A DNA stretch of 64,000 bases from Aliikangiella marina. GTDB taxonomy: Bacteria; Pseudomonadota; Gammaproteobacteria; Enterobacterales; Kangiellaceae. The translations under genes and the position numbers were made by a program. Positions 1 through 64,000 of the stretch are shown piece by piece. Position 1 is the first letter of the stretch, and each line of letters opens with the position of its first letter. The DNA is taken from contig NZ_VIKR01000001.1 of the NCBI RefSeq assembly GCF_007004765.1, positions 1,240,001 through 1,304,000 on the forward strand, given 5' to 3'. The notes below the pieces were generated by a model that was not told where the DNA came from, searched no databases, and saw only the letters and a program-made list of their open reading frames with translations.

Positions 1-3000
1 CTCAATTCTAAACCCTCTAATATTTAATTGCTTGTCAGTTCGTCCTATAAACTCTAATTGACCATTCTCTAAGAGGCGCACCCTATCCCCTGTCTTATAA
101 AGTGGGTCAATCGCATTTTTATCAAAAGGATTTTTAATGTAAGCCTCAGAATTTAATGTTTGATCTACATATCCAATCGCCACTCCAACTCCACCGACTA
201 ACAATTCACCTGGACTTCCTTGAGGCACCATTTGCATATTTTTATCGACTAAATACAGCTCAAAGTTTTTAATTGGTTTACCTATTGGGATAAGTTCGTC
301 GTTGATAAAAGCGTTTAGCTTTACTGTCGTAGCAACATGCGTCTCAGTTGGGCCATAATGGTTCCAAAGGTTACATTTTGGGTTTCGCTTTAACAGGAGT
401 TTAAGCGAAGGCGTAACTTTTACAGCCTCGCCAGCTAAAAATATTTCTTTTAGTGTTCCAAATTTATCGAAAGATTTAAGATGATTGTTAGTTATAAATG
501 TAAATACTGATGGTGGTATAAATAACCTTTCGATCGATTGCTTTTTAACAAGGTCTCCAAAGTTAAGTAAGTTTTCCTTATCTCGTTGAGAAATTAGAAT
601 TAAAGAACCACCAGTAAACCATGCCGTTGCTAGTTCCTGAATAGATACATCAAAAGAGACTGACGTAAACTGCAGGGTTCTTAATGGCCTAATGATTCCA
701 TCTAGCTCTGAACAAGAGCTAACTAAGTTGCTAATCGTGTTGTGATGTTGTTTTACCCCTTTTGGGTTTCCGGTTGAACCAGACGTATATATTACATAGG
801 CTAAATGTTTTTCAAAATTATCTTCTGCAACATCGACTTGTGAGCTTTCAATCGTCCACTGCTCACAGTTGTTAGTTAAAACTTTCTGTATAGAATGAAT
901 CTTGGATTGGTAACTAGCTAACTGCGGAATAGTTTGTTCTTCAGCGAAGATCACATCGACCTTACTATCGCCTAAGATAAAATCTATTCTTTCTATGGGG
1001 TAGCTAAGATCTATCGGTAGATATGCGCAATCAGCCTTTAAAATCCCTAAAATAGCTGCGATTAATTCAAAGGAACGCGTCGCACAAATTCCGATAATTG
1101 TTCCTTTGCTAACCTTAGCCTTGCGCAGATATTGAGCAATTTTCTCAGCTAATAAGTTTAATTGTCCATAACTAATGTGATGATTGTTTATTTGTAACGC
1201 AACTAGATTGTTGTGCTTCCTCGCAGTTTCCTCAAATATTTGATGAATTCTTTTAAAACTCTCTGGTTTTCTTCGATTTTGCCTGTTGCTTAACGTGTAG
1301 CTAATATCATTTTCGGAAATAAACCTTACTTGACTTACTTTCGATGCGGGAGCTTTAATTAAGTTAATTAATAGATTTTGGTAGTTTTCTAAAACATTCT
1401 TAGCAGTTGAATAGCTAAACAAATCTTTATTATACTCTATCGATACTCTTAAACCATTGACACCTGGCTCTATGAGAATAGTTAAGTCGTATCTAGCCCC
1501 CGTGTCATTACTAAAAGTTAAGTTTTCCTTATTGATTGGATCAAGACCGATCTCCCCTAGCTGACGTTGAAAAAGGTTTGCATTCTCCATTACAAATAAA
1601 ATTTGAAAAAGAGGCGAATGCGATAAGCTACGCTGAGGATTTACTGACTCCACTAACATTTCAAATGGAATATCTTGATATTCTAACGCTTCTAAAATGT
1701 TAGCTTTCGTTGATTCCAAAAGCTCGACAAATGACTCTTCATCATCTATTGAGCTTCTAATAGCTAGTGTATTAACAAAAAAGCCTATTAAACCTTCAAG
1801 GTCTGGCAAGGTTCTATTGGCTACAGGTGTTCCCACTACGATATCTTGCTCGCCGGAATATCTATATAGTAGTAGATTAAATGCAGCGAACAACGTCATA
1901 AATAGCGTCGCGCCCTGCTCTCTGCTTAAATCATTAAGCCTTTCATGAAGATCTTTATTAAGTTCAAGTGAAATAGTATCGCCCTTGTAACTCTGCTTCG
2001 CTGGTCGTACTTTTTCAGTCGGTATTGAGCAAATATGAGGCGAGTCCTTTAGCTTTCCCTTCCAATAGTTAAGTTGTTCTTGAAGTTTTGCGGGAGTTAT
2101 AAATTGATTTTGCCAAATAGCGTAGTCGCTATATTGTATCGGTAATTCCTTGAGGCCAATGTCTGTTCTAGTGAGAATTGCCTGATAAATATAGGAAAGT
2201 TCGTTAAAAAATATTTCTAGTGACCACCCATCAGAAATACTATGATGCATATTGATCAATAGTATTTTTTGGTTAGTCTCACTCACTTTAACTAAAGTAA
2301 TTCGACACAAGGGTCCTTGCGTTAGTGAAAAACAGAAGTCTTTTTCTTGTTTTTGTAGCTTGCGTAGTTGACTTGTATTTTTTAGCTGTACGATCTTTAG
2401 ACTTTCGCTATTTTCAGTTACTTCTTGAAAAACATTGCCATTGTTCTCGAAAAAACGGGTTCTGAAGACAGAATGTCTTTGAAAGATCAATTGAATGGTT
2501 TTATTTAAAGCTTCTTCATTAAGCTCACCACTAATTTGATAAGCCAAATTAATATTGTAAACATTACTCGAACCAATCAGTTTGCTTAAGAACCATAAAC
2601 GCTTCTGCGGGTATGAGAGTGGTATATTCTGAATTTGATTTAGCTTTATTATTTTAGCTTGATTTAAAGATCTATCTGATTTTAGTGTACGAATATAACC
2701 TACTAGGTTAGAAAAAACTGAATAATTAAAGATTTCCCTTACCGATAGCTTAACGCCGAAGGCTTTAGATATACGCGTAGATAGCTGAGTAGCCAGTAAA
2801 GAATTACCTCCGCTATCAAAAAAGTCATCGTTTCGACTCACTTTATTGACAGGTAACGTAGAAACCCAAAGCGTCGCTAATAATTCCTCCGCTTGACCAA
2901 TTGGTGGCGCAATTTGCCTTTGATTAACGGAGAATTCTAATTTGGGTAGTCTTTTTCGGTCAACTTTACCATTAGCAGTTAGTGGAAATTCTTCTACAAC

Positions 3001-6000
3001 CATAAAAGATGAAGGCTGCATATAATTGGGTAGTATGTTTTTAATATGCTTTTTAACTTTTAAAGTAATGAGATCAGCTAATTTAAATAAATTTGGATAG
3101 TTGGTAAGTCGACTAGCATTGTATTTTTCTTTAGCAATTATTGGGTGAGACTTTCCTGTGTAAAAGTGCATATCAAGCAAACCGTCACTTGATTGAGACC
3201 AAGTCATTTGAGACTGGTAACCTAGCTCAGAGGCTAGTTTAGTGATTAAATGTAATTCGTCGCTTGGTTGACATTCATACTTAGTATCAGAAATAATTGT
3301 TTGTATATTAGTATCCGACTGATTGTGTTTTAGCGAGTAGTTTAACTGTTTAAGCAGTCTAAATTCATTCGATATTCTTGTATTAATTAAGCCCGAGACT
3401 GCGAAACGCTCATAACCTTTCGAAAACAACTTTTTTAGCGCTGGAATTGATTTGTACTCGTGCCATATAAGGTCGCTTTTATTGCTAGCTTCTGCATTCG
3501 ATGGTTTTGTACGGATAATCACATCATAGCGATATCGAGTCATTTCATTATTACTTTTGCCTTGCTTTGCCAAAATACTAATCGATTCAACTAATTCATT
3601 ACTTTTGCATAGTTGATGAAAATAACTCGGGCTAATGAGTAACTCTTTTTCATGAGACTTTCGAGATTGAATGTTTCTCACAAACTGTTTAACGCTCGAA
3701 TTCGTGTTTATTCGGAGCTCTATCGCGGCTAGATGTGACTCAAATAAGTCTAAGTTTCTCACATCACCAATAAATAAATTGCCGCCCGGACAAAGCTGCT
3801 TGATACAACTTTCAATTGTTTCATTTAAATAAGCTTGGCTTGGAAAGTATTGACTGACTGAGTTAATAACAATGGTATCAAATTTATCTTGCGAGATAAC
3901 TTCATGGGCTGGCTTGTGCTCAAGAACAACGTGGCTCCAGTCGCGCTGCTCTATTTTAAGTCTAAGAGACTCTAAGGCATTTTTTGAGATGTCGGTAGCA
4001 TATATGCGACTACAAAATTGCGCATATTTAAATAATAACAAACCAGTACCACAACCTATTTCTAATAAGTTCTTCGGTTTTAATGCCAAAATGTTTTTTG
4101 TGGTTTGTTCCAACCATTCTAACATTTCGTTGGTTGATATTTGCTTATTTGTATAGCTGCTTACCCAACTAGCAAAATCAAGTTCTTCGGACACTTTTGC
4201 CTCGCTATTTTGATAAGTCTCATCAAAGGCACGGGTCCATTCGCTAATAAATCGTTGATTTTCTTTTGCGGCGTTATCTTCTAATACGCTGTTGGTCGGT
4301 TTGAGATACGCTGTAATGATTTTGTTACTATCGATTGTTGCAACGTCGACGATTGAATTCGCTACCATATGATGAGTGTTAATAGCAGATTCAATATCCC
4401 CTAGTTCAATTCGAAATCCTCGAATTTTTACTTGTTCATCTCGTCGACCTAAAAACTCTAGTTTAGCTGCGTCGATAAAACGCACGTAATCGCCAGTGCG
4501 ATACAAGCGAGCTAACGGATTGTTTGAAAAAGGATTATTAATAAATTTTTGGTTGGTCAGATCGTCATTTTTCCAGTACCCTTGCGCTAATCCAAGTCCA
4601 CCAATATACAACTCTCCGGTAACTTTATTGGCCACCAATCTCTGATTCTCATCTAACACATAAAACTTAGTGTTATCAATTGGCCCGCCGATTAATACTG
4701 CTTCTCCGGCTTTCATTTGATTGACAGAAGACCAAACGCAAGTTTCCGTTGGGCCATACATATTCCAACAATCAGCGCCACAAGTGAGGATGCCTTCTTT
4801 CAATGCATAACTTAGTGGTTCACCGCCACAGAGGGCTTTAAATTTCTTTTTAACTTTCCAATCACTAGCCAACAGCATACTCCAAGTGGTTGGAGTTGCC
4901 TGCATAATATCCACTTGGTAGCGATTTATCCTATTCAATAACGCTTCACCAGATAATACGGTATCATTGTCACAAAGGACTAATTTAGCACCTGTCATTA
5001 AAGGTAAGTAGAGTTCTAAAGTATGGATATCAAATGATATGGATGTAACGGCTAATAAAGTGTTTGTGGCATTAACTCCCGGTCTGAAAGCCATTGAGTT
5101 TAAAAAATTGGTCAAACTTCGATGATTAATCATTACCCCTTTAGGTTTCCCCGTCGAGCCAGAGGTATATATCACATAGGCTAAATTATCTGTGGACTGA
5201 TTAGGGAGATAAAGATTATCGCTTGGGTAGTCAATTAACCTAGACCAATGCTCTAAATAAACTGTTTTTTGTGTACTTAGCGGTAACCCCTCAGCTATGT
5301 TTTTATGCGTCAAAAGAAGACTTAACTGGGAGTCTTCAAGCATATGTTTAAGCCGCTCTTTGGGGTAACTCGGATCTAAAGGTACATACGCACAACCAGC
5401 TTTTAATATTGCTAATAGACCAATTAACAGATCAACATTGCGCTCAACACAAAGTCCTACTAATTGATTATTCGTTATGCCTTCTAATTGTAAATGGTGT
5501 GCAAGCTGATTCGCGCGACTGTTAAGGTGTTGATAGGTTAATTGTTGCTCCTCGAAGACTAATGCAATCGCCTCAGGTGTACGCGCAACTTGTTTTTCAA
5601 ACAATGCATGGAATCCAGCGGTTTCTATTTCTGCCACATGCGTCTGATTAGTCACCAAAAGCTGTTGCTTGTCACTTACTGAAAGATAGTCGATTGTTAA
5701 TAGGTTTTGCTCCGGGGAACTCACTACGCATTCTAGTAAATTTTGATAGTGTTCGAGGAATTGATAAATAGTTGTGTCATCATAAAGACCACAGTTGTAT
5801 TGGATAATCCCTTTAAGGCCATTGGTCGAGGGCTCAATAAATAACGCTAAGTCGTACAACGATACAGTTTCAGTTTCAGTTTCATTTAGGGTTACATCGG
5901 AGGGAAGCGTTTCAACATCTAATTGCTCGAGCGATAAGTTGGTTAGCGAACTTCCTTGCAAAGCAAACAATACTTGAAACAACGGGGAGTAACTTAAACT

Positions 6001-7212
6001 TCGCTCTGGATTGAGTGCCTCGACTAACAGCTCAAATGGCATATCTTGATGTTCATAGGCTCGCAAAGCCATAGTCTTTGTCGTTGCTAGAAATTCACTA
6101 AAGGTTGGATTGTCACTTAGGTCACTTCGCATCACAAGCGTGTTAGCAAACACACCGACCAAATCCTCACATTCTGGTTGCCGGCGATTAGCAATAGGTG
6201 TGCCGATTGCGATATCGTTCTGCCCCGCATAACGACCAAGCAACAATGAAAATGCCGCTAACAAAGTCATAAAAGGCGTAACTTGCTGGTCCCGACTTAA
6301 AACTTCCACGCTTTGAAGTAATTCTGCGGACAAATGAAAAGGTTGGGTGCGCCCTTTAAAAGTTTGCTCAACAGGTCTCACTCGATCAGTGGGTAAGGTT
6401 GATAAAGGCGCTAAGTCGGCAAGTTGTTGGCGCCAGTAATTGAGGTGTGGCGTTAATTTCTCTTTGCTTAGGTATTCTCTTTGCCATTGTGCATAATCAG
6501 CATATTGAAAACTGAGTGGCTTGAGCGGATTAGTTTGATTATTTTTAAACGCTGAATACAATGTCGATAATTCTTTCAACAGTACCGCCTGTGACCAACC
6601 ATCGGCGATGCTATGATGAAGTGTGATAATTAACACATGGCTATCGGTCCAGGCTTCTGCAAGTAAACGAAATCGACAAAGTTGCTCTTGAGTTAAATTA
6701 AAAGGATAGTTGCGCTCTTGGTTGCATATCTTGGCCAACTCAGCTGGGGAGTCAAGTGTCTCACGAGTGAGATCAAAAGTATTGTTCGAAACGACTTGGA
6801 ATACTTCATCCTCAATTGGCTTGAACAACGTTCTTAGTGCATCGTGCCTTTCGACTATATGCTTTATCGCTCTGGAAAGCGCTGTGACATCAAGTTCTCC
6901 GTTTAGGCGAAACGCCATAAATAGGTTGTATATTCCGCTGGTACCGGCATATTGACTCAAAAACCACTGTCTTTGTTGTGAGAAAGATGTTGGTTTTTCA
7001 GCTTCTTGGACTGTGGAAATGGCTAATTTGGTATAACGAAAATTTTTGTCTTCGGCCAAGTATTCCGTTATTTGTTGCTTATATTGTTGAAATAGATGCT
7101 TTAGTTCGCCAGTTAAGTGACCGTTTAAATCCTCAATTTGTAATTCATCATTCGCTATAAATACATCTATCTCATTATCATAAAATAATTTTAGAACTTC
7201 TAATGGGCGCAC
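1..7212 (-). CDS. NRPS-7: partial non-ribosomal peptide synthetase, docking-C-A(MT)-T-C-A, runs off the left edge
   Basis: The reading frame is open from a GTG at 7212 to the window edge (2404 codons). Order seen: TubC-type docking domain (about 1-50); C domain with HHSIADG; A domain with a SAM methyltransferase inserted after the RGFRIELG motif (GCGTG near residue 1050); T domain with GGNSLL near 1470; second C domain with HHSISDG; second A domain up to RGFRIE at the edge. Read by eye, the first A pocket is D-I-L-Q-L-G-M-V-W, close to published Gly codes, so with the inserted methyltransferase this module probably adds sarcosine. The second pocket, D-V-Q-F-F-A-H-V-A, resembles Pro codes. The start is set by AGAGG seven bases upstream. 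It is separated from the other NRPS genes by the exporter and nucleotidyltransferase genes, and its place in the assembly order is unknown. Confidence 0.95.
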   Translation of the reverse strand, partial: MRPLEVLKLFYDNEIDVFIANDELQIEDLNGHLTGELKHLFQQYKQQITEYLAEDKNFRYTKLAISTVQEAEKPTSFSQQRQWFLSQYAGTSGIYNLFMAFRLNGELDVTALSRAIKHIVERHDALRTLFKPIEDEVFQVVSNNTFDLTRETLDSPAELAKICNQERNYPFNLTQEQLCRFRLLAEAWTDSHVLIITLHHSIADGWSQAVLLKELSTLYSAFKNNQTNPLKPLSFQYADYAQWQREYLSKEKLTPHLNYWRQQLADLAPLSTLPTDRVRPVEQTFKGRTQPFHLSAELLQSVEVLSRDQQVTPFMTLLAAFSLLLGRYAGQNDIAIGTPIANRRQPECEDLVGVFANTLVMRSDLSDNPTFSEFLATTKTMALRAYEHQDMPFELLVEALNPERSLSYSPLFQVLFALQGSSLTNLSLEQLDVETLPSDVTLNETETETVSLYDLALFIEPSTNGLKGIIQYNCGLYDDTTIYQFLEHYQNLLECVVSSPEQNLLTIDYLSVSDKQQLLVTNQTHVAEIETAGFHALFEKQVARTPEAIALVFEEQQLTYQHLNSRANQLAHHLQLEGITNNQLVGLCVERNVDLLIGLLAILKAGCAYVPLDPSYPKERLKHMLEDSQLSLLLTHKNIAEGLPLSTQKTVYLEHWSRLIDYPSDNLYLPNQSTDNLAYVIYTSGSTGKPKGVMINHRSLTNFLNSMAFRPGVNATNTLLAVTSISFDIHTLELYLPLMTGAKLVLCDNDTVLSGEALLNRINRYQVDIMQATPTTWSMLLASDWKVKKKFKALCGGEPLSYALKEGILTCGADCWNMYGPTETCVWSSVNQMKAGEAVLIGGPIDNTKFYVLDENQRLVANKVTGELYIGGLGLAQGYWKNDDLTNQKFINNPFSNNPLARLYRTGDYVRFIDAAKLEFLGRRDEQVKIRGFRIELGDIESAINTHHMVANSIVDVATIDSNKIITAYLKPTNSVLEDNAAKENQRFISEWTRAFDETYQNSEAKVSEELDFASWVSSYTNKQISTNEMLEWLEQTTKNILALKPKNLLEIGCGTGLLLFKYAQFCSRIYATDISKNALESLRLKIEQRDWSHVVLEHKPAHEVISQDKFDTIVINSVSQYFPSQAYLNETIESCIKQLCPGGNLFIGDVRNLDLFESHLAAIELRINTNSSVKQFVRNIQSRKSHEKELLISPSYFHQLCKSNELVESISILAKQGKSNNEMTRYRYDVIIRTKPSNAEASNKSDLIWHEYKSIPALKKLFSKGYERFAVSGLINTRISNEFRLLKQLNYSLKHNQSDTNIQTIISDTKYECQPSDELHLITKLASELGYQSQMTWSQSSDGLLDMHFYTGKSHPIIAKEKYNASRLTNYPNLFKLADLITLKVKKHIKNILPNYMQPSSFMVVEEFPLTANGKVDRKRLPKLEFSVNQRQIAPPIGQAEELLATLWVSTLPVNKVSRNDDFFDSGGNSLLATQLSTRISKAFGVKLSVREIFNYSVFSNLVGYIRTLKSDRSLNQAKIIKLNQIQNIPLSYPQKRLWFLSKLIGSSNVYNINLAYQISGELNEEALNKTIQLIFQRHSVFRTRFFENNGNVFQEVTENSESLKIVQLKNTSQLRKLQKQEKDFCFSLTQGPLCRITLVKVSETNQKILLINMHHSISDGWSLEIFFNELSYIYQAILTRTDIGLKELPIQYSDYAIWQNQFITPAKLQEQLNYWKGKLKDSPHICSIPTEKVRPAKQSYKGDTISLELNKDLHERLNDLSREQGATLFMTLFAAFNLLLYRYSGEQDIVVGTPVANRTLPDLEGLIGFFVNTLAIRSSIDDEESFVELLESTKANILEALEYQDIPFEMLVESVNPQRSLSHSPLFQILFVMENANLFQRQLGEIGLDPINKENLTFSNDTGARYDLTILIEPGVNGLRVSIEYNKDLFSYSTAKNVLENYQNLLINLIKAPASKVSQVRFISENDISYTLSNRQNRRKPESFKRIHQIFEETARKHNNLVALQINNHHISYGQLNLLAEKIAQYLRKAKVSKGTIIGICATRSFELIAAILGILKADCAYLPIDLSYPIERIDFILGDSKVDVIFAEEQTIPQLASYQSKIHSIQKVLTNNCEQWTIESSQVDVAEDNFEKHLAYVIYTSGSTGNPKGVKQHHNTISNLVSSCSELDGIIRPLRTLQFTSVSFDVSIQELATAWFTGGSLILISQRDKENLLNFGDLVKKQSIERLFIPPSVFTFITNNHLKSFDKFGTLKEIFLAGEAVKVTPSLKLLLKRNPKCNLWNHYGPTETHVATTVKLNAFINDELIPIGKPIKNFELYLVDKNMQMVPQGSPGELLVGGVGVAIGYVDQTLNSEAYIKNPFDKNAIDPLYKTGDRVRLLENGQLEFIGRTDKQLNIRGFRIE

Positions 7213-7704
7213 AAACAAACCTCTAAACTTATACTAAAAGACGAAGTGTAAATATTTCAAATTAAGATGAATAAGGTAGATAAATTCGAAGAAAAACTTA
7301 GTGAGTAATTGTGACTACTTAATATACTTTTTGTCGTGATTCATTATTATTTTCTTGCGTTTAAATCGCGCTAAAACAATTTAGTTATCGAATATTAGCT
7401 AGCCGAATCGTGCGCTTAGTATTTAAGTTCCATTATCTCTGAGGCTATAATTTGTTTTTAGTCGTTTATTACTTATCAATTCCAAGTCCATTACACAAAA
7501 TCGCCAGCGTTGCGCTTATTTTTTATCCTTCTAAATCGCTTTTAGAGATTGCTATAAGTGTAAAACTGATGTAATGGCGCACTCATCAATACTCCACAAT
7601 ACTAATCCATTTCAGAATAAAAACAAACAGTATTTTTCATAAAAGCGTAACATTGAGCTTAAAAATATATTTTATAAAGTTCAAATTCATTTTTGATGAT
7701 TAAA
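7213..7704. other. Intergenic region between the nucleotidyltransferase gene and NRPS-7
   Basis: No coding region is supported here. It should hold the NRPS-7 promoter, but I see no convincing -35/-10 pair on the minus strand. A small dyad (TCTAAA/TTTAGA, 7530-7546) is present but is not followed by a T-run in either direction, so I do not call a terminator. Confidence 0.5.
7220..7224 (-). promoter_or_regulatory. Ribosome binding site of NRPS-7
   Basis: AGAGG on the minus strand, seven bases before a GTG. It decides the start of NRPS-7, because no ATG lies near the N-terminus of the docking domain. Confidence 0.7.
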
Positions 7705-8514
7705 TCAACTATGCAAAGATAACGCATCTATTTCGCATAATAACCATTGTCCAAATTCAGAGATAAATTTAGTTAATGTTAGCTTATCCGTAACAGGCAC
7801 GATAGCTGATTCAAGAGCAAACCTCATTTGTGGTTCGTAAGTAGGATAATACTTGCTAAAACTCTTGTAACACGGATACAAATCTCTTGAAAACGAATTC
7901 TCACGTTCAGCAACGAGTAAAAATCCAGTTCGTATAATTTTTTTCATTATCCAACTACAAAGATATTCTATATCTTCTTTTTTAGATATCTCTTGCAATG
8001 TTGATAAACACTTGGAGACTATTTTTTTAAAATTGAATAAATCATTAGTTAAGTAGCTGCCAGGTTTAAAATTACCAATAGAATTAGCGACATTTTCGCC
8101 ATGTATGCAAGCAGTTTGTAACTTAATCATAAACTGGAGTGAGTAACGTTTTTGAGGATCAAAGACGCTATCATATGAAAGCACGCCCATTTCCACGCCA
8201 GTATGAAAACCAGATTGTTCTGTCATTTCAGATTGAAATTGGCTAAACCAGTCGGTATTTACATGAGTCACTCCAGCCTTAATTATTGCGAAAGTGTCTA
8301 TATCAGAATTTCTTTCTACTGCCGTTCCTTTTGCAACGGAGCCACGAACATAAATGCTATGAATATCATTAGCAATGTTAGCTAAATAAGCTTCCTTAGT
8401 CAGGTTAACTACTTCAAGCCAGGGCGAAGTGATTAAACTTATGTCACAAGGATTAATAAAAAAGCCTTCACTATCAACTTCAAATAATTCACCAATTGGT
8501 TTAATAACGGACAT
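7705..8514 (-). CDS. Pol-beta-fold nucleotidyltransferase, aminoglycoside-nucleotidyltransferase-like; possible self-resistance
   Basis: A 269-residue protein with the nucleotidyltransferase signature near residues 58-73: G-S, then a G four residues later, then S-D-I-D, where D71 and D73 would bind the metal. The rest is helical and about the length of ANT(9)/ANT(3'')-type antibiotic adenylyltransferases, though I cannot place it in a named subfamily. The known chemistry of the fold is transfer of a nucleotide, usually AMP, to a hydroxyl or similar group. Lying inside an NRPS locus between the exporter and a synthetase, it may modify the product or an intermediate for self-protection; this is inference. 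The ATG has AAGGA five bases upstream and a TATAAT box further up. A role as a minimal-nucleotidyltransferase toxin is less likely because it is long and has no HEPN/MntA-like partner. Confidence 0.8.
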   Translation of the reverse strand: MSVIKPIGELFEVDSEGFFINPCDISLITSPWLEVVNLTKEAYLANIANDIHSIYVRGSVAKGTAVERNSDIDTFAIIKAGVTHVNTDWFSQFQSEMTEQSGFHTGVEMGVLSYDSVFDPQKRYSLQFMIKLQTACIHGENVANSIGNFKPGSYLTNDLFNFKKIVSKCLSTLQEISKKEDIEYLCSWIMKKIIRTGFLLVAERENSFSRDLYPCYKSFSKYYPTYEPQMRFALESAIVPVTDKLTLTKFISEFGQWLLCEIDALSLHS

Positions 8515-8530
8515 ACTTATCCTTACAAAA

Positions 8531-8536
8531 ATTATA
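8531..8536 (-). promoter_or_regulatory. Candidate -10 box of the nucleotidyltransferase gene
   Basis: A perfect TATAAT on the minus strand, with its near edge 16 bases upstream of the ATG. No recognisable -35 hexamer lies at the expected distance; the 8558-8569 palindrome abuts that position, which would suit an activator-dependent promoter. Confidence 0.4.
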
Positions 8537-8557
8537 TTATTTTAGCCCTTGCATGAT

Positions 8558-8569
8558 CTCATGCGTGAG
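8558..8569. promoter_or_regulatory. Palindrome copy 1, CTCATGCGTGAG, at the -35 region of the nucleotidyltransferase gene
   Basis: CTCATGCGTGAG is a near-perfect 12-base palindrome. On the minus strand it reads TTCTCACGCATGAGATC, matching the 12934 copy in its flanking bases too. It lies about 20 bases upstream of the TATAAT box. Related copies are at 12934-12945 and 59553-59564. A shared transcription-factor site is the simplest reading; the protein is unknown. Confidence 0.45.
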
Positions 8570-8856
8570 AAACAGTTTAAAAATATTGCCGAAAAAACAC
8601 TTTCAAAAGATCGGAGTTAAGAAAATGCTTTTCAGCCCTGCTTTTAAAGTAGCACTTTCAAATTGTAAAGCGCTCATGAGTATTTATATTTTTATTTGGC
8701 TTTTGTTTTGAATTACAAAAGATGTTTTACTCGCTATTAATTGAGCATGATAATTTAACATAAATTAGAGATTTTTCATAAAAAAGTTGAACTAAGTTAT
8801 AGACAAAACAGTCTGTAGAGCTAACAATAAGGCCACTCTTTTACTGAGGTCAAATT

Positions 8857-9075
8857 GTGACTACATCGACGGCTCTAATTTTAATAATAATAGCTTTGAT
8901 TACCTACTTATTTATTAAACCAAATCCAAGAAAGCAAAAGCTAAAAATCTATTTTAAATATGCAGTTAGTTTTTCCTTTTTCATTACTGGATGGATTATT
9001 GGAAAATTATCTGTAGCTCTCAAACACATGGGATTTTTACGGAATAAAGCTGAAAACCAAGAAGAAAGTAATTAG
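8857..9075 (+). CDS. Small two-helix membrane protein of unknown function
   Basis: A 72-residue protein, the only supported plus-strand gene. It starts at GTG with GAGG seven bases upstream. A hydrophobic helix spans about residues 5-20, a basic stretch (KPNPRKQKLK) follows, then a second hydrophobic segment (about 34-50) and a polar tail ending in acidic residues. I do not recognise the family. It is transcribed against the rest of the cluster, and its stop is only five bases from the stop of the ABC exporter gene. It could be an immunity or accessory membrane protein or an unrelated gene. The clear ribosome site and a composition typical of membrane proteins support it as real. Confidence 0.55.
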   Translation: MTTSTALILIIIALITYLFIKPNPRKQKLKIYFKYAVSFSFFITGWIIGKLSVALKHMGFLRNKAENQEESN

Positions 9076-9080
9076 TACTT

Positions 9081-11228
9081 CTATGCAAGTGCAGGCTCTT
9101 TCGCTTCAGCCTTTGGCGCATAATCTTCAGATTCATTGACAATACCGTTGTCAAACTTAATTACGCGATCAGCTGAACGTATTGTTTGTGGACGATGCGC
9201 AACAAAAATACGTGTCATTTTCATATTTTTTAATGAATTAATAACTTCATTTTCTGTCTCAGTATCGAGAGCTGACGTAGCTTCATCTAAAATTAATACG
9301 CTAGGATTTCGATAAAGCGCTCGTGCGATAACGATGCGCTGCTTTTGACCACCAGATAGCGAAGCCCCCATGTCACCTATTAAGGAGTGATAATCCATGG
9401 ACATTGACATGATGTCTTCGTGAATTCCGGCTTTTTTCGCACACTCTTTCACCAACTCTATATCTGGATCAACGGCAAAAAATGAAATATTTTGGAGTAT
9501 TGTTCCAGCGAGTAAAGTTTCACTTTGCATCACACAACCTACCGTAGAACGATAATTTTGCAAACCAATCTTTTTTATATTTTGACCATCGACAAACACC
9601 TCACCAGAAGTGGGTGTTAATAACCCAAGTATAATCTTTACTAATGTACTCTTTCCGCAACCCGACGTTCCAGCAATCGCAACTGATTCACCATTTTTTA
9701 TTTTTAGACTCACATTATTCAAGACAAACTTTTCATCGTCAGCATATCTAAAGCATACATTTTTTAGCTCGATATCTCCATCAATAGAGTAATCATTGTC
9801 AAGTACTCCCCTATTTTGCTCTTGCTCACTTAATGCGATATCTGCGAGGCGCTCTAAATCTAGCGACATCATTTTATAAGTAATAATACCTTCAATTAAT
9901 TTGACAGCTTTTTCTCTAAATTGAGTTTTATAGGATAAAAAGGCAAAAATCATCCCCACACTCAATTCTCCAGAAATAACCAATTTAGCCGCAAAATAAA
10001 CAATTACTATTTGCTCAACGCCAGTAAGTAGCTTCTCAGATAGAATAAATAAGACTTTCAGCCTTTCAGATTGCATACCATGATTACAGGCTTCTACGTT
10101 CAAGTTACTATATTGATTAAGTCGCTCGTTCTCTTGATTGTACAATTTTACAGTTTGCATTCCTCGCACAGATTCAATCAAGTTTGTATTTTGTTTTGCT
10201 TTAGCAACTATCAATTTTCGCTTGTTATTCTTATATGGTCCGTAATATATTAGGCGAAATAGAAAATATATTACTGTGACTGACACTACTATATTAGCAA
10301 GCATCGGGCTGTAGAAATACATGACGGCTAACAACCCAATAATCATAATCCCGTCAACCAGACTCTCGATTATTGTAGTGGTTAAAACCTGCCTTATTGT
10401 ATTTAAGGATGATATTCGAGACATTACATCGCCAATATGCCTAGTTTCAAAGTAACGCAATGGCAGCTTAAACAAATGCTGAATAACATTCGCATTAAGT
10501 TGCAAAGTTAATTGGTTTCCCATAACTGCCACAGTTAAAGTACGAATACCAAAATTAACTATTTCTAGCAGTAATAATAACGAAAATCCGATTGCTAAAA
10601 TTGTCAATAGGTCTAGATCTCTTGCAACTAGCACGTCATCTATCACAAATTGCATGTAAAAAGGCATCGCTATTGCAATCATTTGCAAAGTAATTGAGAG
10701 CAGGAATATTTTTATTAAGGTTGATTTTAGTCCGACTATTTTTGACCAAAAGCTAGACAACTTAACTTCTGGTGGCTTATCGGTCTTTTGAAAGTTAACC
10801 GATGGCGTGAGCTCTAAAGCAACACCATTTAAATGTGCAGCAACTTCTTCAAATGAATATTCACAAGCACCTATCGCCGGATCATGGACATGTACAACTT
10901 TATTTTTAATTTTGTTTAATACAACGAAGTGGTTCTCACCCCAGCTTAAAATACAAGGTGTTTGTAAGCGGTTTAGTTTTTCAATCGATACTTTTATAAC
11001 TCTTGAAGAAAAGCCCATATTTTCTGCTAAATTCATTAAACATTTAATGGTAGTACCGCGACTAGATAGAGAATATTCGCTTCGCACCTGGCTTAAATCT
11101 ACATTATTACCGTGATAATTGGCCAACATTGTCATACAAGCTAATGCAGTTTCTGATTCAGAAGCTTGCAGAACTATAGATAGTTTTTTTCTGTTCGTGA
11201 ACTTTAGAACATCTAAATCAAATATCAT
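9081..11228 (-). CDS. CvaB-like ABC exporter with a catalytically dead C39 peptidase domain
   Basis: A 715-residue inner-membrane ABC exporter in the usual order of peptidase-containing ABC transporters: C39-like domain (about 1-140), six-helix membrane domain (about 160-450), ATPase domain (about 485-700) with GTSGCGKST, LSGGQKQR, LILDEATSALD and the H-loop VAHR. The N-terminal domain matches CvaB closely: Q21, H100 and D116 of the active site are present, but the catalytic Cys of the E-C-G-L-A-C motif is replaced (E-T-A-L-A-C, Thr27). It should therefore bind but not cut, like the C39-like domain of HlyB. It overlaps the HlyD-like gene by ATGA, with AAGGT upstream of its ATG, so the two are translationally coupled. 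Its place inside the NRPS locus points to export of the peptide product. An outer-membrane TolC partner is not in the window. Confidence 0.93.
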   Translation of the reverse strand: MIFDLDVLKFTNRKKLSIVLQASESETALACMTMLANYHGNNVDLSQVRSEYSLSSRGTTIKCLMNLAENMGFSSRVIKVSIEKLNRLQTPCILSWGENHFVVLNKIKNKVVHVHDPAIGACEYSFEEVAAHLNGVALELTPSVNFQKTDKPPEVKLSSFWSKIVGLKSTLIKIFLLSITLQMIAIAMPFYMQFVIDDVLVARDLDLLTILAIGFSLLLLLEIVNFGIRTLTVAVMGNQLTLQLNANVIQHLFKLPLRYFETRHIGDVMSRISSLNTIRQVLTTTIIESLVDGIMIIGLLAVMYFYSPMLANIVVSVTVIYFLFRLIYYGPYKNNKRKLIVAKAKQNTNLIESVRGMQTVKLYNQENERLNQYSNLNVEACNHGMQSERLKVLFILSEKLLTGVEQIVIVYFAAKLVISGELSVGMIFAFLSYKTQFREKAVKLIEGIITYKMMSLDLERLADIALSEQEQNRGVLDNDYSIDGDIELKNVCFRYADDEKFVLNNVSLKIKNGESVAIAGTSGCGKSTLVKIILGLLTPTSGEVFVDGQNIKKIGLQNYRSTVGCVMQSETLLAGTILQNISFFAVDPDIELVKECAKKAGIHEDIMSMSMDYHSLIGDMGASLSGGQKQRIVIARALYRNPSVLILDEATSALDTETENEVINSLKNMKMTRIFVAHRPQTIRSADRVIKFDNGIVNESEDYAPKAEAKEPALA

Positions 11229-12463
11229 AATTTACCTTTCAAACTAAATATCGGTTCTAAAATCCATTGCCAAATATTTCTGGAATCTAGGGTTACTGAA
11301 GCTTCTAAAGTCATGCCTACATGCAATGGTACATCCTTACCTGCAGCTCTTACGGTTTGTGAATCTAAATTAACAATCGCTTTATATACGGGATTACTTA
11401 CAACAACACCTTGCTGTAATTCTGCTGGATGAGAAATCACGCTTGAAACCTCGGCAATAAATCCTTTCTGCAGCCCATAATGTTGATAAGGAAAGGCACT
11501 ATATCGCATATAAACAACTTGTTCTGACTTTACAAAACCAATAGCATGCGAAGGTATATGAAGCTCTGCCTGAAATTTAGAATTATCGGGTAGTATTGTT
11601 TGAAGTGCTTGTCCGGGTTGTACAATTTGCCCAAGCTTGGTTAAATTTGTAGCGACTATGCCATCTACGGGCGAAACAATTGTGTAATCGCGTCTCGCGA
11701 GAACGTCGACAATTCGTTGGTTGAGCGAACTGATTGACTCCTGGAGTTCATTTTCTTGAATCTTTGACTGAATGGGATGTTCTTTTATCTGGCTATTCAA
11801 GCGAGCTATCTGATTTTCGATATTCGAAACCTGTAGAGCCATCTCTTCTTGCCTAAGGCTAATCCCCAAATTCTTTTCGTAAGACTGGTTATAGGTTTGC
11901 TCAGACACCAAATTCTGTTGTTTAAGCTGATTTAGCCCCGTTAACATTTCTTGTGAGATTCTAGCATTATCAGTTAACAATTGATTTTGTCGGATAAGTG
12001 ACTTTAACTCGATTTTTTTTCCAGCTAAGTCCTTATTGAGCGATTCGAGTCGTAATTTATTTAATTCTTGAAAATTAACTAGTTTGCTCTGGAGAATTTC
12101 TTTCGAGCGTCTAAGTTCTGCTAAAATGCTGGCATCGTGGTCTTGGTTTTGTAAATTTCGTCTTTTAGTCGATATTAAGTAAAGAACATCACCTTTTTTT
12201 ATTTTATCCCCAGCTTTAAAAAATTGTTTTTCTATCGTTCCGCCGGCTTTAGCTTTGACTCTAGCTATGCCCATACTTGAAATAATTACTCCATTTACCT
12301 TAGACTTTTTCGCGTACTCACCATTTAATAAATAAATCAAAGAAACAACAACAATAAGAACAATAAAACTGGTAATCCAAGTATTAATCGGCGTCTGAAA
12401 CAAGACTACTTCGCCCAATAGCCTTGGAGACTTGGTTCGTTTCATGGTAAATGGTTGCGACAT
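11225..12463 (-). CDS. HlyD/CvaA-family periplasmic adaptor (membrane fusion protein)
   Basis: About 412 residues from the preferred ATG at 12463; the same frame could start at TTG 12493 or ATG 12445, and no start has a good ribosome site. One membrane helix near the N-terminus (ITSFIVLIVVVSLIYLL) is followed by a half barrel-sandwich (KAGGTIEKQF, AGDKIKKGDVL), a long coiled coil rich in Gln, Leu and Glu, the second half (IVSPVDGIVATN, GQIVQPGQ) and a beta-barrel C-terminus. This is the adaptor architecture that links an inner-membrane ABC exporter to TolC. It sits directly upstream of its ABC partner with a 4-base overlap. Closest in type to CvaA and RaxA, adaptors for bacteriocin-type exporters rather than the MacA/RND types more usual near NRPS genes. 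Confidence 0.92.
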   Translation of the reverse strand: MSQPFTMKRTKSPRLLGEVVLFQTPINTWITSFIVLIVVVSLIYLLNGEYAKKSKVNGVIISSMGIARVKAKAGGTIEKQFFKAGDKIKKGDVLYLISTKRRNLQNQDHDASILAELRRSKEILQSKLVNFQELNKLRLESLNKDLAGKKIELKSLIRQNQLLTDNARISQEMLTGLNQLKQQNLVSEQTYNQSYEKNLGISLRQEEMALQVSNIENQIARLNSQIKEHPIQSKIQENELQESISSLNQRIVDVLARRDYTIVSPVDGIVATNLTKLGQIVQPGQALQTILPDNSKFQAELHIPSHAIGFVKSEQVVYMRYSAFPYQHYGLQKGFIAEVSSVISHPAELQQGVVVSNPVYKAIVNLDSQTVRAAGKDVPLHVGMTLEASVTLDSRNIWQWILEPIFSLKGKL

Positions 12464-12956
12464 ACTTTTTACTTTTAACCTTTTTAGTGGCAACTAAGTG
12501 CTAATTGATGAAGATTTAGCTCGATTAGCTTATCGATACTTACCCTAGCTCACACTTTAAACGCATAATTCGTTCGAATAAAAACTTACTATGTCATAAA
12601 TTTAGTGGAGATTTAGCTTCATTGGCTTTAGTATTTTTAGCGCTTGTTCTGATTGCTCACGATATCCAAAAAATTGTTCTCTAGAATCTATCTAGAACGC
12701 TTAAGTCGCGCAGGCTGCAAGCATGTATCGCTACTGAAAAGAATCAAGACAAGTTACTGTAACCTTTTTTAAGCGTATACACAACCCAACGCGATCAAAA
12801 ATATTTAAGGAGATAATCTATATTAATCAGATGGTTAGCGTGTTCTTTTTGTCAGTTACCAGGTTAAATAATAATGTCAATAAAGTTAACCGATCTTATA
12901 TCTCTTTTCGAGAACATCAACATGCAAAAACTTCTCACACATGAGATCCTGTTTGA
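12464..12956. other. Intergenic region upstream of the exporter operon
   Basis: No convincing gene. It contains the 12934 palindrome close to the end of the PLP-enzyme gene and a dyad around TCTAGA near 12678-12700. Two loosely similar stretches, GATTTAGCTCGATTAGCTT near 12514 and GATTTAGCTTCATTGGCTT near 12610, look like a diverged direct repeat. A 37-codon plus-strand reading frame at 12831-12944 was considered and rejected. Confidence 0.45.
12934..12945. promoter_or_regulatory. Palindrome copy 2, CTCACACATGAG
   Basis: CTCACACATGAG lies 11 bases past the stop of the PLP-enzyme gene, in the long region ahead of the exporter operon. On the plus strand it reads TTCTCACACATGAGATC, the same extended motif as the 8558 copy read on the minus strand. 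Candidate binding site for a regulator shared by three transcription units. Confidence 0.4.
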
Positions 12957-13952
12957 CTATGCGGTTTGAGCGGCGCCTACTTTAATGTTATTTTGAGTTA
13001 GAAATCGACTATTGAAGATTTTAGATAGATACTTAACGCCGTTATCACAAAGCAATGTCACTATAATATGCTCTGATGTTAGCGAATTCGCTATTTCAAC
13101 AGCAGCATGCACGTTTAAACCGCTACTTCCGCCAACTAATAATCCATTGGTATTGGCTAATTTATAACACATGTTAATAGCTTCTTGATCGTTAACTTTT
13201 ACAACGTCATCTATGACATTGAAGTTTAGGCAAGGAGTCGGCTTAGATTTACCTGCGCCCTCTATGATAAACGGTTTCATCGCTCCAACAGCAAAGTCAT
13301 TATCATTCTCTTTAAAAGATTTGTAGTAATAATCATGCATGTTTGAGCCATCAGGATCTGCGAGAATAACTCTAATTTCAGCGTTTTGTTCTTTTAAGTA
13401 TCTGCCAGTTCCGGATATGCACCCAAAAGTAGATCCCGTCATTACAAAATGACTAACCTTTCCTTGAGTCTCTTGCCAAATTTCTGGTCCAAGCGTCTTA
13501 TAATAAGCTTCTGGGTTTGCTGGATTTGAATACTGATTAATATCAAAATAGCCGTGTTTTATAGCCAGCTCACTCGCTTTTGCCATGTAATCTGTATCCG
13601 GCATTATCATCAGCTCAGCGCCGTAGGCTTTTATATGGTTTTGTTTTTCTTCGCTGCATTTGGCTGATGTTACTACGATCACTTTAATTCCTAGCATTGA
13701 CCCGATCATTGCCACACTACATCCTGTATTTCCACTTGAAGCACATACAAGTGTATCGCCGGATTTTAGCTGACCATTATTAATCGCCGTATGAATCATA
13801 TGTGATGCTATTCGATCTTTAAGACTCATTCCGGGATTTGCGTACTCGCATTTAGCGAGTAACTTAGCTCCGTCAGGCTTCACTAAGTTTGAGATATTAA
13901 TTAAAGGAGTTTTACCAATCGTTTGGCAATATAAATTAGAGTCAATGGCCAT
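12957..13952 (-). CDS. PLP-dependent cysteine synthase/CBS-family enzyme, SbnA/VioB-like; probable beta-substituted alanine synthase
   Basis: 331 residues from an ATG with GAGGA ten bases upstream; the longer frame begins at a TTG at 13979 without a ribosome site. Fold-type II PLP enzyme: the PLP lysine is in the GMSLKDR motif (K45), the phosphate/substrate loop is ASSGNTG (71-77), and an ADPDGS motif plus VGGSSGLN place it nearer CBS and SbnA/VioB-type enzymes than housekeeping CysK. Relatives make O-phosphoserine- or O-acetylserine-derived precursors, such as the diaminopropionate intermediate or beta-cyanoalanine. In this locus it most likely supplies an unusual amino acid to the NRPS. No SbnB- or ornithine-cyclodeaminase-like partner lies in the window, so diaminopropionate is only one option. 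Confidence 0.85.
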   Translation of the reverse strand: MAIDSNLYCQTIGKTPLINISNLVKPDGAKLLAKCEYANPGMSLKDRIASHMIHTAINNGQLKSGDTLVCASSGNTGCSVAMIGSMLGIKVIVVTSAKCSEEKQNHIKAYGAELMIMPDTDYMAKASELAIKHGYFDINQYSNPANPEAYYKTLGPEIWQETQGKVSHFVMTGSTFGCISGTGRYLKEQNAEIRVILADPDGSNMHDYYYKSFKENDNDFAVGAMKPFIIEGAGKSKPTPCLNFNVIDDVVKVNDQEAINMCYKLANTNGLLVGGSSGLNVHAAVEIANSLTSEHIIVTLLCDNGVKYLSKIFNSRFLTQNNIKVGAAQTA

Positions 13953-14176
13953 AAAAGCAGGTTCCTCGCTTATGAACAAATTTTACGGGCGAAATACAAA
14001 CATCCAATTTTAGAAAAGAATTAATATTGTTCTTGTATAAGAAATTTAATCACAACAAGGTGTGGTTTGTATTTAGTCTTAAGCCCGTAAATTAGTTTAT
14101 TTAATATATAATAGTCGCTACCCGCTTTCAAGAATTACTCCAAATTTCAACTCGTAATTAGAAGATTTCAGACATA

Positions 14177-15130
14177 CTAGGTCATAGCGACTAAAACTTT
14201 TCGTTCACCTTTAAATGGTGACCTTCCATGAGCAGTTAACACATTATCAATCAACAGCAAATCACCAACTTGCCACTCAAAATAAACCGTATGTTTTTTA
14301 AATATTCGCCTAATCTCATTTAACATATCTAAAGGTATTTCTGATCCATCTCCAAAATAGGCATAGGTAGGATATTTGCTTTTATCACCATTGGTTAGCA
14401 TCTCAAGTGTAGATGATACTTGGTCAGGTAAATTAGAAACATGAAATTGGTCTGCTTGATTAAACCAAACCGGTTGCTTTGTGACGGGATGATTAATTAC
14501 TCCAGCGGCTGTTTGCTTTAGCGCGACTCCACCGTTTTCATGCCATTCATAGTGAATTTTTTTATCGACACACGCTTTTTCAAACGCTTTTTGATCTTCG
14601 CATTCGAATGTTTCTTTCCAAGACGGCCCTATGCCATGACCACTATGCAAATAGCGAGTATAAAGGACACCCTTACTAGAAAACTCTTCAACAATTGATG
14701 GATGCAAATCTGCTAAAACTTTTCTAGAATCCGCAATCAAAGTATGACCCGATGATTGAGGTGCGGTAACACAACAAAAATAAAGTCGATCTGGCCAGCT
14801 ATTTGAGTAAGAAAGTTCGTTATGCATAGAAATTTCATATTCAGCAGGAAATTCCGTCGATGTATAAACGGACTGTTTTAGCTTGGTCCGTGGTGAGTTA
14901 CCGTCAATATAGTTTAACTTGTTGAATGGTAATGATTCTATATATTCATTAAACTTTTCGGTTGAATCAATATTAAATCCTTTAAATAATACAGCTCCAA
15001 ACTCATATAACAGTTTTTCAAATTCTTGTTGGTTATTCTTTTGCCAGTTAAACAACGCTGAAGGCTCTCTAGTTGGCTCAGCTGACAAAACAACTAATCC
15101 ATCTATCAGTTTTTTAGATAATTTTTTCAT
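14177..15130 (-). CDS. SyrP/VioC-like Fe(II)/2-oxoglutarate amino-acid hydroxylase (first copy by coordinate)
   Basis: 317 residues, TauD/clavaminate-synthase superfamily. The iron-binding H-x-E is H103-N-E105, the distal His is H301 in TAHGRSPF, and R310 would bind 2-oxoglutarate. Flanking motifs (NSPRTK, YTSTEFP, HNELSYSNSWP) are those of NRPS-associated beta-hydroxylases such as SyrP, AsnO and VioC. It probably hydroxylates the beta carbon of an amino acid, free or bound to a T domain; which residue cannot be read from sequence. It lies 40 bases after the racemase gene and 224 bases before the PLP-enzyme gene, so it belongs to the tailoring block. A second homologue is at 17543-18532, clearly different in sequence, which suggests different substrates rather than redundancy. 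Confidence 0.9.
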   Translation of the reverse strand: MKKLSKKLIDGLVVLSAEPTREPSALFNWQKNNQQEFEKLLYEFGAVLFKGFNIDSTEKFNEYIESLPFNKLNYIDGNSPRTKLKQSVYTSTEFPAEYEISMHNELSYSNSWPDRLYFCCVTAPQSSGHTLIADSRKVLADLHPSIVEEFSSKGVLYTRYLHSGHGIGPSWKETFECEDQKAFEKACVDKKIHYEWHENGGVALKQTAAGVINHPVTKQPVWFNQADQFHVSNLPDQVSSTLEMLTNGDKSKYPTYAYFGDGSEIPLDMLNEIRRIFKKHTVYFEWQVGDLLLIDNVLTAHGRSPFKGERKVLVAMT

Positions 15131-15170
15131 TTATTAACTCGTTGCTCGGACCGTAGACATAATTTATAAA

Positions 15171-15887
15171 TTAGATTAAACACTCGATAGCTTTTCGCTC
15201 AACAATAAAGTTAATAGCAGCCTCTGCAAGTATTTGGGTTGGGTTGATTACATCGAAGTCTAAGTCGTTATTATTCAATACTAAAGGGATCTCTGTACAA
15301 CCAAAAATCGAAGGAAGTTTCCAATAATTGATTATTTCTAAAATGGTTTGTTTTGCAGAGGTTATTTTAGAATCGATTTTAATATTATAGATTGCTTCCA
15401 TTAACTTTACTTTTTGAAGCTCAGTGGGCAGAATTAATTTTAGATTATTATTCAAGGCATATTTTTCATACAGACCAGCCTGGTAAGTCGCCGCTGTGCC
15501 TAACAGCAAAACACCATCTTGATAATTTACACTGTTAGTAGCATAGTCGATAGTTTTTTCAACCATGTTAATAACTGGAACCTGAATAGCGTTTTGAATT
15601 TCGTTTAAATACATATGCGATCCATTACACGGAATAACAATCACATCAGCTCCTGCAGATTCCAGCGCTATCGCTGTTTGTTGTAGATACGTAATTAATT
15701 TCACATTTGAGCGGAATAACGTTTGGCTTCTATCAGGTATTTTAGGGTTGCTAAAAATTAAAGTGGAAATATGATCTTGTTCTTTTTCAATTTTAGTTTG
15801 CGACAATATTGATTCATACAAGTCAATCGTTGCCCTTGGTCCCATACCGCCCAAGATACCAATAACTTTATGTTGATTGAGAAACAA
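15171..15887 (-). CDS. Aspartate/glutamate racemase-family protein
   Basis: 238 residues starting at TTG with GGAG ten bases upstream. It opens with the family motif GILGGMGPRAT and keeps both catalytic cysteines: C87 in IPCNGSH (usually IPCNTAH) and C197 in FGCTEIPL. Known family members interconvert L- and D-Asp or Glu without a cofactor. No epimerase domain is visible in any NRPS here, so a free racemase could be the source of a D-acidic residue or of its derivative. The change of the first Cys motif from C-N-T-A-H to C-N-G-S-H may alter substrate choice. It is in a tight run with the methyltransferase (38-base gap) and hydroxylase (40-base gap) genes. Confidence 0.88.
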   Translation of the reverse strand: MFLNQHKVIGILGGMGPRATIDLYESILSQTKIEKEQDHISTLIFSNPKIPDRSQTLFRSNVKLITYLQQTAIALESAGADVIVIPCNGSHMYLNEIQNAIQVPVINMVEKTIDYATNSVNYQDGVLLLGTAATYQAGLYEKYALNNNLKLILPTELQKVKLMEAIYNIKIDSKITSAKQTILEIINYWKLPSIFGCTEIPLVLNNNDLDFDVINPTQILAEAAINFIVERKAIECLI

Positions 15888-15925
15888 AAGCTTAAATCTC
15901 CAAATAACTCATTTAAAACTCTAGC

Positions 15926-16588
15926 TTAAATTTTCTTTAGAAATGAATTTAAGTTCCAACTGTTGTTATAGCCCCAAAAATCACAATAGTGGCTGTCAAC
16001 GAGATAGTTGTAATTTAAAGCGAACTTTTCTAACATTTCATGTTTCCATTCTGACAAAGTATCCTCAATTACGAGGTAGTCTCCACTGGTTAGGTAACCA
16101 TCGATCACATGAAGCAACTCGCTAGAATTCTCATGAGAGTCTTCAATCGCCAATATAGGATGCTTTAACTGCTCAAAGAATGTTTTGTTTTTTTCAGCAT
16201 ATTCGATTATTTTATGGTTATCCAAATGATGAAAGAATATATTTTCACTATTAGGTAGGTTTACTCGATCATCGTTAATATCAAATGTGTGAATATCACA
16301 GTCGATTGAAAATGATTTGAGTAAATCACTCATCCACAGTGCTGATCCGCCTTCAAAAGTTCCAAACTCTAAAATTGTTTTGGGCTTTATATCCTGTAAC
16401 ATTTGTTGATAGATTGACAGACTCATAGGATCTTTCATTAAAGTAAGTCCTTTCCACTTTAAATAGTTCCACTTCGTATGTTTGACTTTAGCCAAATAGT
16501 CAGGCATGAAATCACTATAAAAATTATGTATAGTGCTCAAATATTCTCTGTCAGAAAAGTTTACATATCGATTTTCTAATTCTTCCAC
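15926..16588 (-). CDS. CmcI-type SAM-dependent methyltransferase (second of a pair)
   Basis: 220 residues from a GTG at 16588 with a clear AGAGG seven bases upstream (16596-16600). A longer frame to 16693 exists, but its extra 35 residues would overlap the preceding gene and are hydrophobic and unlike the family, so the GTG is preferred. The SAM-binding motif is ILEFGTFEGGSALW. The D-S-H motif (IEDSHEN) and the late YLVIEDT strand are typical of the cephalosporin hydroxylase/rhamnosyl O-methyltransferase family (CmcI), which in fact holds O-methyltransferases. Likely O-methylates a hydroxylated residue of the peptide. It follows its homologue after 31 bases; the pair may be an old duplication, since they differ strongly outside the motifs. 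Confidence 0.85.
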   Translation of the reverse strand: MEELENRYVNFSDREYLSTIHNFYSDFMPDYLAKVKHTKWNYLKWKGLTLMKDPMSLSIYQQMLQDIKPKTILEFGTFEGGSALWMSDLLKSFSIDCDIHTFDINDDRVNLPNSENIFFHHLDNHKIIEYAEKNKTFFEQLKHPILAIEDSHENSSELLHVIDGYLTSGDYLVIEDTLSEWKHEMLEKFALNYNYLVDSHYCDFWGYNNSWNLNSFLKKI

Positions 16589-16619
16589 AATTATACCTCT
16601 GTATGAAATATCTGCTAAT

Positions 16620-17462
16620 CTAAAACTTACAAAAAATAGCGTTTGGTGAACAGGTACAGTTTCTACCAAACATATCAGTGTAGTTAGTATCAACCATTAG
16701 CGAGCAGTCAGTAAGGCTTTCAAGCCCTTCTGCGACTTGTTTAACCTCCTTCGGAAATATCATATCCTCAATAATCAAATAATCGCCTACGGCTAGTTGC
16801 GGATACAAATGATTTAATACAACAGGAATGTGTTGATGGCTATCATCGACCACTAACCATGGATGAGGCAACTCTTGCAGTTTTGACTGAGGGAGTAATT
16901 GCTCAATATCAATCACGTCTCCTGGGATGAATGTAATGGCCTTATTGTCAAACAGTTCTTGATCTACGGCAGCTTCATTTATATCGATTGTATAAACTTC
17001 ACAATCTAACTGAAATGTCTCGCATGTATCATAAAAAAACAGTGTACTGCCCCCAAGCCCGGTCCCTAACTCAATAATGGTTTTTGGCTGTAGTTCTTGA
17101 ATTAACTGCTGATATATCCCAATATCATAACAAGTTTTCCCTAAAGCGACGTTCTTCCATTTTAAACCTTTACGATACCCTTGCGAAAGGAAAAAGTTAT
17201 ATAGGGTAAGATCATTATCCATTTCCTCACTCAGACGTTGCTCAAAAGAGATAAATCTATCGCTTAGTACATCGTGCATAACTTCTAAAATTCTGTCTTC
17301 GGTAAAACCGAAGGCAGCTTGCATTACCTCAAGTGTTCTTTCCGGCTTTTTGAATAACCGAGAAAAACAGTGCGTCCTACCATCTATCCCTGAATAATGA
17401 AAATACTTTTTACATTCTAATGCTAAATGAGCGATTTCGTTCAAATCGATTTCTTGGTTCAT
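16620..17462 (-). CDS. CmcI-type SAM-dependent methyltransferase with an N-terminal extension (first of a pair)
   Basis: 280 residues. The C-terminal two thirds is a CmcI-family methyltransferase: IIELGTGLGGST (129-140) for SAM, VDDSHQH and YLIIEDM further on. The N-terminal 95 residues carry a Cys/His-containing segment (LECKKYFHYSGIDGRTHCFS) that the neighbouring homologue lacks; its role is unknown. Likely an O-methyltransferase acting on a hydroxyl made by one of the two hydroxylases; CmcI itself works with CmcJ to install a methoxy group on cephamycin, and the locus also has a CmcH-type carbamoyltransferase. It lies 80 bases after the second hydroxylase gene. Confidence 0.85.
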   Translation of the reverse strand: MNQEIDLNEIAHLALECKKYFHYSGIDGRTHCFSRLFKKPERTLEVMQAAFGFTEDRILEVMHDVLSDRFISFEQRLSEEMDNDLTLYNFFLSQGYRKGLKWKNVALGKTCYDIGIYQQLIQELQPKTIIELGTGLGGSTLFFYDTCETFQLDCEVYTIDINEAAVDQELFDNKAITFIPGDVIDIEQLLPQSKLQELPHPWLVVDDSHQHIPVVLNHLYPQLAVGDYLIIEDMIFPKEVKQVAEGLESLTDCSLMVDTNYTDMFGRNCTCSPNAIFCKF

Positions 17463-17542
17463 TTTTATTATCCCGCAACATTAGCACCGCAAAACTATGC
17501 GGTTTGTTTAAACATTAACAAGTCACTAAACAAAACCTTTCG

Positions 17543-18532
17543 TTAATTGGTTAATAAACTTGCATTCATAACTCCTGCCATTCCTACTAACACTCTCCTA
17601 CTGCCACTATAAGGTTGCCTTCCATGTGAGAACAACATATTATCAAGCAGCATTAAGTCTCCTTCATGCCAATCAAACGTTATCATATTCTGCTCATAAG
17701 CCTTTCTAATAATATTTAACATATCAGCATCAATCTCATCACCATTACCGAAGTAAACATTTCTTGGCAAGTTATCTTTTTCAAATGTGTCTAATAAGCT
17801 TTTTTCGTTATCTTCACCTAAACTAGAGACGTGAAATAAGTGGGCCTGATTAAACCATACTTTCTCCATCGTTTTGGGGTGGTTATAAGCAGCCCCAGCT
17901 AATTGACTAGTACGTAAATCATTGTCACCTCGCCATTCAAAATTTATGGCATTATTACTACAAAATTCTTCTACTTCTTTTCGGTCATTCGTTTGAAAGA
18001 CTTCTTGCCAAGGTAAATCGATATCTCCATAGTTCCTAACATATAACAATTTTTTACGCTCAAACTCTTCCCGAATCTCGGCAGGTATAGCTTGATAAAC
18101 CTTTCTGCTGTCAGCAATGGGTGTAGCGCCACCTACTTCTGCAGGTTTAACACAATAAAAAGCAATTTGCATCGCCCATTCATTTGAATAGGCATTTTCA
18201 TTATGTAAACCGATCGTTTCTTCCGGGTGATATTCAGAAGAAGTATAGATTCTACCTCGCATTTTAGTTCGCGGCGTTGAGCGATAATTATATTCTAGAA
18301 GCTTATCATCAAATAAAGTCGTCAATACTCGCTCTAGCTTTTTGCTACCTTGAATAGGTAGCTTCCTAATAACGACAGCGCCATAGCTGTTTAATAATGT
18401 TTTTATTGACTCAGTATTGCTTTGCAGCCATGTATTTAGTTCACCCGCAGCAACATCAACCGGAAGTAAAATACTTTCACCTCCTAGTTTTTCTAATTTT
18501 TTCACAGTATTATCTATTGTGTTTTGCATCAT
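17543..18532 (-). CDS. SyrP/VioC-like Fe(II)/2-oxoglutarate amino-acid hydroxylase (second copy)
   Basis: 329 residues from the ATG at 18532, which follows GGTGAG; the frame extends upstream to a TTG at 18586 without a ribosome site. The iron ligands are His and Glu of GLHNENAYSNEW (about 110 and 112) and the His of FSHGRQPY (about 303), with the 2-oxoglutarate Arg in SGSRR. It has the same NRPS-associated motif set as the 14177-15130 protein (STPRTK, YTSSEYHPE) but a low overall match to it. Probable beta-hydroxylation of an amino acid, on a T domain or free. It begins the tailoring block 90 bases after the thioesterase-ending NRPS-6. Confidence 0.9.
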   Translation of the reverse strand: MMQNTIDNTVKKLEKLGGESILLPVDVAAGELNTWLQSNTESIKTLLNSYGAVVIRKLPIQGSKKLERVLTTLFDDKLLEYNYRSTPRTKMRGRIYTSSEYHPEETIGLHNENAYSNEWAMQIAFYCVKPAEVGGATPIADSRKVYQAIPAEIREEFERKKLLYVRNYGDIDLPWQEVFQTNDRKEVEEFCSNNAINFEWRGDNDLRTSQLAGAAYNHPKTMEKVWFNQAHLFHVSSLGEDNEKSLLDTFEKDNLPRNVYFGNGDEIDADMLNIIRKAYEQNMITFDWHEGDLMLLDNMLFSHGRQPYSGSRRVLVGMAGVMNASLLTN

Positions 18533-18622
18533 ATTACTCACCAATTTAAAATGTTGTAGTTCTTTATAATTACAATGCTTGATCAATACGCTTAATTGAC
18601 AAAAAATCTAGCGATTCATTTT

Positions 18623-21600
18623 TCAAACACATTCATTGATCTGTATGGCAATCCGCTCAGCTGATTCTTTTTCTAAAATACTAAAATGATCTCCATCCAC
18701 TTCATTGTAATAGATTTGCCCACTCGTATAGTTTCCCCAATGCTCTCTTAGTTCAAAGTTTGTTTTTCCTGCTTTAAATACTACCGTCGAGGCATTAATT
18801 TTTTTGCTTGGTTGAAAACAAATATTCCTTTGACAATTAATAAGCTTTGCAATATTACCTTTTAATCCGGATTGGACTGGTAATAAACGTTCGTTATCAT
18901 TATCCCGCTTATCTAATGAAGCACTTCCATCAATAACCACCAGGGTGATCTTTCTAGTTGAGTCAGACTCTAATTGACGAGCCATTTGATAAGCAACCGC
19001 AGCCCCCATTGAGTGACCAATAAGTAATAGTTCAGCATTACTTGGAAGATTGCTTAACTTACTTATATTATAGCTTGCAATCTCCTCAATACTCGTATGC
19101 GGCTCTTCATCATCATAGAGCCCTAACGCATCAAGTCCTACAGGAACGATTTTAGAATCAAGATGCTTGACAATGTCATGGAATATATGACTGCTGCCGC
19201 CTAAACCCGGAACAAGCACTGCAAGCTTATTGCTAGCTTTTAATTCAAGTGACGGCTTAACTTGATTATCACACTCAAGCATTTTCTGTTCTATCAGCAC
19301 CGCTTGGCTTTCTATAGTTTGCCTTTGAAACAACTCATTAATTGAAACAACTAAAGAAAATACTTCTTTGATAGTCGAAGAAAGCTTCACCGTAAGTAAG
19401 GAATGACCACCTAACTCAAAGAAATTGTCTGTGGTACCTATTTGACTTTTATTAAACAACCTCCTCCAGATTTCTGAAAGAGTCGCTTCTGTCAAGGAGC
19501 GGGAAAACTGACGTTCACTCTTATCATCGCTAACACAAGAAATTTCTGGTAAATTTTTGTAATCAATCTTGCCATGAATTGTCATCGGCAACTCACTCAA
19601 TATTACGTAGTTAGTAGGTATCATATAACTTGGCATTCGAGACTCTAATGCTCTTTTTATTTGACTTAGGGCTTGGTATGATTTGCCACTACTAGTTTTG
19701 AGTACAATATAAGCTGTTAAGGATTTTTGTTTTTGAGTATTATCTTGACATAATACCGCACAGCAAGCGACTTCCTCGCATTTCGAAATTTGTGATTCGA
19801 CCTCAGAGATTTCTATTCTGAAGCCTCGAATTTTAACTTGGTTGTCAAGCCGCCCAAGATATTCTAAATTACCATCATCAAGATACCTGACAAGATCCCC
19901 TGTACAGTATAGTCTTTCGCCTTTTCTAAAAGGGGAATTTATAAACTTTTCTGCTGTCAGTCGTGGTTGATTTAAGTACCCCCTAGCGATTGATTCTCCG
20001 CCAATGTATAAAACCCCCACACTTCCGAATGGTACTAATCTGAAATTATTATCTAGAATATATAAGCGTTTGCCTGCAAAGGCTTTACCAATTGATATTT
20101 TTTTATCGCTCGCTATCTTCGCTAAAGTTGAGGTTATAGTGGCTTCTGTTGGCCCATATGCATTGTATAGAATTGTCTTTCCGTTATTCACTTTCAACCA
20201 TTGAGTAACAATGGAACTCTGCAGCTGCTCTCCACCGACTACTAATTCTTCGATAGTTGTATTTTGCCAAAAGCCTTGTGCTTCATTATTATTTGTTAAC
20301 TCTGCCAGATATCCAGGTGACAAATCGGTAAGGGTTATATTTCTAGTATTACAGTAATGATAAAATTTACTTGCACTCCATAAATCGGAATCTCTCATAT
20401 GCAAGCAACTGCCACTAATCAATGAAGCAAATGTCTGCTCAAAAAAAGTATCGAAACCAAATGATGAAAACTGTAATACTTGCGACTTATCATTAAGTTC
20501 AAACTCTTGCCTGACAAAGCCGATATGACTTTCAATTGCACGATTCTCAATCATGACACCTTTAGGTTTGCCAGTTGATCCAGAGGTGTAAATCACATAA
20601 GCCAAGTCACTTTGGTTCTTTTTCTGATAGCTGCTTTCTAAAAATCGACCATCAAAATAATTTAGGATACTTTTGTTAGATAAGTCATCGACGAGTATCT
20701 TTTTCAACCCCTCAAAACGTTTAATTTTATTCGATAATTCACTTTGAGTGATCATTAAAGAGCAGCGCGAATCCTGTAAAATATCATGTAGCCTTTGTTC
20801 AGGATAACTATCGTCAATAGGTAGAAATGCATGGCCACTTTTCATAACAGCTAAGGTAGAGACTATTGTTTCAAGTGAGCGTTTAAGCTGAATAGCGACG
20901 ACTTCATTGTTTTTGGTGGTTAATTTCTGAATAAGAGCAGCTCGATGAGAAGACAGCCTCTCTAGTGCCGAATAAGACAAATGCTGTGGTATTTTATGGT
21001 CCTCTATAACTATTGCAATACGATCAGCTACTTGTGTACTTTTTTGCCTAATCTGCTCAATGAGATCGACTTGTGTCGATGAGCTCTTTATACTTTTCCC
21101 AAAATCTTCGGTTAAATTTTCGACTTCTGCTTTTGAAAGCATTGGTATCTGACTCAGCTTGGCGCTGGGTGAATCTACAACACCTTGCAAGACTTGAATC
21201 AAATGTTTAGTGATAGTTTTAATTCGAGAACTAGTAAAGATCGCCTTATCAAACTCAGTAGCTATTAGTCCACCAGAACGATTTAAACTAACATCGATAG
21301 AAATATCAAATTTCGATACTACGTTTTCTACTACTTCAGGTTGTCTATTACGATAAGAAATCGTGGAAGATGACAAATTAGTTTCGATTGCATTCATTGT
21401 TAGCATAATTTGAAACAATGGAGAATGCTTAGCACTGCGCGGCAACTTAGCTAAATCTACTAACTTTTCGAAAGGTACATCTTGATTTTCTTGGGCTTCG
21501 AGATTAATCCTTTTTACGTGCTTTATTAAATCAAAAAACGTGTCAAAAGCAGTACTTGTTCTAAGCACTAGCGTATTAACAAAAAAGCCAATCAAAGGTT

Positions 21601-24600
21601 CCAGTTCGACTTGAAGTCGATTCGCCATTACCGTTCCAATTAAAATATCTTGACTATTGCTATGCCTCGATAAAACAATCGTTAACGCTGAATGAATCAG
21701 CATAAATGGAGTGACTTCTAAATTTTGAGCTAAATCGATAATCTGATGTGATAAAGTCTTTGGTATGCTTATATTGACGATAGAGCCATTATGCTGTTTT
21801 ACCGAAGGTCTCTCAAAATCCAATGGTATTGAATGAACCGAGGGCGTATTTTTGAGGTGTTCTTTCCAATAATTGTATTGTTCATCTAATAAGTTATCTT
21901 GCAACCATTCCTTTTGCCAAACAGAATAGTCCGCGTACTGGATCGCTAATGCTTGTTGCTTTATGGGTTTGCCGCGAACAATCGACTGATAGTTTTCCTT
22001 GAACTCCTTCAAAAAGATATCTAATGACCAACCATCAGCAGCTATGTGATGCATAGTTATTAATAATAGCCCTTGATAGTTATCATTATCTTTACCGAGA
22101 TTTAAGTAGCTTGCGCGTATCATTAAATCTTTATCTAGTCGAAAAGGAATTATCTGTTCGTCTTTAGTGCTTTTCCTTAGTTCTCTCAATCGATTTTGCT
22201 TGCTTAACTTGCTTAGATTTTTGTTAGAAATCTTAAATTTAAAATTCCGCTTTACCTGCTGTAAAGGCCCTCGACTTGCTTCTTTATAAGTGGTTCTTAA
22301 TATTTGGTGTTTTTGAATAATTGCAATAATCGCTTTTTCTGCACTCTTCACACAAAATTTATCTTTGACTGGTAAACTAAACGGCATGTTATATTCATAA
22401 CTACCCCCCTCCATTCTATCGATAAACCACATTCTTTCTTGTGCAAATGACAATGGATAACTAGAACCCTGAGAAGTCACAGAATGAATTTGTTGTCTAA
22501 TACCTGAGTCATCACATTGCTCAAGCAAATTTGCTATACCCTCTATTGTCGGGAAGTCAAAAATTGCATTTATTTTTATTTCTCGATTAAATTTTTGACG
22601 CAGCTCCGATGTTAATCTTACAACTAGTAGAGAATGCCCGCCCAATTCAAAAAAGTTACTATTAATACCAATATTATTACTATCCAAGCTTAATAAGCTT
22701 GCCCATATTTCGATCAAATCTTTCTGAATTTTTGTTTTTGGCGCTTTAATTACCTGTTCCGTAAAAGAAAGCTCAGGTATTGGCAAAGCTTTTTTATCGA
22801 TTTTACCATTTGGTGTTAAAGGAAATTTATCTATTATCATAAATGAAGATGGCATCATGTATTCGGGTAAATTCTCAGCTACTAACTGATGACATCCACT
22901 GATTATTTCTTGTTCTAATTTTTCTGCTCGCCCAGATTCATTAGCAATGATATATGCAATAATTGAATCTCCTTGACTCGCGATCTTAACAGCTCTTACA
23001 ATAACATCCTTCACCATATAGCATTGTCTTAATTGATGCTCAATCTCTTCAAGCTCAATTCTAAATCCGCGTACTTTAACTTGTTGATCAAGCCTTCCTA
23101 AATATTCAAGATCATTGAGTGAATTAGCTCCTGGTAAATATCTTACTAAATCACCAGTTTTATAGAGTCGCCCTCCTGGATGGTCACTAAAGTTAGCCGG
23201 GATAAACTTTTCTGCAGTAATACTCGGTCTATTATGATAACCTCTAGCAAGACCATGTCCACCGATATAGAGCTCTCCAGGCGTACCAAGCGGCGCTAAA
23301 CTACCCAATTGATCTAATACAAATAATTGAGTGTTAGCTAACGGGCGACCAATATTGTCAGAGCCATTTAATTGTCTTAACGTAAAGGTCGAGTATGTTG
23401 TCGTTTCAGAGGGCCCATATAAATCATACACCTTAGAAATCGAGGTTTCTTGATACAATCGATCGACTAACTGTGTCTGCAGCGGTTCGCCAGCTAAATT
23501 AATTACCTCGATATTTGGTGGTATTTGTTGGCTATCGAGGAGTGCTGCCGCAGCTGACGGTACCGTATTGATTAGTGTTGTTTGATATTTTGTATTGTGC
23601 TCAGAAAAGCTTAGAATAGAATCTGTGAGTATACATTGATCACCTGAGGTCAGGGGTAGAAAAATTTCAAACGCCGATAAGTCAAAGCAAATTGATGTGC
23701 TGGCTAACAAGCTCTTACGTTCTGAGTGATTAAAATTCGAGCGTCCCCAACTGAGCAATGACATTAAACTATTATGCTTGACTGAGACGCCTTTAGGTTT
23801 ACCAGTACTGCCAGACGTATAGACTAAATAGAAAATGTTTTGTGAATTAAAATGGTTAAAAGACCTATTCTGGAAGTCCTTTGATACCATTGAATTGACA
23901 AATGGTATTGCTTTAATATCGACTAAAGCAGTATTTTTATACTGGTGACTATTGTTGATTTCACTCAGCTTTAAGTCTTTACTAACGGCCAAATCAGTGA
24001 CAATCATCTGTAAATTGCTATCTACAATAATGTCATGCAGCCTATTGATTGGGTACTTTGGATCTAGGGGAACGTAGGCATTGCCCGTCTTCAAAATAGC
24101 TAGCATGCTAATAACCATTTCAACAGAACGATCTAAACAAATGCCAACGAAACCATTCACCACGAATTTTGGATGATTCAACAAGGTAGTCGCTAGAGCA
24201 TTTGCGCGTTTATTCAGTTCGAAATAGCTTAATTGTTGATCTTTATAAACAAGTGCAATTTTATCAGGATTATCATCTACTCTCAGTTCAAATAGTTGTT
24301 GAACTAATAGCTCTTCATTGTATAAATGCTTAGTATTATTGAGGTCTTGAGTTAACAGTTTGACCTCTCCGTCAGATAACATCGCCAAAGAATTTAATGA
24401 AGCTAAGGGCTTGCGAATAATTTCAAGCAATAATTGTTTAAAATGATTATGAAGAGTCTCGATAAACTGTCGATCAAAATATTCTTTATTGTACTCCCAG
24501 CTAAGCTCCCCTCCGTTTCGACTAAAATCAACATTAACAGACAACTCATATTTTGCATAGGTGTCAGGCTTAAAACTTATCTTGCTATTTTGTTCTACGG

Positions 24601-27600
24601 TAGAGGTTCGCTTGAAACTCGCAGTTGTATTCATACTCAACATTACCTGGAACAATGGCGAGTATTTTGAGCTTCGATTTACATTGCACCGATCGACTAA
24701 ATATTCAAAAGGCACATCTTGATTGACTTGGCCCTCTAAATTAATCGTTTTAATATGATTTAAGAAATCTTGAACTTTATCATGTCGTGTACTACTCCTT
24801 AAGACCAACATATTGACAAAATAACCTATTAGCGGCTGAGTTTCAGCTTGAGTTCTATTTGCTGTTGGTGTTCCGATGACAATATCAGAAGTGTTACTGT
24901 GCCTAGCCAAGGTTAACGCCAGTGCCGCGTGAGCTAGCATAAATGTAGTTAATCCATGTTCCTGACTAAAATTGATTACCGTCTCACAAAAAGTTGAAGA
25001 AAGAGATTGACTTATTAGCTCTCCACTTACTTCCTGCATGGCTCTACGAATTTTTTTCATCGGTAAACTATGCACTTCAGGAGCCCCGTCAAGCTGTCTT
25101 TCCCAGTATTTTAATTGTTCGTTTAGGACATCTCCTGTTAACCATTGTTTTTGCCATACAGCATAGTCTATATATTGAATGTTAAGTGGGCTTAAAGGAC
25201 TCTCTGTTCCATTCACAATAGATTGGTAAAGCGTATTAAATTCTTCTTCAAGTATATTTAGTGACCAACCATCTGCAGCAATATGATGTAGTATGAAAAC
25301 AAGCATTCCTCTCCTTGCGCAGTTGGATTCTAGTAAATTAATATAGATTGCTCTTATTGGGATCTCTTTATCGAGTTTAAAAGGCCGATTACCTTCATTG
25401 GTCAATATGTGCGCTAAAGACTTTGTTTTTGCGTGACTATTTAATTGAGCTAGGTTTATCTTGTTTAATTGGAATGAAAAGTCTTCTTGGACTTTTTGAA
25501 GAGGCCCATTTTTGTCTTCAATAAAAATAGTACGGAGTGTCTCATGTTTTTGTATTATGCGAATTATTGCTTTTTCAGCATATTCAGAATCAAAATCTCC
25601 ATCGATATATTTGCTATAAGGTATGTTGTATTCAGGACTTTCACCTTGCAGCTTATTAATAAACCATAATCGTTCTTGCGCAAACGATAGTGGCATCCCG
25701 TTTTTCTTTCTTGCGACCTTGGTAACTTTAGTCCTCAACTTATCCGCCGATTTATCATCAATATGTTTTGCTAAATCGTTGAGTTTAGGATGATTAAAGA
25801 TACTCGAAACAAGAATTTCCTTTTTAAGTTCTTCTCTAATCGCTGCAACCAACTGAACTGCGAGTAAGGAGTGTCCTCCTAGAATAAAAAAGTCGTCATA
25901 AACACCAATCGTTTTTTGTTTCCGGTTTAATAAACTACTCCAGATACCACATAAAGCTTTTTCAGTCGATGAATTAGGCGCTACATAATTATCATTGACT
26001 AGCACCTCCTTAGGTTTCGGTAGTGCTTGAAGATCTATTTTTCCATTAAGATTGACTGGAAAGTCATCGATTGCAACTAGATTTTGAGGAACCATGTAGT
26101 CTGGCAGAACGTTCCTAAGCCGTTCTTTGATCTTCTTAATGCTTTCATTTTTATTGCCTTTGTATTTGTCTGCTAAAACGACATACCCGATTAATAATCT
26201 CTCGTTTTGTTGACTGACCGACACTATAACGATCGCTGACGAAACATCTTCACAATTAGCTAATTGAGCTTCAATTTCTCCTAGCTCAATCCTAAAACCA
26301 CGAATTTTAACTTGTTTATCAACTCGCCCCACAAAATCGATATTCCCATCTTCCAAGTACCTAACTAAATCACCAGTTTTGTATAGCGCTTCGTTGTAAG
26401 CGGGTTTGAATGTATTGTGATTAAAATGCAAATCCGATAACTGAGGTCTACCTAGATAGCCTTTTGCGACTCTCAGCCCACCAAGGTAAAGTTCGCCAAT
26501 ACTACCCAAAGGAGCAAGTGTTTTATCTTTGGCTAAAATATAAGCTGTTCCTGTTATTAGTGGTTTACCGATTGGAACACTTTTTTTATCGTCGAGATAC
26601 GATTTAGAAAGTTTTAATGACGTGCTAAACGTTGTAGCCTCAGTTGGACCATAGACATGAATAAGCTGAACAGTATTTCTAGTATCTAAAAAATGATTCA
26701 CGGCTGTATAATTTGATTGTTCCCCTCCAAACAATAAGTACTTAAGTTTTTTTAGTGGCGCATCAGGAGAATAGGATAAATGATTAAACATCGCAGTAGT
26801 TATGAACAATGTTGTAACATTTTGCTTAGTTAATTGAATATTAAGCGTCTTTGGCTCTAATAAGACATTTTTGGGTACAATATAGCTTTTAGCGCCATGA
26901 CATAAGCATGACCAAATTTCGAATGTGGCAGCGTCGAAAGATAGATTTGCTGCCTGACCGACAACATGCTCGGAAGTTATCTTCAAATAGTTTGATTCAT
27001 TGACCAAACCTGAGACATTACCATGACTTACCATTACACCTTTTGGTTTACCTGTACTCCCAGAAGTATATATGACGTAACAGAGCGTATCACAGTTTAA
27101 CCCTTTAACTTCAGATAAATTGTTGTAGGAAAAGTCCGCTAATTGGCCGAGTATCGATTCAACATCTAGTTTAAGAACACTATCGCCAGCATCATCAAAT
27201 CGATTATCAGTAGCTAACAATACTTTAGGTGAGGCGTCAGCAACTATTTGACTAATACGCGCAGGAGGCAATGAAGAGTCTATTGGTATATAGGCAGCTC
27301 CAACTTTTAATATCGCGAGCATAGAAATATATAGCTTGACGCCAGAGTCCATACAAACAGCGACCTTATCACCAACTTGCAATGCATTGTTTTGCTGCAA
27401 ATATCTCGCTAATTGATTGGCCTGGCTATTTATCTGACCATAACTAAAATGACATGGCATACCTTTTTCATTTTCAAATGTTAATGCAACTGACTCCCCC
27501 GCCTTTCTGCAACTATGCTCAACCTGTTGATGAACGAGCTGAAAAGGTAACGTCTTCTGATATTTTTGATTTAATCCTAAGCTAAGATGTCTTAGTTCAG

Positions 27601-29155
27601 AATTAGTTAGCATATTTAGGTCATTTAAGTTTGGAGATTTACTCTCCGTAATGCTATTCAAAAGACAGATAAAGTGCTGGTGAAGTACTTTTATACGCGA
27701 ATTTTTAAATAGCGAGGTATCATACTCCCAAGCAATAAATCCTCCTCTTTCGGTTACTTCCACGTCTAGAGTTAAATCAAACTTGGTTGTTATGCCTTCT
27801 CTTATATTTAATTCGCTCGAATTATCAGAAAATTTGCCGAAATCGACTTTATTGTTGGTATTCATACTCAGCATAATCTGTACCAAAGGTGAATAACTGG
27901 CACTTCTTGACAAAGACAGACTCTCTACAATACATTCGAAAGGTGCATCTTGATTAGCTTGCGCTTCAAGGTTTACTGTTTTAACGTGAGCCAAGAGCTC
28001 ATTAAATTTTTCGAAATCGGTATTTACTCTTAGCGGTAGTGTATTGATAAAAAAGCCAACTAATGGTTCTAGATCGGCCTGCAGTCGATTTGCTGTAACG
28101 GTACCGATAACTTGGTCATTATTTCCGCTATGCCGAGACAACAATATGCAAAAAGCACTATGAATTAGCATGAATGGTGTGACTTCATGGTGCCTTGCTA
28201 TTTGTATGATTTTTTTGCATAAATCAGATGAAATATTTCCGCTAAGGACCGCCCCCTGGTTTTGTCTAATTTCTGGCCTTTCAAAGTCCAGTGGTAATTG
28301 ATGTATAGGCGGAATATCATCGAGTTGTTTTTGCCAATATTTTAGTTGTTTTTTTAGAAGTCCGCTCTTTAGGTTTTTTCTTTGCCAAAATGCATAATCT
28401 GAATATTGAATATCAAGCGGTTTTAGGGGAGTTTCAACACCTCTTTTGAGAGCACTGTATATTTGATTGAATTCTCTGGCAAGAATATCCATTGACCAAC
28501 CGTCCGCTGCTATGTGATGTATAACCAGCACCACGATACCGGGTGACTTGTGAGGTTGATCTGTTAAATGAAAATAAGTCCCTCGAATCATTAAGTCACG
28601 CGAAAGATCGAACGTTTTATCTTGTACTTCCTTAATTAATTGACTCGTCTTTTTTTCTTTCTCAATATTGTCTGGACCACGAAGGTCGACATAATTCAAT
28701 TTAAAATTCGCTTTCTCTTGTATATGTGGATAAGGGCCATCATTTCCTTTTTTAATTACAGTGCGCAATACCTCATGCCTTTGTACAATTATATTAAATG
28801 CTTTTTCGGCTAGTTTGATGTCAAATCCAGCCTTAATTGGCATGGTTATTGGAATGTTATATTGCGAACTGCTAGATTCTAATTGGTCAATAAACCAGAG
28901 TCTTTCTTGTGCATGCGACAAAACCAGTTTGTTAGTATTTCTGTTGACCGGCTGTATCCGCTCCATGTTTTTAATACTTGCAACAGAAACATGGTTAGAA
29001 TTAATCAAATAATCAATTAGTGCGTCTTTATTCGAGCGAATAACATCCACTAAATCAGGACTTATACTATTTTTAACCGCACGGGTTTTTAGCTTACCAT
29101 CTTCAACATAAAGATAGATATTGGATTCAGCAAGCTTATTGATTATTTCAAGCAT
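18623..29155 (-). CDS. NRPS-6: terminal synthetase, docking-(C-A-T)x3-TE
   Basis: 3510 residues. TubC-type docking domain (about 1-50); three C domains, all with HHIAADG; three intact A domains (TSGSTGKPKG, YGPTE/YGPSE, GK near the end of each); T domains with GGHSLL near 1091, 2171 and 3248; type I thioesterase from about 3290 with GHSMG near 3381 and a late DGDHF. No epimerase domain is visible. Pockets read by eye: module 1 D-A-F-T-L-G-V-T-F, near aliphatic (Ile/Val-type) codes; module 2 D-L-F-N-N-A-L-T-Y, which I recall as an Ala code; module 3 D-T-E-D-V-G-A-I-T, whose Glu and Asp suggest a basic or amide side chain. The thioesterase makes this the chain-release protein, by hydrolysis or cyclisation. 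It starts one base after the stop of NRPS-5. Confidence 0.97.
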   Translation of the reverse strand: MLEIINKLAESNIYLYVEDGKLKTRAVKNSISPDLVDVIRSNKDALIDYLINSNHVSVASIKNMERIQPVNRNTNKLVLSHAQERLWFIDQLESSSSQYNIPITMPIKAGFDIKLAEKAFNIIVQRHEVLRTVIKKGNDGPYPHIQEKANFKLNYVDLRGPDNIEKEKKTSQLIKEVQDKTFDLSRDLMIRGTYFHLTDQPHKSPGIVVLVIHHIAADGWSMDILAREFNQIYSALKRGVETPLKPLDIQYSDYAFWQRKNLKSGLLKKQLKYWQKQLDDIPPIHQLPLDFERPEIRQNQGAVLSGNISSDLCKKIIQIARHHEVTPFMLIHSAFCILLSRHSGNNDQVIGTVTANRLQADLEPLVGFFINTLPLRVNTDFEKFNELLAHVKTVNLEAQANQDAPFECIVESLSLSRSASYSPLVQIMLSMNTNNKVDFGKFSDNSSELNIREGITTKFDLTLDVEVTERGGFIAWEYDTSLFKNSRIKVLHQHFICLLNSITESKSPNLNDLNMLTNSELRHLSLGLNQKYQKTLPFQLVHQQVEHSCRKAGESVALTFENEKGMPCHFSYGQINSQANQLARYLQQNNALQVGDKVAVCMDSGVKLYISMLAILKVGAAYIPIDSSLPPARISQIVADASPKVLLATDNRFDDAGDSVLKLDVESILGQLADFSYNNLSEVKGLNCDTLCYVIYTSGSTGKPKGVMVSHGNVSGLVNESNYLKITSEHVVGQAANLSFDAATFEIWSCLCHGAKSYIVPKNVLLEPKTLNIQLTKQNVTTLFITTAMFNHLSYSPDAPLKKLKYLLFGGEQSNYTAVNHFLDTRNTVQLIHVYGPTEATTFSTSLKLSKSYLDDKKSVPIGKPLITGTAYILAKDKTLAPLGSIGELYLGGLRVAKGYLGRPQLSDLHFNHNTFKPAYNEALYKTGDLVRYLEDGNIDFVGRVDKQVKIRGFRIELGEIEAQLANCEDVSSAIVIVSVSQQNERLLIGYVVLADKYKGNKNESIKKIKERLRNVLPDYMVPQNLVAIDDFPVNLNGKIDLQALPKPKEVLVNDNYVAPNSSTEKALCGIWSSLLNRKQKTIGVYDDFFILGGHSLLAVQLVAAIREELKKEILVSSIFNHPKLNDLAKHIDDKSADKLRTKVTKVARKKNGMPLSFAQERLWFINKLQGESPEYNIPYSKYIDGDFDSEYAEKAIIRIIQKHETLRTIFIEDKNGPLQKVQEDFSFQLNKINLAQLNSHAKTKSLAHILTNEGNRPFKLDKEIPIRAIYINLLESNCARRGMLVFILHHIAADGWSLNILEEEFNTLYQSIVNGTESPLSPLNIQYIDYAVWQKQWLTGDVLNEQLKYWERQLDGAPEVHSLPMKKIRRAMQEVSGELISQSLSSTFCETVINFSQEHGLTTFMLAHAALALTLARHSNTSDIVIGTPTANRTQAETQPLIGYFVNMLVLRSSTRHDKVQDFLNHIKTINLEGQVNQDVPFEYLVDRCNVNRSSKYSPLFQVMLSMNTTASFKRTSTVEQNSKISFKPDTYAKYELSVNVDFSRNGGELSWEYNKEYFDRQFIETLHNHFKQLLLEIIRKPLASLNSLAMLSDGEVKLLTQDLNNTKHLYNEELLVQQLFELRVDDNPDKIALVYKDQQLSYFELNKRANALATTLLNHPKFVVNGFVGICLDRSVEMVISMLAILKTGNAYVPLDPKYPINRLHDIIVDSNLQMIVTDLAVSKDLKLSEINNSHQYKNTALVDIKAIPFVNSMVSKDFQNRSFNHFNSQNIFYLVYTSGSTGKPKGVSVKHNSLMSLLSWGRSNFNHSERKSLLASTSICFDLSAFEIFLPLTSGDQCILTDSILSFSEHNTKYQTTLINTVPSAAAALLDSQQIPPNIEVINLAGEPLQTQLVDRLYQETSISKVYDLYGPSETTTYSTFTLRQLNGSDNIGRPLANTQLFVLDQLGSLAPLGTPGELYIGGHGLARGYHNRPSITAEKFIPANFSDHPGGRLYKTGDLVRYLPGANSLNDLEYLGRLDQQVKVRGFRIELEEIEHQLRQCYMVKDVIVRAVKIASQGDSIIAYIIANESGRAEKLEQEIISGCHQLVAENLPEYMMPSSFMIIDKFPLTPNGKIDKKALPIPELSFTEQVIKAPKTKIQKDLIEIWASLLSLDSNNIGINSNFFELGGHSLLVVRLTSELRQKFNREIKINAIFDFPTIEGIANLLEQCDDSGIRQQIHSVTSQGSSYPLSFAQERMWFIDRMEGGSYEYNMPFSLPVKDKFCVKSAEKAIIAIIQKHQILRTTYKEASRGPLQQVKRNFKFKISNKNLSKLSKQNRLRELRKSTKDEQIIPFRLDKDLMIRASYLNLGKDNDNYQGLLLITMHHIAADGWSLDIFLKEFKENYQSIVRGKPIKQQALAIQYADYSVWQKEWLQDNLLDEQYNYWKEHLKNTPSVHSIPLDFERPSVKQHNGSIVNISIPKTLSHQIIDLAQNLEVTPFMLIHSALTIVLSRHSNSQDILIGTVMANRLQVELEPLIGFFVNTLVLRTSTAFDTFFDLIKHVKRINLEAQENQDVPFEKLVDLAKLPRSAKHSPLFQIMLTMNAIETNLSSSTISYRNRQPEVVENVVSKFDISIDVSLNRSGGLIATEFDKAIFTSSRIKTITKHLIQVLQGVVDSPSAKLSQIPMLSKAEVENLTEDFGKSIKSSSTQVDLIEQIRQKSTQVADRIAIVIEDHKIPQHLSYSALERLSSHRAALIQKLTTKNNEVVAIQLKRSLETIVSTLAVMKSGHAFLPIDDSYPEQRLHDILQDSRCSLMITQSELSNKIKRFEGLKKILVDDLSNKSILNYFDGRFLESSYQKKNQSDLAYVIYTSGSTGKPKGVMIENRAIESHIGFVRQEFELNDKSQVLQFSSFGFDTFFEQTFASLISGSCLHMRDSDLWSASKFYHYCNTRNITLTDLSPGYLAELTNNNEAQGFWQNTTIEELVVGGEQLQSSIVTQWLKVNNGKTILYNAYGPTEATITSTLAKIASDKKISIGKAFAGKRLYILDNNFRLVPFGSVGVLYIGGESIARGYLNQPRLTAEKFINSPFRKGERLYCTGDLVRYLDDGNLEYLGRLDNQVKIRGFRIEISEVESQISKCEEVACCAVLCQDNTQKQKSLTAYIVLKTSSGKSYQALSQIKRALESRMPSYMIPTNYVILSELPMTIHGKIDYKNLPEISCVSDDKSERQFSRSLTEATLSEIWRRLFNKSQIGTTDNFFELGGHSLLTVKLSSTIKEVFSLVVSINELFQRQTIESQAVLIEQKMLECDNQVKPSLELKASNKLAVLVPGLGGSSHIFHDIVKHLDSKIVPVGLDALGLYDDEEPHTSIEEIASYNISKLSNLPSNAELLLIGHSMGAAVAYQMARQLESDSTRKITLVVIDGSASLDKRDNDNERLLPVQSGLKGNIAKLINCQRNICFQPSKKINASTVVFKAGKTNFELREHWGNYTSGQIYYNEVDGDHFSILEKESAERIAIQINECV

Positions 29156-29156
29156 A

Positions 29157-32100
29157 CTACCACTCTATTTCTTCTATATCGTCGCTTGAGCCAGATGCTA
29201 GGCCTGATAAGATTTCTGATTGTTTCTTAATACTATCGATTAATAACGACAACGCATGTACCTCTGAGTTTTCAAAAACAGATTTAATGGTGATTTCCTG
29301 ACCTAATTGTTTTCTCACTTCACCAACAAGCCTGACAACCAATAAGGAATGTCCTCCCAACTCAAAGAAATTATCGTTGACGCTAATTTCGTTCGATTCA
29401 ATCCCTAGCAAATCTCCCCAGATAGTAACTAACGCCTTCTCAGTTTCACTCTCAGCTGCCTTATAAGTACTATCCTCTTTCGGTAACTCTGTCTCTATTA
29501 ATGCTTTCCTATCAACTTTTCCAGTTATCGTTAAAGGAAACTCGTCGACAATCGAATAGTTGCTCGGCAGCATATACTCCGGTAAAGATTGAGACAATTG
29601 GGACTTAACATTTTCAATTAAGTCAGTGTGTGACTCAATCATTTCTTTATCGAGATGGATAAAAGCACGTAGCCTAATATTGCCTTTGTCATCTCGATGA
29701 GATAATACTATCGCCATTTCGACATCCGTACACTGTGCGATATGAAACTCGATCTCGTCTAATTCGACTCTATGTCCACGAATTTTTAATTGCGAATCCA
29801 GCCGACCAACAAATTCTATATTGCCGTCTTCTAACCATCTTACTTTATCACCAGTTTTGTAAAGCTTTGAGCCTTGGCCACTACTAAAAGGGTTATCTAT
29901 AAAACTCAATTTAGTTTGTCGACTATCATTTAAATAGCCTAAACTCACACTTTCTCCACTAATATAAAGCTCACCTTCAACGGATATAGGACACGGCTGA
30001 AGTTCAGCATTTAACACATAACACTTCGCTGACCGTAAGGGCTTTCCGATCGGAACTTTCTTATCGGAATTAAAGTTTGTTGCATCGAAAGCGCTCGCTA
30101 TTACCGTAGTTTCAGTTGGGCCATAGGTATTAATAATCCGAGTCTTATTTGAGATAAATAGTCGCCATTTTTGTAACATCTTTGCAGACATTGCTTCACC
30201 ACCAATGATTACTTGGCGTAAACAAGGCGCAATTGCTGTACTACTATCTAACGCATAACATAATTCATGCCAGTACGCAGTTGGTATTGAAATGGTAGAA
30301 ATATCATACTTGTTAAGTTGTTGCCAAAATTTTGTGGTCGACTGCAGATCGGCTTCGTCTTTTAAAATTAATGCCCCACCACTTAACAAGCTAACGAACA
30401 TCTCTTCAACAAAAATATCGAATGAAAAAGATGAAAACTGGAGAAAACGCTCATCTTCAGTGATATTATATACATCCTTAATCGATTCATAATAAGCGAG
30501 CAAATTTGAATGTGAAATTTGCACGCCTTTAGGAGTCCCCGTCGAGCCAGATGTGAACATTGTGTATACAACTTGTTCTTTGGGTGGTAAAAAGTCATCG
30601 GCGTTCAAATTATCGACAGATATACTTTCCGATGCTAGTTCACTTATATTGATCATTGTGACATGGCTGTTTAAACCGCTCATTTTCTCTCCATCGAAAA
30701 CTAAAAACGCTAGTTTGGACTTATCACTAATAAATTGTAATCGATTGGCGGGACTCTTAGGGTCTATTGGCAAATAAGCTGCACCAAGTTTAATAATAGC
30801 TAGAACGCTCGCGACTAGTTCAAAACTGCTAGACATCTTAACAGCAACGACTGTTCGAGGCTTAACGCCTAACCGACGTAACTCATGAGCAATGTGATTC
30901 GCTTTACGATTTAGTTGAGAATATGTTACATGCTGATTCTTAAAGCTAACGGCCAACTTATCCGGGTGCCTTGCTACATTTTGTTCGAATAATTCATGAA
31001 CATATAATGGTTGCTTAGTATCAGTCAGTTCATGCTCTGACTGCATACTAAATTGGTATTCGGCTTCACTGAGTAACGGCAATTCTAGCAAAGAACTTTC
31101 TGGGGACTCGACGATAGACTCGATCAGTCGGTTGAAATTTGCGGCTAATCTTTGAATGCTAGAATGTTCAAACAAGTCAGTATTATAGTTCCATACTAAA
31201 AACATTTTATTTGTCATTTGAGTTACACTTAAAGTTAATTCAAACTTAGCGTAGTTAAATTCACTATTTAATGGAATCCATTTTGTTTTTTTGGATATAT
31301 CGCTTTTATTGTTTTCATTATTCTGCAGTATCAACATGATTTGAAAAACAGGTTGGTAGCTCAACGAAGACTCAACGTCTAGCTCTTTTACCAACTGCTC
31401 AAACGGTACTTGTTGATTAGCATATGCATCCAGTGCAACGGACTTACTCTGCTCTAATAACTCTTTGAAGTTATCGACTTTAGCTATATTGCTTCTAAGT
31501 ACCAACGTATTGAGGAAAAAGCCAATTAATGGTGCGACATCTGGTTGCTCTCTATTAGCTATCGGTGTACCAATAACGATATCATCCTCATTACTATAAC
31601 GACTCAGCAAAAGTGAGAACGCTGCATGCAGCCCCATAAAAAGCGTTGCGTTATTTTGTAAACATAATTGATTAAATTTATGATAGGTATCGTCAGATAT
31701 ATGACTGGCGTGATGAGCACCATTATGAGTATAGTTTTCAGGTCTCGGATTATCGAGCGGTAACTTGTGTACAGAAGGTATCCCTTTCAGTTTTTGTGTC
31801 CAGTGTTTAAGCTGATTCTCGAGTACTTCGCCTTTTAACCATTGTCGTTGCCAATGTGCATAGTCAGAATACTGAATAACCAGTGGTGGCAATGGACTTT
31901 CTTGGCCGCTTTCAAACGCTTTATATAATGCGCTAAATTCCTTTGCCAAAACCCCACCAGACCAACCATCCGAAGCAATATGATGCATCGTCCTTAACAA
32001 CACATGTTCATTATCTGCAACCTTTATAACCTGCCATCGCATCATATAGTCTTTTTCAAGGTCAAATGGGCGTCTAGTTTCCTGATGCGAAATCTCTTTA

Positions 32101-32570
32101 ATTTTTAACTCTTTTTCCTCTTTATTTAGCTCAGATAAATCGATAACCGGTGGATTGACAGGTTTAAACTCATTAATAACCTGATAGGGTTCATCATCTT
32201 TGCATACAAATGTGGTTCTAAGGCTTTCGTGACGCTCTATTATTGCATTGTGTGCCTTGTCGATCGCGTTGAGATCGATATAGCCTTTAAGAAATGACGT
32301 CGAAGGCATATTATAGTGGACGCTACCACCTTCCAATTGGTCTAAAAACCATAGGCGCACTTGTGAAAACGTTGAAGGTGCTAATTGCCGGTTTGATCTA
32401 ATATTAAGTTCTTCAAAAACGTCGAATATATCTTGTTTAAAACTCGCTAGCCTTTGCTTTATTTCATCGTTTAACGCTTCGCTATTGCCTTGTACTTTTA
32501 ATTTACCATTTTCGAGATTGACGAAAATGTGCAATTCTTTCATTTCTAACAAAAATTCAATGACGTTCAT
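29157..32570 (-). CDS. NRPS-5: single-module synthetase, docking-C-A-T
   Basis: 1137 residues. TubC-type docking domain (about 1-52, with FVNLENGKLKVQ), C domain with HHIASDG, intact A domain with TSGSTGTPKG, YGPTETT and ITGKVDRK, T domain with GGHSLL near 1072, and an acidic tail ending EEIEW. Pocket by eye D-I-E-S-I-G-T-V-I, similar to the D-A-E-S-I-G-S-V-C code of Lys, so a basic residue (Lys, Orn or a diamino acid) is likely. The tail fits the short acidic motif that binds a TubC-type docking domain, here probably that of NRPS-6. Its ATG overlaps the NRPS-4 stop (ATGA). Confidence 0.96.
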   Translation of the reverse strand: MNVIEFLLEMKELHIFVNLENGKLKVQGNSEALNDEIKQRLASFKQDIFDVFEELNIRSNRQLAPSTFSQVRLWFLDQLEGGSVHYNMPSTSFLKGYIDLNAIDKAHNAIIERHESLRTTFVCKDDEPYQVINEFKPVNPPVIDLSELNKEEKELKIKEISHQETRRPFDLEKDYMMRWQVIKVADNEHVLLRTMHHIASDGWSGGVLAKEFSALYKAFESGQESPLPPLVIQYSDYAHWQRQWLKGEVLENQLKHWTQKLKGIPSVHKLPLDNPRPENYTHNGAHHASHISDDTYHKFNQLCLQNNATLFMGLHAAFSLLLSRYSNEDDIVIGTPIANREQPDVAPLIGFFLNTLVLRSNIAKVDNFKELLEQSKSVALDAYANQQVPFEQLVKELDVESSLSYQPVFQIMLILQNNENNKSDISKKTKWIPLNSEFNYAKFELTLSVTQMTNKMFLVWNYNTDLFEHSSIQRLAANFNRLIESIVESPESSLLELPLLSEAEYQFSMQSEHELTDTKQPLYVHELFEQNVARHPDKLAVSFKNQHVTYSQLNRKANHIAHELRRLGVKPRTVVAVKMSSSFELVASVLAIIKLGAAYLPIDPKSPANRLQFISDKSKLAFLVFDGEKMSGLNSHVTMINISELASESISVDNLNADDFLPPKEQVVYTMFTSGSTGTPKGVQISHSNLLAYYESIKDVYNITEDERFLQFSSFSFDIFVEEMFVSLLSGGALILKDEADLQSTTKFWQQLNKYDISTISIPTAYWHELCYALDSSTAIAPCLRQVIIGGEAMSAKMLQKWRLFISNKTRIINTYGPTETTVIASAFDATNFNSDKKVPIGKPLRSAKCYVLNAELQPCPISVEGELYISGESVSLGYLNDSRQTKLSFIDNPFSSGQGSKLYKTGDKVRWLEDGNIEFVGRLDSQLKIRGHRVELDEIEFHIAQCTDVEMAIVLSHRDDKGNIRLRAFIHLDKEMIESHTDLIENVKSQLSQSLPEYMLPSNYSIVDEFPLTITGKVDRKALIETELPKEDSTYKAAESETEKALVTIWGDLLGIESNEISVNDNFFELGGHSLLVVRLVGEVRKQLGQEITIKSVFENSEVHALSLLIDSIKKQSEILSGLASGSSDDIEEIEW

Positions 32571-35500
32571 AATTCAAACTCTTCCATTTCAAAGGCCTTA
32601 TCTTGATGAAATACATTTACTCTCTGCTCAGTTTGTGTAACTCCAGCAGCGATTAATTGGTCAATTTTTTCAGCAATTAAGCGTATTGTTTTCAGGTGAA
32701 AAATGTCTTTTAGTAGGAGTTCGACAGCAAAAACCATGCTAATTTTTGAAGCCAACCGGGTCGCTAAAAGTGAATGCCCACCAATTTTAAAGAAATCTGC
32801 ATCTATACTAACTTCTGACTCTGCATTAAATAGTTCTTGCCAGATCTTACTAATCTGCTTCTGCGTATCAGACTCCGCGGGTATATGAATTGCAGAATCC
32901 ACAAATTTAACTTTCGGTAAAGCGTTAAAATTTGCTTTTCCGTTAGCTGTCAAAGGGATTTCATCTATGTATGAATAGGCTGAGGGTATCATGTATTCCG
33001 GTAATACTGATGACAGTGATTTATTCAAAAGTTCATCGGCTTGTTCCGGAGAGACATGATTCTCTAATACTATGTGAGCGACGATTCGATTGTCATTATT
33101 AGTATCCTGTTGAGTAGAGACAAGGGACGACTTTACCATTTTAGAATTTAATAGCGCACTATCGATCTCGCTTAGCTCAATGCGAAACCCCCTAATTTTG
33201 ACTTGAGTATCTTTACGCCCTAAAAACTCTAAATTTCCGTCGGGTAACCAACGTGCTATGTCTCCAGTCTTGTACAATCGATTCTGAAATTTAGCAGAAG
33301 ATTTATCTTCGCAAAAAGGATTGTTAATAAACAATTTTGAATTTAATTCGTCTTGATTTAAATATCCTCTCGCAACACCCACCCCACCTATCAGCAATTC
33401 TCCAGGCACACTGACTGGCACCAATTGTAAGTTTTTATTGACTACATAGCTCTCGGTGTTGGCAATAGGCTTACCGATTGGAACTTTAGTAATATTTCTT
33501 GGCAAATCTTTGCATTGAAACTGGTGTGAGGCGACACAGGTTTCAGTCGGTCCATATTCATTAATTAACTTATCTTTTAATAATGTGTACAAACTAGGAG
33601 GAGTTTCTTCACCGCCCGATACTATTCTTTTTAGTGACTTAATATTTTCAAGCTCTAGGTGAGTCAGCAAACTAGCGGGTGCATCAATATGCGTTGCCTG
33701 GCTATTCAATAAACTTTTTTGCAGTCTAACTAACGATTGCTTCTCACCTTCTGAAACAATATGTAATTTATGTCCAGTAAGCAATGCAAGAAAAATTTGC
33801 TCTACCGACGTATCGAATACATAGTTCGCAATCCAAAATACCACTTCACCCGGCTTTATTTGATAAAATTCTTCATTATGCTTAATTAAGTTAATAACAG
33901 AGTGCTGCTCTATCATTACGCCTTTAGGGTTGCCTGTAGTGCCAGAAGTGTAGATAACGTAAGCGAGGTCATTGGCCTTCGACTTAGTTTTTAACGGGGC
34001 CTTTGAATGAAAATCGCTAACCGCTTTATCATTTAGGTTAATTACGAATGACGGCGCTTTAAGCGTTGAAGCTAAAGAGTTAACTTTCTCGAAATATTGG
34101 CTTTCCGTTAATATTAACGGCGTTTGAATATCATTTAATATAAACCGAGTGCGTACGTCTGGATACTCTGGCGAAATAGGAACATACGCGGCACCGATTT
34201 TTAGCACTGCAAGTATAGCAACAACAGTTTCAACATGCCTATCTAAGTATATCCCAATGAATGTATCCGTTTGTCGATTTTTATTTTCGGTATTTAACTT
34301 ATTATTTAAATAGTTGGCAAGCTGACTTGATTTATTATCTAGTTGTAAATAAGACATTCCATTTACGCCACATTGCAAAGCTATAGCATCAGGCGTCTCA
34401 TCAACTTGTTTTTCGAAAGCCTCAATTAAGCTATTATGCACAGAATAATCTCGTTGCTCACCTCGCGAAAAATCGAGAACGCGTTGCGCCTCTTTGAGAC
34501 TCAACAAGTTGATCTCTCTAATGTATTGCTGCGGATTGTTGACTAAAGATTCTAGTATCAACTGGAACATCTGAACTATACGCTTAACACTGCTTAAACG
34601 AAAAACTGAAGTCGAGTAACTGGAATATGTCTTGATTCTTTCATTGTCATCAACAAACGTGAAATTTAAATCAAATTTAGCTGAAGATCGATTTTTTATC
34701 GCTAGCGTTGTATTTCGTAAAAGGTTTTGTTGTGAATCGCGGCTATTCTCGGATACTGTTTGCAGATCGAAGATCACGTCAAATATAGCATTTCGTGAAG
34801 GATCTCGCTCAATATCTAGCAATTCCACCAGCTGCTCAAAAGGTAACTCTTGATGGATCTTTGCTTGCATTACCGTTTGATGAACCTGTCGGATTAGTTG
34901 ACTGATAGTCTCATTTGAATCTACGCTCACTCTAAGTGCTAACGTATTGGTTAATAGCCCAACCAAGTTTTGTGTTTGCGGATGCTGACGATTATCAGTC
35001 GGTGTCCCAACGATAATATCTTCTTGTCCCGACATGGTCGCAAGAGTGATATAAAATGCACTTAGCAACACGCTATACACGGTCGTTTCATGTAAGCGCG
35101 CTTGTTGCCTAATTTGGGCTGTCAACTCCTCATCTAATTCAAACTGATAATCTTCACCTAAGTAACTTAACTCCTTTGGTCGAGGATAGTCGGTCGGTAA
35201 CTCTAAGGTTTCAAAGCCAGACAGTTGTGATTGCCAATAATCTTCTAAATGCTTTAATGTCTCACCACGCAAGCTTTGTTTCTGCCAAATACTATAATCA
35301 ATATAATTAATTTCTAAATCAGGCAAAGCTGGATCACGATCCTCACAAAAAGCTCGATACACACTCGAAAGCTCTTGCATCAACAAATCTAATGACCAAC
35401 CGTCTACCGCGATGTGATGCCATACCATCAATAAGTAATGTTTATCTTCTACAACATATAGATTAACACGCAGACTTATCTCACGACTGAGATCAAAAGG

Positions 35501-38500
35501 ACGCTCAATTTCCGAGCTGACTTGTGTGAGCAATTCATTTTCATCACGACATTGTGCCTTGTTTAAGTTAAAACTTTGTTCAATGACTTGCTGATAACTG
35601 TCTCCTTCTGGTGAAGTGAAATAGACAGTTCTTAATATCGGGTGCCGCTGGATTAAATAATCAATAGTTCGAGTAAGAACATCCAGTCGAACATCCGTAC
35701 TTAACTCAAAAAGATTTGGAATATGATAAGCACTAGTCCCCTGCTCATATTGTTCAATAAATAATAGTCGCTCTTGAGCGAAAGAAACTGGCGAACGAGC
35801 GTGCTTATGTAATTGACTAGCTGACGGTATATTTTCAAATGCATTATCTTTTAAATGCTCAGTGATACCAGCAATTGTCTTATAGGTGAACAGTAACGAC
35901 AAAGGAATATCGATATTGAGTTCTTTGCGAGTAATTGCAGTCAGTCGCATCGCAATGATAGAGTTTCCACCGATAGCAAAATAGTTATCATTGATACCGA
36001 CCTGAGTAACGCCTAATAAGTTTTGCCAAATTTCACAAAGTTTTGTTTCAAGTTGATTGCGAGGTGCAACATAATTATTTTGTTCGACTAAAACGGGAGC
36101 TGGCAATGCTCGCTGGTCAAGCTTACCATTGATGGTGAGGGGGATTTTGTCTAAATAGGTTAGTGTGCTTGGCAACATATAATCAGGTAAGAAAGTCCGT
36201 AGCTCATCTTTGAGCGTGTCTATCGATAAACACTCTTCCCCTACTGCAACTACATATGCGGCTAAAAATTCATTTTCATGATGCTCACAAGCAACAACTA
36301 CACATTGCTTAATACCACTTAAGTTATTTATTGCACTTTCAATCTCACCTAACTCAATACGATAGCCGCGAATTTTCACTTGACCATCATTACGACCTAA
36401 AAACTCTAGGTTTCCATCTGCGAGCCAACGTACAACGTCCCCGGTTTTATATAAACGAGTATATCCTCGTGCCTTATCAGCTTCACTTGCATAAGGGTTC
36501 TCTATAAATTTTTCCTGGGTAAGTTGTGCTTGATTTAAGTAACCTCGTGCAACCCCCGCTCCCCCGATATAGAGTTCGCCAGGAGCGCCAATGGGTAATA
36601 GTTTTAAGTTGTCTGACAAAACATAAACTTGAGTATTAGCGATTGGTTTACCAATACAGTTCAATAACGGGTGTTGGCTATAATCAAAGCTTTCGATTGA
36701 TGTAACGGTTGTTTCTGTAGGCCCGTATTCGTTAACCAGCAAATCGCCCCAGATCGCTTTGAGAACACCTATACCGCTTTCTCCGCCTGCGAGGACTCGG
36801 CGTAAAGAAGTCGCAGCCTTAATTTCCCCGAGCACGCTCAGATAACTGGGTGTTGCATGCAGATGAGTAATTTGATGAGCAACAATCTTATCGCGTATTT
36901 GCTCAGCATCGAGTATTTCTGCTCGTGTCGCTATATGCAATTCAGCACCATTTAGTAAAGCTAAAAACGCTTGTTCTATTGATGCATCAAAAATATAATC
37001 CGCTAACCACAACACACGCTCCTGTTGCTCGAACTTCATCTTTTCTGACTGACTAAAGATTAAGTTGATTATCGAAGCATGCTCTACCATCACCCCCTTC
37101 GGATTACCGGTGGTTCCAGAGGTGTAAATAACACTCGCCAAATCACTACTTTTAGCAGGAGTGAAGTTTTCTATTGCTTGATTTCGATGTTGACGAACCT
37201 CATCCAAATATAATACGGCGGGTTGAATAGCTAGTGGCTGGATGAATTGGTTTAACTTAACCCGGTGGCATTCTTGACTAATAACTAAAGCCGATTGTGT
37301 GTCAGTTAAAACGAATTGAGTTCGTTTTACTGGGAATTCTGGTGATATCGGAACATAAGCTGCACCAACCTTTAAAACCGCTAACATCGCAACAATGGTC
37401 TCGACACTTCGATCTAAATATAGTGCAATTAGTGTGTCAGCTTTTATCGACTGTTTATTATGGTGAATTCTTTGCTGGATAACACTTGCTAATTCGATAA
37501 CTTTAAACTGGAGCTCTTCATAGGTTAAACTTTGCGCATTATCCAAAACAGCCGGAGCTTGCGGTGTCTCCCTGACTTGGCGTTCAAATACCTGAGTCAG
37601 TGTAAGCTCACTTTCAAATGCTCGATAGGTTTGATTCCAGTCGATTAATTGTTTGTACTGCTCATCTTGTGTAACAAATTTACAACTTTTAATTTTATTA
37701 CTAGAATTAATCATTGTCGAATTAACGACATTCTGAAAAATACTAGCAAAACATTTAGTACTTGAAATCGAATAATAATCCACGGCAGCGTTCAACCGGC
37801 ATTCGAATTTATTTGAGCTTTCATAAATAAATAAGCTCAACGGAACTTTTGCAGGAGTATATAAATTAAACTTACCGATTAAATCATTACTTTTAAATGG
37901 TTCATTCGACAAATCGCTCGGTGATTGCAAGCTAAACATTACATCAACAAAGGGAACTCTTGAAGGATCACGTTGAATATCTAACAGATCCACCAGCCGC
38001 TCAAATGATAACTCTTGATGGATCTTTGCTTGCATTACCGTTTGATGAACCTGTCGGATTAGTTGACTGATAGTCTCATTTGAATCTACGCTCACTCTAA
38101 GTGCTAGCGTATTGGCTAATAGCCCAACCAAGTTTTGTGTTTGCGGATGCTGACGATTATCAGTCGGTGTCCCAACGATAATATCTTCTTGTCCCGACAT
38201 GGTCGCAAGAGTGATATAAAATGCACTTAGCAACACGCTATACACGGTCGTTTCATGTAAGCGCGCTTGTTGCCTAATTTGGGCTGTCAACTCCTCATCT
38301 AATTCAAACTGATAATCTTCACCTAAGTAACTTAACTCCTTTGGTCGAGGATAGTCGGTCGGTAACTCTAAGGTTTCAAAGCCAGACAGTTGTGATTGCC
38401 AATAATCTTCTAAATGCTTTAATGTCTCACCACGCAAGCTTTGTTTCTGCCAAATACTATAATCAATATAATTAATTTCTAAATCAGGCAAAGCTGGATC

Positions 38501-41500
38501 ACGATCCTCACAAAAAGCTCGATACACACTCGAAAGCTCTTGCATCAACAAATCTAATGACCAACCGTCTACCGCGATGTGATGCCATACCATCAATAAG
38601 TAATGTTTATCTTCTACAACATATAGATTAACACGCAGACTTATCTCACGACTGAGATCAAAAGGACGCTCAATTTCCGAGCTGACTTGTGTGAGCAATT
38701 CATTTTCATCACGACATTGTGCCTTGTTTAAGTTAAAACTTTGTTCAATGACTTGCTGATAACTGTCTCCTTCTGGTGAAGTGAAATAGACAGTTCTTAA
38801 TATCGGGTGCCGCTGGATTAAATAATCAATAGTTCGAGTAAGAACATCCAGTCGAACATCCGTACTTAACTCAAAAAGATTTGGAATATGATAAGCACTA
38901 GTCCCCTGCTCATATTGTTCAATAAATAATAGTCGCTCTTGAGCGAAAGAAACTGGCGAACGAGCGTGCTTATGTAATTGACTAGCTGACGGTATATTTT
39001 CAAATGCATTATCTTTTAAATGCTCAGTGATACCAGCAATTGTCTTATAGGTGAACAGTAACGACAAAGGAATATCGATATTGAGTTCTTTGCGAGTAAT
39101 TGCAGTCAGTCGCATCGCAATGATAGAGTTTCCACCGATAGCAAAATAGTTATCATTGATACCGACCTGAGTAACGCCTAATAAGTTTTGCCAAATTTCA
39201 CAAAGTTTTGTTTCAAGTTGATTGCGAGGTGCAACATAATTATTTTGTTCGACTAAAACGGGAGCTGGCAATGCTCGCTGGTCAAGCTTACCATTGATGG
39301 TGAGGGGGATTTTGTCTAAATAGGTTAGTGTGCTTGGCAACATATAATCAGGTAAGAAAGTCCGTAGCTCATCTTTGAGCGTGTCTATCGATAAACACTC
39401 TTCCCCTACTGCAACTACATATGCGGCTAAAAATTCATTTTCATGATGCTCACAAGCAACAACTACACATTGCTTAATACCACTTAAGTTATTTATTGCA
39501 CTTTCAATCTCACCTAACTCAATACGATAGCCGCGAATTTTCACTTGACCATCATTACGACCTAAAAACTCTAGGTTTCCATCTGCGAGCCAACGTACAA
39601 CGTCCCCGGTTTTATATAAACGAGTATATCCTCGTGCCTTATCAGCTTCACTTGCATAAGGGTTCTCTATAAATTTTTCCTGGGTAAGTTGTGCTTGATT
39701 TAAGTAACCTCGTGCAACCCCCGCTCCCCCGATATAGAGTTCGCCAGGAGCGCCAATGGGTAATAGTTTTAAGTTGTCTGACAAAACATAAACTTGAGTA
39801 TTAGCGATTGGTTTACCAATACAGTTCAATAACGGGTGTTGGCTATAATCAAAGCTTTCGATTGATGTAACGGTTGTTTCTGTAGGCCCGTATTCGTTAA
39901 CCAGCAAATCGCCCCAGATCGCTTTGAGAACACCTATACCGCTTTCTCCGCCTGCGAGGACTCGGCGTAAAGAAGTCGCAGCCTTAATTTCCCCGAGCAC
40001 GCTCAGATAACTGGGTGTTGCATGCAGATGAGTAATTTGATGAGCAACAATCTTATCGCGTATTTGCTCAGCATCGAGTATTTCTGCTCGTGTCGCTATA
40101 TGCAATTCAGCACCATTTAGTAAAGCTAAAAACGCTTGTTCTATTGATGCATCAAAAATATAATCCGCTAACCACAACACACGCTCCTGTTGCTCGAACT
40201 TCATCTTTTCTGACTGACTAAAGATTAAGTTGATTATCGAAGCATGCTCTACCATCACCCCCTTCGGATTACCGGTGGTTCCAGAGGTGTAAATAACACT
40301 CGCCAAATCACTACTTTTAGCAGGAGTGAAGTTTTCTATTGCTTGATTTCGATGTTGACGAACCTCATCCAAATATAATACGGCGGGTTGAATAGCTAGT
40401 GGCTGGATGAATTGGTTTAACTTAACCCGGTGGCATTCTTGACTAATAACTAAAGCCGATTGTGTGTCAGTTAAAACGAATTGAGTTCGTTTTACTGGGA
40501 ATTCTGGTGATATCGGAACATAAGCTGCACCAACCTTTAAAACCGCTAACATCGCAACAATGGTCTCGACACTTCGATCTAAATATAGTGCAATTAGTGT
40601 GTCAGCTTTTATCGACTGTTTATTATGGTGAATTCTTTGCTGGATAACACTTGCTAATTCGATAACTTTAAACTGGAGCTCTTCATAGGTTAAACTTTGC
40701 GCATTATCCAAAACAGCCGGAGCTTGCGGTGTCTCCCTGACTTGGCGTTCAAATACCTGAGTCAGTGTAAGCTCACTTTCAAATGCTCGATAGGTTTGAT
40801 TCCAGTCGATTAACTGTTTGTACTTTTCGTCCTGTGATACGAAATCAATTTCTTCGACTAACAGTCGTTCTGAACCGATGATGTTGTTGACCACGAGCTG
40901 ATATAACTCAGGAATTTTATTATGTTGGTAACGCTTTGATAATTGTTGATCGATATCAAAACTTATATAAAAGCTTTGCTGTCGTTCGACAACCTCAATA
41001 CTGACTGTTGAATTTTTATACAACGAAGAGTTCGGCACATCAGTATTTGGTTCTAGACACTTTGGGCTTGCTCGATAGCTAAAACTCGCCGAAATCAACG
41101 AATCGTAGTTTTGCTTCACTTTCTTATTTAATTCTGACTTCAAGTCACTTACATCTAATACTTGAGTATCGATAATACTTTGTTCGAAGCAATGAACTTG
41201 AGTCACAATATCAATTAAAGGTCGAGAAAAATCGATATCCATGGGCCAGGGAATTAAATCGTTTTCGATTTTTGGGTTGAAATTAGTATTAACATCTGAA
41301 ACCGATGCTTTATCAATCCCAATCGAAAGCTTTTGCTGCCCAGTAATGGCCGCTAAAACAATATAGTAAGCCGATAAAAATACACTAAACTTACTAGTTC
41401 GAGTTCCCGTAACGAAGGCCTCGAGATTGGAGTCTGTCGAACCGGTAATTACAACCTTTGATGAAACTAATTCTCGTTTTTTTATAAACTCTTGTTTATC

Positions 41501-41578
41501 AATCAACAAATCCACAGGCTCAACGTCGGCCAGTTGGCTTAAGTAATCTTGAAATAAGTTCGAATTTTTTAAATTCAC
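32567..41578 (-). CDS. NRPS-4: three-module synthetase with a half C domain at the front and a duplicated module
   Basis: 3003 residues from a GTG that overlaps the NRPS-3 stop (GTGA). Order: about 255 residues matching only the C-terminal lobe of a C domain, with no docking domain and no HHxxxDG; A-T (GGNS near 816); C-A-T (C with HHIAVDG, T near 1871); C-A-T (T near 2933); acidic tail ending EEFEL. The first two A domains, their T domains and most of the following C domains are virtually identical (residues 256-1190 and 1311-2245) because of a DNA duplication. Their shared pocket is D-A-E-H-L-G-E-V-T by eye, and the third is D-T-E-D-V-G-E-V-A; I do not match the former to a known residue. 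The half C domain resembles what is left in front of some initiation modules, so this protein may start a chain. Confidence 0.95.
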   Translation of the reverse strand: MNLKNSNLFQDYLSQLADVEPVDLLIDKQEFIKKRELVSSKVVITGSTDSNLEAFVTGTRTSKFSVFLSAYYIVLAAITGQQKLSIGIDKASVSDVNTNFNPKIENDLIPWPMDIDFSRPLIDIVTQVHCFEQSIIDTQVLDVSDLKSELNKKVKQNYDSLISASFSYRASPKCLEPNTDVPNSSLYKNSTVSIEVVERQQSFYISFDIDQQLSKRYQHNKIPELYQLVVNNIIGSERLLVEEIDFVSQDEKYKQLIDWNQTYRAFESELTLTQVFERQVRETPQAPAVLDNAQSLTYEELQFKVIELASVIQQRIHHNKQSIKADTLIALYLDRSVETIVAMLAVLKVGAAYVPISPEFPVKRTQFVLTDTQSALVISQECHRVKLNQFIQPLAIQPAVLYLDEVRQHRNQAIENFTPAKSSDLASVIYTSGTTGNPKGVMVEHASIINLIFSQSEKMKFEQQERVLWLADYIFDASIEQAFLALLNGAELHIATRAEILDAEQIRDKIVAHQITHLHATPSYLSVLGEIKAATSLRRVLAGGESGIGVLKAIWGDLLVNEYGPTETTVTSIESFDYSQHPLLNCIGKPIANTQVYVLSDNLKLLPIGAPGELYIGGAGVARGYLNQAQLTQEKFIENPYASEADKARGYTRLYKTGDVVRWLADGNLEFLGRNDGQVKIRGYRIELGEIESAINNLSGIKQCVVVACEHHENEFLAAYVVAVGEECLSIDTLKDELRTFLPDYMLPSTLTYLDKIPLTINGKLDQRALPAPVLVEQNNYVAPRNQLETKLCEIWQNLLGVTQVGINDNYFAIGGNSIIAMRLTAITRKELNIDIPLSLLFTYKTIAGITEHLKDNAFENIPSASQLHKHARSPVSFAQERLLFIEQYEQGTSAYHIPNLFELSTDVRLDVLTRTIDYLIQRHPILRTVYFTSPEGDSYQQVIEQSFNLNKAQCRDENELLTQVSSEIERPFDLSREISLRVNLYVVEDKHYLLMVWHHIAVDGWSLDLLMQELSSVYRAFCEDRDPALPDLEINYIDYSIWQKQSLRGETLKHLEDYWQSQLSGFETLELPTDYPRPKELSYLGEDYQFELDEELTAQIRQQARLHETTVYSVLLSAFYITLATMSGQEDIIVGTPTDNRQHPQTQNLVGLLANTLALRVSVDSNETISQLIRQVHQTVMQAKIHQELSFERLVDLLDIQRDPSRVPFVDVMFSLQSPSDLSNEPFKSNDLIGKFNLYTPAKVPLSLFIYESSNKFECRLNAAVDYYSISSTKCFASIFQNVVNSTMINSSNKIKSCKFVTQDEQYKQLIDWNQTYRAFESELTLTQVFERQVRETPQAPAVLDNAQSLTYEELQFKVIELASVIQQRIHHNKQSIKADTLIALYLDRSVETIVAMLAVLKVGAAYVPISPEFPVKRTQFVLTDTQSALVISQECHRVKLNQFIQPLAIQPAVLYLDEVRQHRNQAIENFTPAKSSDLASVIYTSGTTGNPKGVMVEHASIINLIFSQSEKMKFEQQERVLWLADYIFDASIEQAFLALLNGAELHIATRAEILDAEQIRDKIVAHQITHLHATPSYLSVLGEIKAATSLRRVLAGGESGIGVLKAIWGDLLVNEYGPTETTVTSIESFDYSQHPLLNCIGKPIANTQVYVLSDNLKLLPIGAPGELYIGGAGVARGYLNQAQLTQEKFIENPYASEADKARGYTRLYKTGDVVRWLADGNLEFLGRNDGQVKIRGYRIELGEIESAINNLSGIKQCVVVACEHHENEFLAAYVVAVGEECLSIDTLKDELRTFLPDYMLPSTLTYLDKIPLTINGKLDQRALPAPVLVEQNNYVAPRNQLETKLCEIWQNLLGVTQVGINDNYFAIGGNSIIAMRLTAITRKELNIDIPLSLLFTYKTIAGITEHLKDNAFENIPSASQLHKHARSPVSFAQERLLFIEQYEQGTSAYHIPNLFELSTDVRLDVLTRTIDYLIQRHPILRTVYFTSPEGDSYQQVIEQSFNLNKAQCRDENELLTQVSSEIERPFDLSREISLRVNLYVVEDKHYLLMVWHHIAVDGWSLDLLMQELSSVYRAFCEDRDPALPDLEINYIDYSIWQKQSLRGETLKHLEDYWQSQLSGFETLELPTDYPRPKELSYLGEDYQFELDEELTAQIRQQARLHETTVYSVLLSAFYITLATMSGQEDIIVGTPTDNRQHPQTQNLVGLLTNTLALRVSVDSNETISQLIRQVHQTVMQAKIHQELPFEQLVELLDIERDPSRNAIFDVIFDLQTVSENSRDSQQNLLRNTTLAIKNRSSAKFDLNFTFVDDNERIKTYSSYSTSVFRLSSVKRIVQMFQLILESLVNNPQQYIREINLLSLKEAQRVLDFSRGEQRDYSVHNSLIEAFEKQVDETPDAIALQCGVNGMSYLQLDNKSSQLANYLNNKLNTENKNRQTDTFIGIYLDRHVETVVAILAVLKIGAAYVPISPEYPDVRTRFILNDIQTPLILTESQYFEKVNSLASTLKAPSFVINLNDKAVSDFHSKAPLKTKSKANDLAYVIYTSGTTGNPKGVMIEQHSVINLIKHNEEFYQIKPGEVVFWIANYVFDTSVEQIFLALLTGHKLHIVSEGEKQSLVRLQKSLLNSQATHIDAPASLLTHLELENIKSLKRIVSGGEETPPSLYTLLKDKLINEYGPTETCVASHQFQCKDLPRNITKVPIGKPIANTESYVVNKNLQLVPVSVPGELLIGGVGVARGYLNQDELNSKLFINNPFCEDKSSAKFQNRLYKTGDIARWLPDGNLEFLGRKDTQVKIRGFRIELSEIDSALLNSKMVKSSLVSTQQDTNNDNRIVAHIVLENHVSPEQADELLNKSLSSVLPEYMIPSAYSYIDEIPLTANGKANFNALPKVKFVDSAIHIPAESDTQKQISKIWQELFNAESEVSIDADFFKIGGHSLLATRLASKISMVFAVELLLKDIFHLKTIRLIAEKIDQLIAAGVTQTEQRVNVFHQDKAFEMEEFEL
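34844..37648 (-). repeat. Tandem module duplication, downstream copy
   Basis: Matches 38009-40813 at a constant offset of 3165 bases. By eye I find two differences, at 34942 (silent) and 34951 (Thr for Ala). It covers the second A domain, its T domain and most of the third C domain of NRPS-4. Divergence is abrupt on both sides. Confidence 0.93.
38009..40813 (-). repeat. Tandem module duplication, upstream copy
   Basis: 2805 bases almost identical to 34844-37648, covering the first A domain, its T domain and most of the second C domain of NRPS-4. A further short match (about 10 bases) continues past the right edge before the copies diverge. The 360 bases between the copies are not repeated. 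Confidence 0.93.
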
Positions 41579-44500
41579 AGATCAAACTCTTCTATATCTT
41601 GTCCAGCGGAGTCTTTATCGATAGTATCCAAACGTTCAATCCTTCTAAGATCATCTATTTTTCCGGATTGCAGGCCGTCAATATAGCTTGCTAGTTTAAA
41701 AATGGTCTGATGTTCGAAAATACTCGCCAGCTCAATTGTTAAATCTAATTCAGCTTTTATTTGACCTACAACAATTATCGCAAGCAATGAGTGCCCACCA
41801 ATATCAAAAAACGAGTCATTTATCCCAATTTTCTCAGCGGAGATTTTTAAGACTGCTGACCATATGCCTAACAATTGCTTTTCTGTTTCAGTACTTGGTG
41901 AATCTTCAGGTTTAGAGTTAGCATGGTTAACAACCTCCAACTCCATTAATCGTTTGCGATTTACCTTACCATTTGCGAGTAGTGGCATTTCATTTATATT
42001 GACTATGTACGACGGAAGCATGTAGTCGGGCAATAAATTCTGTAAATAATTTTTTAAATCGGATATCAGCCTCACTGCTTGTTCATTAGAGTCCTTGCTC
42101 GCCTCATGATTTTCTTCTAACGACTTAGTAAATATGATGTAGGCGACTATTTGACTTCCTGCAGAGTCATCTTCAATAACTAATAGCTCACTTTCTCTTA
42201 CCAAGTCAGATTTCATAATTACATTTTTTATTTCTTCTAACTCGACTCTATTTCCGCGAATTTTAACTTGATGGTCTGCCCTTCCTAAAAACTCCAATAC
42301 ATTATTATCGCGCTTCCTAGCCAAATCACCTGTACGATACAAGCGTGTTTTACTTTTAGATACATCTATATTAATAAAACTATTATTAGTTAACGATTCA
42401 TTGTTTAAGTATCCGGCCGCCAACCCAATACCGCTTATAAATATTTCTCCAACAGCACCATCAGGCACGGGATGATAGTTTTTATCGAGTAAAAACACCT
42501 TCATACCGTCAATGGGCTTACCTATAAAAACGTTATTGTGTTTCACCTCATGCTCTTCAAAGCGGTGAAATGTGGTTGTCATAGTACACTCAGTTGGGCC
42601 ATATTGGTTTACCAACTCAATCTTAGGGTTAAAACTTTGTTTTGCCTTAAGGCATAAGTCAGATGTTAGGTTTTCTCCGCTGATTAAAATCAACCTTAAT
42701 TTATCTATCGGATTTTTAACGCCATTTAAGTAGGTCAAACTTTTTAAAAACGATGGAACTATACTAAAAATTGCAGTTATTGATAATTTTGTAAGTTTAT
42801 TAATTAAAAGATTAGCATCTTTATGTTCCTTATCAGCGACCAATATGGTTTGAGCGCCATTTACGACAGGTCCGATTAGATCTCTAACGCTTGCATCAAA
42901 TGGTAAAGACGCTAATTGAAGAATTCGGTCATGCGTTTTAATTTCAAAGTTATTAGATAAGTAAGATAGATAATTCACGACACTTGATATTTTAGTCATC
43001 ACTCCTTTAGGTTTGCCAGTGGAACCACTGGTATAGACGACATAAGCCAGTCTTTCAGGATTCAAACTTATCGCTTTTTTAAGATCCCATTCTTCACTTA
43101 AATATTTGAATTCATCGCTATCTATAAACGATAAAGAAAGCTCATTGTGGTAAATAAACTGTTCTTTTAAATTTTCGTGGGTTATTAAGAAAGCAATATC
43201 GCTCTCTAAAATTAATTGTTCTTTTCTCTTTTGTGGTAGCTTCGTATCAAATGCTACATAAGCGGCACCAATCCTCCAAATTGCAAATATCAATGCTAAG
43301 TTATCGATAGAACGTTCTACGCAAATCCCAATAATTTGGTCTTCTTTAACACCTCGCTCGTGAAGATACTGAGCAATAACATTGCTTCTTCGCTGTAATC
43401 CGAAAAAGCTTAACTGTTGATTATCGAGAGAAACAGCAATAGCATTTGGTCGCTTACTAACTTGAGCATCGAATAAATCAACAATTGTGTTCACCTTACT
43501 TGCATTATTTAAGTGGTTAGAGCCCAAATCATTGTCTTCAAACTCCAGCAACTTTTCTGATAAAGGTAAATTTGTCACATCAATTTCTGTTTGCTCAGCA
43601 TCACATAAGCATTTCAATATATCCTTAAGCAAGATTTCAAAGCTCAGCATTAAAGATTTTACAGTAGTCTCTTCGAAGATGCTGTCGTCATATACCCAGG
43701 TTAAAGCAATCTTGTCGGCCCTCTCATCAACATATAGTGCCAATTCATATTTAATACTAATTCGCTCTTGATTTGAGATACCTCTAGATTCACCAACACT
43801 GGATAAATCTTTTTCTTTAAGTTCAAAACTAACCGTTTCATTATTCTGAACAACAAAAGATATTTGTATAAGAGGATTAATGCTCAAGTCTCGGTCCGGA
43901 TTTAATTCATCAACCAACATTTCAAAAGGAATATATTGATGCGCATAGGCATCTAATATCATTTCCTTGTTGTTTTTGAGTATCTGTTTAAAATCGTTAG
44001 TCTTATCTAATTCAGTACGTAATACTAATGTATTGATAAAGAAACCAATCATGTCCTCTGTATCTTTATGAGTTCTTCCTGACATTGGGGTGCCCATAAC
44101 GATGTCATTTGAATCACTCCAACGACTTAAAACTACTGCGAAGACTGTTTGTAAAAACATAAAAAGCGTTACTTGATTTTCCTGACAAGCTTGATAGATG
44201 CTTTTAGTAGTCTCTTGATCTAGCAAGGAATGTTTTCTCCTCCCTAAAAAGCTCTGTTGCACCGGTCTAGGATAATCGAGCGGAATCTGATGAGTAAACG
44301 GCAAGTCTGCTAACTGATTGCGCCAGTATTTTAACTGCGTCTCAAGTTGTTCGTCCTTTAGCCAATTGCGTTGCCACACAGCGTAATCAGCATACTGTAT
44401 CTTTAGCTCCGGTAGCGGGTTCACTTCGCCACTCGCAAACGCATCATATAACTGTGCAAACTCTTTATTAAAGATTCCCAGTGACCAACCATCGCTTGCG

Positions 44501-45132
44501 ATGTGGTGCATAGTGTATAAAACCAAATGACTATCTAACGTCAAATTAAGCACTTGCATTCGAATCATAACGTCTCTAGTCAGATCAAATGGTGTATTTG
44601 CTTGTAACTCATTAAGTTCACTAATTCGTCTTGATTTTTCCGAGTTACTTAAGTCAGACAAATCATAATGTTTAAATGGCAGTTGAAAATCATTATTTAT
44701 GACCTGAAACGTGTCATCTCCGATAACCTTCAAGTTTGTTCGAAGTACCTCATGTCTTTCGAGCAAAGTTCTAAACGCTCTTTCGAATGCCATTAAATTT
44801 AACTCTCCTTGCAAGAAGAATTGGCCAGGCATATTATATTGAACGGAGTCATTTCCTAACTGCGATATAAACCACAACCGCTGTTGAGCATAGGATAACG
44901 GTAAGTTCTGGTTAGAGTCTCTAGGCTTAATTGGTGGCAAAACATTTAATGTAGGCTTATCTTCAATTTTACTAATGTAACTGATTATTTCCTGTTTATT
45001 GACCTTAATTAGTTCTTTTAACTCATCAGTAAACTTTCCTTTTTCGGCCTTATATTTTAGTTGGCCGTTTTCTAGACTTAAAACAACACCTTGTTGGATA
45101 GCATGAGAGAGAATATCTTTGGCTGATATCAT
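41575..45132 (-). CDS. NRPS-3: single-module synthetase, docking-C-A-T
   Basis: 1185 residues. TubC-type docking domain (VVLSLENGQLKYKAEKG), C domain with HHIASDG, intact A domain with TSGSTGKPKG, YGPTECT, YRTGD and LANGKVNRK, T domain with GGHSLL near 1112, acidic tail ending DIEEFDL. Pocket by eye D-A-R-S-L-S-Q-M-T, with an unusual Arg at the third position; I know no matching residue. Its ATG overlaps the stop of NRPS-2 (ATGA). The tail looks made for a TubC-type docking domain, but the next gene product, NRPS-4, has none, so its true partner may be another protein. Confidence 0.96.
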   Translation of the reverse strand: MISAKDILSHAIQQGVVLSLENGQLKYKAEKGKFTDELKELIKVNKQEIISYISKIEDKPTLNVLPPIKPRDSNQNLPLSYAQQRLWFISQLGNDSVQYNMPGQFFLQGELNLMAFERAFRTLLERHEVLRTNLKVIGDDTFQVINNDFQLPFKHYDLSDLSNSEKSRRISELNELQANTPFDLTRDVMIRMQVLNLTLDSHLVLYTMHHIASDGWSLGIFNKEFAQLYDAFASGEVNPLPELKIQYADYAVWQRNWLKDEQLETQLKYWRNQLADLPFTHQIPLDYPRPVQQSFLGRRKHSLLDQETTKSIYQACQENQVTLFMFLQTVFAVVLSRWSDSNDIVMGTPMSGRTHKDTEDMIGFFINTLVLRTELDKTNDFKQILKNNKEMILDAYAHQYIPFEMLVDELNPDRDLSINPLIQISFVVQNNETVSFELKEKDLSSVGESRGISNQERISIKYELALYVDERADKIALTWVYDDSIFEETTVKSLMLSFEILLKDILKCLCDAEQTEIDVTNLPLSEKLLEFEDNDLGSNHLNNASKVNTIVDLFDAQVSKRPNAIAVSLDNQQLSFFGLQRRSNVIAQYLHERGVKEDQIIGICVERSIDNLALIFAIWRIGAAYVAFDTKLPQKRKEQLILESDIAFLITHENLKEQFIYHNELSLSFIDSDEFKYLSEEWDLKKAISLNPERLAYVVYTSGSTGKPKGVMTKISSVVNYLSYLSNNFEIKTHDRILQLASLPFDASVRDLIGPVVNGAQTILVADKEHKDANLLINKLTKLSITAIFSIVPSFLKSLTYLNGVKNPIDKLRLILISGENLTSDLCLKAKQSFNPKIELVNQYGPTECTMTTTFHRFEEHEVKHNNVFIGKPIDGMKVFLLDKNYHPVPDGAVGEIFISGIGLAAGYLNNESLTNNSFINIDVSKSKTRLYRTGDLARKRDNNVLEFLGRADHQVKIRGNRVELEEIKNVIMKSDLVRESELLVIEDDSAGSQIVAYIIFTKSLEENHEASKDSNEQAVRLISDLKNYLQNLLPDYMLPSYIVNINEMPLLANGKVNRKRLMELEVVNHANSKPEDSPSTETEKQLLGIWSAVLKISAEKIGINDSFFDIGGHSLLAIIVVGQIKAELDLTIELASIFEHQTIFKLASYIDGLQSGKIDDLRRIERLDTIDKDSAGQDIEEFDL

Positions 45133-48100
45133 AGTGTACCTTCTTCAATATCTATATTAGCGCTATTGAGGGCTTCAACGTTCTTTTCTATTTGACTACT
45201 CGATTGCTCAAGAAAAATTCTCTTAGCTATCAATTCAATAGTAGGATCCTCAAAAAGTGCGCGTAGCGGGAACTCAATTTTATATTTCGCTCTGATTTTA
45301 TTAATTAATTTAGTCGCAAGTAACGAATTCCCGCCGGCATCAAAGAAATTTTCATCAACACCTATCAGGTTGATATTTAGGACTTCCGACCAAATCTTAA
45401 CCAACTCCTTCTCTAGATCGCTGGAAGCACCTTTATATCGATTAGAATTTTCAAAATCACTTAATTTAGTAATTTCATTGACGTCAAGATCGCCATTGTC
45501 TAATCGAGGTATCGCGTCTATTTGGCATATATTTCTCGGCAGTGGGTTTAGCGAAATATCATTACGCAGGCTCTCTTGAATTTGATTATTAAATCGACCT
45601 TTGTTTACGCTATCACCCAATTCTTCTTTATTCTTAGTACAAAAATAAAGATCATACGTTGAGGTCTTGTTATTGATATTGATTGCAATAGTTTCTTCTA
45701 TATCCAAACAACTATCAGATAAATAGCGAGTTACCCGTTTACAATCGTGTGATACATTCTTAGTAACACTAGGCGACCCCACTTCGATAAGATTTTTATC
45801 TATTTTCCGAGCGAGCATAGATGTTTTAAATAATACTGAACCAGGTATATCGGCACTCGCATTTGGTCTATATATTGATGCGGCTCTAGCACTGCTAATG
45901 TTCAAGCAAAAAGCATCTTGCGAGTCTTCAATATATAACTCTCCATAAGTTCCCTCAGGCACACTACATCCATTTCTATCTAAAATATATGCATCATTTT
46001 CTGACACTGAATATCGTTTCGAAGAAGGAAGCTTATTTCTTTTGATGCCATCTATACTTCTTAGGATTTCGTTTTTCGAAGCAATTAACGGCTCATCTAC
46101 CACAACTAGCTGGCTATTGCCTGCATCACTTTCTAAAGCGTGTTTTTGTTTTGGATTAAAAACCACATCATGAACAGAATTCCAATCACCTTCAATCATA
46201 GTAGCTGGCCGGTTCATTTTAAAGCATATACATTTCCCGGACATTAATGCCGCAAACATACTACCTAGGTCGAATTCGACACTAGGAGACGACATTTTTT
46301 CTATCTGATTCACATCTATTTGACTGAAGCTGTCTACTAGACGCTTCATTTGCTTGGCCAGCGATTTATAGTTCGTAATATGACCTAAACTTGTAGAAAA
46401 GCTTTCTTCATTGTAGGTTATTATTGCGGAGGCTTTTGCATAATTATTGTAATTGTGGTTATCAATAACTTGGACCTCATTCGACTGGCTAAATGCTTTT
46501 TGTATATCTATTAGTTTGATGAAGTCATGCTTACAAAATGACTCTTCAACAAAACGCTGAGTTTTCGAATCTGTAATCAACAGGGATATTTGACTTGTTT
46601 CAAAGATATAAGCTTTTTTGGAACTAGGATACTCTGGTTTGATTGATACCACACATGCACCACACTTTATCACGGCTAATGCAGAGATTAAGAAATCCAT
46701 CCTCGTATTGACTAAAACACCTACTTTTGATTCTACCTTCACACCATAGCTTTTTAGTAGATTAGCGAGAGAATCAACCCTATTTGCTAATTGCGAGAAT
46801 GTAGCCTGACTGCTAGCTTCTCTAATAGCAATCTCGTGCGGTTTAAGCTTAGCTATCTCGGCAAGTTGATCGAGTGACTCATTCAAATAGCTTACGTTAC
46901 CCGATTTATCGCTTAGGACCTCTTCATTAGGCTTAAATTCCGACGATGGTTCCAACATGTAGCTCGTTGCCGGTTTAGCGCAATGATTGTTATTAAGTAA
47001 GGAATTCACGATTTCACCGACAAAGTGGGTGAAACGCTGCGCCATTGTCACTATTGATTGTCTTTTAAAAAGTGACTTGTTGTATCCCCAGCACAACCCT
47101 AAGGTATCGGTTTTAGGTGTAACCGTAAACTCTAAATCAAAGCGAACGCTGCTGTTACCCGCATAGACCGGTGTTAGTTGCTGGTTACTTTTTCGACTTT
47201 GCAGTACCTGATCAATTTTCCCTAGCTCAATATTTTGAACCGAAAAATAGAGCTGCGTAAGCGGTGACAAAGCAAGATTTCTCTCTGGCTGCAATGCATC
47301 GACAAGCATTTCAAAAGGAACATCTTGATTATTCAAGGCATCTAAGACGCTAACTTTGTTCCTGGCTAACAAAGAGTCAAATGTTTCTGAATCAGATATT
47401 TTGGTTCTAATTAATAATGTATTGATAAAGAAACCTATCAAAGGCTCCAGCTCAAAATAATCCCTTCCTGCGACAGGAACTCCGACGACAATATCATTAC
47501 TAAAACTATAGCGACTAAGAAAGAGTGCATACACTGTTTGCAAAAAGATAAACAGAGTTACATCTTTTTGTTTACATAGTTCGTCGATATCCTTCGCTAT
47601 TTTCTTGTCTAAAACATGATAAATAAGTTCTCCGGCATGAGTTTGCTGTTGCGGCCGGTTGAAATCAAGCGGGAGGTTATGCTGTTTCGGAATACCGCTA
47701 AGATTATGTTTCCAATAAGAAAGTTGTTTCTTTAGTTTTTCACCCTGCAAGCATTGTTTTTGCCATATTGAATAATCTGCATATTGTATATCCAGAGGGA
47801 CAAAAGGCGACGGTTTATTCTGCAAGAAGGCTTGATAATTTTCGTATAGCTCATCTTGGAATATCTTTTTAGACCAGCCATCACTCGCTATATGGTGCAT
47901 CGTGTACAAGATTACAACTTCCTCGTCAGATAGTTGCAATACTCTAGCCCGAACCATTACATCTTGGCGCAAATTAAACGGAGTCATTTCCTCCTGCGCT
48001 ATGTATTGATGAATTTGATGAGTTCTTTCGTCCTTGCTATAACTCGATAAGTTATGAAAAGATAGTGGGGATTCGAATTTTTCATTAATGACTTGTATCG

Positions 48101-51100
48101 TCCCGTCGTCACTCTCTTCAAAAGTTGTTCTTAAAACCTCATGCCTGTTAATTATTGCATCAAGTGCCCTTTGAAAAATTTCGAGACGAAACTGCCCTTT
48201 AATATTAAACCTACCTTTAATATTGTATTGACTGCTACCTTCGCCTAATTGATCAATAAACCATAACCGCTGCTGCGCGTATGATAACGGGAGTTTTTGC
48301 TGTCGCGAAACTTTTATGAGCTGCGATTTACCGGTTTCTTTGGTTGCATTCTCTATAACCAAACATAAACTTTCGATTGTTGCGTTGTCAAATAAGTCCT
48401 TTATCGAAACTTCAGCATTAAACGCTTCTCTAATTTGACTAATCAACCTAGTCGCTAACAGTGAATGCCCACCAATTTTAAAGAAATTTTCATCTACCCC
48501 TACCCTATTGACATCTAATAAATTTTGCCATATGACACACATACGCTTTTGCAGTGAATTTGTTGGTAAACGAACGGATTTTTTTCTCTTAACATCTTCA
48601 TAAGAAGGAAGCATAGAGTAGTCAACCTTCCCATTATTCTCTAACCTTATACTTTCAACAAAAACGATGAAATCCGGCAACTTAACAAGACTCTCTAGGT
48701 TACGAAGAGAGTCAAGTATAATTGAATTAGCGTCTTTACCATCTAAGGTGCTCACTTGTTCAACTACTTCACAAAAGCAAATGTAAGCAAAATCATTATT
48801 TCCTGACCACCTAATTGCTGAATTCTTTACCTGATCTAAAGAAGCTAAGCATCTCATCAACTCAACTTCTAACTGATCACGGTCGAGGTTTGGTATAGTT
48901 TTAGCTTCTAATCCTAAAACCTCGATATGATTAACATCAGTATATCTTGCCAAGTAAGGTGTTTTATAAAACAAATTCGATTTGGAATCAGTGTCTGGAA
49001 GATCGCAATCCACTGCCACGCACTGGCGCTTAAAATTCTCTATTAATAATGAATCGTCGAGTAACAAATTGCCTATGGCGCCCATAGCTTGAGGTCTGCA
49101 ATCTTTATTGACCACTATGCCATTAAAACCATTGTCTCCTAATGTAAATTTTTTATTTTTTATATCTGCAGGCTTAAGTCGTTTTGTTTTAGCCTCTCCT
49201 GCTTGCCACTTACCATCGTAAATACTCTTTAGAATTGCAGTATATTGGGAAAGATTTATACTATTCAGTACCAAACTTGCTGGATTGTCGAGTATGTTTT
49301 TCGTTTTAAGCATGTGACTTAAATACTCATGACTCATCGGAATAAATCGAGGTAAACCTTCTGGTTCTTCACTGATAAGAGTTAGTGCTACATCTGAGCC
49401 AGGACTATTCGCCTTTTCGCTAGTATTAATAGGTTTTAAATCAGAAGACACTGATCCGTCATCATTAAGTTCTATCGCCTTAATATCAGTCGCTAAAAGT
49501 TCTATTAGTTCAGAACCTAAACGACCTTGTGAAATGACTAATTGACTATTACTTAACTCTAGTAAACTAGCAGCTTTAAACTTCGAATATCTGTGATCTA
49601 TTAATAGTATCGTTAGTCCGGACCTTAGCACTGCCAATGTGCTAATTACCTTTGCAATTGGCTCATGACACAATATAGCAACCGGTCTATGCTGATTTGG
49701 ATTAAAATTCACTAAATGTGCACATAGCGCTGCGGCGAAATAGTCTATTTGCTTAATGCTGATAGATTTCCTTTTATGGCTAAGGAAAACTTCTTGTGGC
49801 TTTTCTCTAACTAATAATTCGAAACGTTCATATAGCTTAATTTTTTTATTATTAGAAGCTTGCATCTCAGTAATCGAACGCCTCTTGTCCCACAACCCAC
49901 TCGCTTCTGGCAATAGAATGTCTTTTATCAATAACGACTCATCTAGATCTAGACTCTCTATTTCGTGAGCAATTTTCGTGAACACAAAGCTAAAATATTC
50001 AGATAATCGACTAACATTTCCTTTATTAAAAAGAGACGTATTAAAAGACCAATTTAAGTCAATTCCTTCGTCAAACTCTTTAGCCCTTAGTTCTAAATCA
50101 AACCGAGTTGTACAGTTTTTAAACTCTATTTCCTGTCTATTAGAACTCTTTGATCGCACTTTATACGAATCATCATTCTCATATTCTAAATCTAACACAC
50201 CCGTTTCATTATTCTGCACAGAAAACATAATCTGAAATAGTGGGTTATAACTCAGACTTCTACTAGGCTTTAACTCTTCAACAAGTGATTCAAAAGCAAT
50301 ATGCTGATTAGAATAAGCATCCAGAATTGTATTTTTATTAAGTTCCAAAAACTCGAAAAAGTTATCGTCACCATAAATATTAGATTTCAATACTAAAGTG
50401 TTAACAAAAAAACCAATTAACCCTTCTAAATCTTTATGCAGCCTACCCGCAACAGGAGTTCCCATAACAATTCTAGAACAGCCGCTATACTTAGAAAGTA
50501 AGATTGCAAATACACTTTGCAAAAAGATAAATAGCGTAATATTTTTATCTTCACAGAAAGCTTTAACAATTTTGACAGCCTTACCATCTAGTCGAGTCAT
50601 AAACCTCATACCATTAAATGACTGCTCAGAAGGACGCTCTTTATCCAACGGTAATTTATGAACATCTGGGATATCAGATAATTGCTGACGCCAATAGTTT
50701 AACTGATCTTCTAACAGCTCATCCGTTAACCATTCTCGCTGCCAAACTGAGTAATCAGCATATTGTCGCTTCAGTGGTAAAAGTGTACTTTCTTTACCAT
50801 TCGTCAAACTTGCATAAATATCACTTAGCTCATTTTGGAAAATCGCCATTGACCAACCATCACTAGCAATATGATGTAACGTATACAGTATTAAGTGCAT
50901 ATCATCGGCTATCTTTAGCACTTTAACTCTTAACACCATATCATTTGCTAAATCAAAAGGCGTTTTAGCTTCATCTTGGATTAGCTTAAATACTTTATTT
51001 TGCCTTTCATCGTCTAAAAATTGAGAACAGTCGATTAGCGAAATTGGTAATTCGTAACTATTTTGAATAAACTGAAACGGAGTGCCTTCATAATCTTTAA

Positions 51101-54100
51101 TTACTGTTCTTAATATTTCATGTCTATCAATTAATTGAGCTAAAGCTTCTTTGAATATATCTAAGTCAAATTTGCCGCTTAGCAGATATCGACCGGGCAT
51201 ATTGTATTGGAGACTTCCACCAAGTTTATCTATAAACCAAAGCCTTTGTTGAGCGAATGAAAGCGGTATTCTGCTCGTCCGATCACAGACTTCAATTTTC
51301 GGTAACACAAAGTTATCTTTCTCGAGGTTAAGCTTTTCCGATAAGCCTGCTATTGTAGGGTATTCAAATAAGGTTCTTAATTGGACTTCACGTTGTAGCT
51401 CTTCTCTAATCAAGCTAATTAACCGAGTAGCCAAAAGAGAATGCCCACCTAGCGTAAAGAAATTATCATTAATCCCCACAGCCGTAACACCCAAGATTTT
51501 TGCCCACAGTGTGCACAGCTTTTCCTCAAGCCTATTTCTTGGGGCTTGATATTCGAGCTGCTCAACCGAATCCTGTCCCGGATTAGGTAGGTCTGCTTTA
51601 GCAATCTTACCACTAGGAGTTAACGGCAACTTATCAAGGTATACAAAAAAGGAAGGCACCATGAAATCTGGTAATTTAGACGCTAAATACCGCTTTATGT
51701 TAGATACTTGGTGATTTTTTTGGTTTGGAGGATTATTGGATACAAGATAAGCGACTAAAACCTCCTGCTCTAATTCAGTTTCCTTCACAACCACAACAGA
51801 ATTGTTAATGTCATCTAATTGATTGAGTAAGTATTCAATTTCTCCAAGCTCAATTCTAAAACCTCTCAACTTAACTTGGTCGTCCACTCGACTCAAGAAT
51901 TCAATATCTCCTTGATTTGTCCATCTAACCAAGTCCCCCGTCTTGTACATTTTAGGAGAAAAATCACGTCCAAATGGATTGTCGATAAATTTTTCATTAG
52001 TTACTTCAGGCATATTCAAATAGCCATCCGCTAGACCTTCTCCAGATATATAAAGTTCGCCAGGCACACCAATAGGCTGTAGGTTTTGATACTTATCTAA
52101 GACGTAAAAGTTTACATTACTCAGCGGTGACCCTATTGGAACCGAATGATAGTTCTTAGTCTCTTCCTCGTGACCTGATATTTGATAAATACAACTGCCA
52201 ACCGTCGCTTCAGTTGGTCCGTATTCATTAATGAAAATGCTATTAGGTAGAATTTCATTCACCCATGGTAAAACCGTTGAACAAGTCAATTTCTCTCCCG
52301 CCACGACGATTACATGATTAGCGGAAGAGTTAGTTGAAAGGAATCCAATATCTGATACAGCTTTAAGGTGGGTTGGCGTTATCTTAAACAGCAATCGTTC
52401 TTCATCATCGATTAGATAGTCTGCTAAACTTTCAATCAGGTTCTCATCTTCTGGAATAATTTCTACATACTTGCCAACACATAATGGAAGGTATAAAGAT
52501 TGTACTGTTGCATCAAAAGCGAGCGGTGAACTAACAATAGAGCCGGATAATTGTTCTATAAAAAACGGTTCTTTAATCGCAAATAGGAAGTTAACAACAC
52601 TTCGGTGATTAACTACGACTCCCTTAGGTTTACCCGTTGAACCCGATGTGTAAATCACGTAAGCAGGTTGATGGCTATTCAAATTTATAACATCTCTCGA
52701 TATATTCTCTGCGCTTAAACCTTTTAACTGGTCGAGCGTATTGCTATCATCCAAACAAATCGTAAAATAGTCCTCAAATATAGTCTTTACGAACTTATGT
52801 TTAGTAATAATACAAGCGGCATTGCAGTTTTCTAACATGTACTCAATTCGATCGCGCGGATATGTTGAATCGATCGGCACATAAGCGGCTCCTGATTTTA
52901 ATACGGCCAGTAAGGCAATCATTGCCTCAACTGAGCGATCGATAAATATTACAACCTTTGCACCGTGACTAACACCTGATTGTAGAAGCAAATTTGCTAG
53001 CTGATTAGCTTGGTGGTTAAACTCCTCATAGGTTAGCTCTTGCTCTTCACAGATTACCGCAATATTATTTGGGGACTTTATTACTTGCTCTTCAATCAAT
53101 TCGTGAATGCACGATTTAAGTGGATAATCTGCTTTATTGTTATTCCAGTTTAATAATTGTATATTTTTTTCTTGCTTGGTAATGAATTCTACTTCGTGGA
53201 CACGACAAGATTCACCACCAGATTCTAAAGATTCCACAATCTTTTCAAGAAGACATTCATAGTTTTTCACCATCCTTAGTATTGATTCATCTTCAAAAAG
53301 AGAGTCTCGATATGACCACCTAACACTCAAACCATCAGCTGAATCCTTGACATGAATAGCAAGGTCAAATCGAACGCCAATTTCATTTATGACTTTGATT
53401 GGTTCTTTTTTATCGTTTGCTTTCACTTTCGACTGAGCACTTACAACGCTTTCAGTTTGCACATCAAATAGAATTTGAAACAACGCATTGTAAGTAATAT
53501 TGCGTTCATCAAGCACCTCATCAACTAACATTTCAAATGGAATATGCTGATGTGCATAGGCATCTAATATCATTTGTTTGTTTTTAGAGAGCAATTCTAA
53601 AAAGTTGGGTTCACCACTTAAATCCGTTCTTAATACTAAGGTATTTACAAAAAAACCGATTAAATTTTCAATGTCTTTATGGATCCTACCCGACACCGGG
53701 GTACCCATAACAATATCACTTTGATTACTATAGCGCGAAAGCAAAACACTAAACGCGGTTTGCAAAAACATAAACAAGGTTACCCCTTGCGCCTTAGTAT
53801 GTTTCTTAATTTTATCAACCAAGTTTGGGTTGATAGTTTGCTTAAAACCTCGGCCCGAATTGGTTTGTTTATTTGGTCTTTTTTTATCTAACGGTAAACT
53901 ATGAACTGTAGGCAATTCATTCAAATTGCTTTTCCAAAATTCCAGTTGTGATTCTAAGACCGCTCCACTTAACCACTTCTTTTGCCAAGCTGCGTAGTCT
54001 ACATATTGATAGGCAATTGCTTGCAATGGGGATTGTTTTTTCTCATTAAACGCATCATACAGAATGCTAAGCTCTCTCTTGAAAATGTCAATTGACCAAG

Positions 54101-57100
54101 CATCACCAGCTATATGATGAATAGTATAAAAAATCGAGTGAAGGGATTGGCTGAGCTTAGCAACCTTAACTCGGATCATTAAATCGCTGTCTAATTGAAA
54201 AGGTTGGTTGGCTTCTTGCGAAGAAATCTCATTTAATTTTATATTAATATCGTCAGATTTAAATCTAGACAAATCGAAATATTGGTAGGGGATCTCATAT
54301 TGCTCTAAAATCTTCTGTACAGGCTGCCCATCTACCGATAAATAAGTTGTTCTAAGTATTTCATGGCGTTTAATTAAATATTCTAAAGCATTGTAAAACG
54401 CACTCTGATTAAAATCCTTCTCAATTGTAAATCGGCCGCGCATGTTATATTCAGTACTTCCCTCACCAAGCTGGTCGACAAACCAAAGTCTTTGTTGCGC
54501 ATATGAGAGCGGCAATTGTCCCTTTCTCTCTACTTTCTCTAGGTTAGGCAAAACAAACTCGCCCTGCAAACTAGTGATTACCTCTGCAAGGGTTGCAACT
54601 GTGGGAGCTTCAAATAGCATTCGTATCTGAATTTCCGCTGCAAATTGTTGACGAATAGCGCTGATTAAACGAGTTGCTAGTAAAGAATGTCCGCCCAAAG
54701 AAAAGAAATTATCATGAATACCCACCTTTGAAATATTTAAGATATTTTGCCAAATTTCACATAAACTCTGCTCAACTTCATTAGAGGGAGGTACATATTT
54801 TTCTTTTTGAATATCTGTCTCATTAGGTAGTGGCAGTACTTTCTTATTAACTTTACCGTTAATAGTCAGTGGTAGCTTTTCGAGAACAACAAAAAACGAG
54901 GGTAACATATAAGAAGGGAGCTTTTCTAATAGATGATTAGCCACACTTTTAGAGAGCCCACTTCCTATTTTATCAAGTCTTGGATAATTTATGAGATAGC
55001 TTTCTTTATATTCAGATCGGGCAAGGACTTCAGGTAGTGAATCCCGACTAATAATTACATCAAGCTTATCTTTAGCTGATTGTGACCAAGTTACCGCAAT
55101 CTTATACCCTTTATCTTCGGCTAGCCTAAATTGTGACTCTAACCAATCGATTTTTTCTTGCGTAGTTAGACTTAACTTCCCTGCTGATGCTTGTGGATGA
55201 ATCAGACGGCTTGACTGCCAATTCTTTAAGCCCAGACATAATGCAAAATCTTCATCCAATCTTGGATTAGGAATGCCACTGATTGCGGCAACATGATCAT
55301 CTAGATTACAGATTAACGCCTCAAAATCCGACCTTGACGTAAAATTTTGCCATTCAACTTGCTGCCTGGAATCCTGATTGGCGTCCTTACTTTTCTTGGT
55401 AATAACCACTTCATAACGATAACGATTCATCTCGTTATCACCAACGCCGCGTTTCACCATAATATCTACTTGGGCGATGGTGTTAAATCGAGCTTTTAGG
55501 TTACCAAAGTAACTTGGACTTACAAGTAATTCCTGTTCCTGTTGGATTCGTCTCTGTACACGATTAGAAAAAACACTAAGTGTTGTACTTTGAGTAAGTC
55601 TACTTTGCTCTACCGCACATACGTGCGATGTGAATAAATCTAAGTTACGAATATCTCCAAGCAGAAGCTTGCCACCTTCACATAACACACTTAGCGCATT
55701 ATTTAAAACGGTCTCAAAATAAAGACGATTAGGAAAATACTGCGCAACAGAATTGATTACAATACAATCAAATTGTCGGTTGTGAAATGACTCCGATATA
55801 CTTAGGGCATCCCCCTGTATTAACTCGATATGCTTCCAATCTTTCGCGGAAATACCTTTACTCACGTTAGCTAATGCTTCTTTTGAAATATCAACTGCAG
55901 TTACGGATTCACATGAACTAGCATAACGAAACAACAGCAACCCGGTACCACACCCAATCTCTAATAGGTTACGAGGACGCAGTGATTGAATAACGCTAAT
56001 GGTAGCATCAAGCCATTCGTCCATTTGCTCTATTTCTATGGCCTGCATGGTGTAACTACTATCCCACCCGGAATAATTTGCTTCTATGACGGGTACATCA
56101 TCTTCATTGTAGGTATCATTAAATACTTCAGTCCATTGATTTACATTATCTTTGATAGTTTCTTTTGACGTCTTTTCTAAATATTCATTCGAAGGACATA
56201 GATAGGCAATTAACTGCTGATTGGAATCTCCGTCACCACTGGCTATAACGGCATTACTGGAAATGTCTGTGTGTTCAGAAATTGAGCATTCGATATCACC
56301 TAGCTCGATCCTAAACCCACGAACTTTAACCTGTTCATCGACTCTTTTGACAAACTCCAATTGCCCATTATGACACCGTTTCACTAAATCACCTGTTTTA
56401 TATAGGCGACTTCCTTTTCTCTTTGCATATGGGTTGGGTATAAACTTTCTTGCCGTTAAACTCGCTTGATTAATATATCCATTACTTACACCGTCACCAC
56501 CTATATAAAGTTCACCGACAACACCATCCGGCTGAGGCTGTAAGTGCGCATTAAGAACATAAAGTTGCGTATTATTAATAGGGTTTCCTATGGATACTGA
56601 GTTTTGCTCTCGCAATAACGGCTTACTAAAAGCTTGTTTTTCACAAGTATGTATACAACAACCGACGGTAGTTTCAGTCGGTCCATACTCATTGATTATT
56701 GAACACAATGGAAATTTATCAAACCATTGAGAAGCGGTTTCTGTTGTGAGTTGTTCACCTCCAACTACAAAAACATGTTCAGACTTAACATTTGTCTCTA
56801 ATAAATCATTGCTAAGTACGGCTTTTAAATGAGAGGGGGTAAGTTTGAATAACAGATCATCAGAGTCATCTACAATACAATCAATCAATGAATCAATCGA
56901 CGCACTATCATCATCAAGTAACTCGATATACTTACCATAGCATAGCGGTATAAATAGTGAACACACGGTAGCATCAAAAACTAGCGCGGTAGTTACTACG
57001 GCTCCCACAATGTTTTCCGTAAGATAACTCTTACCATGTTGTATATAATTAATTACATTTCTGTGATTGACCATTACGCCTTTCGGTGTTCCGGTGGAGC

Positions 57101-59201
57101 CAGAAGTGTAAATAATATAAGCAAGTAAATTACTAGAGCTGCGATCCGCAAAAGCTAGTTCGTGTGAAAATTTAGTAAGCTCGCTGCGAGAATGATGATC
57201 GTCTAATGCCAAATAATTGATATTCAAATCAGTAAAAAGTGCTAAAGTCGCATTATTTCCAATAACTATATTTGCACCACTATCTTTTAATACAAATTTG
57301 ATTCTTGACTTAGGGGTTTGAGGGTCAATAGGTACGTAAGCGGCTCCGGCCTTGAGTATAGCGAATATCGCGACCACCATATCGATTGAGCGATGTATAC
57401 AAAGTCCAATGACATCTGATTGTTTCACTCCATGAACAACTAGATAATTAGCTAATCGATTAGCCTCTTGATTTAATGTTTTAAAAGTAATTTCGTTATC
57501 ATTGTCAATAACAGCGATTGAATTTGGATTTTTACTTGCTTGCAATTCAATAAGCTGATGTAAGGCGATTGATCTATCATAGTCTGCATCAGTATCATTC
57601 CAATGATAAAGCGTATTTAATTCTTTTGATTTTGACAAAAGCGATAGTTCGTGAATTCCTGCATGCTTCGTCTTTATCCGACTACAATCTCTAAAGACAT
57701 TTTCAATTAAAGTACAAAAGCTATTTGATAAATTTTCTATACTACACGAGTCAAATAGCTTTAAATTGTATACCCAGCGTAATGAAATCCCCGCATCTGA
57801 CTCATTAACATGCAACTCAAGATCAAATCGTGTTTTAGCGAAATGAGAATTTGAAGGCGATCCCTTTTTAAGCGTTCCTTTGCCCTCTGCAACGACTTCC
57901 CCAGACTGCCAACTCCCCCTCTCATTGTTTTGTACAACAAATAGAATCTGAAATATTGGGTTGTAACTTAGATCTCTTTCAGGTCGTATATTTTCGACCA
58001 ACATCTCAAAAGGTATGTGCTGATTTGTAAAAGCATCAAGGATTGTCTCTTTGTTTTTAGCTAAAAAAGACATAAAAGATAGATTATCTTTCAAATTACT
58101 TCGAAGCACTAATGAATTAACAAAAAATCCGATAAGGCCCTCAACATCATTATGAGTTCTACCTGAAATTGGCGTCCCAATAACGACATCTTTTTCATTA
58201 CTAAATCGAGCTACTATTATTGCGAAGATGGTTTGTAAAAAAATATACAATGTAATGTCATGTTTTTTACAAAAATCTATAATCTGTTTTGACAGACTTC
58301 TTTCGATATCTTGACTAAATCTACTAGCGTCATAAGTCTGTTGAAGAGGTCGGGGTTTATCAAGCGGCAGTCTATGTAAATTGGGAATGCCACTTAACTG
58401 TTCAAGCCAATATTTTTTTTGCTCTTGTAATACGCTACCCTCTAACCATTGCTTTTGCCATAAAGCATAATCAGCATATTGAATTCTTAGTGGTTCAAGG
58501 GGGTTTGGTTTGCCATCACGATAAGCCTGATATAAGCTCGACAACTCATTCTGCAAAATTCGCATCGACCAACCATCGCTCGCAATATGATGTTGTGTGT
58601 AAAGAACAATAAAATGTTTAGGCCCCACTTTAATTAATTGGACTCTAAGCATCAAATCCTTACTCAGATCAAATGGTGTAGTCGCTTCCAATTCAATTAA
58701 ACGATTTATTTCTTTACTTTTTGATTCATCACTTAATTTTTCTAGATCATGAAATTTAAATGGCAATACATACTCGCAGACGATAACCTGCCTGGGTTCA
58801 CCATTTAGTTCACTAAAATGAGTTCTCAGAACTTCATGCCGTTCAATGAGTTCATTGAGGGCTTTTTCAAATGCAGGCACATTAATTGATTCAAATATTT
58901 GAAAACGACCGGGGATATTATATTGGACACTGCTTCCGCCCAACTTATCTAAAAACCACAACCTTTGTTGCGCATAAGACAGCCACGGAACATACTTCGC
59001 GCCCTCTCCTTCCGCTTCAATATCAAAAAATTTTGGATTTTCGCTAAGAAAGTCAATAAGAGCTTGTTTGTTAACTTTAATTTTTTCGCGTAAAGATTCA
59101 GAAAGTCTACCTTTTTCCCCTTTAGCGATTAACTTACCATTTGAGAGAAATAACTTTATGCCAGTACTTTTTGCATCTAACAATATGTTCTCTACATTCA
59201 A
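45129..59201 (-). CDS. NRPS-2: four-module synthetase, docking-C-A(MT)-T-C-A-T-C-A*-T-C-A*-T, last two A domains degenerate
   Basis: 4690 residues from a TTG with AGGAG eight bases upstream. TubC-type docking domain; four C domains (HHIASDG, HHIAGDA, HHIASDG, HHIASDG); four T domains with intact Ser (near 1503, 2585, 3577, 4621); tail ending IDIEEGTL. Module 1 has a SAM methyltransferase inserted in its A domain (GCGTG near 1082), pocket D-A-C-K-V-G-E-V-G; module 2 pocket is D-A-Q-K-V-A-E-V-G. Both resemble the Asn code D-L-T-K-V-G-E-V-G, so Asn/Asp or a similar beta-substituted Ala is likely, N-methylated in module 1. The A domains of modules 3 (about 3085-3530) and 4 (about 4095-4560) have lost TSGSTGKPKG, YGPTE and YRTGD; module 4 also lacks the late catalytic Lys. 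Those two modules cannot plausibly adenylate an amino acid themselves. Confidence 0.96.
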   Translation of the reverse strand: MNVENILLDAKSTGIKLFLSNGKLIAKGEKGRLSESLREKIKVNKQALIDFLSENPKFFDIEAEGEGAKYVPWLSYAQQRLWFLDKLGGSSVQYNIPGRFQIFESINVPAFEKALNELIERHEVLRTHFSELNGEPRQVIVCEYVLPFKFHDLEKLSDESKSKEINRLIELEATTPFDLSKDLMLRVQLIKVGPKHFIVLYTQHHIASDGWSMRILQNELSSLYQAYRDGKPNPLEPLRIQYADYALWQKQWLEGSVLQEQKKYWLEQLSGIPNLHRLPLDKPRPLQQTYDASRFSQDIERSLSKQIIDFCKKHDITLYIFLQTIFAIIVARFSNEKDVVIGTPISGRTHNDVEGLIGFFVNSLVLRSNLKDNLSFMSFLAKNKETILDAFTNQHIPFEMLVENIRPERDLSYNPIFQILFVVQNNERGSWQSGEVVAEGKGTLKKGSPSNSHFAKTRFDLELHVNESDAGISLRWVYNLKLFDSCSIENLSNSFCTLIENVFRDCSRIKTKHAGIHELSLLSKSKELNTLYHWNDTDADYDRSIALHQLIELQASKNPNSIAVIDNDNEITFKTLNQEANRLANYLVVHGVKQSDVIGLCIHRSIDMVVAIFAILKAGAAYVPIDPQTPKSRIKFVLKDSGANIVIGNNATLALFTDLNINYLALDDHHSRSELTKFSHELAFADRSSSNLLAYIIYTSGSTGTPKGVMVNHRNVINYIQHGKSYLTENIVGAVVTTALVFDATVCSLFIPLCYGKYIELLDDDSASIDSLIDCIVDDSDDLLFKLTPSHLKAVLSNDLLETNVKSEHVFVVGGEQLTTETASQWFDKFPLCSIINEYGPTETTVGCCIHTCEKQAFSKPLLREQNSVSIGNPINNTQLYVLNAHLQPQPDGVVGELYIGGDGVSNGYINQASLTARKFIPNPYAKRKGSRLYKTGDLVKRCHNGQLEFVKRVDEQVKVRGFRIELGDIECSISEHTDISSNAVIASGDGDSNQQLIAYLCPSNEYLEKTSKETIKDNVNQWTEVFNDTYNEDDVPVIEANYSGWDSSYTMQAIEIEQMDEWLDATISVIQSLRPRNLLEIGCGTGLLLFRYASSCESVTAVDISKEALANVSKGISAKDWKHIELIQGDALSISESFHNRQFDCIVINSVAQYFPNRLYFETVLNNALSVLCEGGKLLLGDIRNLDLFTSHVCAVEQSRLTQSTTLSVFSNRVQRRIQQEQELLVSPSYFGNLKARFNTIAQVDIMVKRGVGDNEMNRYRYEVVITKKSKDANQDSRQQVEWQNFTSRSDFEALICNLDDHVAAISGIPNPRLDEDFALCLGLKNWQSSRLIHPQASAGKLSLTTQEKIDWLESQFRLAEDKGYKIAVTWSQSAKDKLDVIISRDSLPEVLARSEYKESYLINYPRLDKIGSGLSKSVANHLLEKLPSYMLPSFFVVLEKLPLTINGKVNKKVLPLPNETDIQKEKYVPPSNEVEQSLCEIWQNILNISKVGIHDNFFSLGGHSLLATRLISAIRQQFAAEIQIRMLFEAPTVATLAEVITSLQGEFVLPNLEKVERKGQLPLSYAQQRLWFVDQLGEGSTEYNMRGRFTIEKDFNQSAFYNALEYLIKRHEILRTTYLSVDGQPVQKILEQYEIPYQYFDLSRFKSDDINIKLNEISSQEANQPFQLDSDLMIRVKVAKLSQSLHSIFYTIHHIAGDAWSIDIFKRELSILYDAFNEKKQSPLQAIAYQYVDYAAWQKKWLSGAVLESQLEFWKSNLNELPTVHSLPLDKKRPNKQTNSGRGFKQTINPNLVDKIKKHTKAQGVTLFMFLQTAFSVLLSRYSNQSDIVMGTPVSGRIHKDIENLIGFFVNTLVLRTDLSGEPNFLELLSKNKQMILDAYAHQHIPFEMLVDEVLDERNITYNALFQILFDVQTESVVSAQSKVKANDKKEPIKVINEIGVRFDLAIHVKDSADGLSVRWSYRDSLFEDESILRMVKNYECLLEKIVESLESGGESCRVHEVEFITKQEKNIQLLNWNNNKADYPLKSCIHELIEEQVIKSPNNIAVICEEQELTYEEFNHQANQLANLLLQSGVSHGAKVVIFIDRSVEAMIALLAVLKSGAAYVPIDSTYPRDRIEYMLENCNAACIITKHKFVKTIFEDYFTICLDDSNTLDQLKGLSAENISRDVINLNSHQPAYVIYTSGSTGKPKGVVVNHRSVVNFLFAIKEPFFIEQLSGSIVSSPLAFDATVQSLYLPLCVGKYVEIIPEDENLIESLADYLIDDEERLLFKITPTHLKAVSDIGFLSTNSSANHVIVVAGEKLTCSTVLPWVNEILPNSIFINEYGPTEATVGSCIYQISGHEEETKNYHSVPIGSPLSNVNFYVLDKYQNLQPIGVPGELYISGEGLADGYLNMPEVTNEKFIDNPFGRDFSPKMYKTGDLVRWTNQGDIEFLSRVDDQVKLRGFRIELGEIEYLLNQLDDINNSVVVVKETELEQEVLVAYLVSNNPPNQKNHQVSNIKRYLASKLPDFMVPSFFVYLDKLPLTPSGKIAKADLPNPGQDSVEQLEYQAPRNRLEEKLCTLWAKILGVTAVGINDNFFTLGGHSLLATRLISLIREELQREVQLRTLFEYPTIAGLSEKLNLEKDNFVLPKIEVCDRTSRIPLSFAQQRLWFIDKLGGSLQYNMPGRYLLSGKFDLDIFKEALAQLIDRHEILRTVIKDYEGTPFQFIQNSYELPISLIDCSQFLDDERQNKVFKLIQDEAKTPFDLANDMVLRVKVLKIADDMHLILYTLHHIASDGWSMAIFQNELSDIYASLTNGKESTLLPLKRQYADYSVWQREWLTDELLEDQLNYWRQQLSDIPDVHKLPLDKERPSEQSFNGMRFMTRLDGKAVKIVKAFCEDKNITLFIFLQSVFAILLSKYSGCSRIVMGTPVAGRLHKDLEGLIGFFVNTLVLKSNIYGDDNFFEFLELNKNTILDAYSNQHIAFESLVEELKPSRSLSYNPLFQIMFSVQNNETGVLDLEYENDDSYKVRSKSSNRQEIEFKNCTTRFDLELRAKEFDEGIDLNWSFNTSLFNKGNVSRLSEYFSFVFTKIAHEIESLDLDESLLIKDILLPEASGLWDKRRSITEMQASNNKKIKLYERFELLVREKPQEVFLSHKRKSISIKQIDYFAAALCAHLVNFNPNQHRPVAILCHEPIAKVISTLAVLRSGLTILLIDHRYSKFKAASLLELSNSQLVISQGRLGSELIELLATDIKAIELNDDGSVSSDLKPINTSEKANSPGSDVALTLISEEPEGLPRFIPMSHEYLSHMLKTKNILDNPASLVLNSINLSQYTAILKSIYDGKWQAGEAKTKRLKPADIKNKKFTLGDNGFNGIVVNKDCRPQAMGAIGNLLLDDSLLIENFKRQCVAVDCDLPDTDSKSNLFYKTPYLARYTDVNHIEVLGLEAKTIPNLDRDQLEVELMRCLASLDQVKNSAIRWSGNNDFAYICFCEVVEQVSTLDGKDANSIILDSLRNLESLVKLPDFIVFVESIRLENNGKVDYSMLPSYEDVKRKKSVRLPTNSLQKRMCVIWQNLLDVNRVGVDENFFKIGGHSLLATRLISQIREAFNAEVSIKDLFDNATIESLCLVIENATKETGKSQLIKVSRQQKLPLSYAQQRLWFIDQLGEGSSQYNIKGRFNIKGQFRLEIFQRALDAIINRHEVLRTTFEESDDGTIQVINEKFESPLSFHNLSSYSKDERTHQIHQYIAQEEMTPFNLRQDVMVRARVLQLSDEEVVILYTMHHIASDGWSKKIFQDELYENYQAFLQNKPSPFVPLDIQYADYSIWQKQCLQGEKLKKQLSYWKHNLSGIPKQHNLPLDFNRPQQQTHAGELIYHVLDKKIAKDIDELCKQKDVTLFIFLQTVYALFLSRYSFSNDIVVGVPVAGRDYFELEPLIGFFINTLLIRTKISDSETFDSLLARNKVSVLDALNNQDVPFEMLVDALQPERNLALSPLTQLYFSVQNIELGKIDQVLQSRKSNQQLTPVYAGNSSVRFDLEFTVTPKTDTLGLCWGYNKSLFKRQSIVTMAQRFTHFVGEIVNSLLNNNHCAKPATSYMLEPSSEFKPNEEVLSDKSGNVSYLNESLDQLAEIAKLKPHEIAIREASSQATFSQLANRVDSLANLLKSYGVKVESKVGVLVNTRMDFLISALAVIKCGACVVSIKPEYPSSKKAYIFETSQISLLITDSKTQRFVEESFCKHDFIKLIDIQKAFSQSNEVQVIDNHNYNNYAKASAIITYNEESFSTSLGHITNYKSLAKQMKRLVDSFSQIDVNQIEKMSSPSVEFDLGSMFAALMSGKCICFKMNRPATMIEGDWNSVHDVVFNPKQKHALESDAGNSQLVVVDEPLIASKNEILRSIDGIKRNKLPSSKRYSVSENDAYILDRNGCSVPEGTYGELYIEDSQDAFCLNISSARAASIYRPNASADIPGSVLFKTSMLARKIDKNLIEVGSPSVTKNVSHDCKRVTRYLSDSCLDIEETIAININNKTSTYDLYFCTKNKEELGDSVNKGRFNNQIQESLRNDISLNPLPRNICQIDAIPRLDNGDLDVNEITKLSDFENSNRYKGASSDLEKELVKIWSEVLNINLIGVDENFFDAGGNSLLATKLINKIRAKYKIEFPLRALFEDPTIELIAKRIFLEQSSSQIEKNVEALNSANIDIEEGTL

Positions 59202-59209
59202 AATACGTG

Positions 59210-59214
59210 CTCCT
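59210..59214 (-). promoter_or_regulatory. Ribosome binding site of NRPS-2, deciding a TTG start
   Basis: AGGAG on the minus strand, eight bases before TTG. The ATG that appears inside this stretch is in another frame, so the TTG is the start. Confidence 0.7.
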
Positions 59215-59228
59215 ACAACTTAAGCCGT

Positions 59229-59271
59229 TTGGTCGGATTTTTAATCTTTTAACTCGTCCCAAACCGACCAA
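59229..59271. repeat. Inverted repeat in the NRPS-2 leader
   Basis: TTGGTCGG at 59229-59236 and CCGACCAA at 59264-59271, perfect 8-base arms with a 27-base spacer, about 30 bases before the NRPS-2 start codon. It could be an mRNA stem or a two-site operator. Confidence 0.4.
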
Positions 59272-59552
59272 TAGACTTGTTCCTTAACTATTGGATAATT
59301 GTTTATAGCCAATCAATCGTAAAGTGTTAAAACAGACTTATTCGCCAGAGTATTTAAAGTAACATCAACTAATATTTGCAACTCAAGCACGATTTAGAGG
59401 CATTAAAATCGGATAACCTTTTTAATTCTATTTAAGCTATATCGTTCTTTAATGGAACGGCTTTAATTAATTACTGCATTTAAGCGCCAAGCTTACCTCG
59501 ATGCATCTGACTGGCAACGAGGTGACTAAACTGCGCCGATCAACCAATTCAT

Positions 59553-59564
59553 CTCACGCGTGAG
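59553..59564. promoter_or_regulatory. Palindrome copy 3, CTCACGCGTGAG
   Basis: A perfect 12-base palindrome 14 bases past the stop of the carbamoyltransferase gene, about 350 bases ahead of NRPS-2. Same core as the copies at 8558 and 12934. Confidence 0.45.
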
Positions 59565-59578
59565 TTATTATTGATTTC

Positions 59579-61594
59579 TCACTTCGGCATTATCTGGATA
59601 ACTCGTAATTCCCACAGATTGAGAATCTCCAACAATAACTCACTCGTTAACTCGATTCTTAACTGATCCGCTAAATGGGCGATGGAATAACGATTATCTG
59701 CCGCAAGAATCTCGAATAATTCATTTGATATTGTATGTGTCTGTTTCGCAAAAAAGCCTGAAGATGCAAATTCTATCGATTTAAAGGTTTCAAAACCCTG
59801 ATTAGTTTGTTTAAAGCCTTTTGAGAGCTTGTAACTTTCCCTCAGTCTTATTTGAAAATTGGCGATATTATTCGTTAATTCAGGTTTTCTCTCAATAACA
59901 TAGTCACCCACTATTAATATATCCAGGTCTGTTGTTAAATAACTTGCTATCGCATCCTCAACAGAGTCAACTATTGGCTCTACATTATTATTAAATGAAG
60001 TATTTAGCAATATTGGAACGCCACTCAACTCATTAAACTTGGAAATTAATTCCCAATATCTTGAATTTGAATTCTTGTTTACTGTTTGGATTCTTGCCGT
60101 ACCGTCGACATGGGTGATTGCCCCTAGCTTTTCCTTATATTCTTCCTTAACAGAAACAATTAAATTCATAAATTGCAAGCTGTTCGAAAATTGTTCTATC
60201 TCGAAATATTCCTGTGAATATTCTTCTAATACCGATGGAGCAAAAGGTCTATAACCTTCCCGCTTCTTAACCATCTTATTGATCTTATCCCGATTTGAAG
60301 CCGGTCTAGGGTCTGCTAATATACTACGACTTCCCAGCGCACGCGGTCCAAACTCCGAGCGACCTTGAACCCAAGCAATAATTGAACCATCGGCTATTAA
60401 TTGAGCAGCATGCTCAGTGACAGGTGAAACTTTTTTATAACTTATTAGAGATGACCAATCTTTTAATTTATCTTCAATTACCTCATTGGAAGGTATTTCG
60501 GTTCCATAAAATAGATGCTCTAAACGCTTAGTTTGAAACTGTTTCGATTTTAAGTTGTGGGCGTATAAAGCTGCTCCTAATGCTCCACCGGCGTCATGTG
60601 CGGCAGGTTGCACAAAAATTTCATCAAACATTTTGCTCGAAACTATTTTGCCATTAGCGGTACAATTATGAGCCACCCCACCAGCAAGGCAAAGGTACTT
60701 CATTCCGCTCGACTGCTGATAGTTCTCGACAATATGCAGTATTAGTTTTTCTAACGTTGCTTGTAAGCTTGCTGCAAAATCTTTGTGTGCTTGAGTAAAT
60801 TCCTCTCCCTTTCTTCTAGGACTAGAAAATTCTGGTAGCGAATAAAGCTGCTGCCACATCGCGACCCCAGGATTATGATGAACGTCATAATCACCTTGAT
60901 CTTTTAAACGGTAGAGCTGCTGAAACTCTTTAGCAAACCGATTAGGGTCTCCATATGGAGCTAACCCCATAACTTTATACTCATCAAATCGATTATATCC
61001 GACTAGTCTAATTGAACGGATGTAGAAATGACCTAAAGACTTTTTAGCTGGAATCTCAGCTAGCGTGTTGAACTCGGAATTTTTATGAACACCAACCAGC
61101 CCAGACAACATTTTGCCATCACCACTTGGACCGTTCCCATCGAGAACGACAACCAAACTTTCATCAAAACCAGAAAGTGGAGTAGCACTCCAGACATGCG
61201 CTAAGTGGTGACTACAAAAGACTATTTTATCCTTAACGTCTTGAGCGAAAAATTGCATAAACTCGCTCGCAGCAAACTCATGAGCGCTAGCAACTTTTGT
61301 CTTAGCGTCTTCTAATACTCCTAAAGATGCCATTGAATGTGCGTCATATTCGGAATAATTTAAAGCAATATAATCTACATCAGATAGACAAATGTTGGCT
61401 TGCTGTAAGCAGAATTCGATCGCTCTTCGAGGGAAAAAGTTGCAGTGTTTAACGCGACTTAGCCTTTCTTCCTCGATTGCGGCAATAATTTCGCCATCCT
61501 TTAACAACACAGCAGCAGAATCATGATTACTGAACCCATCTCGATTAAATCGAGTTTCTATTCCTGCCCCTGTTTGAAGGCCTAAAATATACAT
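59579..61594 (-). CDS. NodU/CmcH-family O-carbamoyltransferase with a C-terminal extension
   Basis: 671 residues; ATG with AAGGAG eleven bases upstream. The N-terminal Kae1-like domain has NHDSAAVL (23-30), the metal-binding HH-x-x-H (129-133) and LDGNGPSGDG (151-160). The C-terminal domain carries QGRSEFGPRALGSRSILADP, the family signature for carbamoyl phosphate and ATP binding. Family members (TobZ, CmcH, GdmN, NodU) form carbamoyl-AMP and move the carbamoyl group to a hydroxyl of the product. After the usual end there are about 100 further residues, partly helical and reminiscent of a small winged-helix domain, which I cannot name. Sitting between NRPS-1 and NRPS-2, it most likely carbamoylates a beta-hydroxyl or other side chain of the peptide. 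Confidence 0.93.
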   Translation of the reverse strand: MYILGLQTGAGIETRFNRDGFSNHDSAAVLLKDGEIIAAIEEERLSRVKHCNFFPRRAIEFCLQQANICLSDVDYIALNYSEYDAHSMASLGVLEDAKTKVASAHEFAASEFMQFFAQDVKDKIVFCSHHLAHVWSATPLSGFDESLVVVLDGNGPSGDGKMLSGLVGVHKNSEFNTLAEIPAKKSLGHFYIRSIRLVGYNRFDEYKVMGLAPYGDPNRFAKEFQQLYRLKDQGDYDVHHNPGVAMWQQLYSLPEFSSPRRKGEEFTQAHKDFAASLQATLEKLILHIVENYQQSSGMKYLCLAGGVAHNCTANGKIVSSKMFDEIFVQPAAHDAGGALGAALYAHNLKSKQFQTKRLEHLFYGTEIPSNEVIEDKLKDWSSLISYKKVSPVTEHAAQLIADGSIIAWVQGRSEFGPRALGSRSILADPRPASNRDKINKMVKKREGYRPFAPSVLEEYSQEYFEIEQFSNSLQFMNLIVSVKEEYKEKLGAITHVDGTARIQTVNKNSNSRYWELISKFNELSGVPILLNTSFNNNVEPIVDSVEDAIASYLTTDLDILIVGDYVIERKPELTNNIANFQIRLRESYKLSKGFKQTNQGFETFKSIEFASSGFFAKQTHTISNELFEILAADNRYSIAHLADQLRIELTSELLLEILNLWELRVIQIMPK

Positions 61595-61685
61595 GTAAGA
61601 AGTTTCTCCTTAAAGCTTGAGCTATGAAAAGCTTCATAACACGTTAAGAAATAACGCGCGCACTAATCCTGACAGCTCGCTGCTG

Positions 61686-61720
61686 ACTTTGTAAATTTAT
61701 AACACTAGAGGTTACAAAGT
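61686..61720. repeat. Inverted repeat, 9-base arms
   Basis: ACTTTGTAA at 61686-61694 and TTACAAAGT at 61712-61720, perfect arms with a 17-base spacer, about 90 bases upstream of the carbamoyltransferase start. Size and spacing would suit a regulator site or an mRNA stem. Confidence 0.4.
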
Positions 61721-61736
61721 TGAGACAATACTCAAC
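61719..61736. repeat. Short hairpin, GTTGAG/CTCAAC
   Basis: Perfect 6-base arms with a 6-base loop, overlapping the end of the neighbouring inverted repeat by two bases. On the minus strand it is followed by TTTG only. Confidence 0.35.
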
Positions 61737-61805
61737 CTACTCAAAGTATGGTTACTTTTGATATTAGCTTGTAATTATTGCTTTTTTAAATCAATACCAG
61801 AGAGC

Positions 61806-61820
61806 TGTTACGCAGTAACA
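61806..61820. repeat. Short hairpin, TGTTAC/GTAACA
   Basis: Perfect 6-base arms with the 3-base loop GCA, in the region after NRPS-1. No T-run follows on the minus strand. Confidence 0.35.
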
Positions 61821-61934
61821 TCACCATCATACTTGCATGTTAATCTAAAGTAAATTCCAATGTTAATCGCCAAAAAAAATATCTCCAATAAAGATACCTG
61901 CCGTAAATGTTTTACTTTCAGCAATTAATATTAC

Positions 61935-64000
61935 TCAAAACTCTACTTCCTCGAAATCTTTACCGCCCTCTTGGTGACGCTCTACCTTTTTAATGGTTGG
62001 TACCACTGACTGCTCATTACTTGCATTAATCTTTGAGCATAATTCTGCAATGGTAGGTGATTCAAATAATAACTTTATCTCCAGTTCGACTTGTAACTCT
62101 TTTCTAATGTGACTAATAACCCGAGTTGCTATCAATGAATTCCCCCCAAGTTCAAAAAAGTTGTCGTTGATTCCAACTTGTTTTGCATTTAAGGCGCCTT
62201 TCCAAATATCGCAAAGTAGCTCTTCTTGCTGATTTCGAGGCTTGACATATATGCTAGATTCATTATTGATCGGAAGATGTATCTCTAAATCATTACTATT
62301 GATGCTACCGTCTTCATGATAATTAAAATGGTCAACCTTCATAATATGAGTTGGAATGGGAACCAGCTCTGATTGATTTTTAGCTACAGCATAAATACGA
62401 TTATTTAAGTTTTTATTACCACTTTCTCGTTCATTTTGATTTAGTTTTAAGTAACAGGCGTAATGGATTCTATTTTGACTTTGAATCGCTTTAATGAAAA
62501 CGTCATCCGTTAACTGACTTTGTTTGAGCAATTGTTCTAATTTGTCAAAAGAATAAACCCTAGCCTTCTCACTCGAACTAATTATCTCAATTAAGCGATT
62601 GGGTAATACTCTAGCTAAAAAGCCACTGTTATATAATCTTTGACCAGACGACTGTGCAAACTGATTGGGGATAAAACACTCAGCGGTTAGACTAGCATTC
62701 TTTGCGTAACCTAATGATATATCTGAAAACGAAATAAATAAGTTTCCTATACCACCTTCCGGTACAGCACTTAAGTCTGCATTTAAAATGTAACACGGTA
62801 AATTAGTATGATTTTTGACGACCAATACATCTTTGTGTTGTTTGCCATCCAATAGAAATTGCTCAGCCTGTATATCTTTAATAACTGATAAATGACTCGC
62901 AAAAAGACAACGGTTAATGAATGATTTAAATAAATCGCCACTATTGATACTGGTATTACCGATAGAGTTAACATTATTTACTACGGAGCTAGTAGACTCT
63001 GAAAAATCAATTACTTCATTGCGAGCTAGCATTACTAAATAATCAAATATTTGTACACTCGCTTGCGATTCTTTCGATAAGTCCTGAATACCTGGAAGCC
63101 TCTCATTAAATGACAATAGAGAATTCACGGATTCAATTAAAACGCTATGTGATATATCATAGTCATCACGACGACTACCAGACTCACTAGTTTGGTTGAT
63201 TATCAACGCTCTAGTACTTGGTTTGATGAAATCTTTATTCAAGTTTGCGGACGAATATTTAGATGATATCTCGAATTCTATAAAATTAAAATCTTGAGAG
63301 AAGTATCTCGCCAGTCGACTAGGCAGATCTCTATTTGATTCTTGTAAACCGAATAAAAGAGTTTTTACGTTATACTTTTCTATTAAGTGATAAATTTTTA
63401 ATCTAGGTAGTTCTTCTGGTAAATAAATAACACTTGCGCCAGTCTTTAATACTGCTAGAAGACTAATCAAAAACTCATTTGATGGTTTTATAAACAACGC
63501 AACAACTTGGCTTCCATCGACATTTTTCTCTTTTAATTTTCTTGCTAGCTGATTTGCCCGGCCGTTTAACGACTCTAAAGTCATACCGCCGTTGTTATCT
63601 TGTGCGACTAACTGTTCTGGATTGCTCTGTGCTTGTTTTTCGATGAGCTCCATTAAGTTGTTAGCCTTTGTACCAGGCGAATTATTACAATCAGATTTTA
63701 AGTATCGAATACCATTATGATCACTTAGATTTATTCGATTTACATAGGTTTCCGGTAAATGCAAATCACTAACTGGCTTATTGACATCTTCAATAGCACC
63801 CTTTAATAGCCCAACATATCTAAGTAGCATTTTTTCAATAGTTGACTCCTCATACAACGACTTATTGTAATTTATTGTACAAAGAGTACCTTTTAGATCC
63901 TCAGATATCACTAAGCCGATGTCAGTATTTGAGTAAACAATATTAGAGAGTAAACTATTGTAGTCATTGGACTGAGTTTTAAGCGTTTCAGCTTTTGCGT
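61935..64000 (-). CDS. NRPS-1: partial synthetase, end of a C domain, degenerate A domain, T domain
   Basis: The frame is open to the right edge (688 codons); a GTG at 63911 is internal, because the upstream residues continue the end of a C domain. An A-like domain follows (about residues 105-580), then a T domain with GGNSLI near 621 and an acidic tail ending FEEVEF. The A-like domain is eroded: in place of the phosphate loop TSGSTGKPKG it reads NQTSESGSRRDD, no YGPTE is seen, the YRTGD position reads YNSGF, and the late catalytic Lys is Ser (HEDGSINS). The T domain keeps its Ser, so the carrier may be loaded from elsewhere. The tail matches the short acidic docking motif, and NRPS-2 has the matching kind of N-terminal domain. 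How many modules lie upstream is unknown. Confidence 0.92.
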   Translation of the reverse strand, partial: AKAETLKTQSNDYNSLLSNIVYSNTDIGLVISEDLKGTLCTINYNKSLYEESTIEKMLLRYVGLLKGAIEDVNKPVSDLHLPETYVNRINLSDHNGIRYLKSDCNNSPGTKANNLMELIEKQAQSNPEQLVAQDNNGGMTLESLNGRANQLARKLKEKNVDGSQVVALFIKPSNEFLISLLAVLKTGASVIYLPEELPRLKIYHLIEKYNVKTLLFGLQESNRDLPSRLARYFSQDFNFIEFEISSKYSSANLNKDFIKPSTRALIINQTSESGSRRDDYDISHSVLIESVNSLLSFNERLPGIQDLSKESQASVQIFDYLVMLARNEVIDFSESTSSVVNNVNSIGNTSINSGDLFKSFINRCLFASHLSVIKDIQAEQFLLDGKQHKDVLVVKNHTNLPCYILNADLSAVPEGGIGNLFISFSDISLGYAKNASLTAECFIPNQFAQSSGQRLYNSGFLARVLPNRLIEIISSSEKARVYSFDKLEQLLKQSQLTDDVFIKAIQSQNRIHYACYLKLNQNERESGNKNLNNRIYAVAKNQSELVPIPTHIMKVDHFNYHEDGSINSNDLEIHLPINNESSIYVKPRNQQEELLCDIWKGALNAKQVGINDNFFELGGNSLIATRVISHIRKELQVELEIKLLFESPTIAELCSKINASNEQSVVPTIKKVERHQEGGKDFEEVEF

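What the first reader, a model, noticed from the sequence alone, without database searches (positions are those of the whole stretch)
45129..64000. Three NRPS modules with eroded adenylation domains but sound C and T domains
The A domains of the last NRPS-1 module and of NRPS-2 modules 3 and 4 have each lost the phosphate-binding loop, YGPTE and the ATP-binding TGD motif, and two also lost the late Lys. Yet the frame is intact over hundreds of residues, the visible C domains keep HHxxxDG and all three T domains keep the Ser. Neutral decay would also be expected to bring stops and damage to C or T. This suggests the modules are used and their carriers are loaded by another A domain (NRPS-2 module 2 is the nearest intact one), as a single A domain does in yersiniabactin synthesis. 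Repeated trans-loading would put the same residue in several places. Module skipping is the other option.
Basis: partly seen in the sequence, partly recalled or inferred. Interest (0 to 1): 0.8.

Follow-up and report, generated by a model that had tools for sequence, protein, structure and literature searches.

The report
NRPS modules with dead loading domains
In a very large bacterial peptide-making assembly line, about a quarter of the stations have lost the domain that picks and loads their amino acid but keep their joining and carrier parts in good order, which suggests that they are loaded by a domain borrowed from elsewhere, a trick known from a few pathways and here seen at up to twelve stations.

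Summary
The three adenylation (A) domains named are dead, with sound C and T domains. They are 3 of 12 dead A domains among 47 modules of a ~185 kb NRPS region: six near full length but eroded, five cut down to motifs A6-A10, one a C-terminal scrap. A-profile scores are bimodal (intact 467-623 bits, dead -2 to 152), while C and T scores do not differ between the classes. Two methyltransferases inside dead modules and the epimerase after another are intact, which argues against skipping. A sister genome holds one dead A copied at 97% identity between two otherwise unlike modules. Of seven held genomes of the genus, the three with dead A domains are the three with a SyrB/SyrC-like stand-alone A, T, halogenase and hydrolase cassette. 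Best reading: the carriers are loaded by other A domains; which ones is not shown. The kind is known (SidD/SidC, albicidin, syringomycin, capreomycin); the number, the decay series and the copied dead A are the new part.

The parts
45129..59201 (-). NRPS gene, 4690 aa: four modules, the last two with dead A domains
52017..53093 (-). intact A domain of module 2 (SGSTGKPK, YGPTE, YKTGDL; pocket DAQKVAEVGK, positions by a recalled GrsA segment)
49953..51269 (-). C domain of module 3, HHIASDG intact
48615..49952 (-). dead A domain of module 3 (446 aa); A3, A5, A7 lost, A10 NGK kept
48375..48614 (-). T domain of module 3, GGHSL
46998..48293 (-). C domain of module 4, HHIASDG intact
45468..46997 (-). 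dead A domain of module 4 (510 aa); A3, A5, A7, A10 lost
45237..45467 (-). T domain of module 4, GGNSL
61935..64000 (-). C-terminal end of the 5549-aa NRPS gene (C1:1301935-1318584), last module
63759..64000 (-). in-window part of a truncated second C-like domain (about 250 aa matched, no HHxxxD) before the dead A
62268..63758 (-). dead A domain of 5549 module 4 (497 aa); A3, A5, A7, A10 lost
62049..62267 (-). T domain of 5549 module 4, GGNSL

Best explanation
The modules with dead A domains are working C-T stations whose carrier is aminoacylated by an A domain that lies elsewhere: a 'trans-A' layout covering 12 of 47 modules. Shown: these A domains cannot work as known A domains (P-loop and A5 lost in all 12, A7 lost in all but 8991_m3, A10 Lys mostly lost, and in six the A1-A5 core is missing altogether), while C, T and the attached MT and E domains are kept. 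Inferred: the carriers are loaded in trans or between modules. The part most often kept, A6-A10 next to the T domain, probably stays as a spacer or scaffold. The likeliest loaders are intact A domains of neighbouring modules, as in SidD/SidC, and, for at least one station, the stand-alone A + T + SyrB2-like halogenase + Cys-type alpha/beta hydrolase cassette upstream of the first NRPS gene (C1:1386165-1389743), whose A pocket reads like a valine pocket (recalled code). The loaders are not identified here.
For: 12 dead A domains with a bimodal score split; C (medians 482 vs 492, 12 vs 33, p=0.62) and T (94.9 vs 91.9, 12 vs 35, p=0.60) of dead and intact modules alike. All 47 T domains keep Ser and the 12 C domains of dead modules keep HHxxxD. 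The MT domains in dead 8991_m3 and 7224_m4 keep the GCGTG motif and are 52% identical to each other, pN 0.33, pS 0.75. The E domain after dead 8991_m5 keeps HHLVVDGVSW, GWFT, FNYLG. Six full-length dead A domains: GC1 0.446 and first-position purine 0.622, against 0.397 and 0.588 in neutral decay simulated to the same motif loss; 0 of 5000 means of six reach either. Motif loss is uneven: retention 0.47 before A3, 0.23 in A3-A5, 0.35 after (8 domains; p=5e-6 and 0.004). Sister genome G001: dead A copied between modules, dN 0.021, dS 0.070, 21 of 1000 neutral simulations as low. Cassette in the same three of seven genus genomes as dead A domains. In 11 of 12 cases an intact A lies upstream in the same polypeptide.
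Against: No product and no loading assay. T domains of dead modules do not cluster (11 changes against 10.8 in shuffles) and are not nearer the T of the upstream intact module (p=0.95), so no recognition signature for any loader was found. One dead module (1936_m1) starts its polypeptide, as do the G001 1086-aa one and the G006 one, so loading from the same polypeptide cannot be general. Only one cassette for 12 stations. No orthologous cluster was found, so constraint could not be tested at these positions. In the composition test GC2 does not differ from neutral (864 of 5000), and three of the six domains taken singly are reached by 8, 8 and 1 of 87 simulations. That test shows constraint on the protein, not a function.
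Confidence: 0.62

Rival explanations
1. Module skipping: the chain passes over the dead modules, which stay because they are physically part of the polypeptide.
For: Skipping is known in NRPSs (mentioned in a passage of PMC8097286). No loader was identified. A-domain loss recurs: on the C tree the dead label needs 8 changes, at least 4 by well-supported branches.
Against: All 12 C domains keep HHxxxD and all 12 T domains keep Ser, with scores like intact modules. MT inside two dead modules and E after one are intact and would have no substrate.
Confidence: 0.2
2. One loader for all: the SyrB1/SyrB2/SyrC-like cassette (stand-alone A, T, halogenase, Cys hydrolase) feeds every dead module with valine or chlorovaline.
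For: The halogenase matches SyrB2 (E 1.5e-120) and CytC3 and shares their H-Q-A stretch (that this is the halogenase triad is recalled). A pocket DAFWLGGTFK in G000 and, read by eye, the same in G001 and G006. Separate T in all three. GYCSGAG hydrolase. Cassette and dead A domains occur in the same 3 of 7 genomes of the genus.
Against: Twelve like residues would be needed. T domains of dead modules do not cluster. SyrC serves one station in syringomycin (PMC8949500 section 4.1).
Confidence: 0.12
3. Neutral decay in progress: the A domains are pseudogene-like and the modules are on the way out; the frame stays open only because downstream modules are needed.
For: The A domains are no longer adenylation enzymes; sizes form a gradient; one attached C-like domain is truncated too.
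Against: First-position composition far from the neutral expectation; dN/dS 0.31 in the copied pair, 21 of 1000 neutral simulations as low; C, T, MT and E not decayed.
Confidence: 0.06

Closest known systems
Fungal siderophore NRPSs SidD, Nps6, SidC and Sib1 with degenerate A domains (dA) and inter-module loading
   Same: Truncated dA lacking about 290 N-terminal residues; full-length dA with lost motifs; repeated independent A losses with C and T kept (passages of PMC10192304 and PMC2644324). The cut A domains here lack A1-A5 in the same way.
   Different: Fungal, with one to three such positions in the passages read, and loading by another module's A shown for SidD and SidC; here bacterial, 12 of 47 modules, loader unknown, MT and E kept in or after dead modules.
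Albicidin / cystobactamid NRPS: inactive A complemented in trans by a stand-alone [A-T]
   Same: A present but not functional because of low core-motif conservation (PMC8949500 section 4.1). G001 carries a 611-aa [A-T] between the genes of its two dead modules and the next NRPS gene.
   Different: One position; the alpha-ANH-like extension described there was not sought; in the window's own cluster A and T of the cassette are separate genes.
Syringomycin SyrB1/SyrB2/SyrC and the ninth module of SyrE
   Same: Stand-alone A, T, halogenase (SyrB2 homologue), Cys-type hydrolase; a C-T acceptor with almost no A left (2943_m2).
   Different: SyrB1 is an A-T didomain; homology of the hydrolase to SyrC was not tested by sequence; 12 candidate acceptors.
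Capreomycin CmnI / CmnA-A1 and WS9326A trans A domains
   Same: Bacterial A-less modules served by another module's or a stand-alone A domain (passages of PMC12400406 and PMC7539972).
   Different: CmnI lacks its A domain and the WS9326A module is a C-PCP didomain; no series of eroded A domains in the passages read.
Yersiniabactin synthetase
   Same: One A loading several carriers (recalled, no call).
   Different: Not examined here.

Membership tests
Degenerate-A (dA) modules with inter-module loading, SidD/SidC type | A domain present but without catalytic motifs, or lacking its N-terminal core | tested here: met
   12 of 12 (2943_m2, 7224_m4 and 7224_m6 hardly score on the A profile; their remnants rest mainly on position and on sequence read by eye)
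Degenerate-A (dA) modules with inter-module loading, SidD/SidC type | C and T of the same module intact | tested here: met
   12 of 12
Degenerate-A (dA) modules with inter-module loading, SidD/SidC type | intact A upstream in the same polypeptide | tested here: inconclusive
   11 of 12 in the window's cluster (P=0.04 for so few at the start of a polypeptide); not so for the G001 1086-aa module nor the G006 one
Degenerate-A (dA) modules with inter-module loading, SidD/SidC type | demonstrated loading of the T domain by another module's A | not testable with these tools
   needs biochemistry
SyrB1/SyrB2/SyrC trans-aminoacylation | non-haem iron halogenase of the SyrB2 kind with H-x-A triad | tested here: met
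   alignments to 2fct and 3gja (meaning of the triad recalled)
SyrB1/SyrB2/SyrC trans-aminoacylation | stand-alone A and T outside the assembly line | tested here: met
   as two genes, not the SyrB1 didomain
SyrB1/SyrB2/SyrC trans-aminoacylation | aminoacyl shuttle of the SyrC/CmaE kind | tested here: inconclusive
   alpha/beta hydrolase with Cys at the nucleophile elbow, GYCSGAG; that SyrC and CmaE use Cys is recalled; no sequence comparison with SyrC; PDB search gave only weak alpha/beta hydrolase and chance-like hits
SyrB1/SyrB2/SyrC trans-aminoacylation | acceptor module C-T without working A | tested here: met
   2943_m2 and 11 others; which module accepts is unknown
Albicidin-type stand-alone [A-T] complementation | separate [A-T] didomain in the cluster | tested here: not met
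   not seen in the window's cluster (A and T are separate genes); present in G001
Module skipping | decayed C or T in the skipped module (expected, not strictly defining) | tested here: not met

The most novel reading that the evidence does not exclude
This bacterial lineage is turning a cis-A assembly line into a 'trans-A' one, the NRPS counterpart of trans-AT polyketide synthases: A domains die repeatedly and independently, pass through a common series (core eroded, core deleted, C-terminal scrap next to the T domain kept as scaffold), and dead A domains themselves can be copied by recombination from module to module as blank cassettes that hand a station over to a shared loader.
Probability: 0.3. 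Interest if true: 0.82.

Novelty: new variant of a known kind. Interest (0 to 1): 0.62.

Why it matters
Product prediction from NRPS genes rests on one working A domain per module. Here a quarter of the stations break that rule while their other parts look functional, so a predictor would drop up to 12 residues. The natural series of A remnants shows which parts of an A domain a module can lose while keeping C and T, useful for engineering. If dead A cassettes spread by recombination, this is a way for assembly lines to hand specificity to a shared loader.

Tried and rejected
Stop-free frame as evidence of use: rejected, because stops would also remove downstream parts of the same polypeptide. 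dN/dS between dead A domains of the window's genome: not tried, they are too diverged (weak hits of 18-28% identity; 21-26%), and synonymous sites are saturated or nearly so even for the MT domains. An orthologous cluster: none found; 5 of 7 genus genomes (own included) give hits to the dead A of 4690_m3, those other than itself at 18-28% identity, and the 27 loci from genome contigs are distant NRPSs (best segments 23-35% identity; kin very near the window's genome may be left out there). The G001 dead A has no match at E<=1e-60 in 40 family genomes other than its own two copies. T-domain signature for a shared loader: none. A second stand-alone A elsewhere in the genome (C4:547904) exists but lies beside genes that look unrelated by eye. 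Two G002 A domains flagged by a motif filter look like ordinary variants by eye (one of the two printed). The AlphaFold model of A*-T of 4690_m3 (pLDDT 63, 11 rows, 8 of them intact A-T, so biased towards the A fold) has a fair N-lobe (about residues 41-170), a confident T domain and a poor centre (about 171-270); Foldseek finds NRPS A-T structures. It fits the sequence result but was not used as independent evidence.

Limits: the home-made C, A and T profiles come from this cluster and favour it; C scores leave out two modules without a full C (3003_m1, 8991_m2). The 77-module baseline (27 loci, 26 with C..T modules) was fetched by patterns from the query itself. The 170-bit cut for 'low A' was set; the G006 case scores 163 and was judged dead by eye. 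Genus modules are those in stretches fetched around PF00668 hits; G001:C11 and modules cut by contig ends are not counted. The neutral simulation depends on fourfold-site composition and kappa 4. The block ends for dN/dS were set, and it is one pair. Literature: 10 searches; I make no claim that a bacterial case of this size is unpublished beyond those.
Full report
WHAT IS THERE. The window is C1:1240001-1304000 of a 5.3 Mb genome. It lies inside an NRPS region of about 185 kb (C1:1199317-1382637) whose NRPS genes are all on the minus strand. With profiles built from the region's own domains I find 47 modules with a T domain in 15 genes: 33 modules in a run of ten genes and 14 in a run of five, plus one stand-alone A gene (503 aa) upstream. 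Thirty-five A domains are intact and 12 are dead: 8991_m3, 8991_m5, 4649_m2, 4649_m3, 2943_m2, 5549_m4, 4690_m3, 4690_m4, 7224_m4, 7224_m6, 1936_m1, 1927_m2 (names: protein length, module). Three more that a motif filter flagged (4649_m4, 2943_m3, 4460_m2) were read and counted as intact.

THE SPLIT IS SHARP. Scores against profiles of the other modules: A domains, intact 467-623 bits (35), dead -2 to 152 (12). C domains: dead median 482, intact 492 (12 and 33; p=0.62). T domains: dead 94.9, intact 91.9 (12 and 35; p=0.60). The 12 C domains that precede dead A domains keep HHxxxD and all 47 T domains keep the Ser motif.

A DECAY SERIES. Six dead A domains are near full length (412-510 aa between C and T). 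Five are cut to A6-A10 (206, 209 and 211 aa; in two more the piece is followed by an MT), one keeps 143 aa. Four of the cut ones match the A profile from position 348-350 and a fifth from 319, i.e. A1-A5 are gone; for two of these (7224_m4, 7224_m6; 7.5 bits each) and for the 143-aa scrap (-2.4 bits) the match is weak or nil. In eight full-length dead A domains (six here, one each from G001 and a Burkholderiales MAG) near-invariant columns are kept at 75/160 before A3, 45/192 in A3-A5 and 130/368 after A5 (Fisher p=5e-6 and 0.004 against A3-A5): the catalytic centre has gone further than its flanks.

NOT NEUTRAL DNA. Simulated neutral decay of intact A genes, stops forbidden, to the same loss of invariant columns (0.306) gives GC1 0.397 (sd 0.021) and first-position purine 0.588; the six full-length dead A domains have 0.446 and 0.622; 0 of 5000 means of six simulations reach either. 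GC2 does not differ (864 of 5000). Singly, GC1 of three of the six is reached by 8, 8 and 1 of 87 simulations, of the other three by none. This shows constraint on the protein, not its role.

DEAD MODULES KEEP THEIR TAILORING DOMAINS. Six methyltransferases of one kind occur; two sit in dead modules. They keep the SAM motif (GCGTG) and are each other's closest relatives (52%), pN 0.33 with pS 0.75, saturated. Both modules share one odd layout, C - A6-A10 remnant - A8 tail/MT - T (by eye), and their C domains pair as well (99/81), so an A-less MT module was probably duplicated and both copies kept. The E domain after dead 8991_m5, one of three E domains compared, keeps its motifs. These would be idle if the modules were skipped.

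REPEATED LOSS. On the C tree the dead label needs 8 changes (shuffled mean 10.7; 7 of 500 as low), at least 4 by starred branches. On the T tree it is scattered like chance (11 against 10.8; 72 columns, poorly resolved).

RELATIVES. No orthologous cluster was found. In the same genus, 53 C..T modules from five other genomes (28, 14, 1, 5, 5; G005 has no C domain) gave four with low A score: two in G001 and one in G006 are eroded A domains, and one in G001 is a C-T without A remnant. In 27 named loci from other groups, 77 modules gave three: two clean C-T and one eroded full-length A (L045, Burkholderiales MAG). The window's region has 12 of 46 by the same filter (p=5e-4 against 3 of 77; the baseline is biased, see limits).

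A DEAD A COPIED BETWEEN MODULES. In G001 (C14:98502-101759 and the third module of C14:101743-112584) a 433-codon dead A is 97% identical at the DNA level in both modules (41 of 1299 positions differ; 25-codon windows 92-100%), with edges at the C-A and A-T linkers; the C and T domains on either side are about 40% identical proteins. 20 synonymous and 21 nonsynonymous differences, dN 0.021, dS 0.070, ratio 0.31; neutral simulation expects 27.9 (sd 3.0) nonsynonymous, 21 of 1000 runs as low. PMC8097286 (passages) reports that natural exchanges mostly hit the A core and spare the C-A linker and Asub-T interface; here the shared block spans the whole A domain.

A CANDIDATE LOADER. Upstream of the first NRPS gene lie a SyrB2-like halogenase (E 1.5e-120 to SyrB2, shared H-Q-A), a stand-alone T, a stand-alone A with pocket DAFWLGGTFK, a valine pocket by recalled tables (best PDB relative linear gramicidin synthase A), and an alpha/beta hydrolase with Cys in the nucleophile elbow. 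The hydrolase occurs at E<=1e-10 in 3 of 40 genomes of the family, all in this genus (G000, G001, G006), and at E<=1e-15 in 1 of 369 genomes drawn from the class, the window's own. The other cassette genes sit beside it in G001 and G006. The same three of seven genus genomes have dead A domains; chance 1 in 35 by hand, but two of the other four have almost no NRPS (2 and 0 C domains). G001 also has a stand-alone [A-T] in the operon of its dead modules.

OTHER LOADERS. In 11 of 12 cases an intact A lies upstream in the same polypeptide; only one dead module is first (P=0.041 for so few). But T domains of dead modules are not more like the T of that upstream module (p=0.95), and in G001 (1086 aa) and G006 a dead module is first in its polypeptide.

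COMPARISON. Truncated or degenerate A domains with loading from another module are established for fungal SidD and SidC (passages of PMC10192304 and PMC2644324), a dead A complemented by a stand-alone [A-T] is proposed for albicidin (PMC8949500 section 4.1, read whole), a shuttle-fed C-T is described for syringomycin (same), and bacterial trans-loading for capreomycin and WS9326A (passages). So the mechanism proposed is of a known kind. The variant lies in the number, in the series of remnants with sound MT and E, and in a dead A that moved between modules.

Noticed in passing
window 32567-41578 (-): The 3003-aa NRPS starts with an eroded half C domain followed by an intact A-T; the A-T of modules 1 and 2 is 100% identical in DNA over about 600 codons, a very recent copy. 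A live A-T without a working C is the mirror image of the dead-A modules.
   Followed up: partly
window 63759-64000 and C1:1312324-1313670, C1:1229732-1231051: A second C-like domain with HHxxxDR sits between C and A in 5549_m2 and 7224_m5 (A pockets DFWNIGMVHK) and, cut to about half, in dead 5549_m4; perhaps a recruitment domain.
   Followed up: partly
C1:1199317-1382637: 47 modules in one region; the 33-module run ends with a 229-aa extension (TE-like by position only) and would be among the largest NRPS lines known to me (recalled).
   Followed up: no
window 9081-12493 (-): ABC transporter with a C39 peptidase domain and an HlyD-type partner in an NRPS cluster.
   Followed up: no
window 59579-61594 (-): Carbamoyltransferase between the two NRPS genes with dead modules.
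   Followed up: no
window 12957-18586 (-): PLP-dependent enzyme, two TauD-type oxygenases, Asp/Glu racemase-like protein and two overlapping CmcI-type methyltransferase ORFs between the two NRPS runs.
   Followed up: no
C1:1355662-1382637, first 1450 aa of the 8991-aa protein: Methyltransferase-like parts and four carrier-like repeats with DSMEL motifs before the first C domain (by eye).
   Followed up: no
L045 protein 2309-15538, aa 3776-4286: A full-length eroded A domain between C and T in a Burkholderiales MAG, an unrelated case of the same thing.
   Followed up: partly
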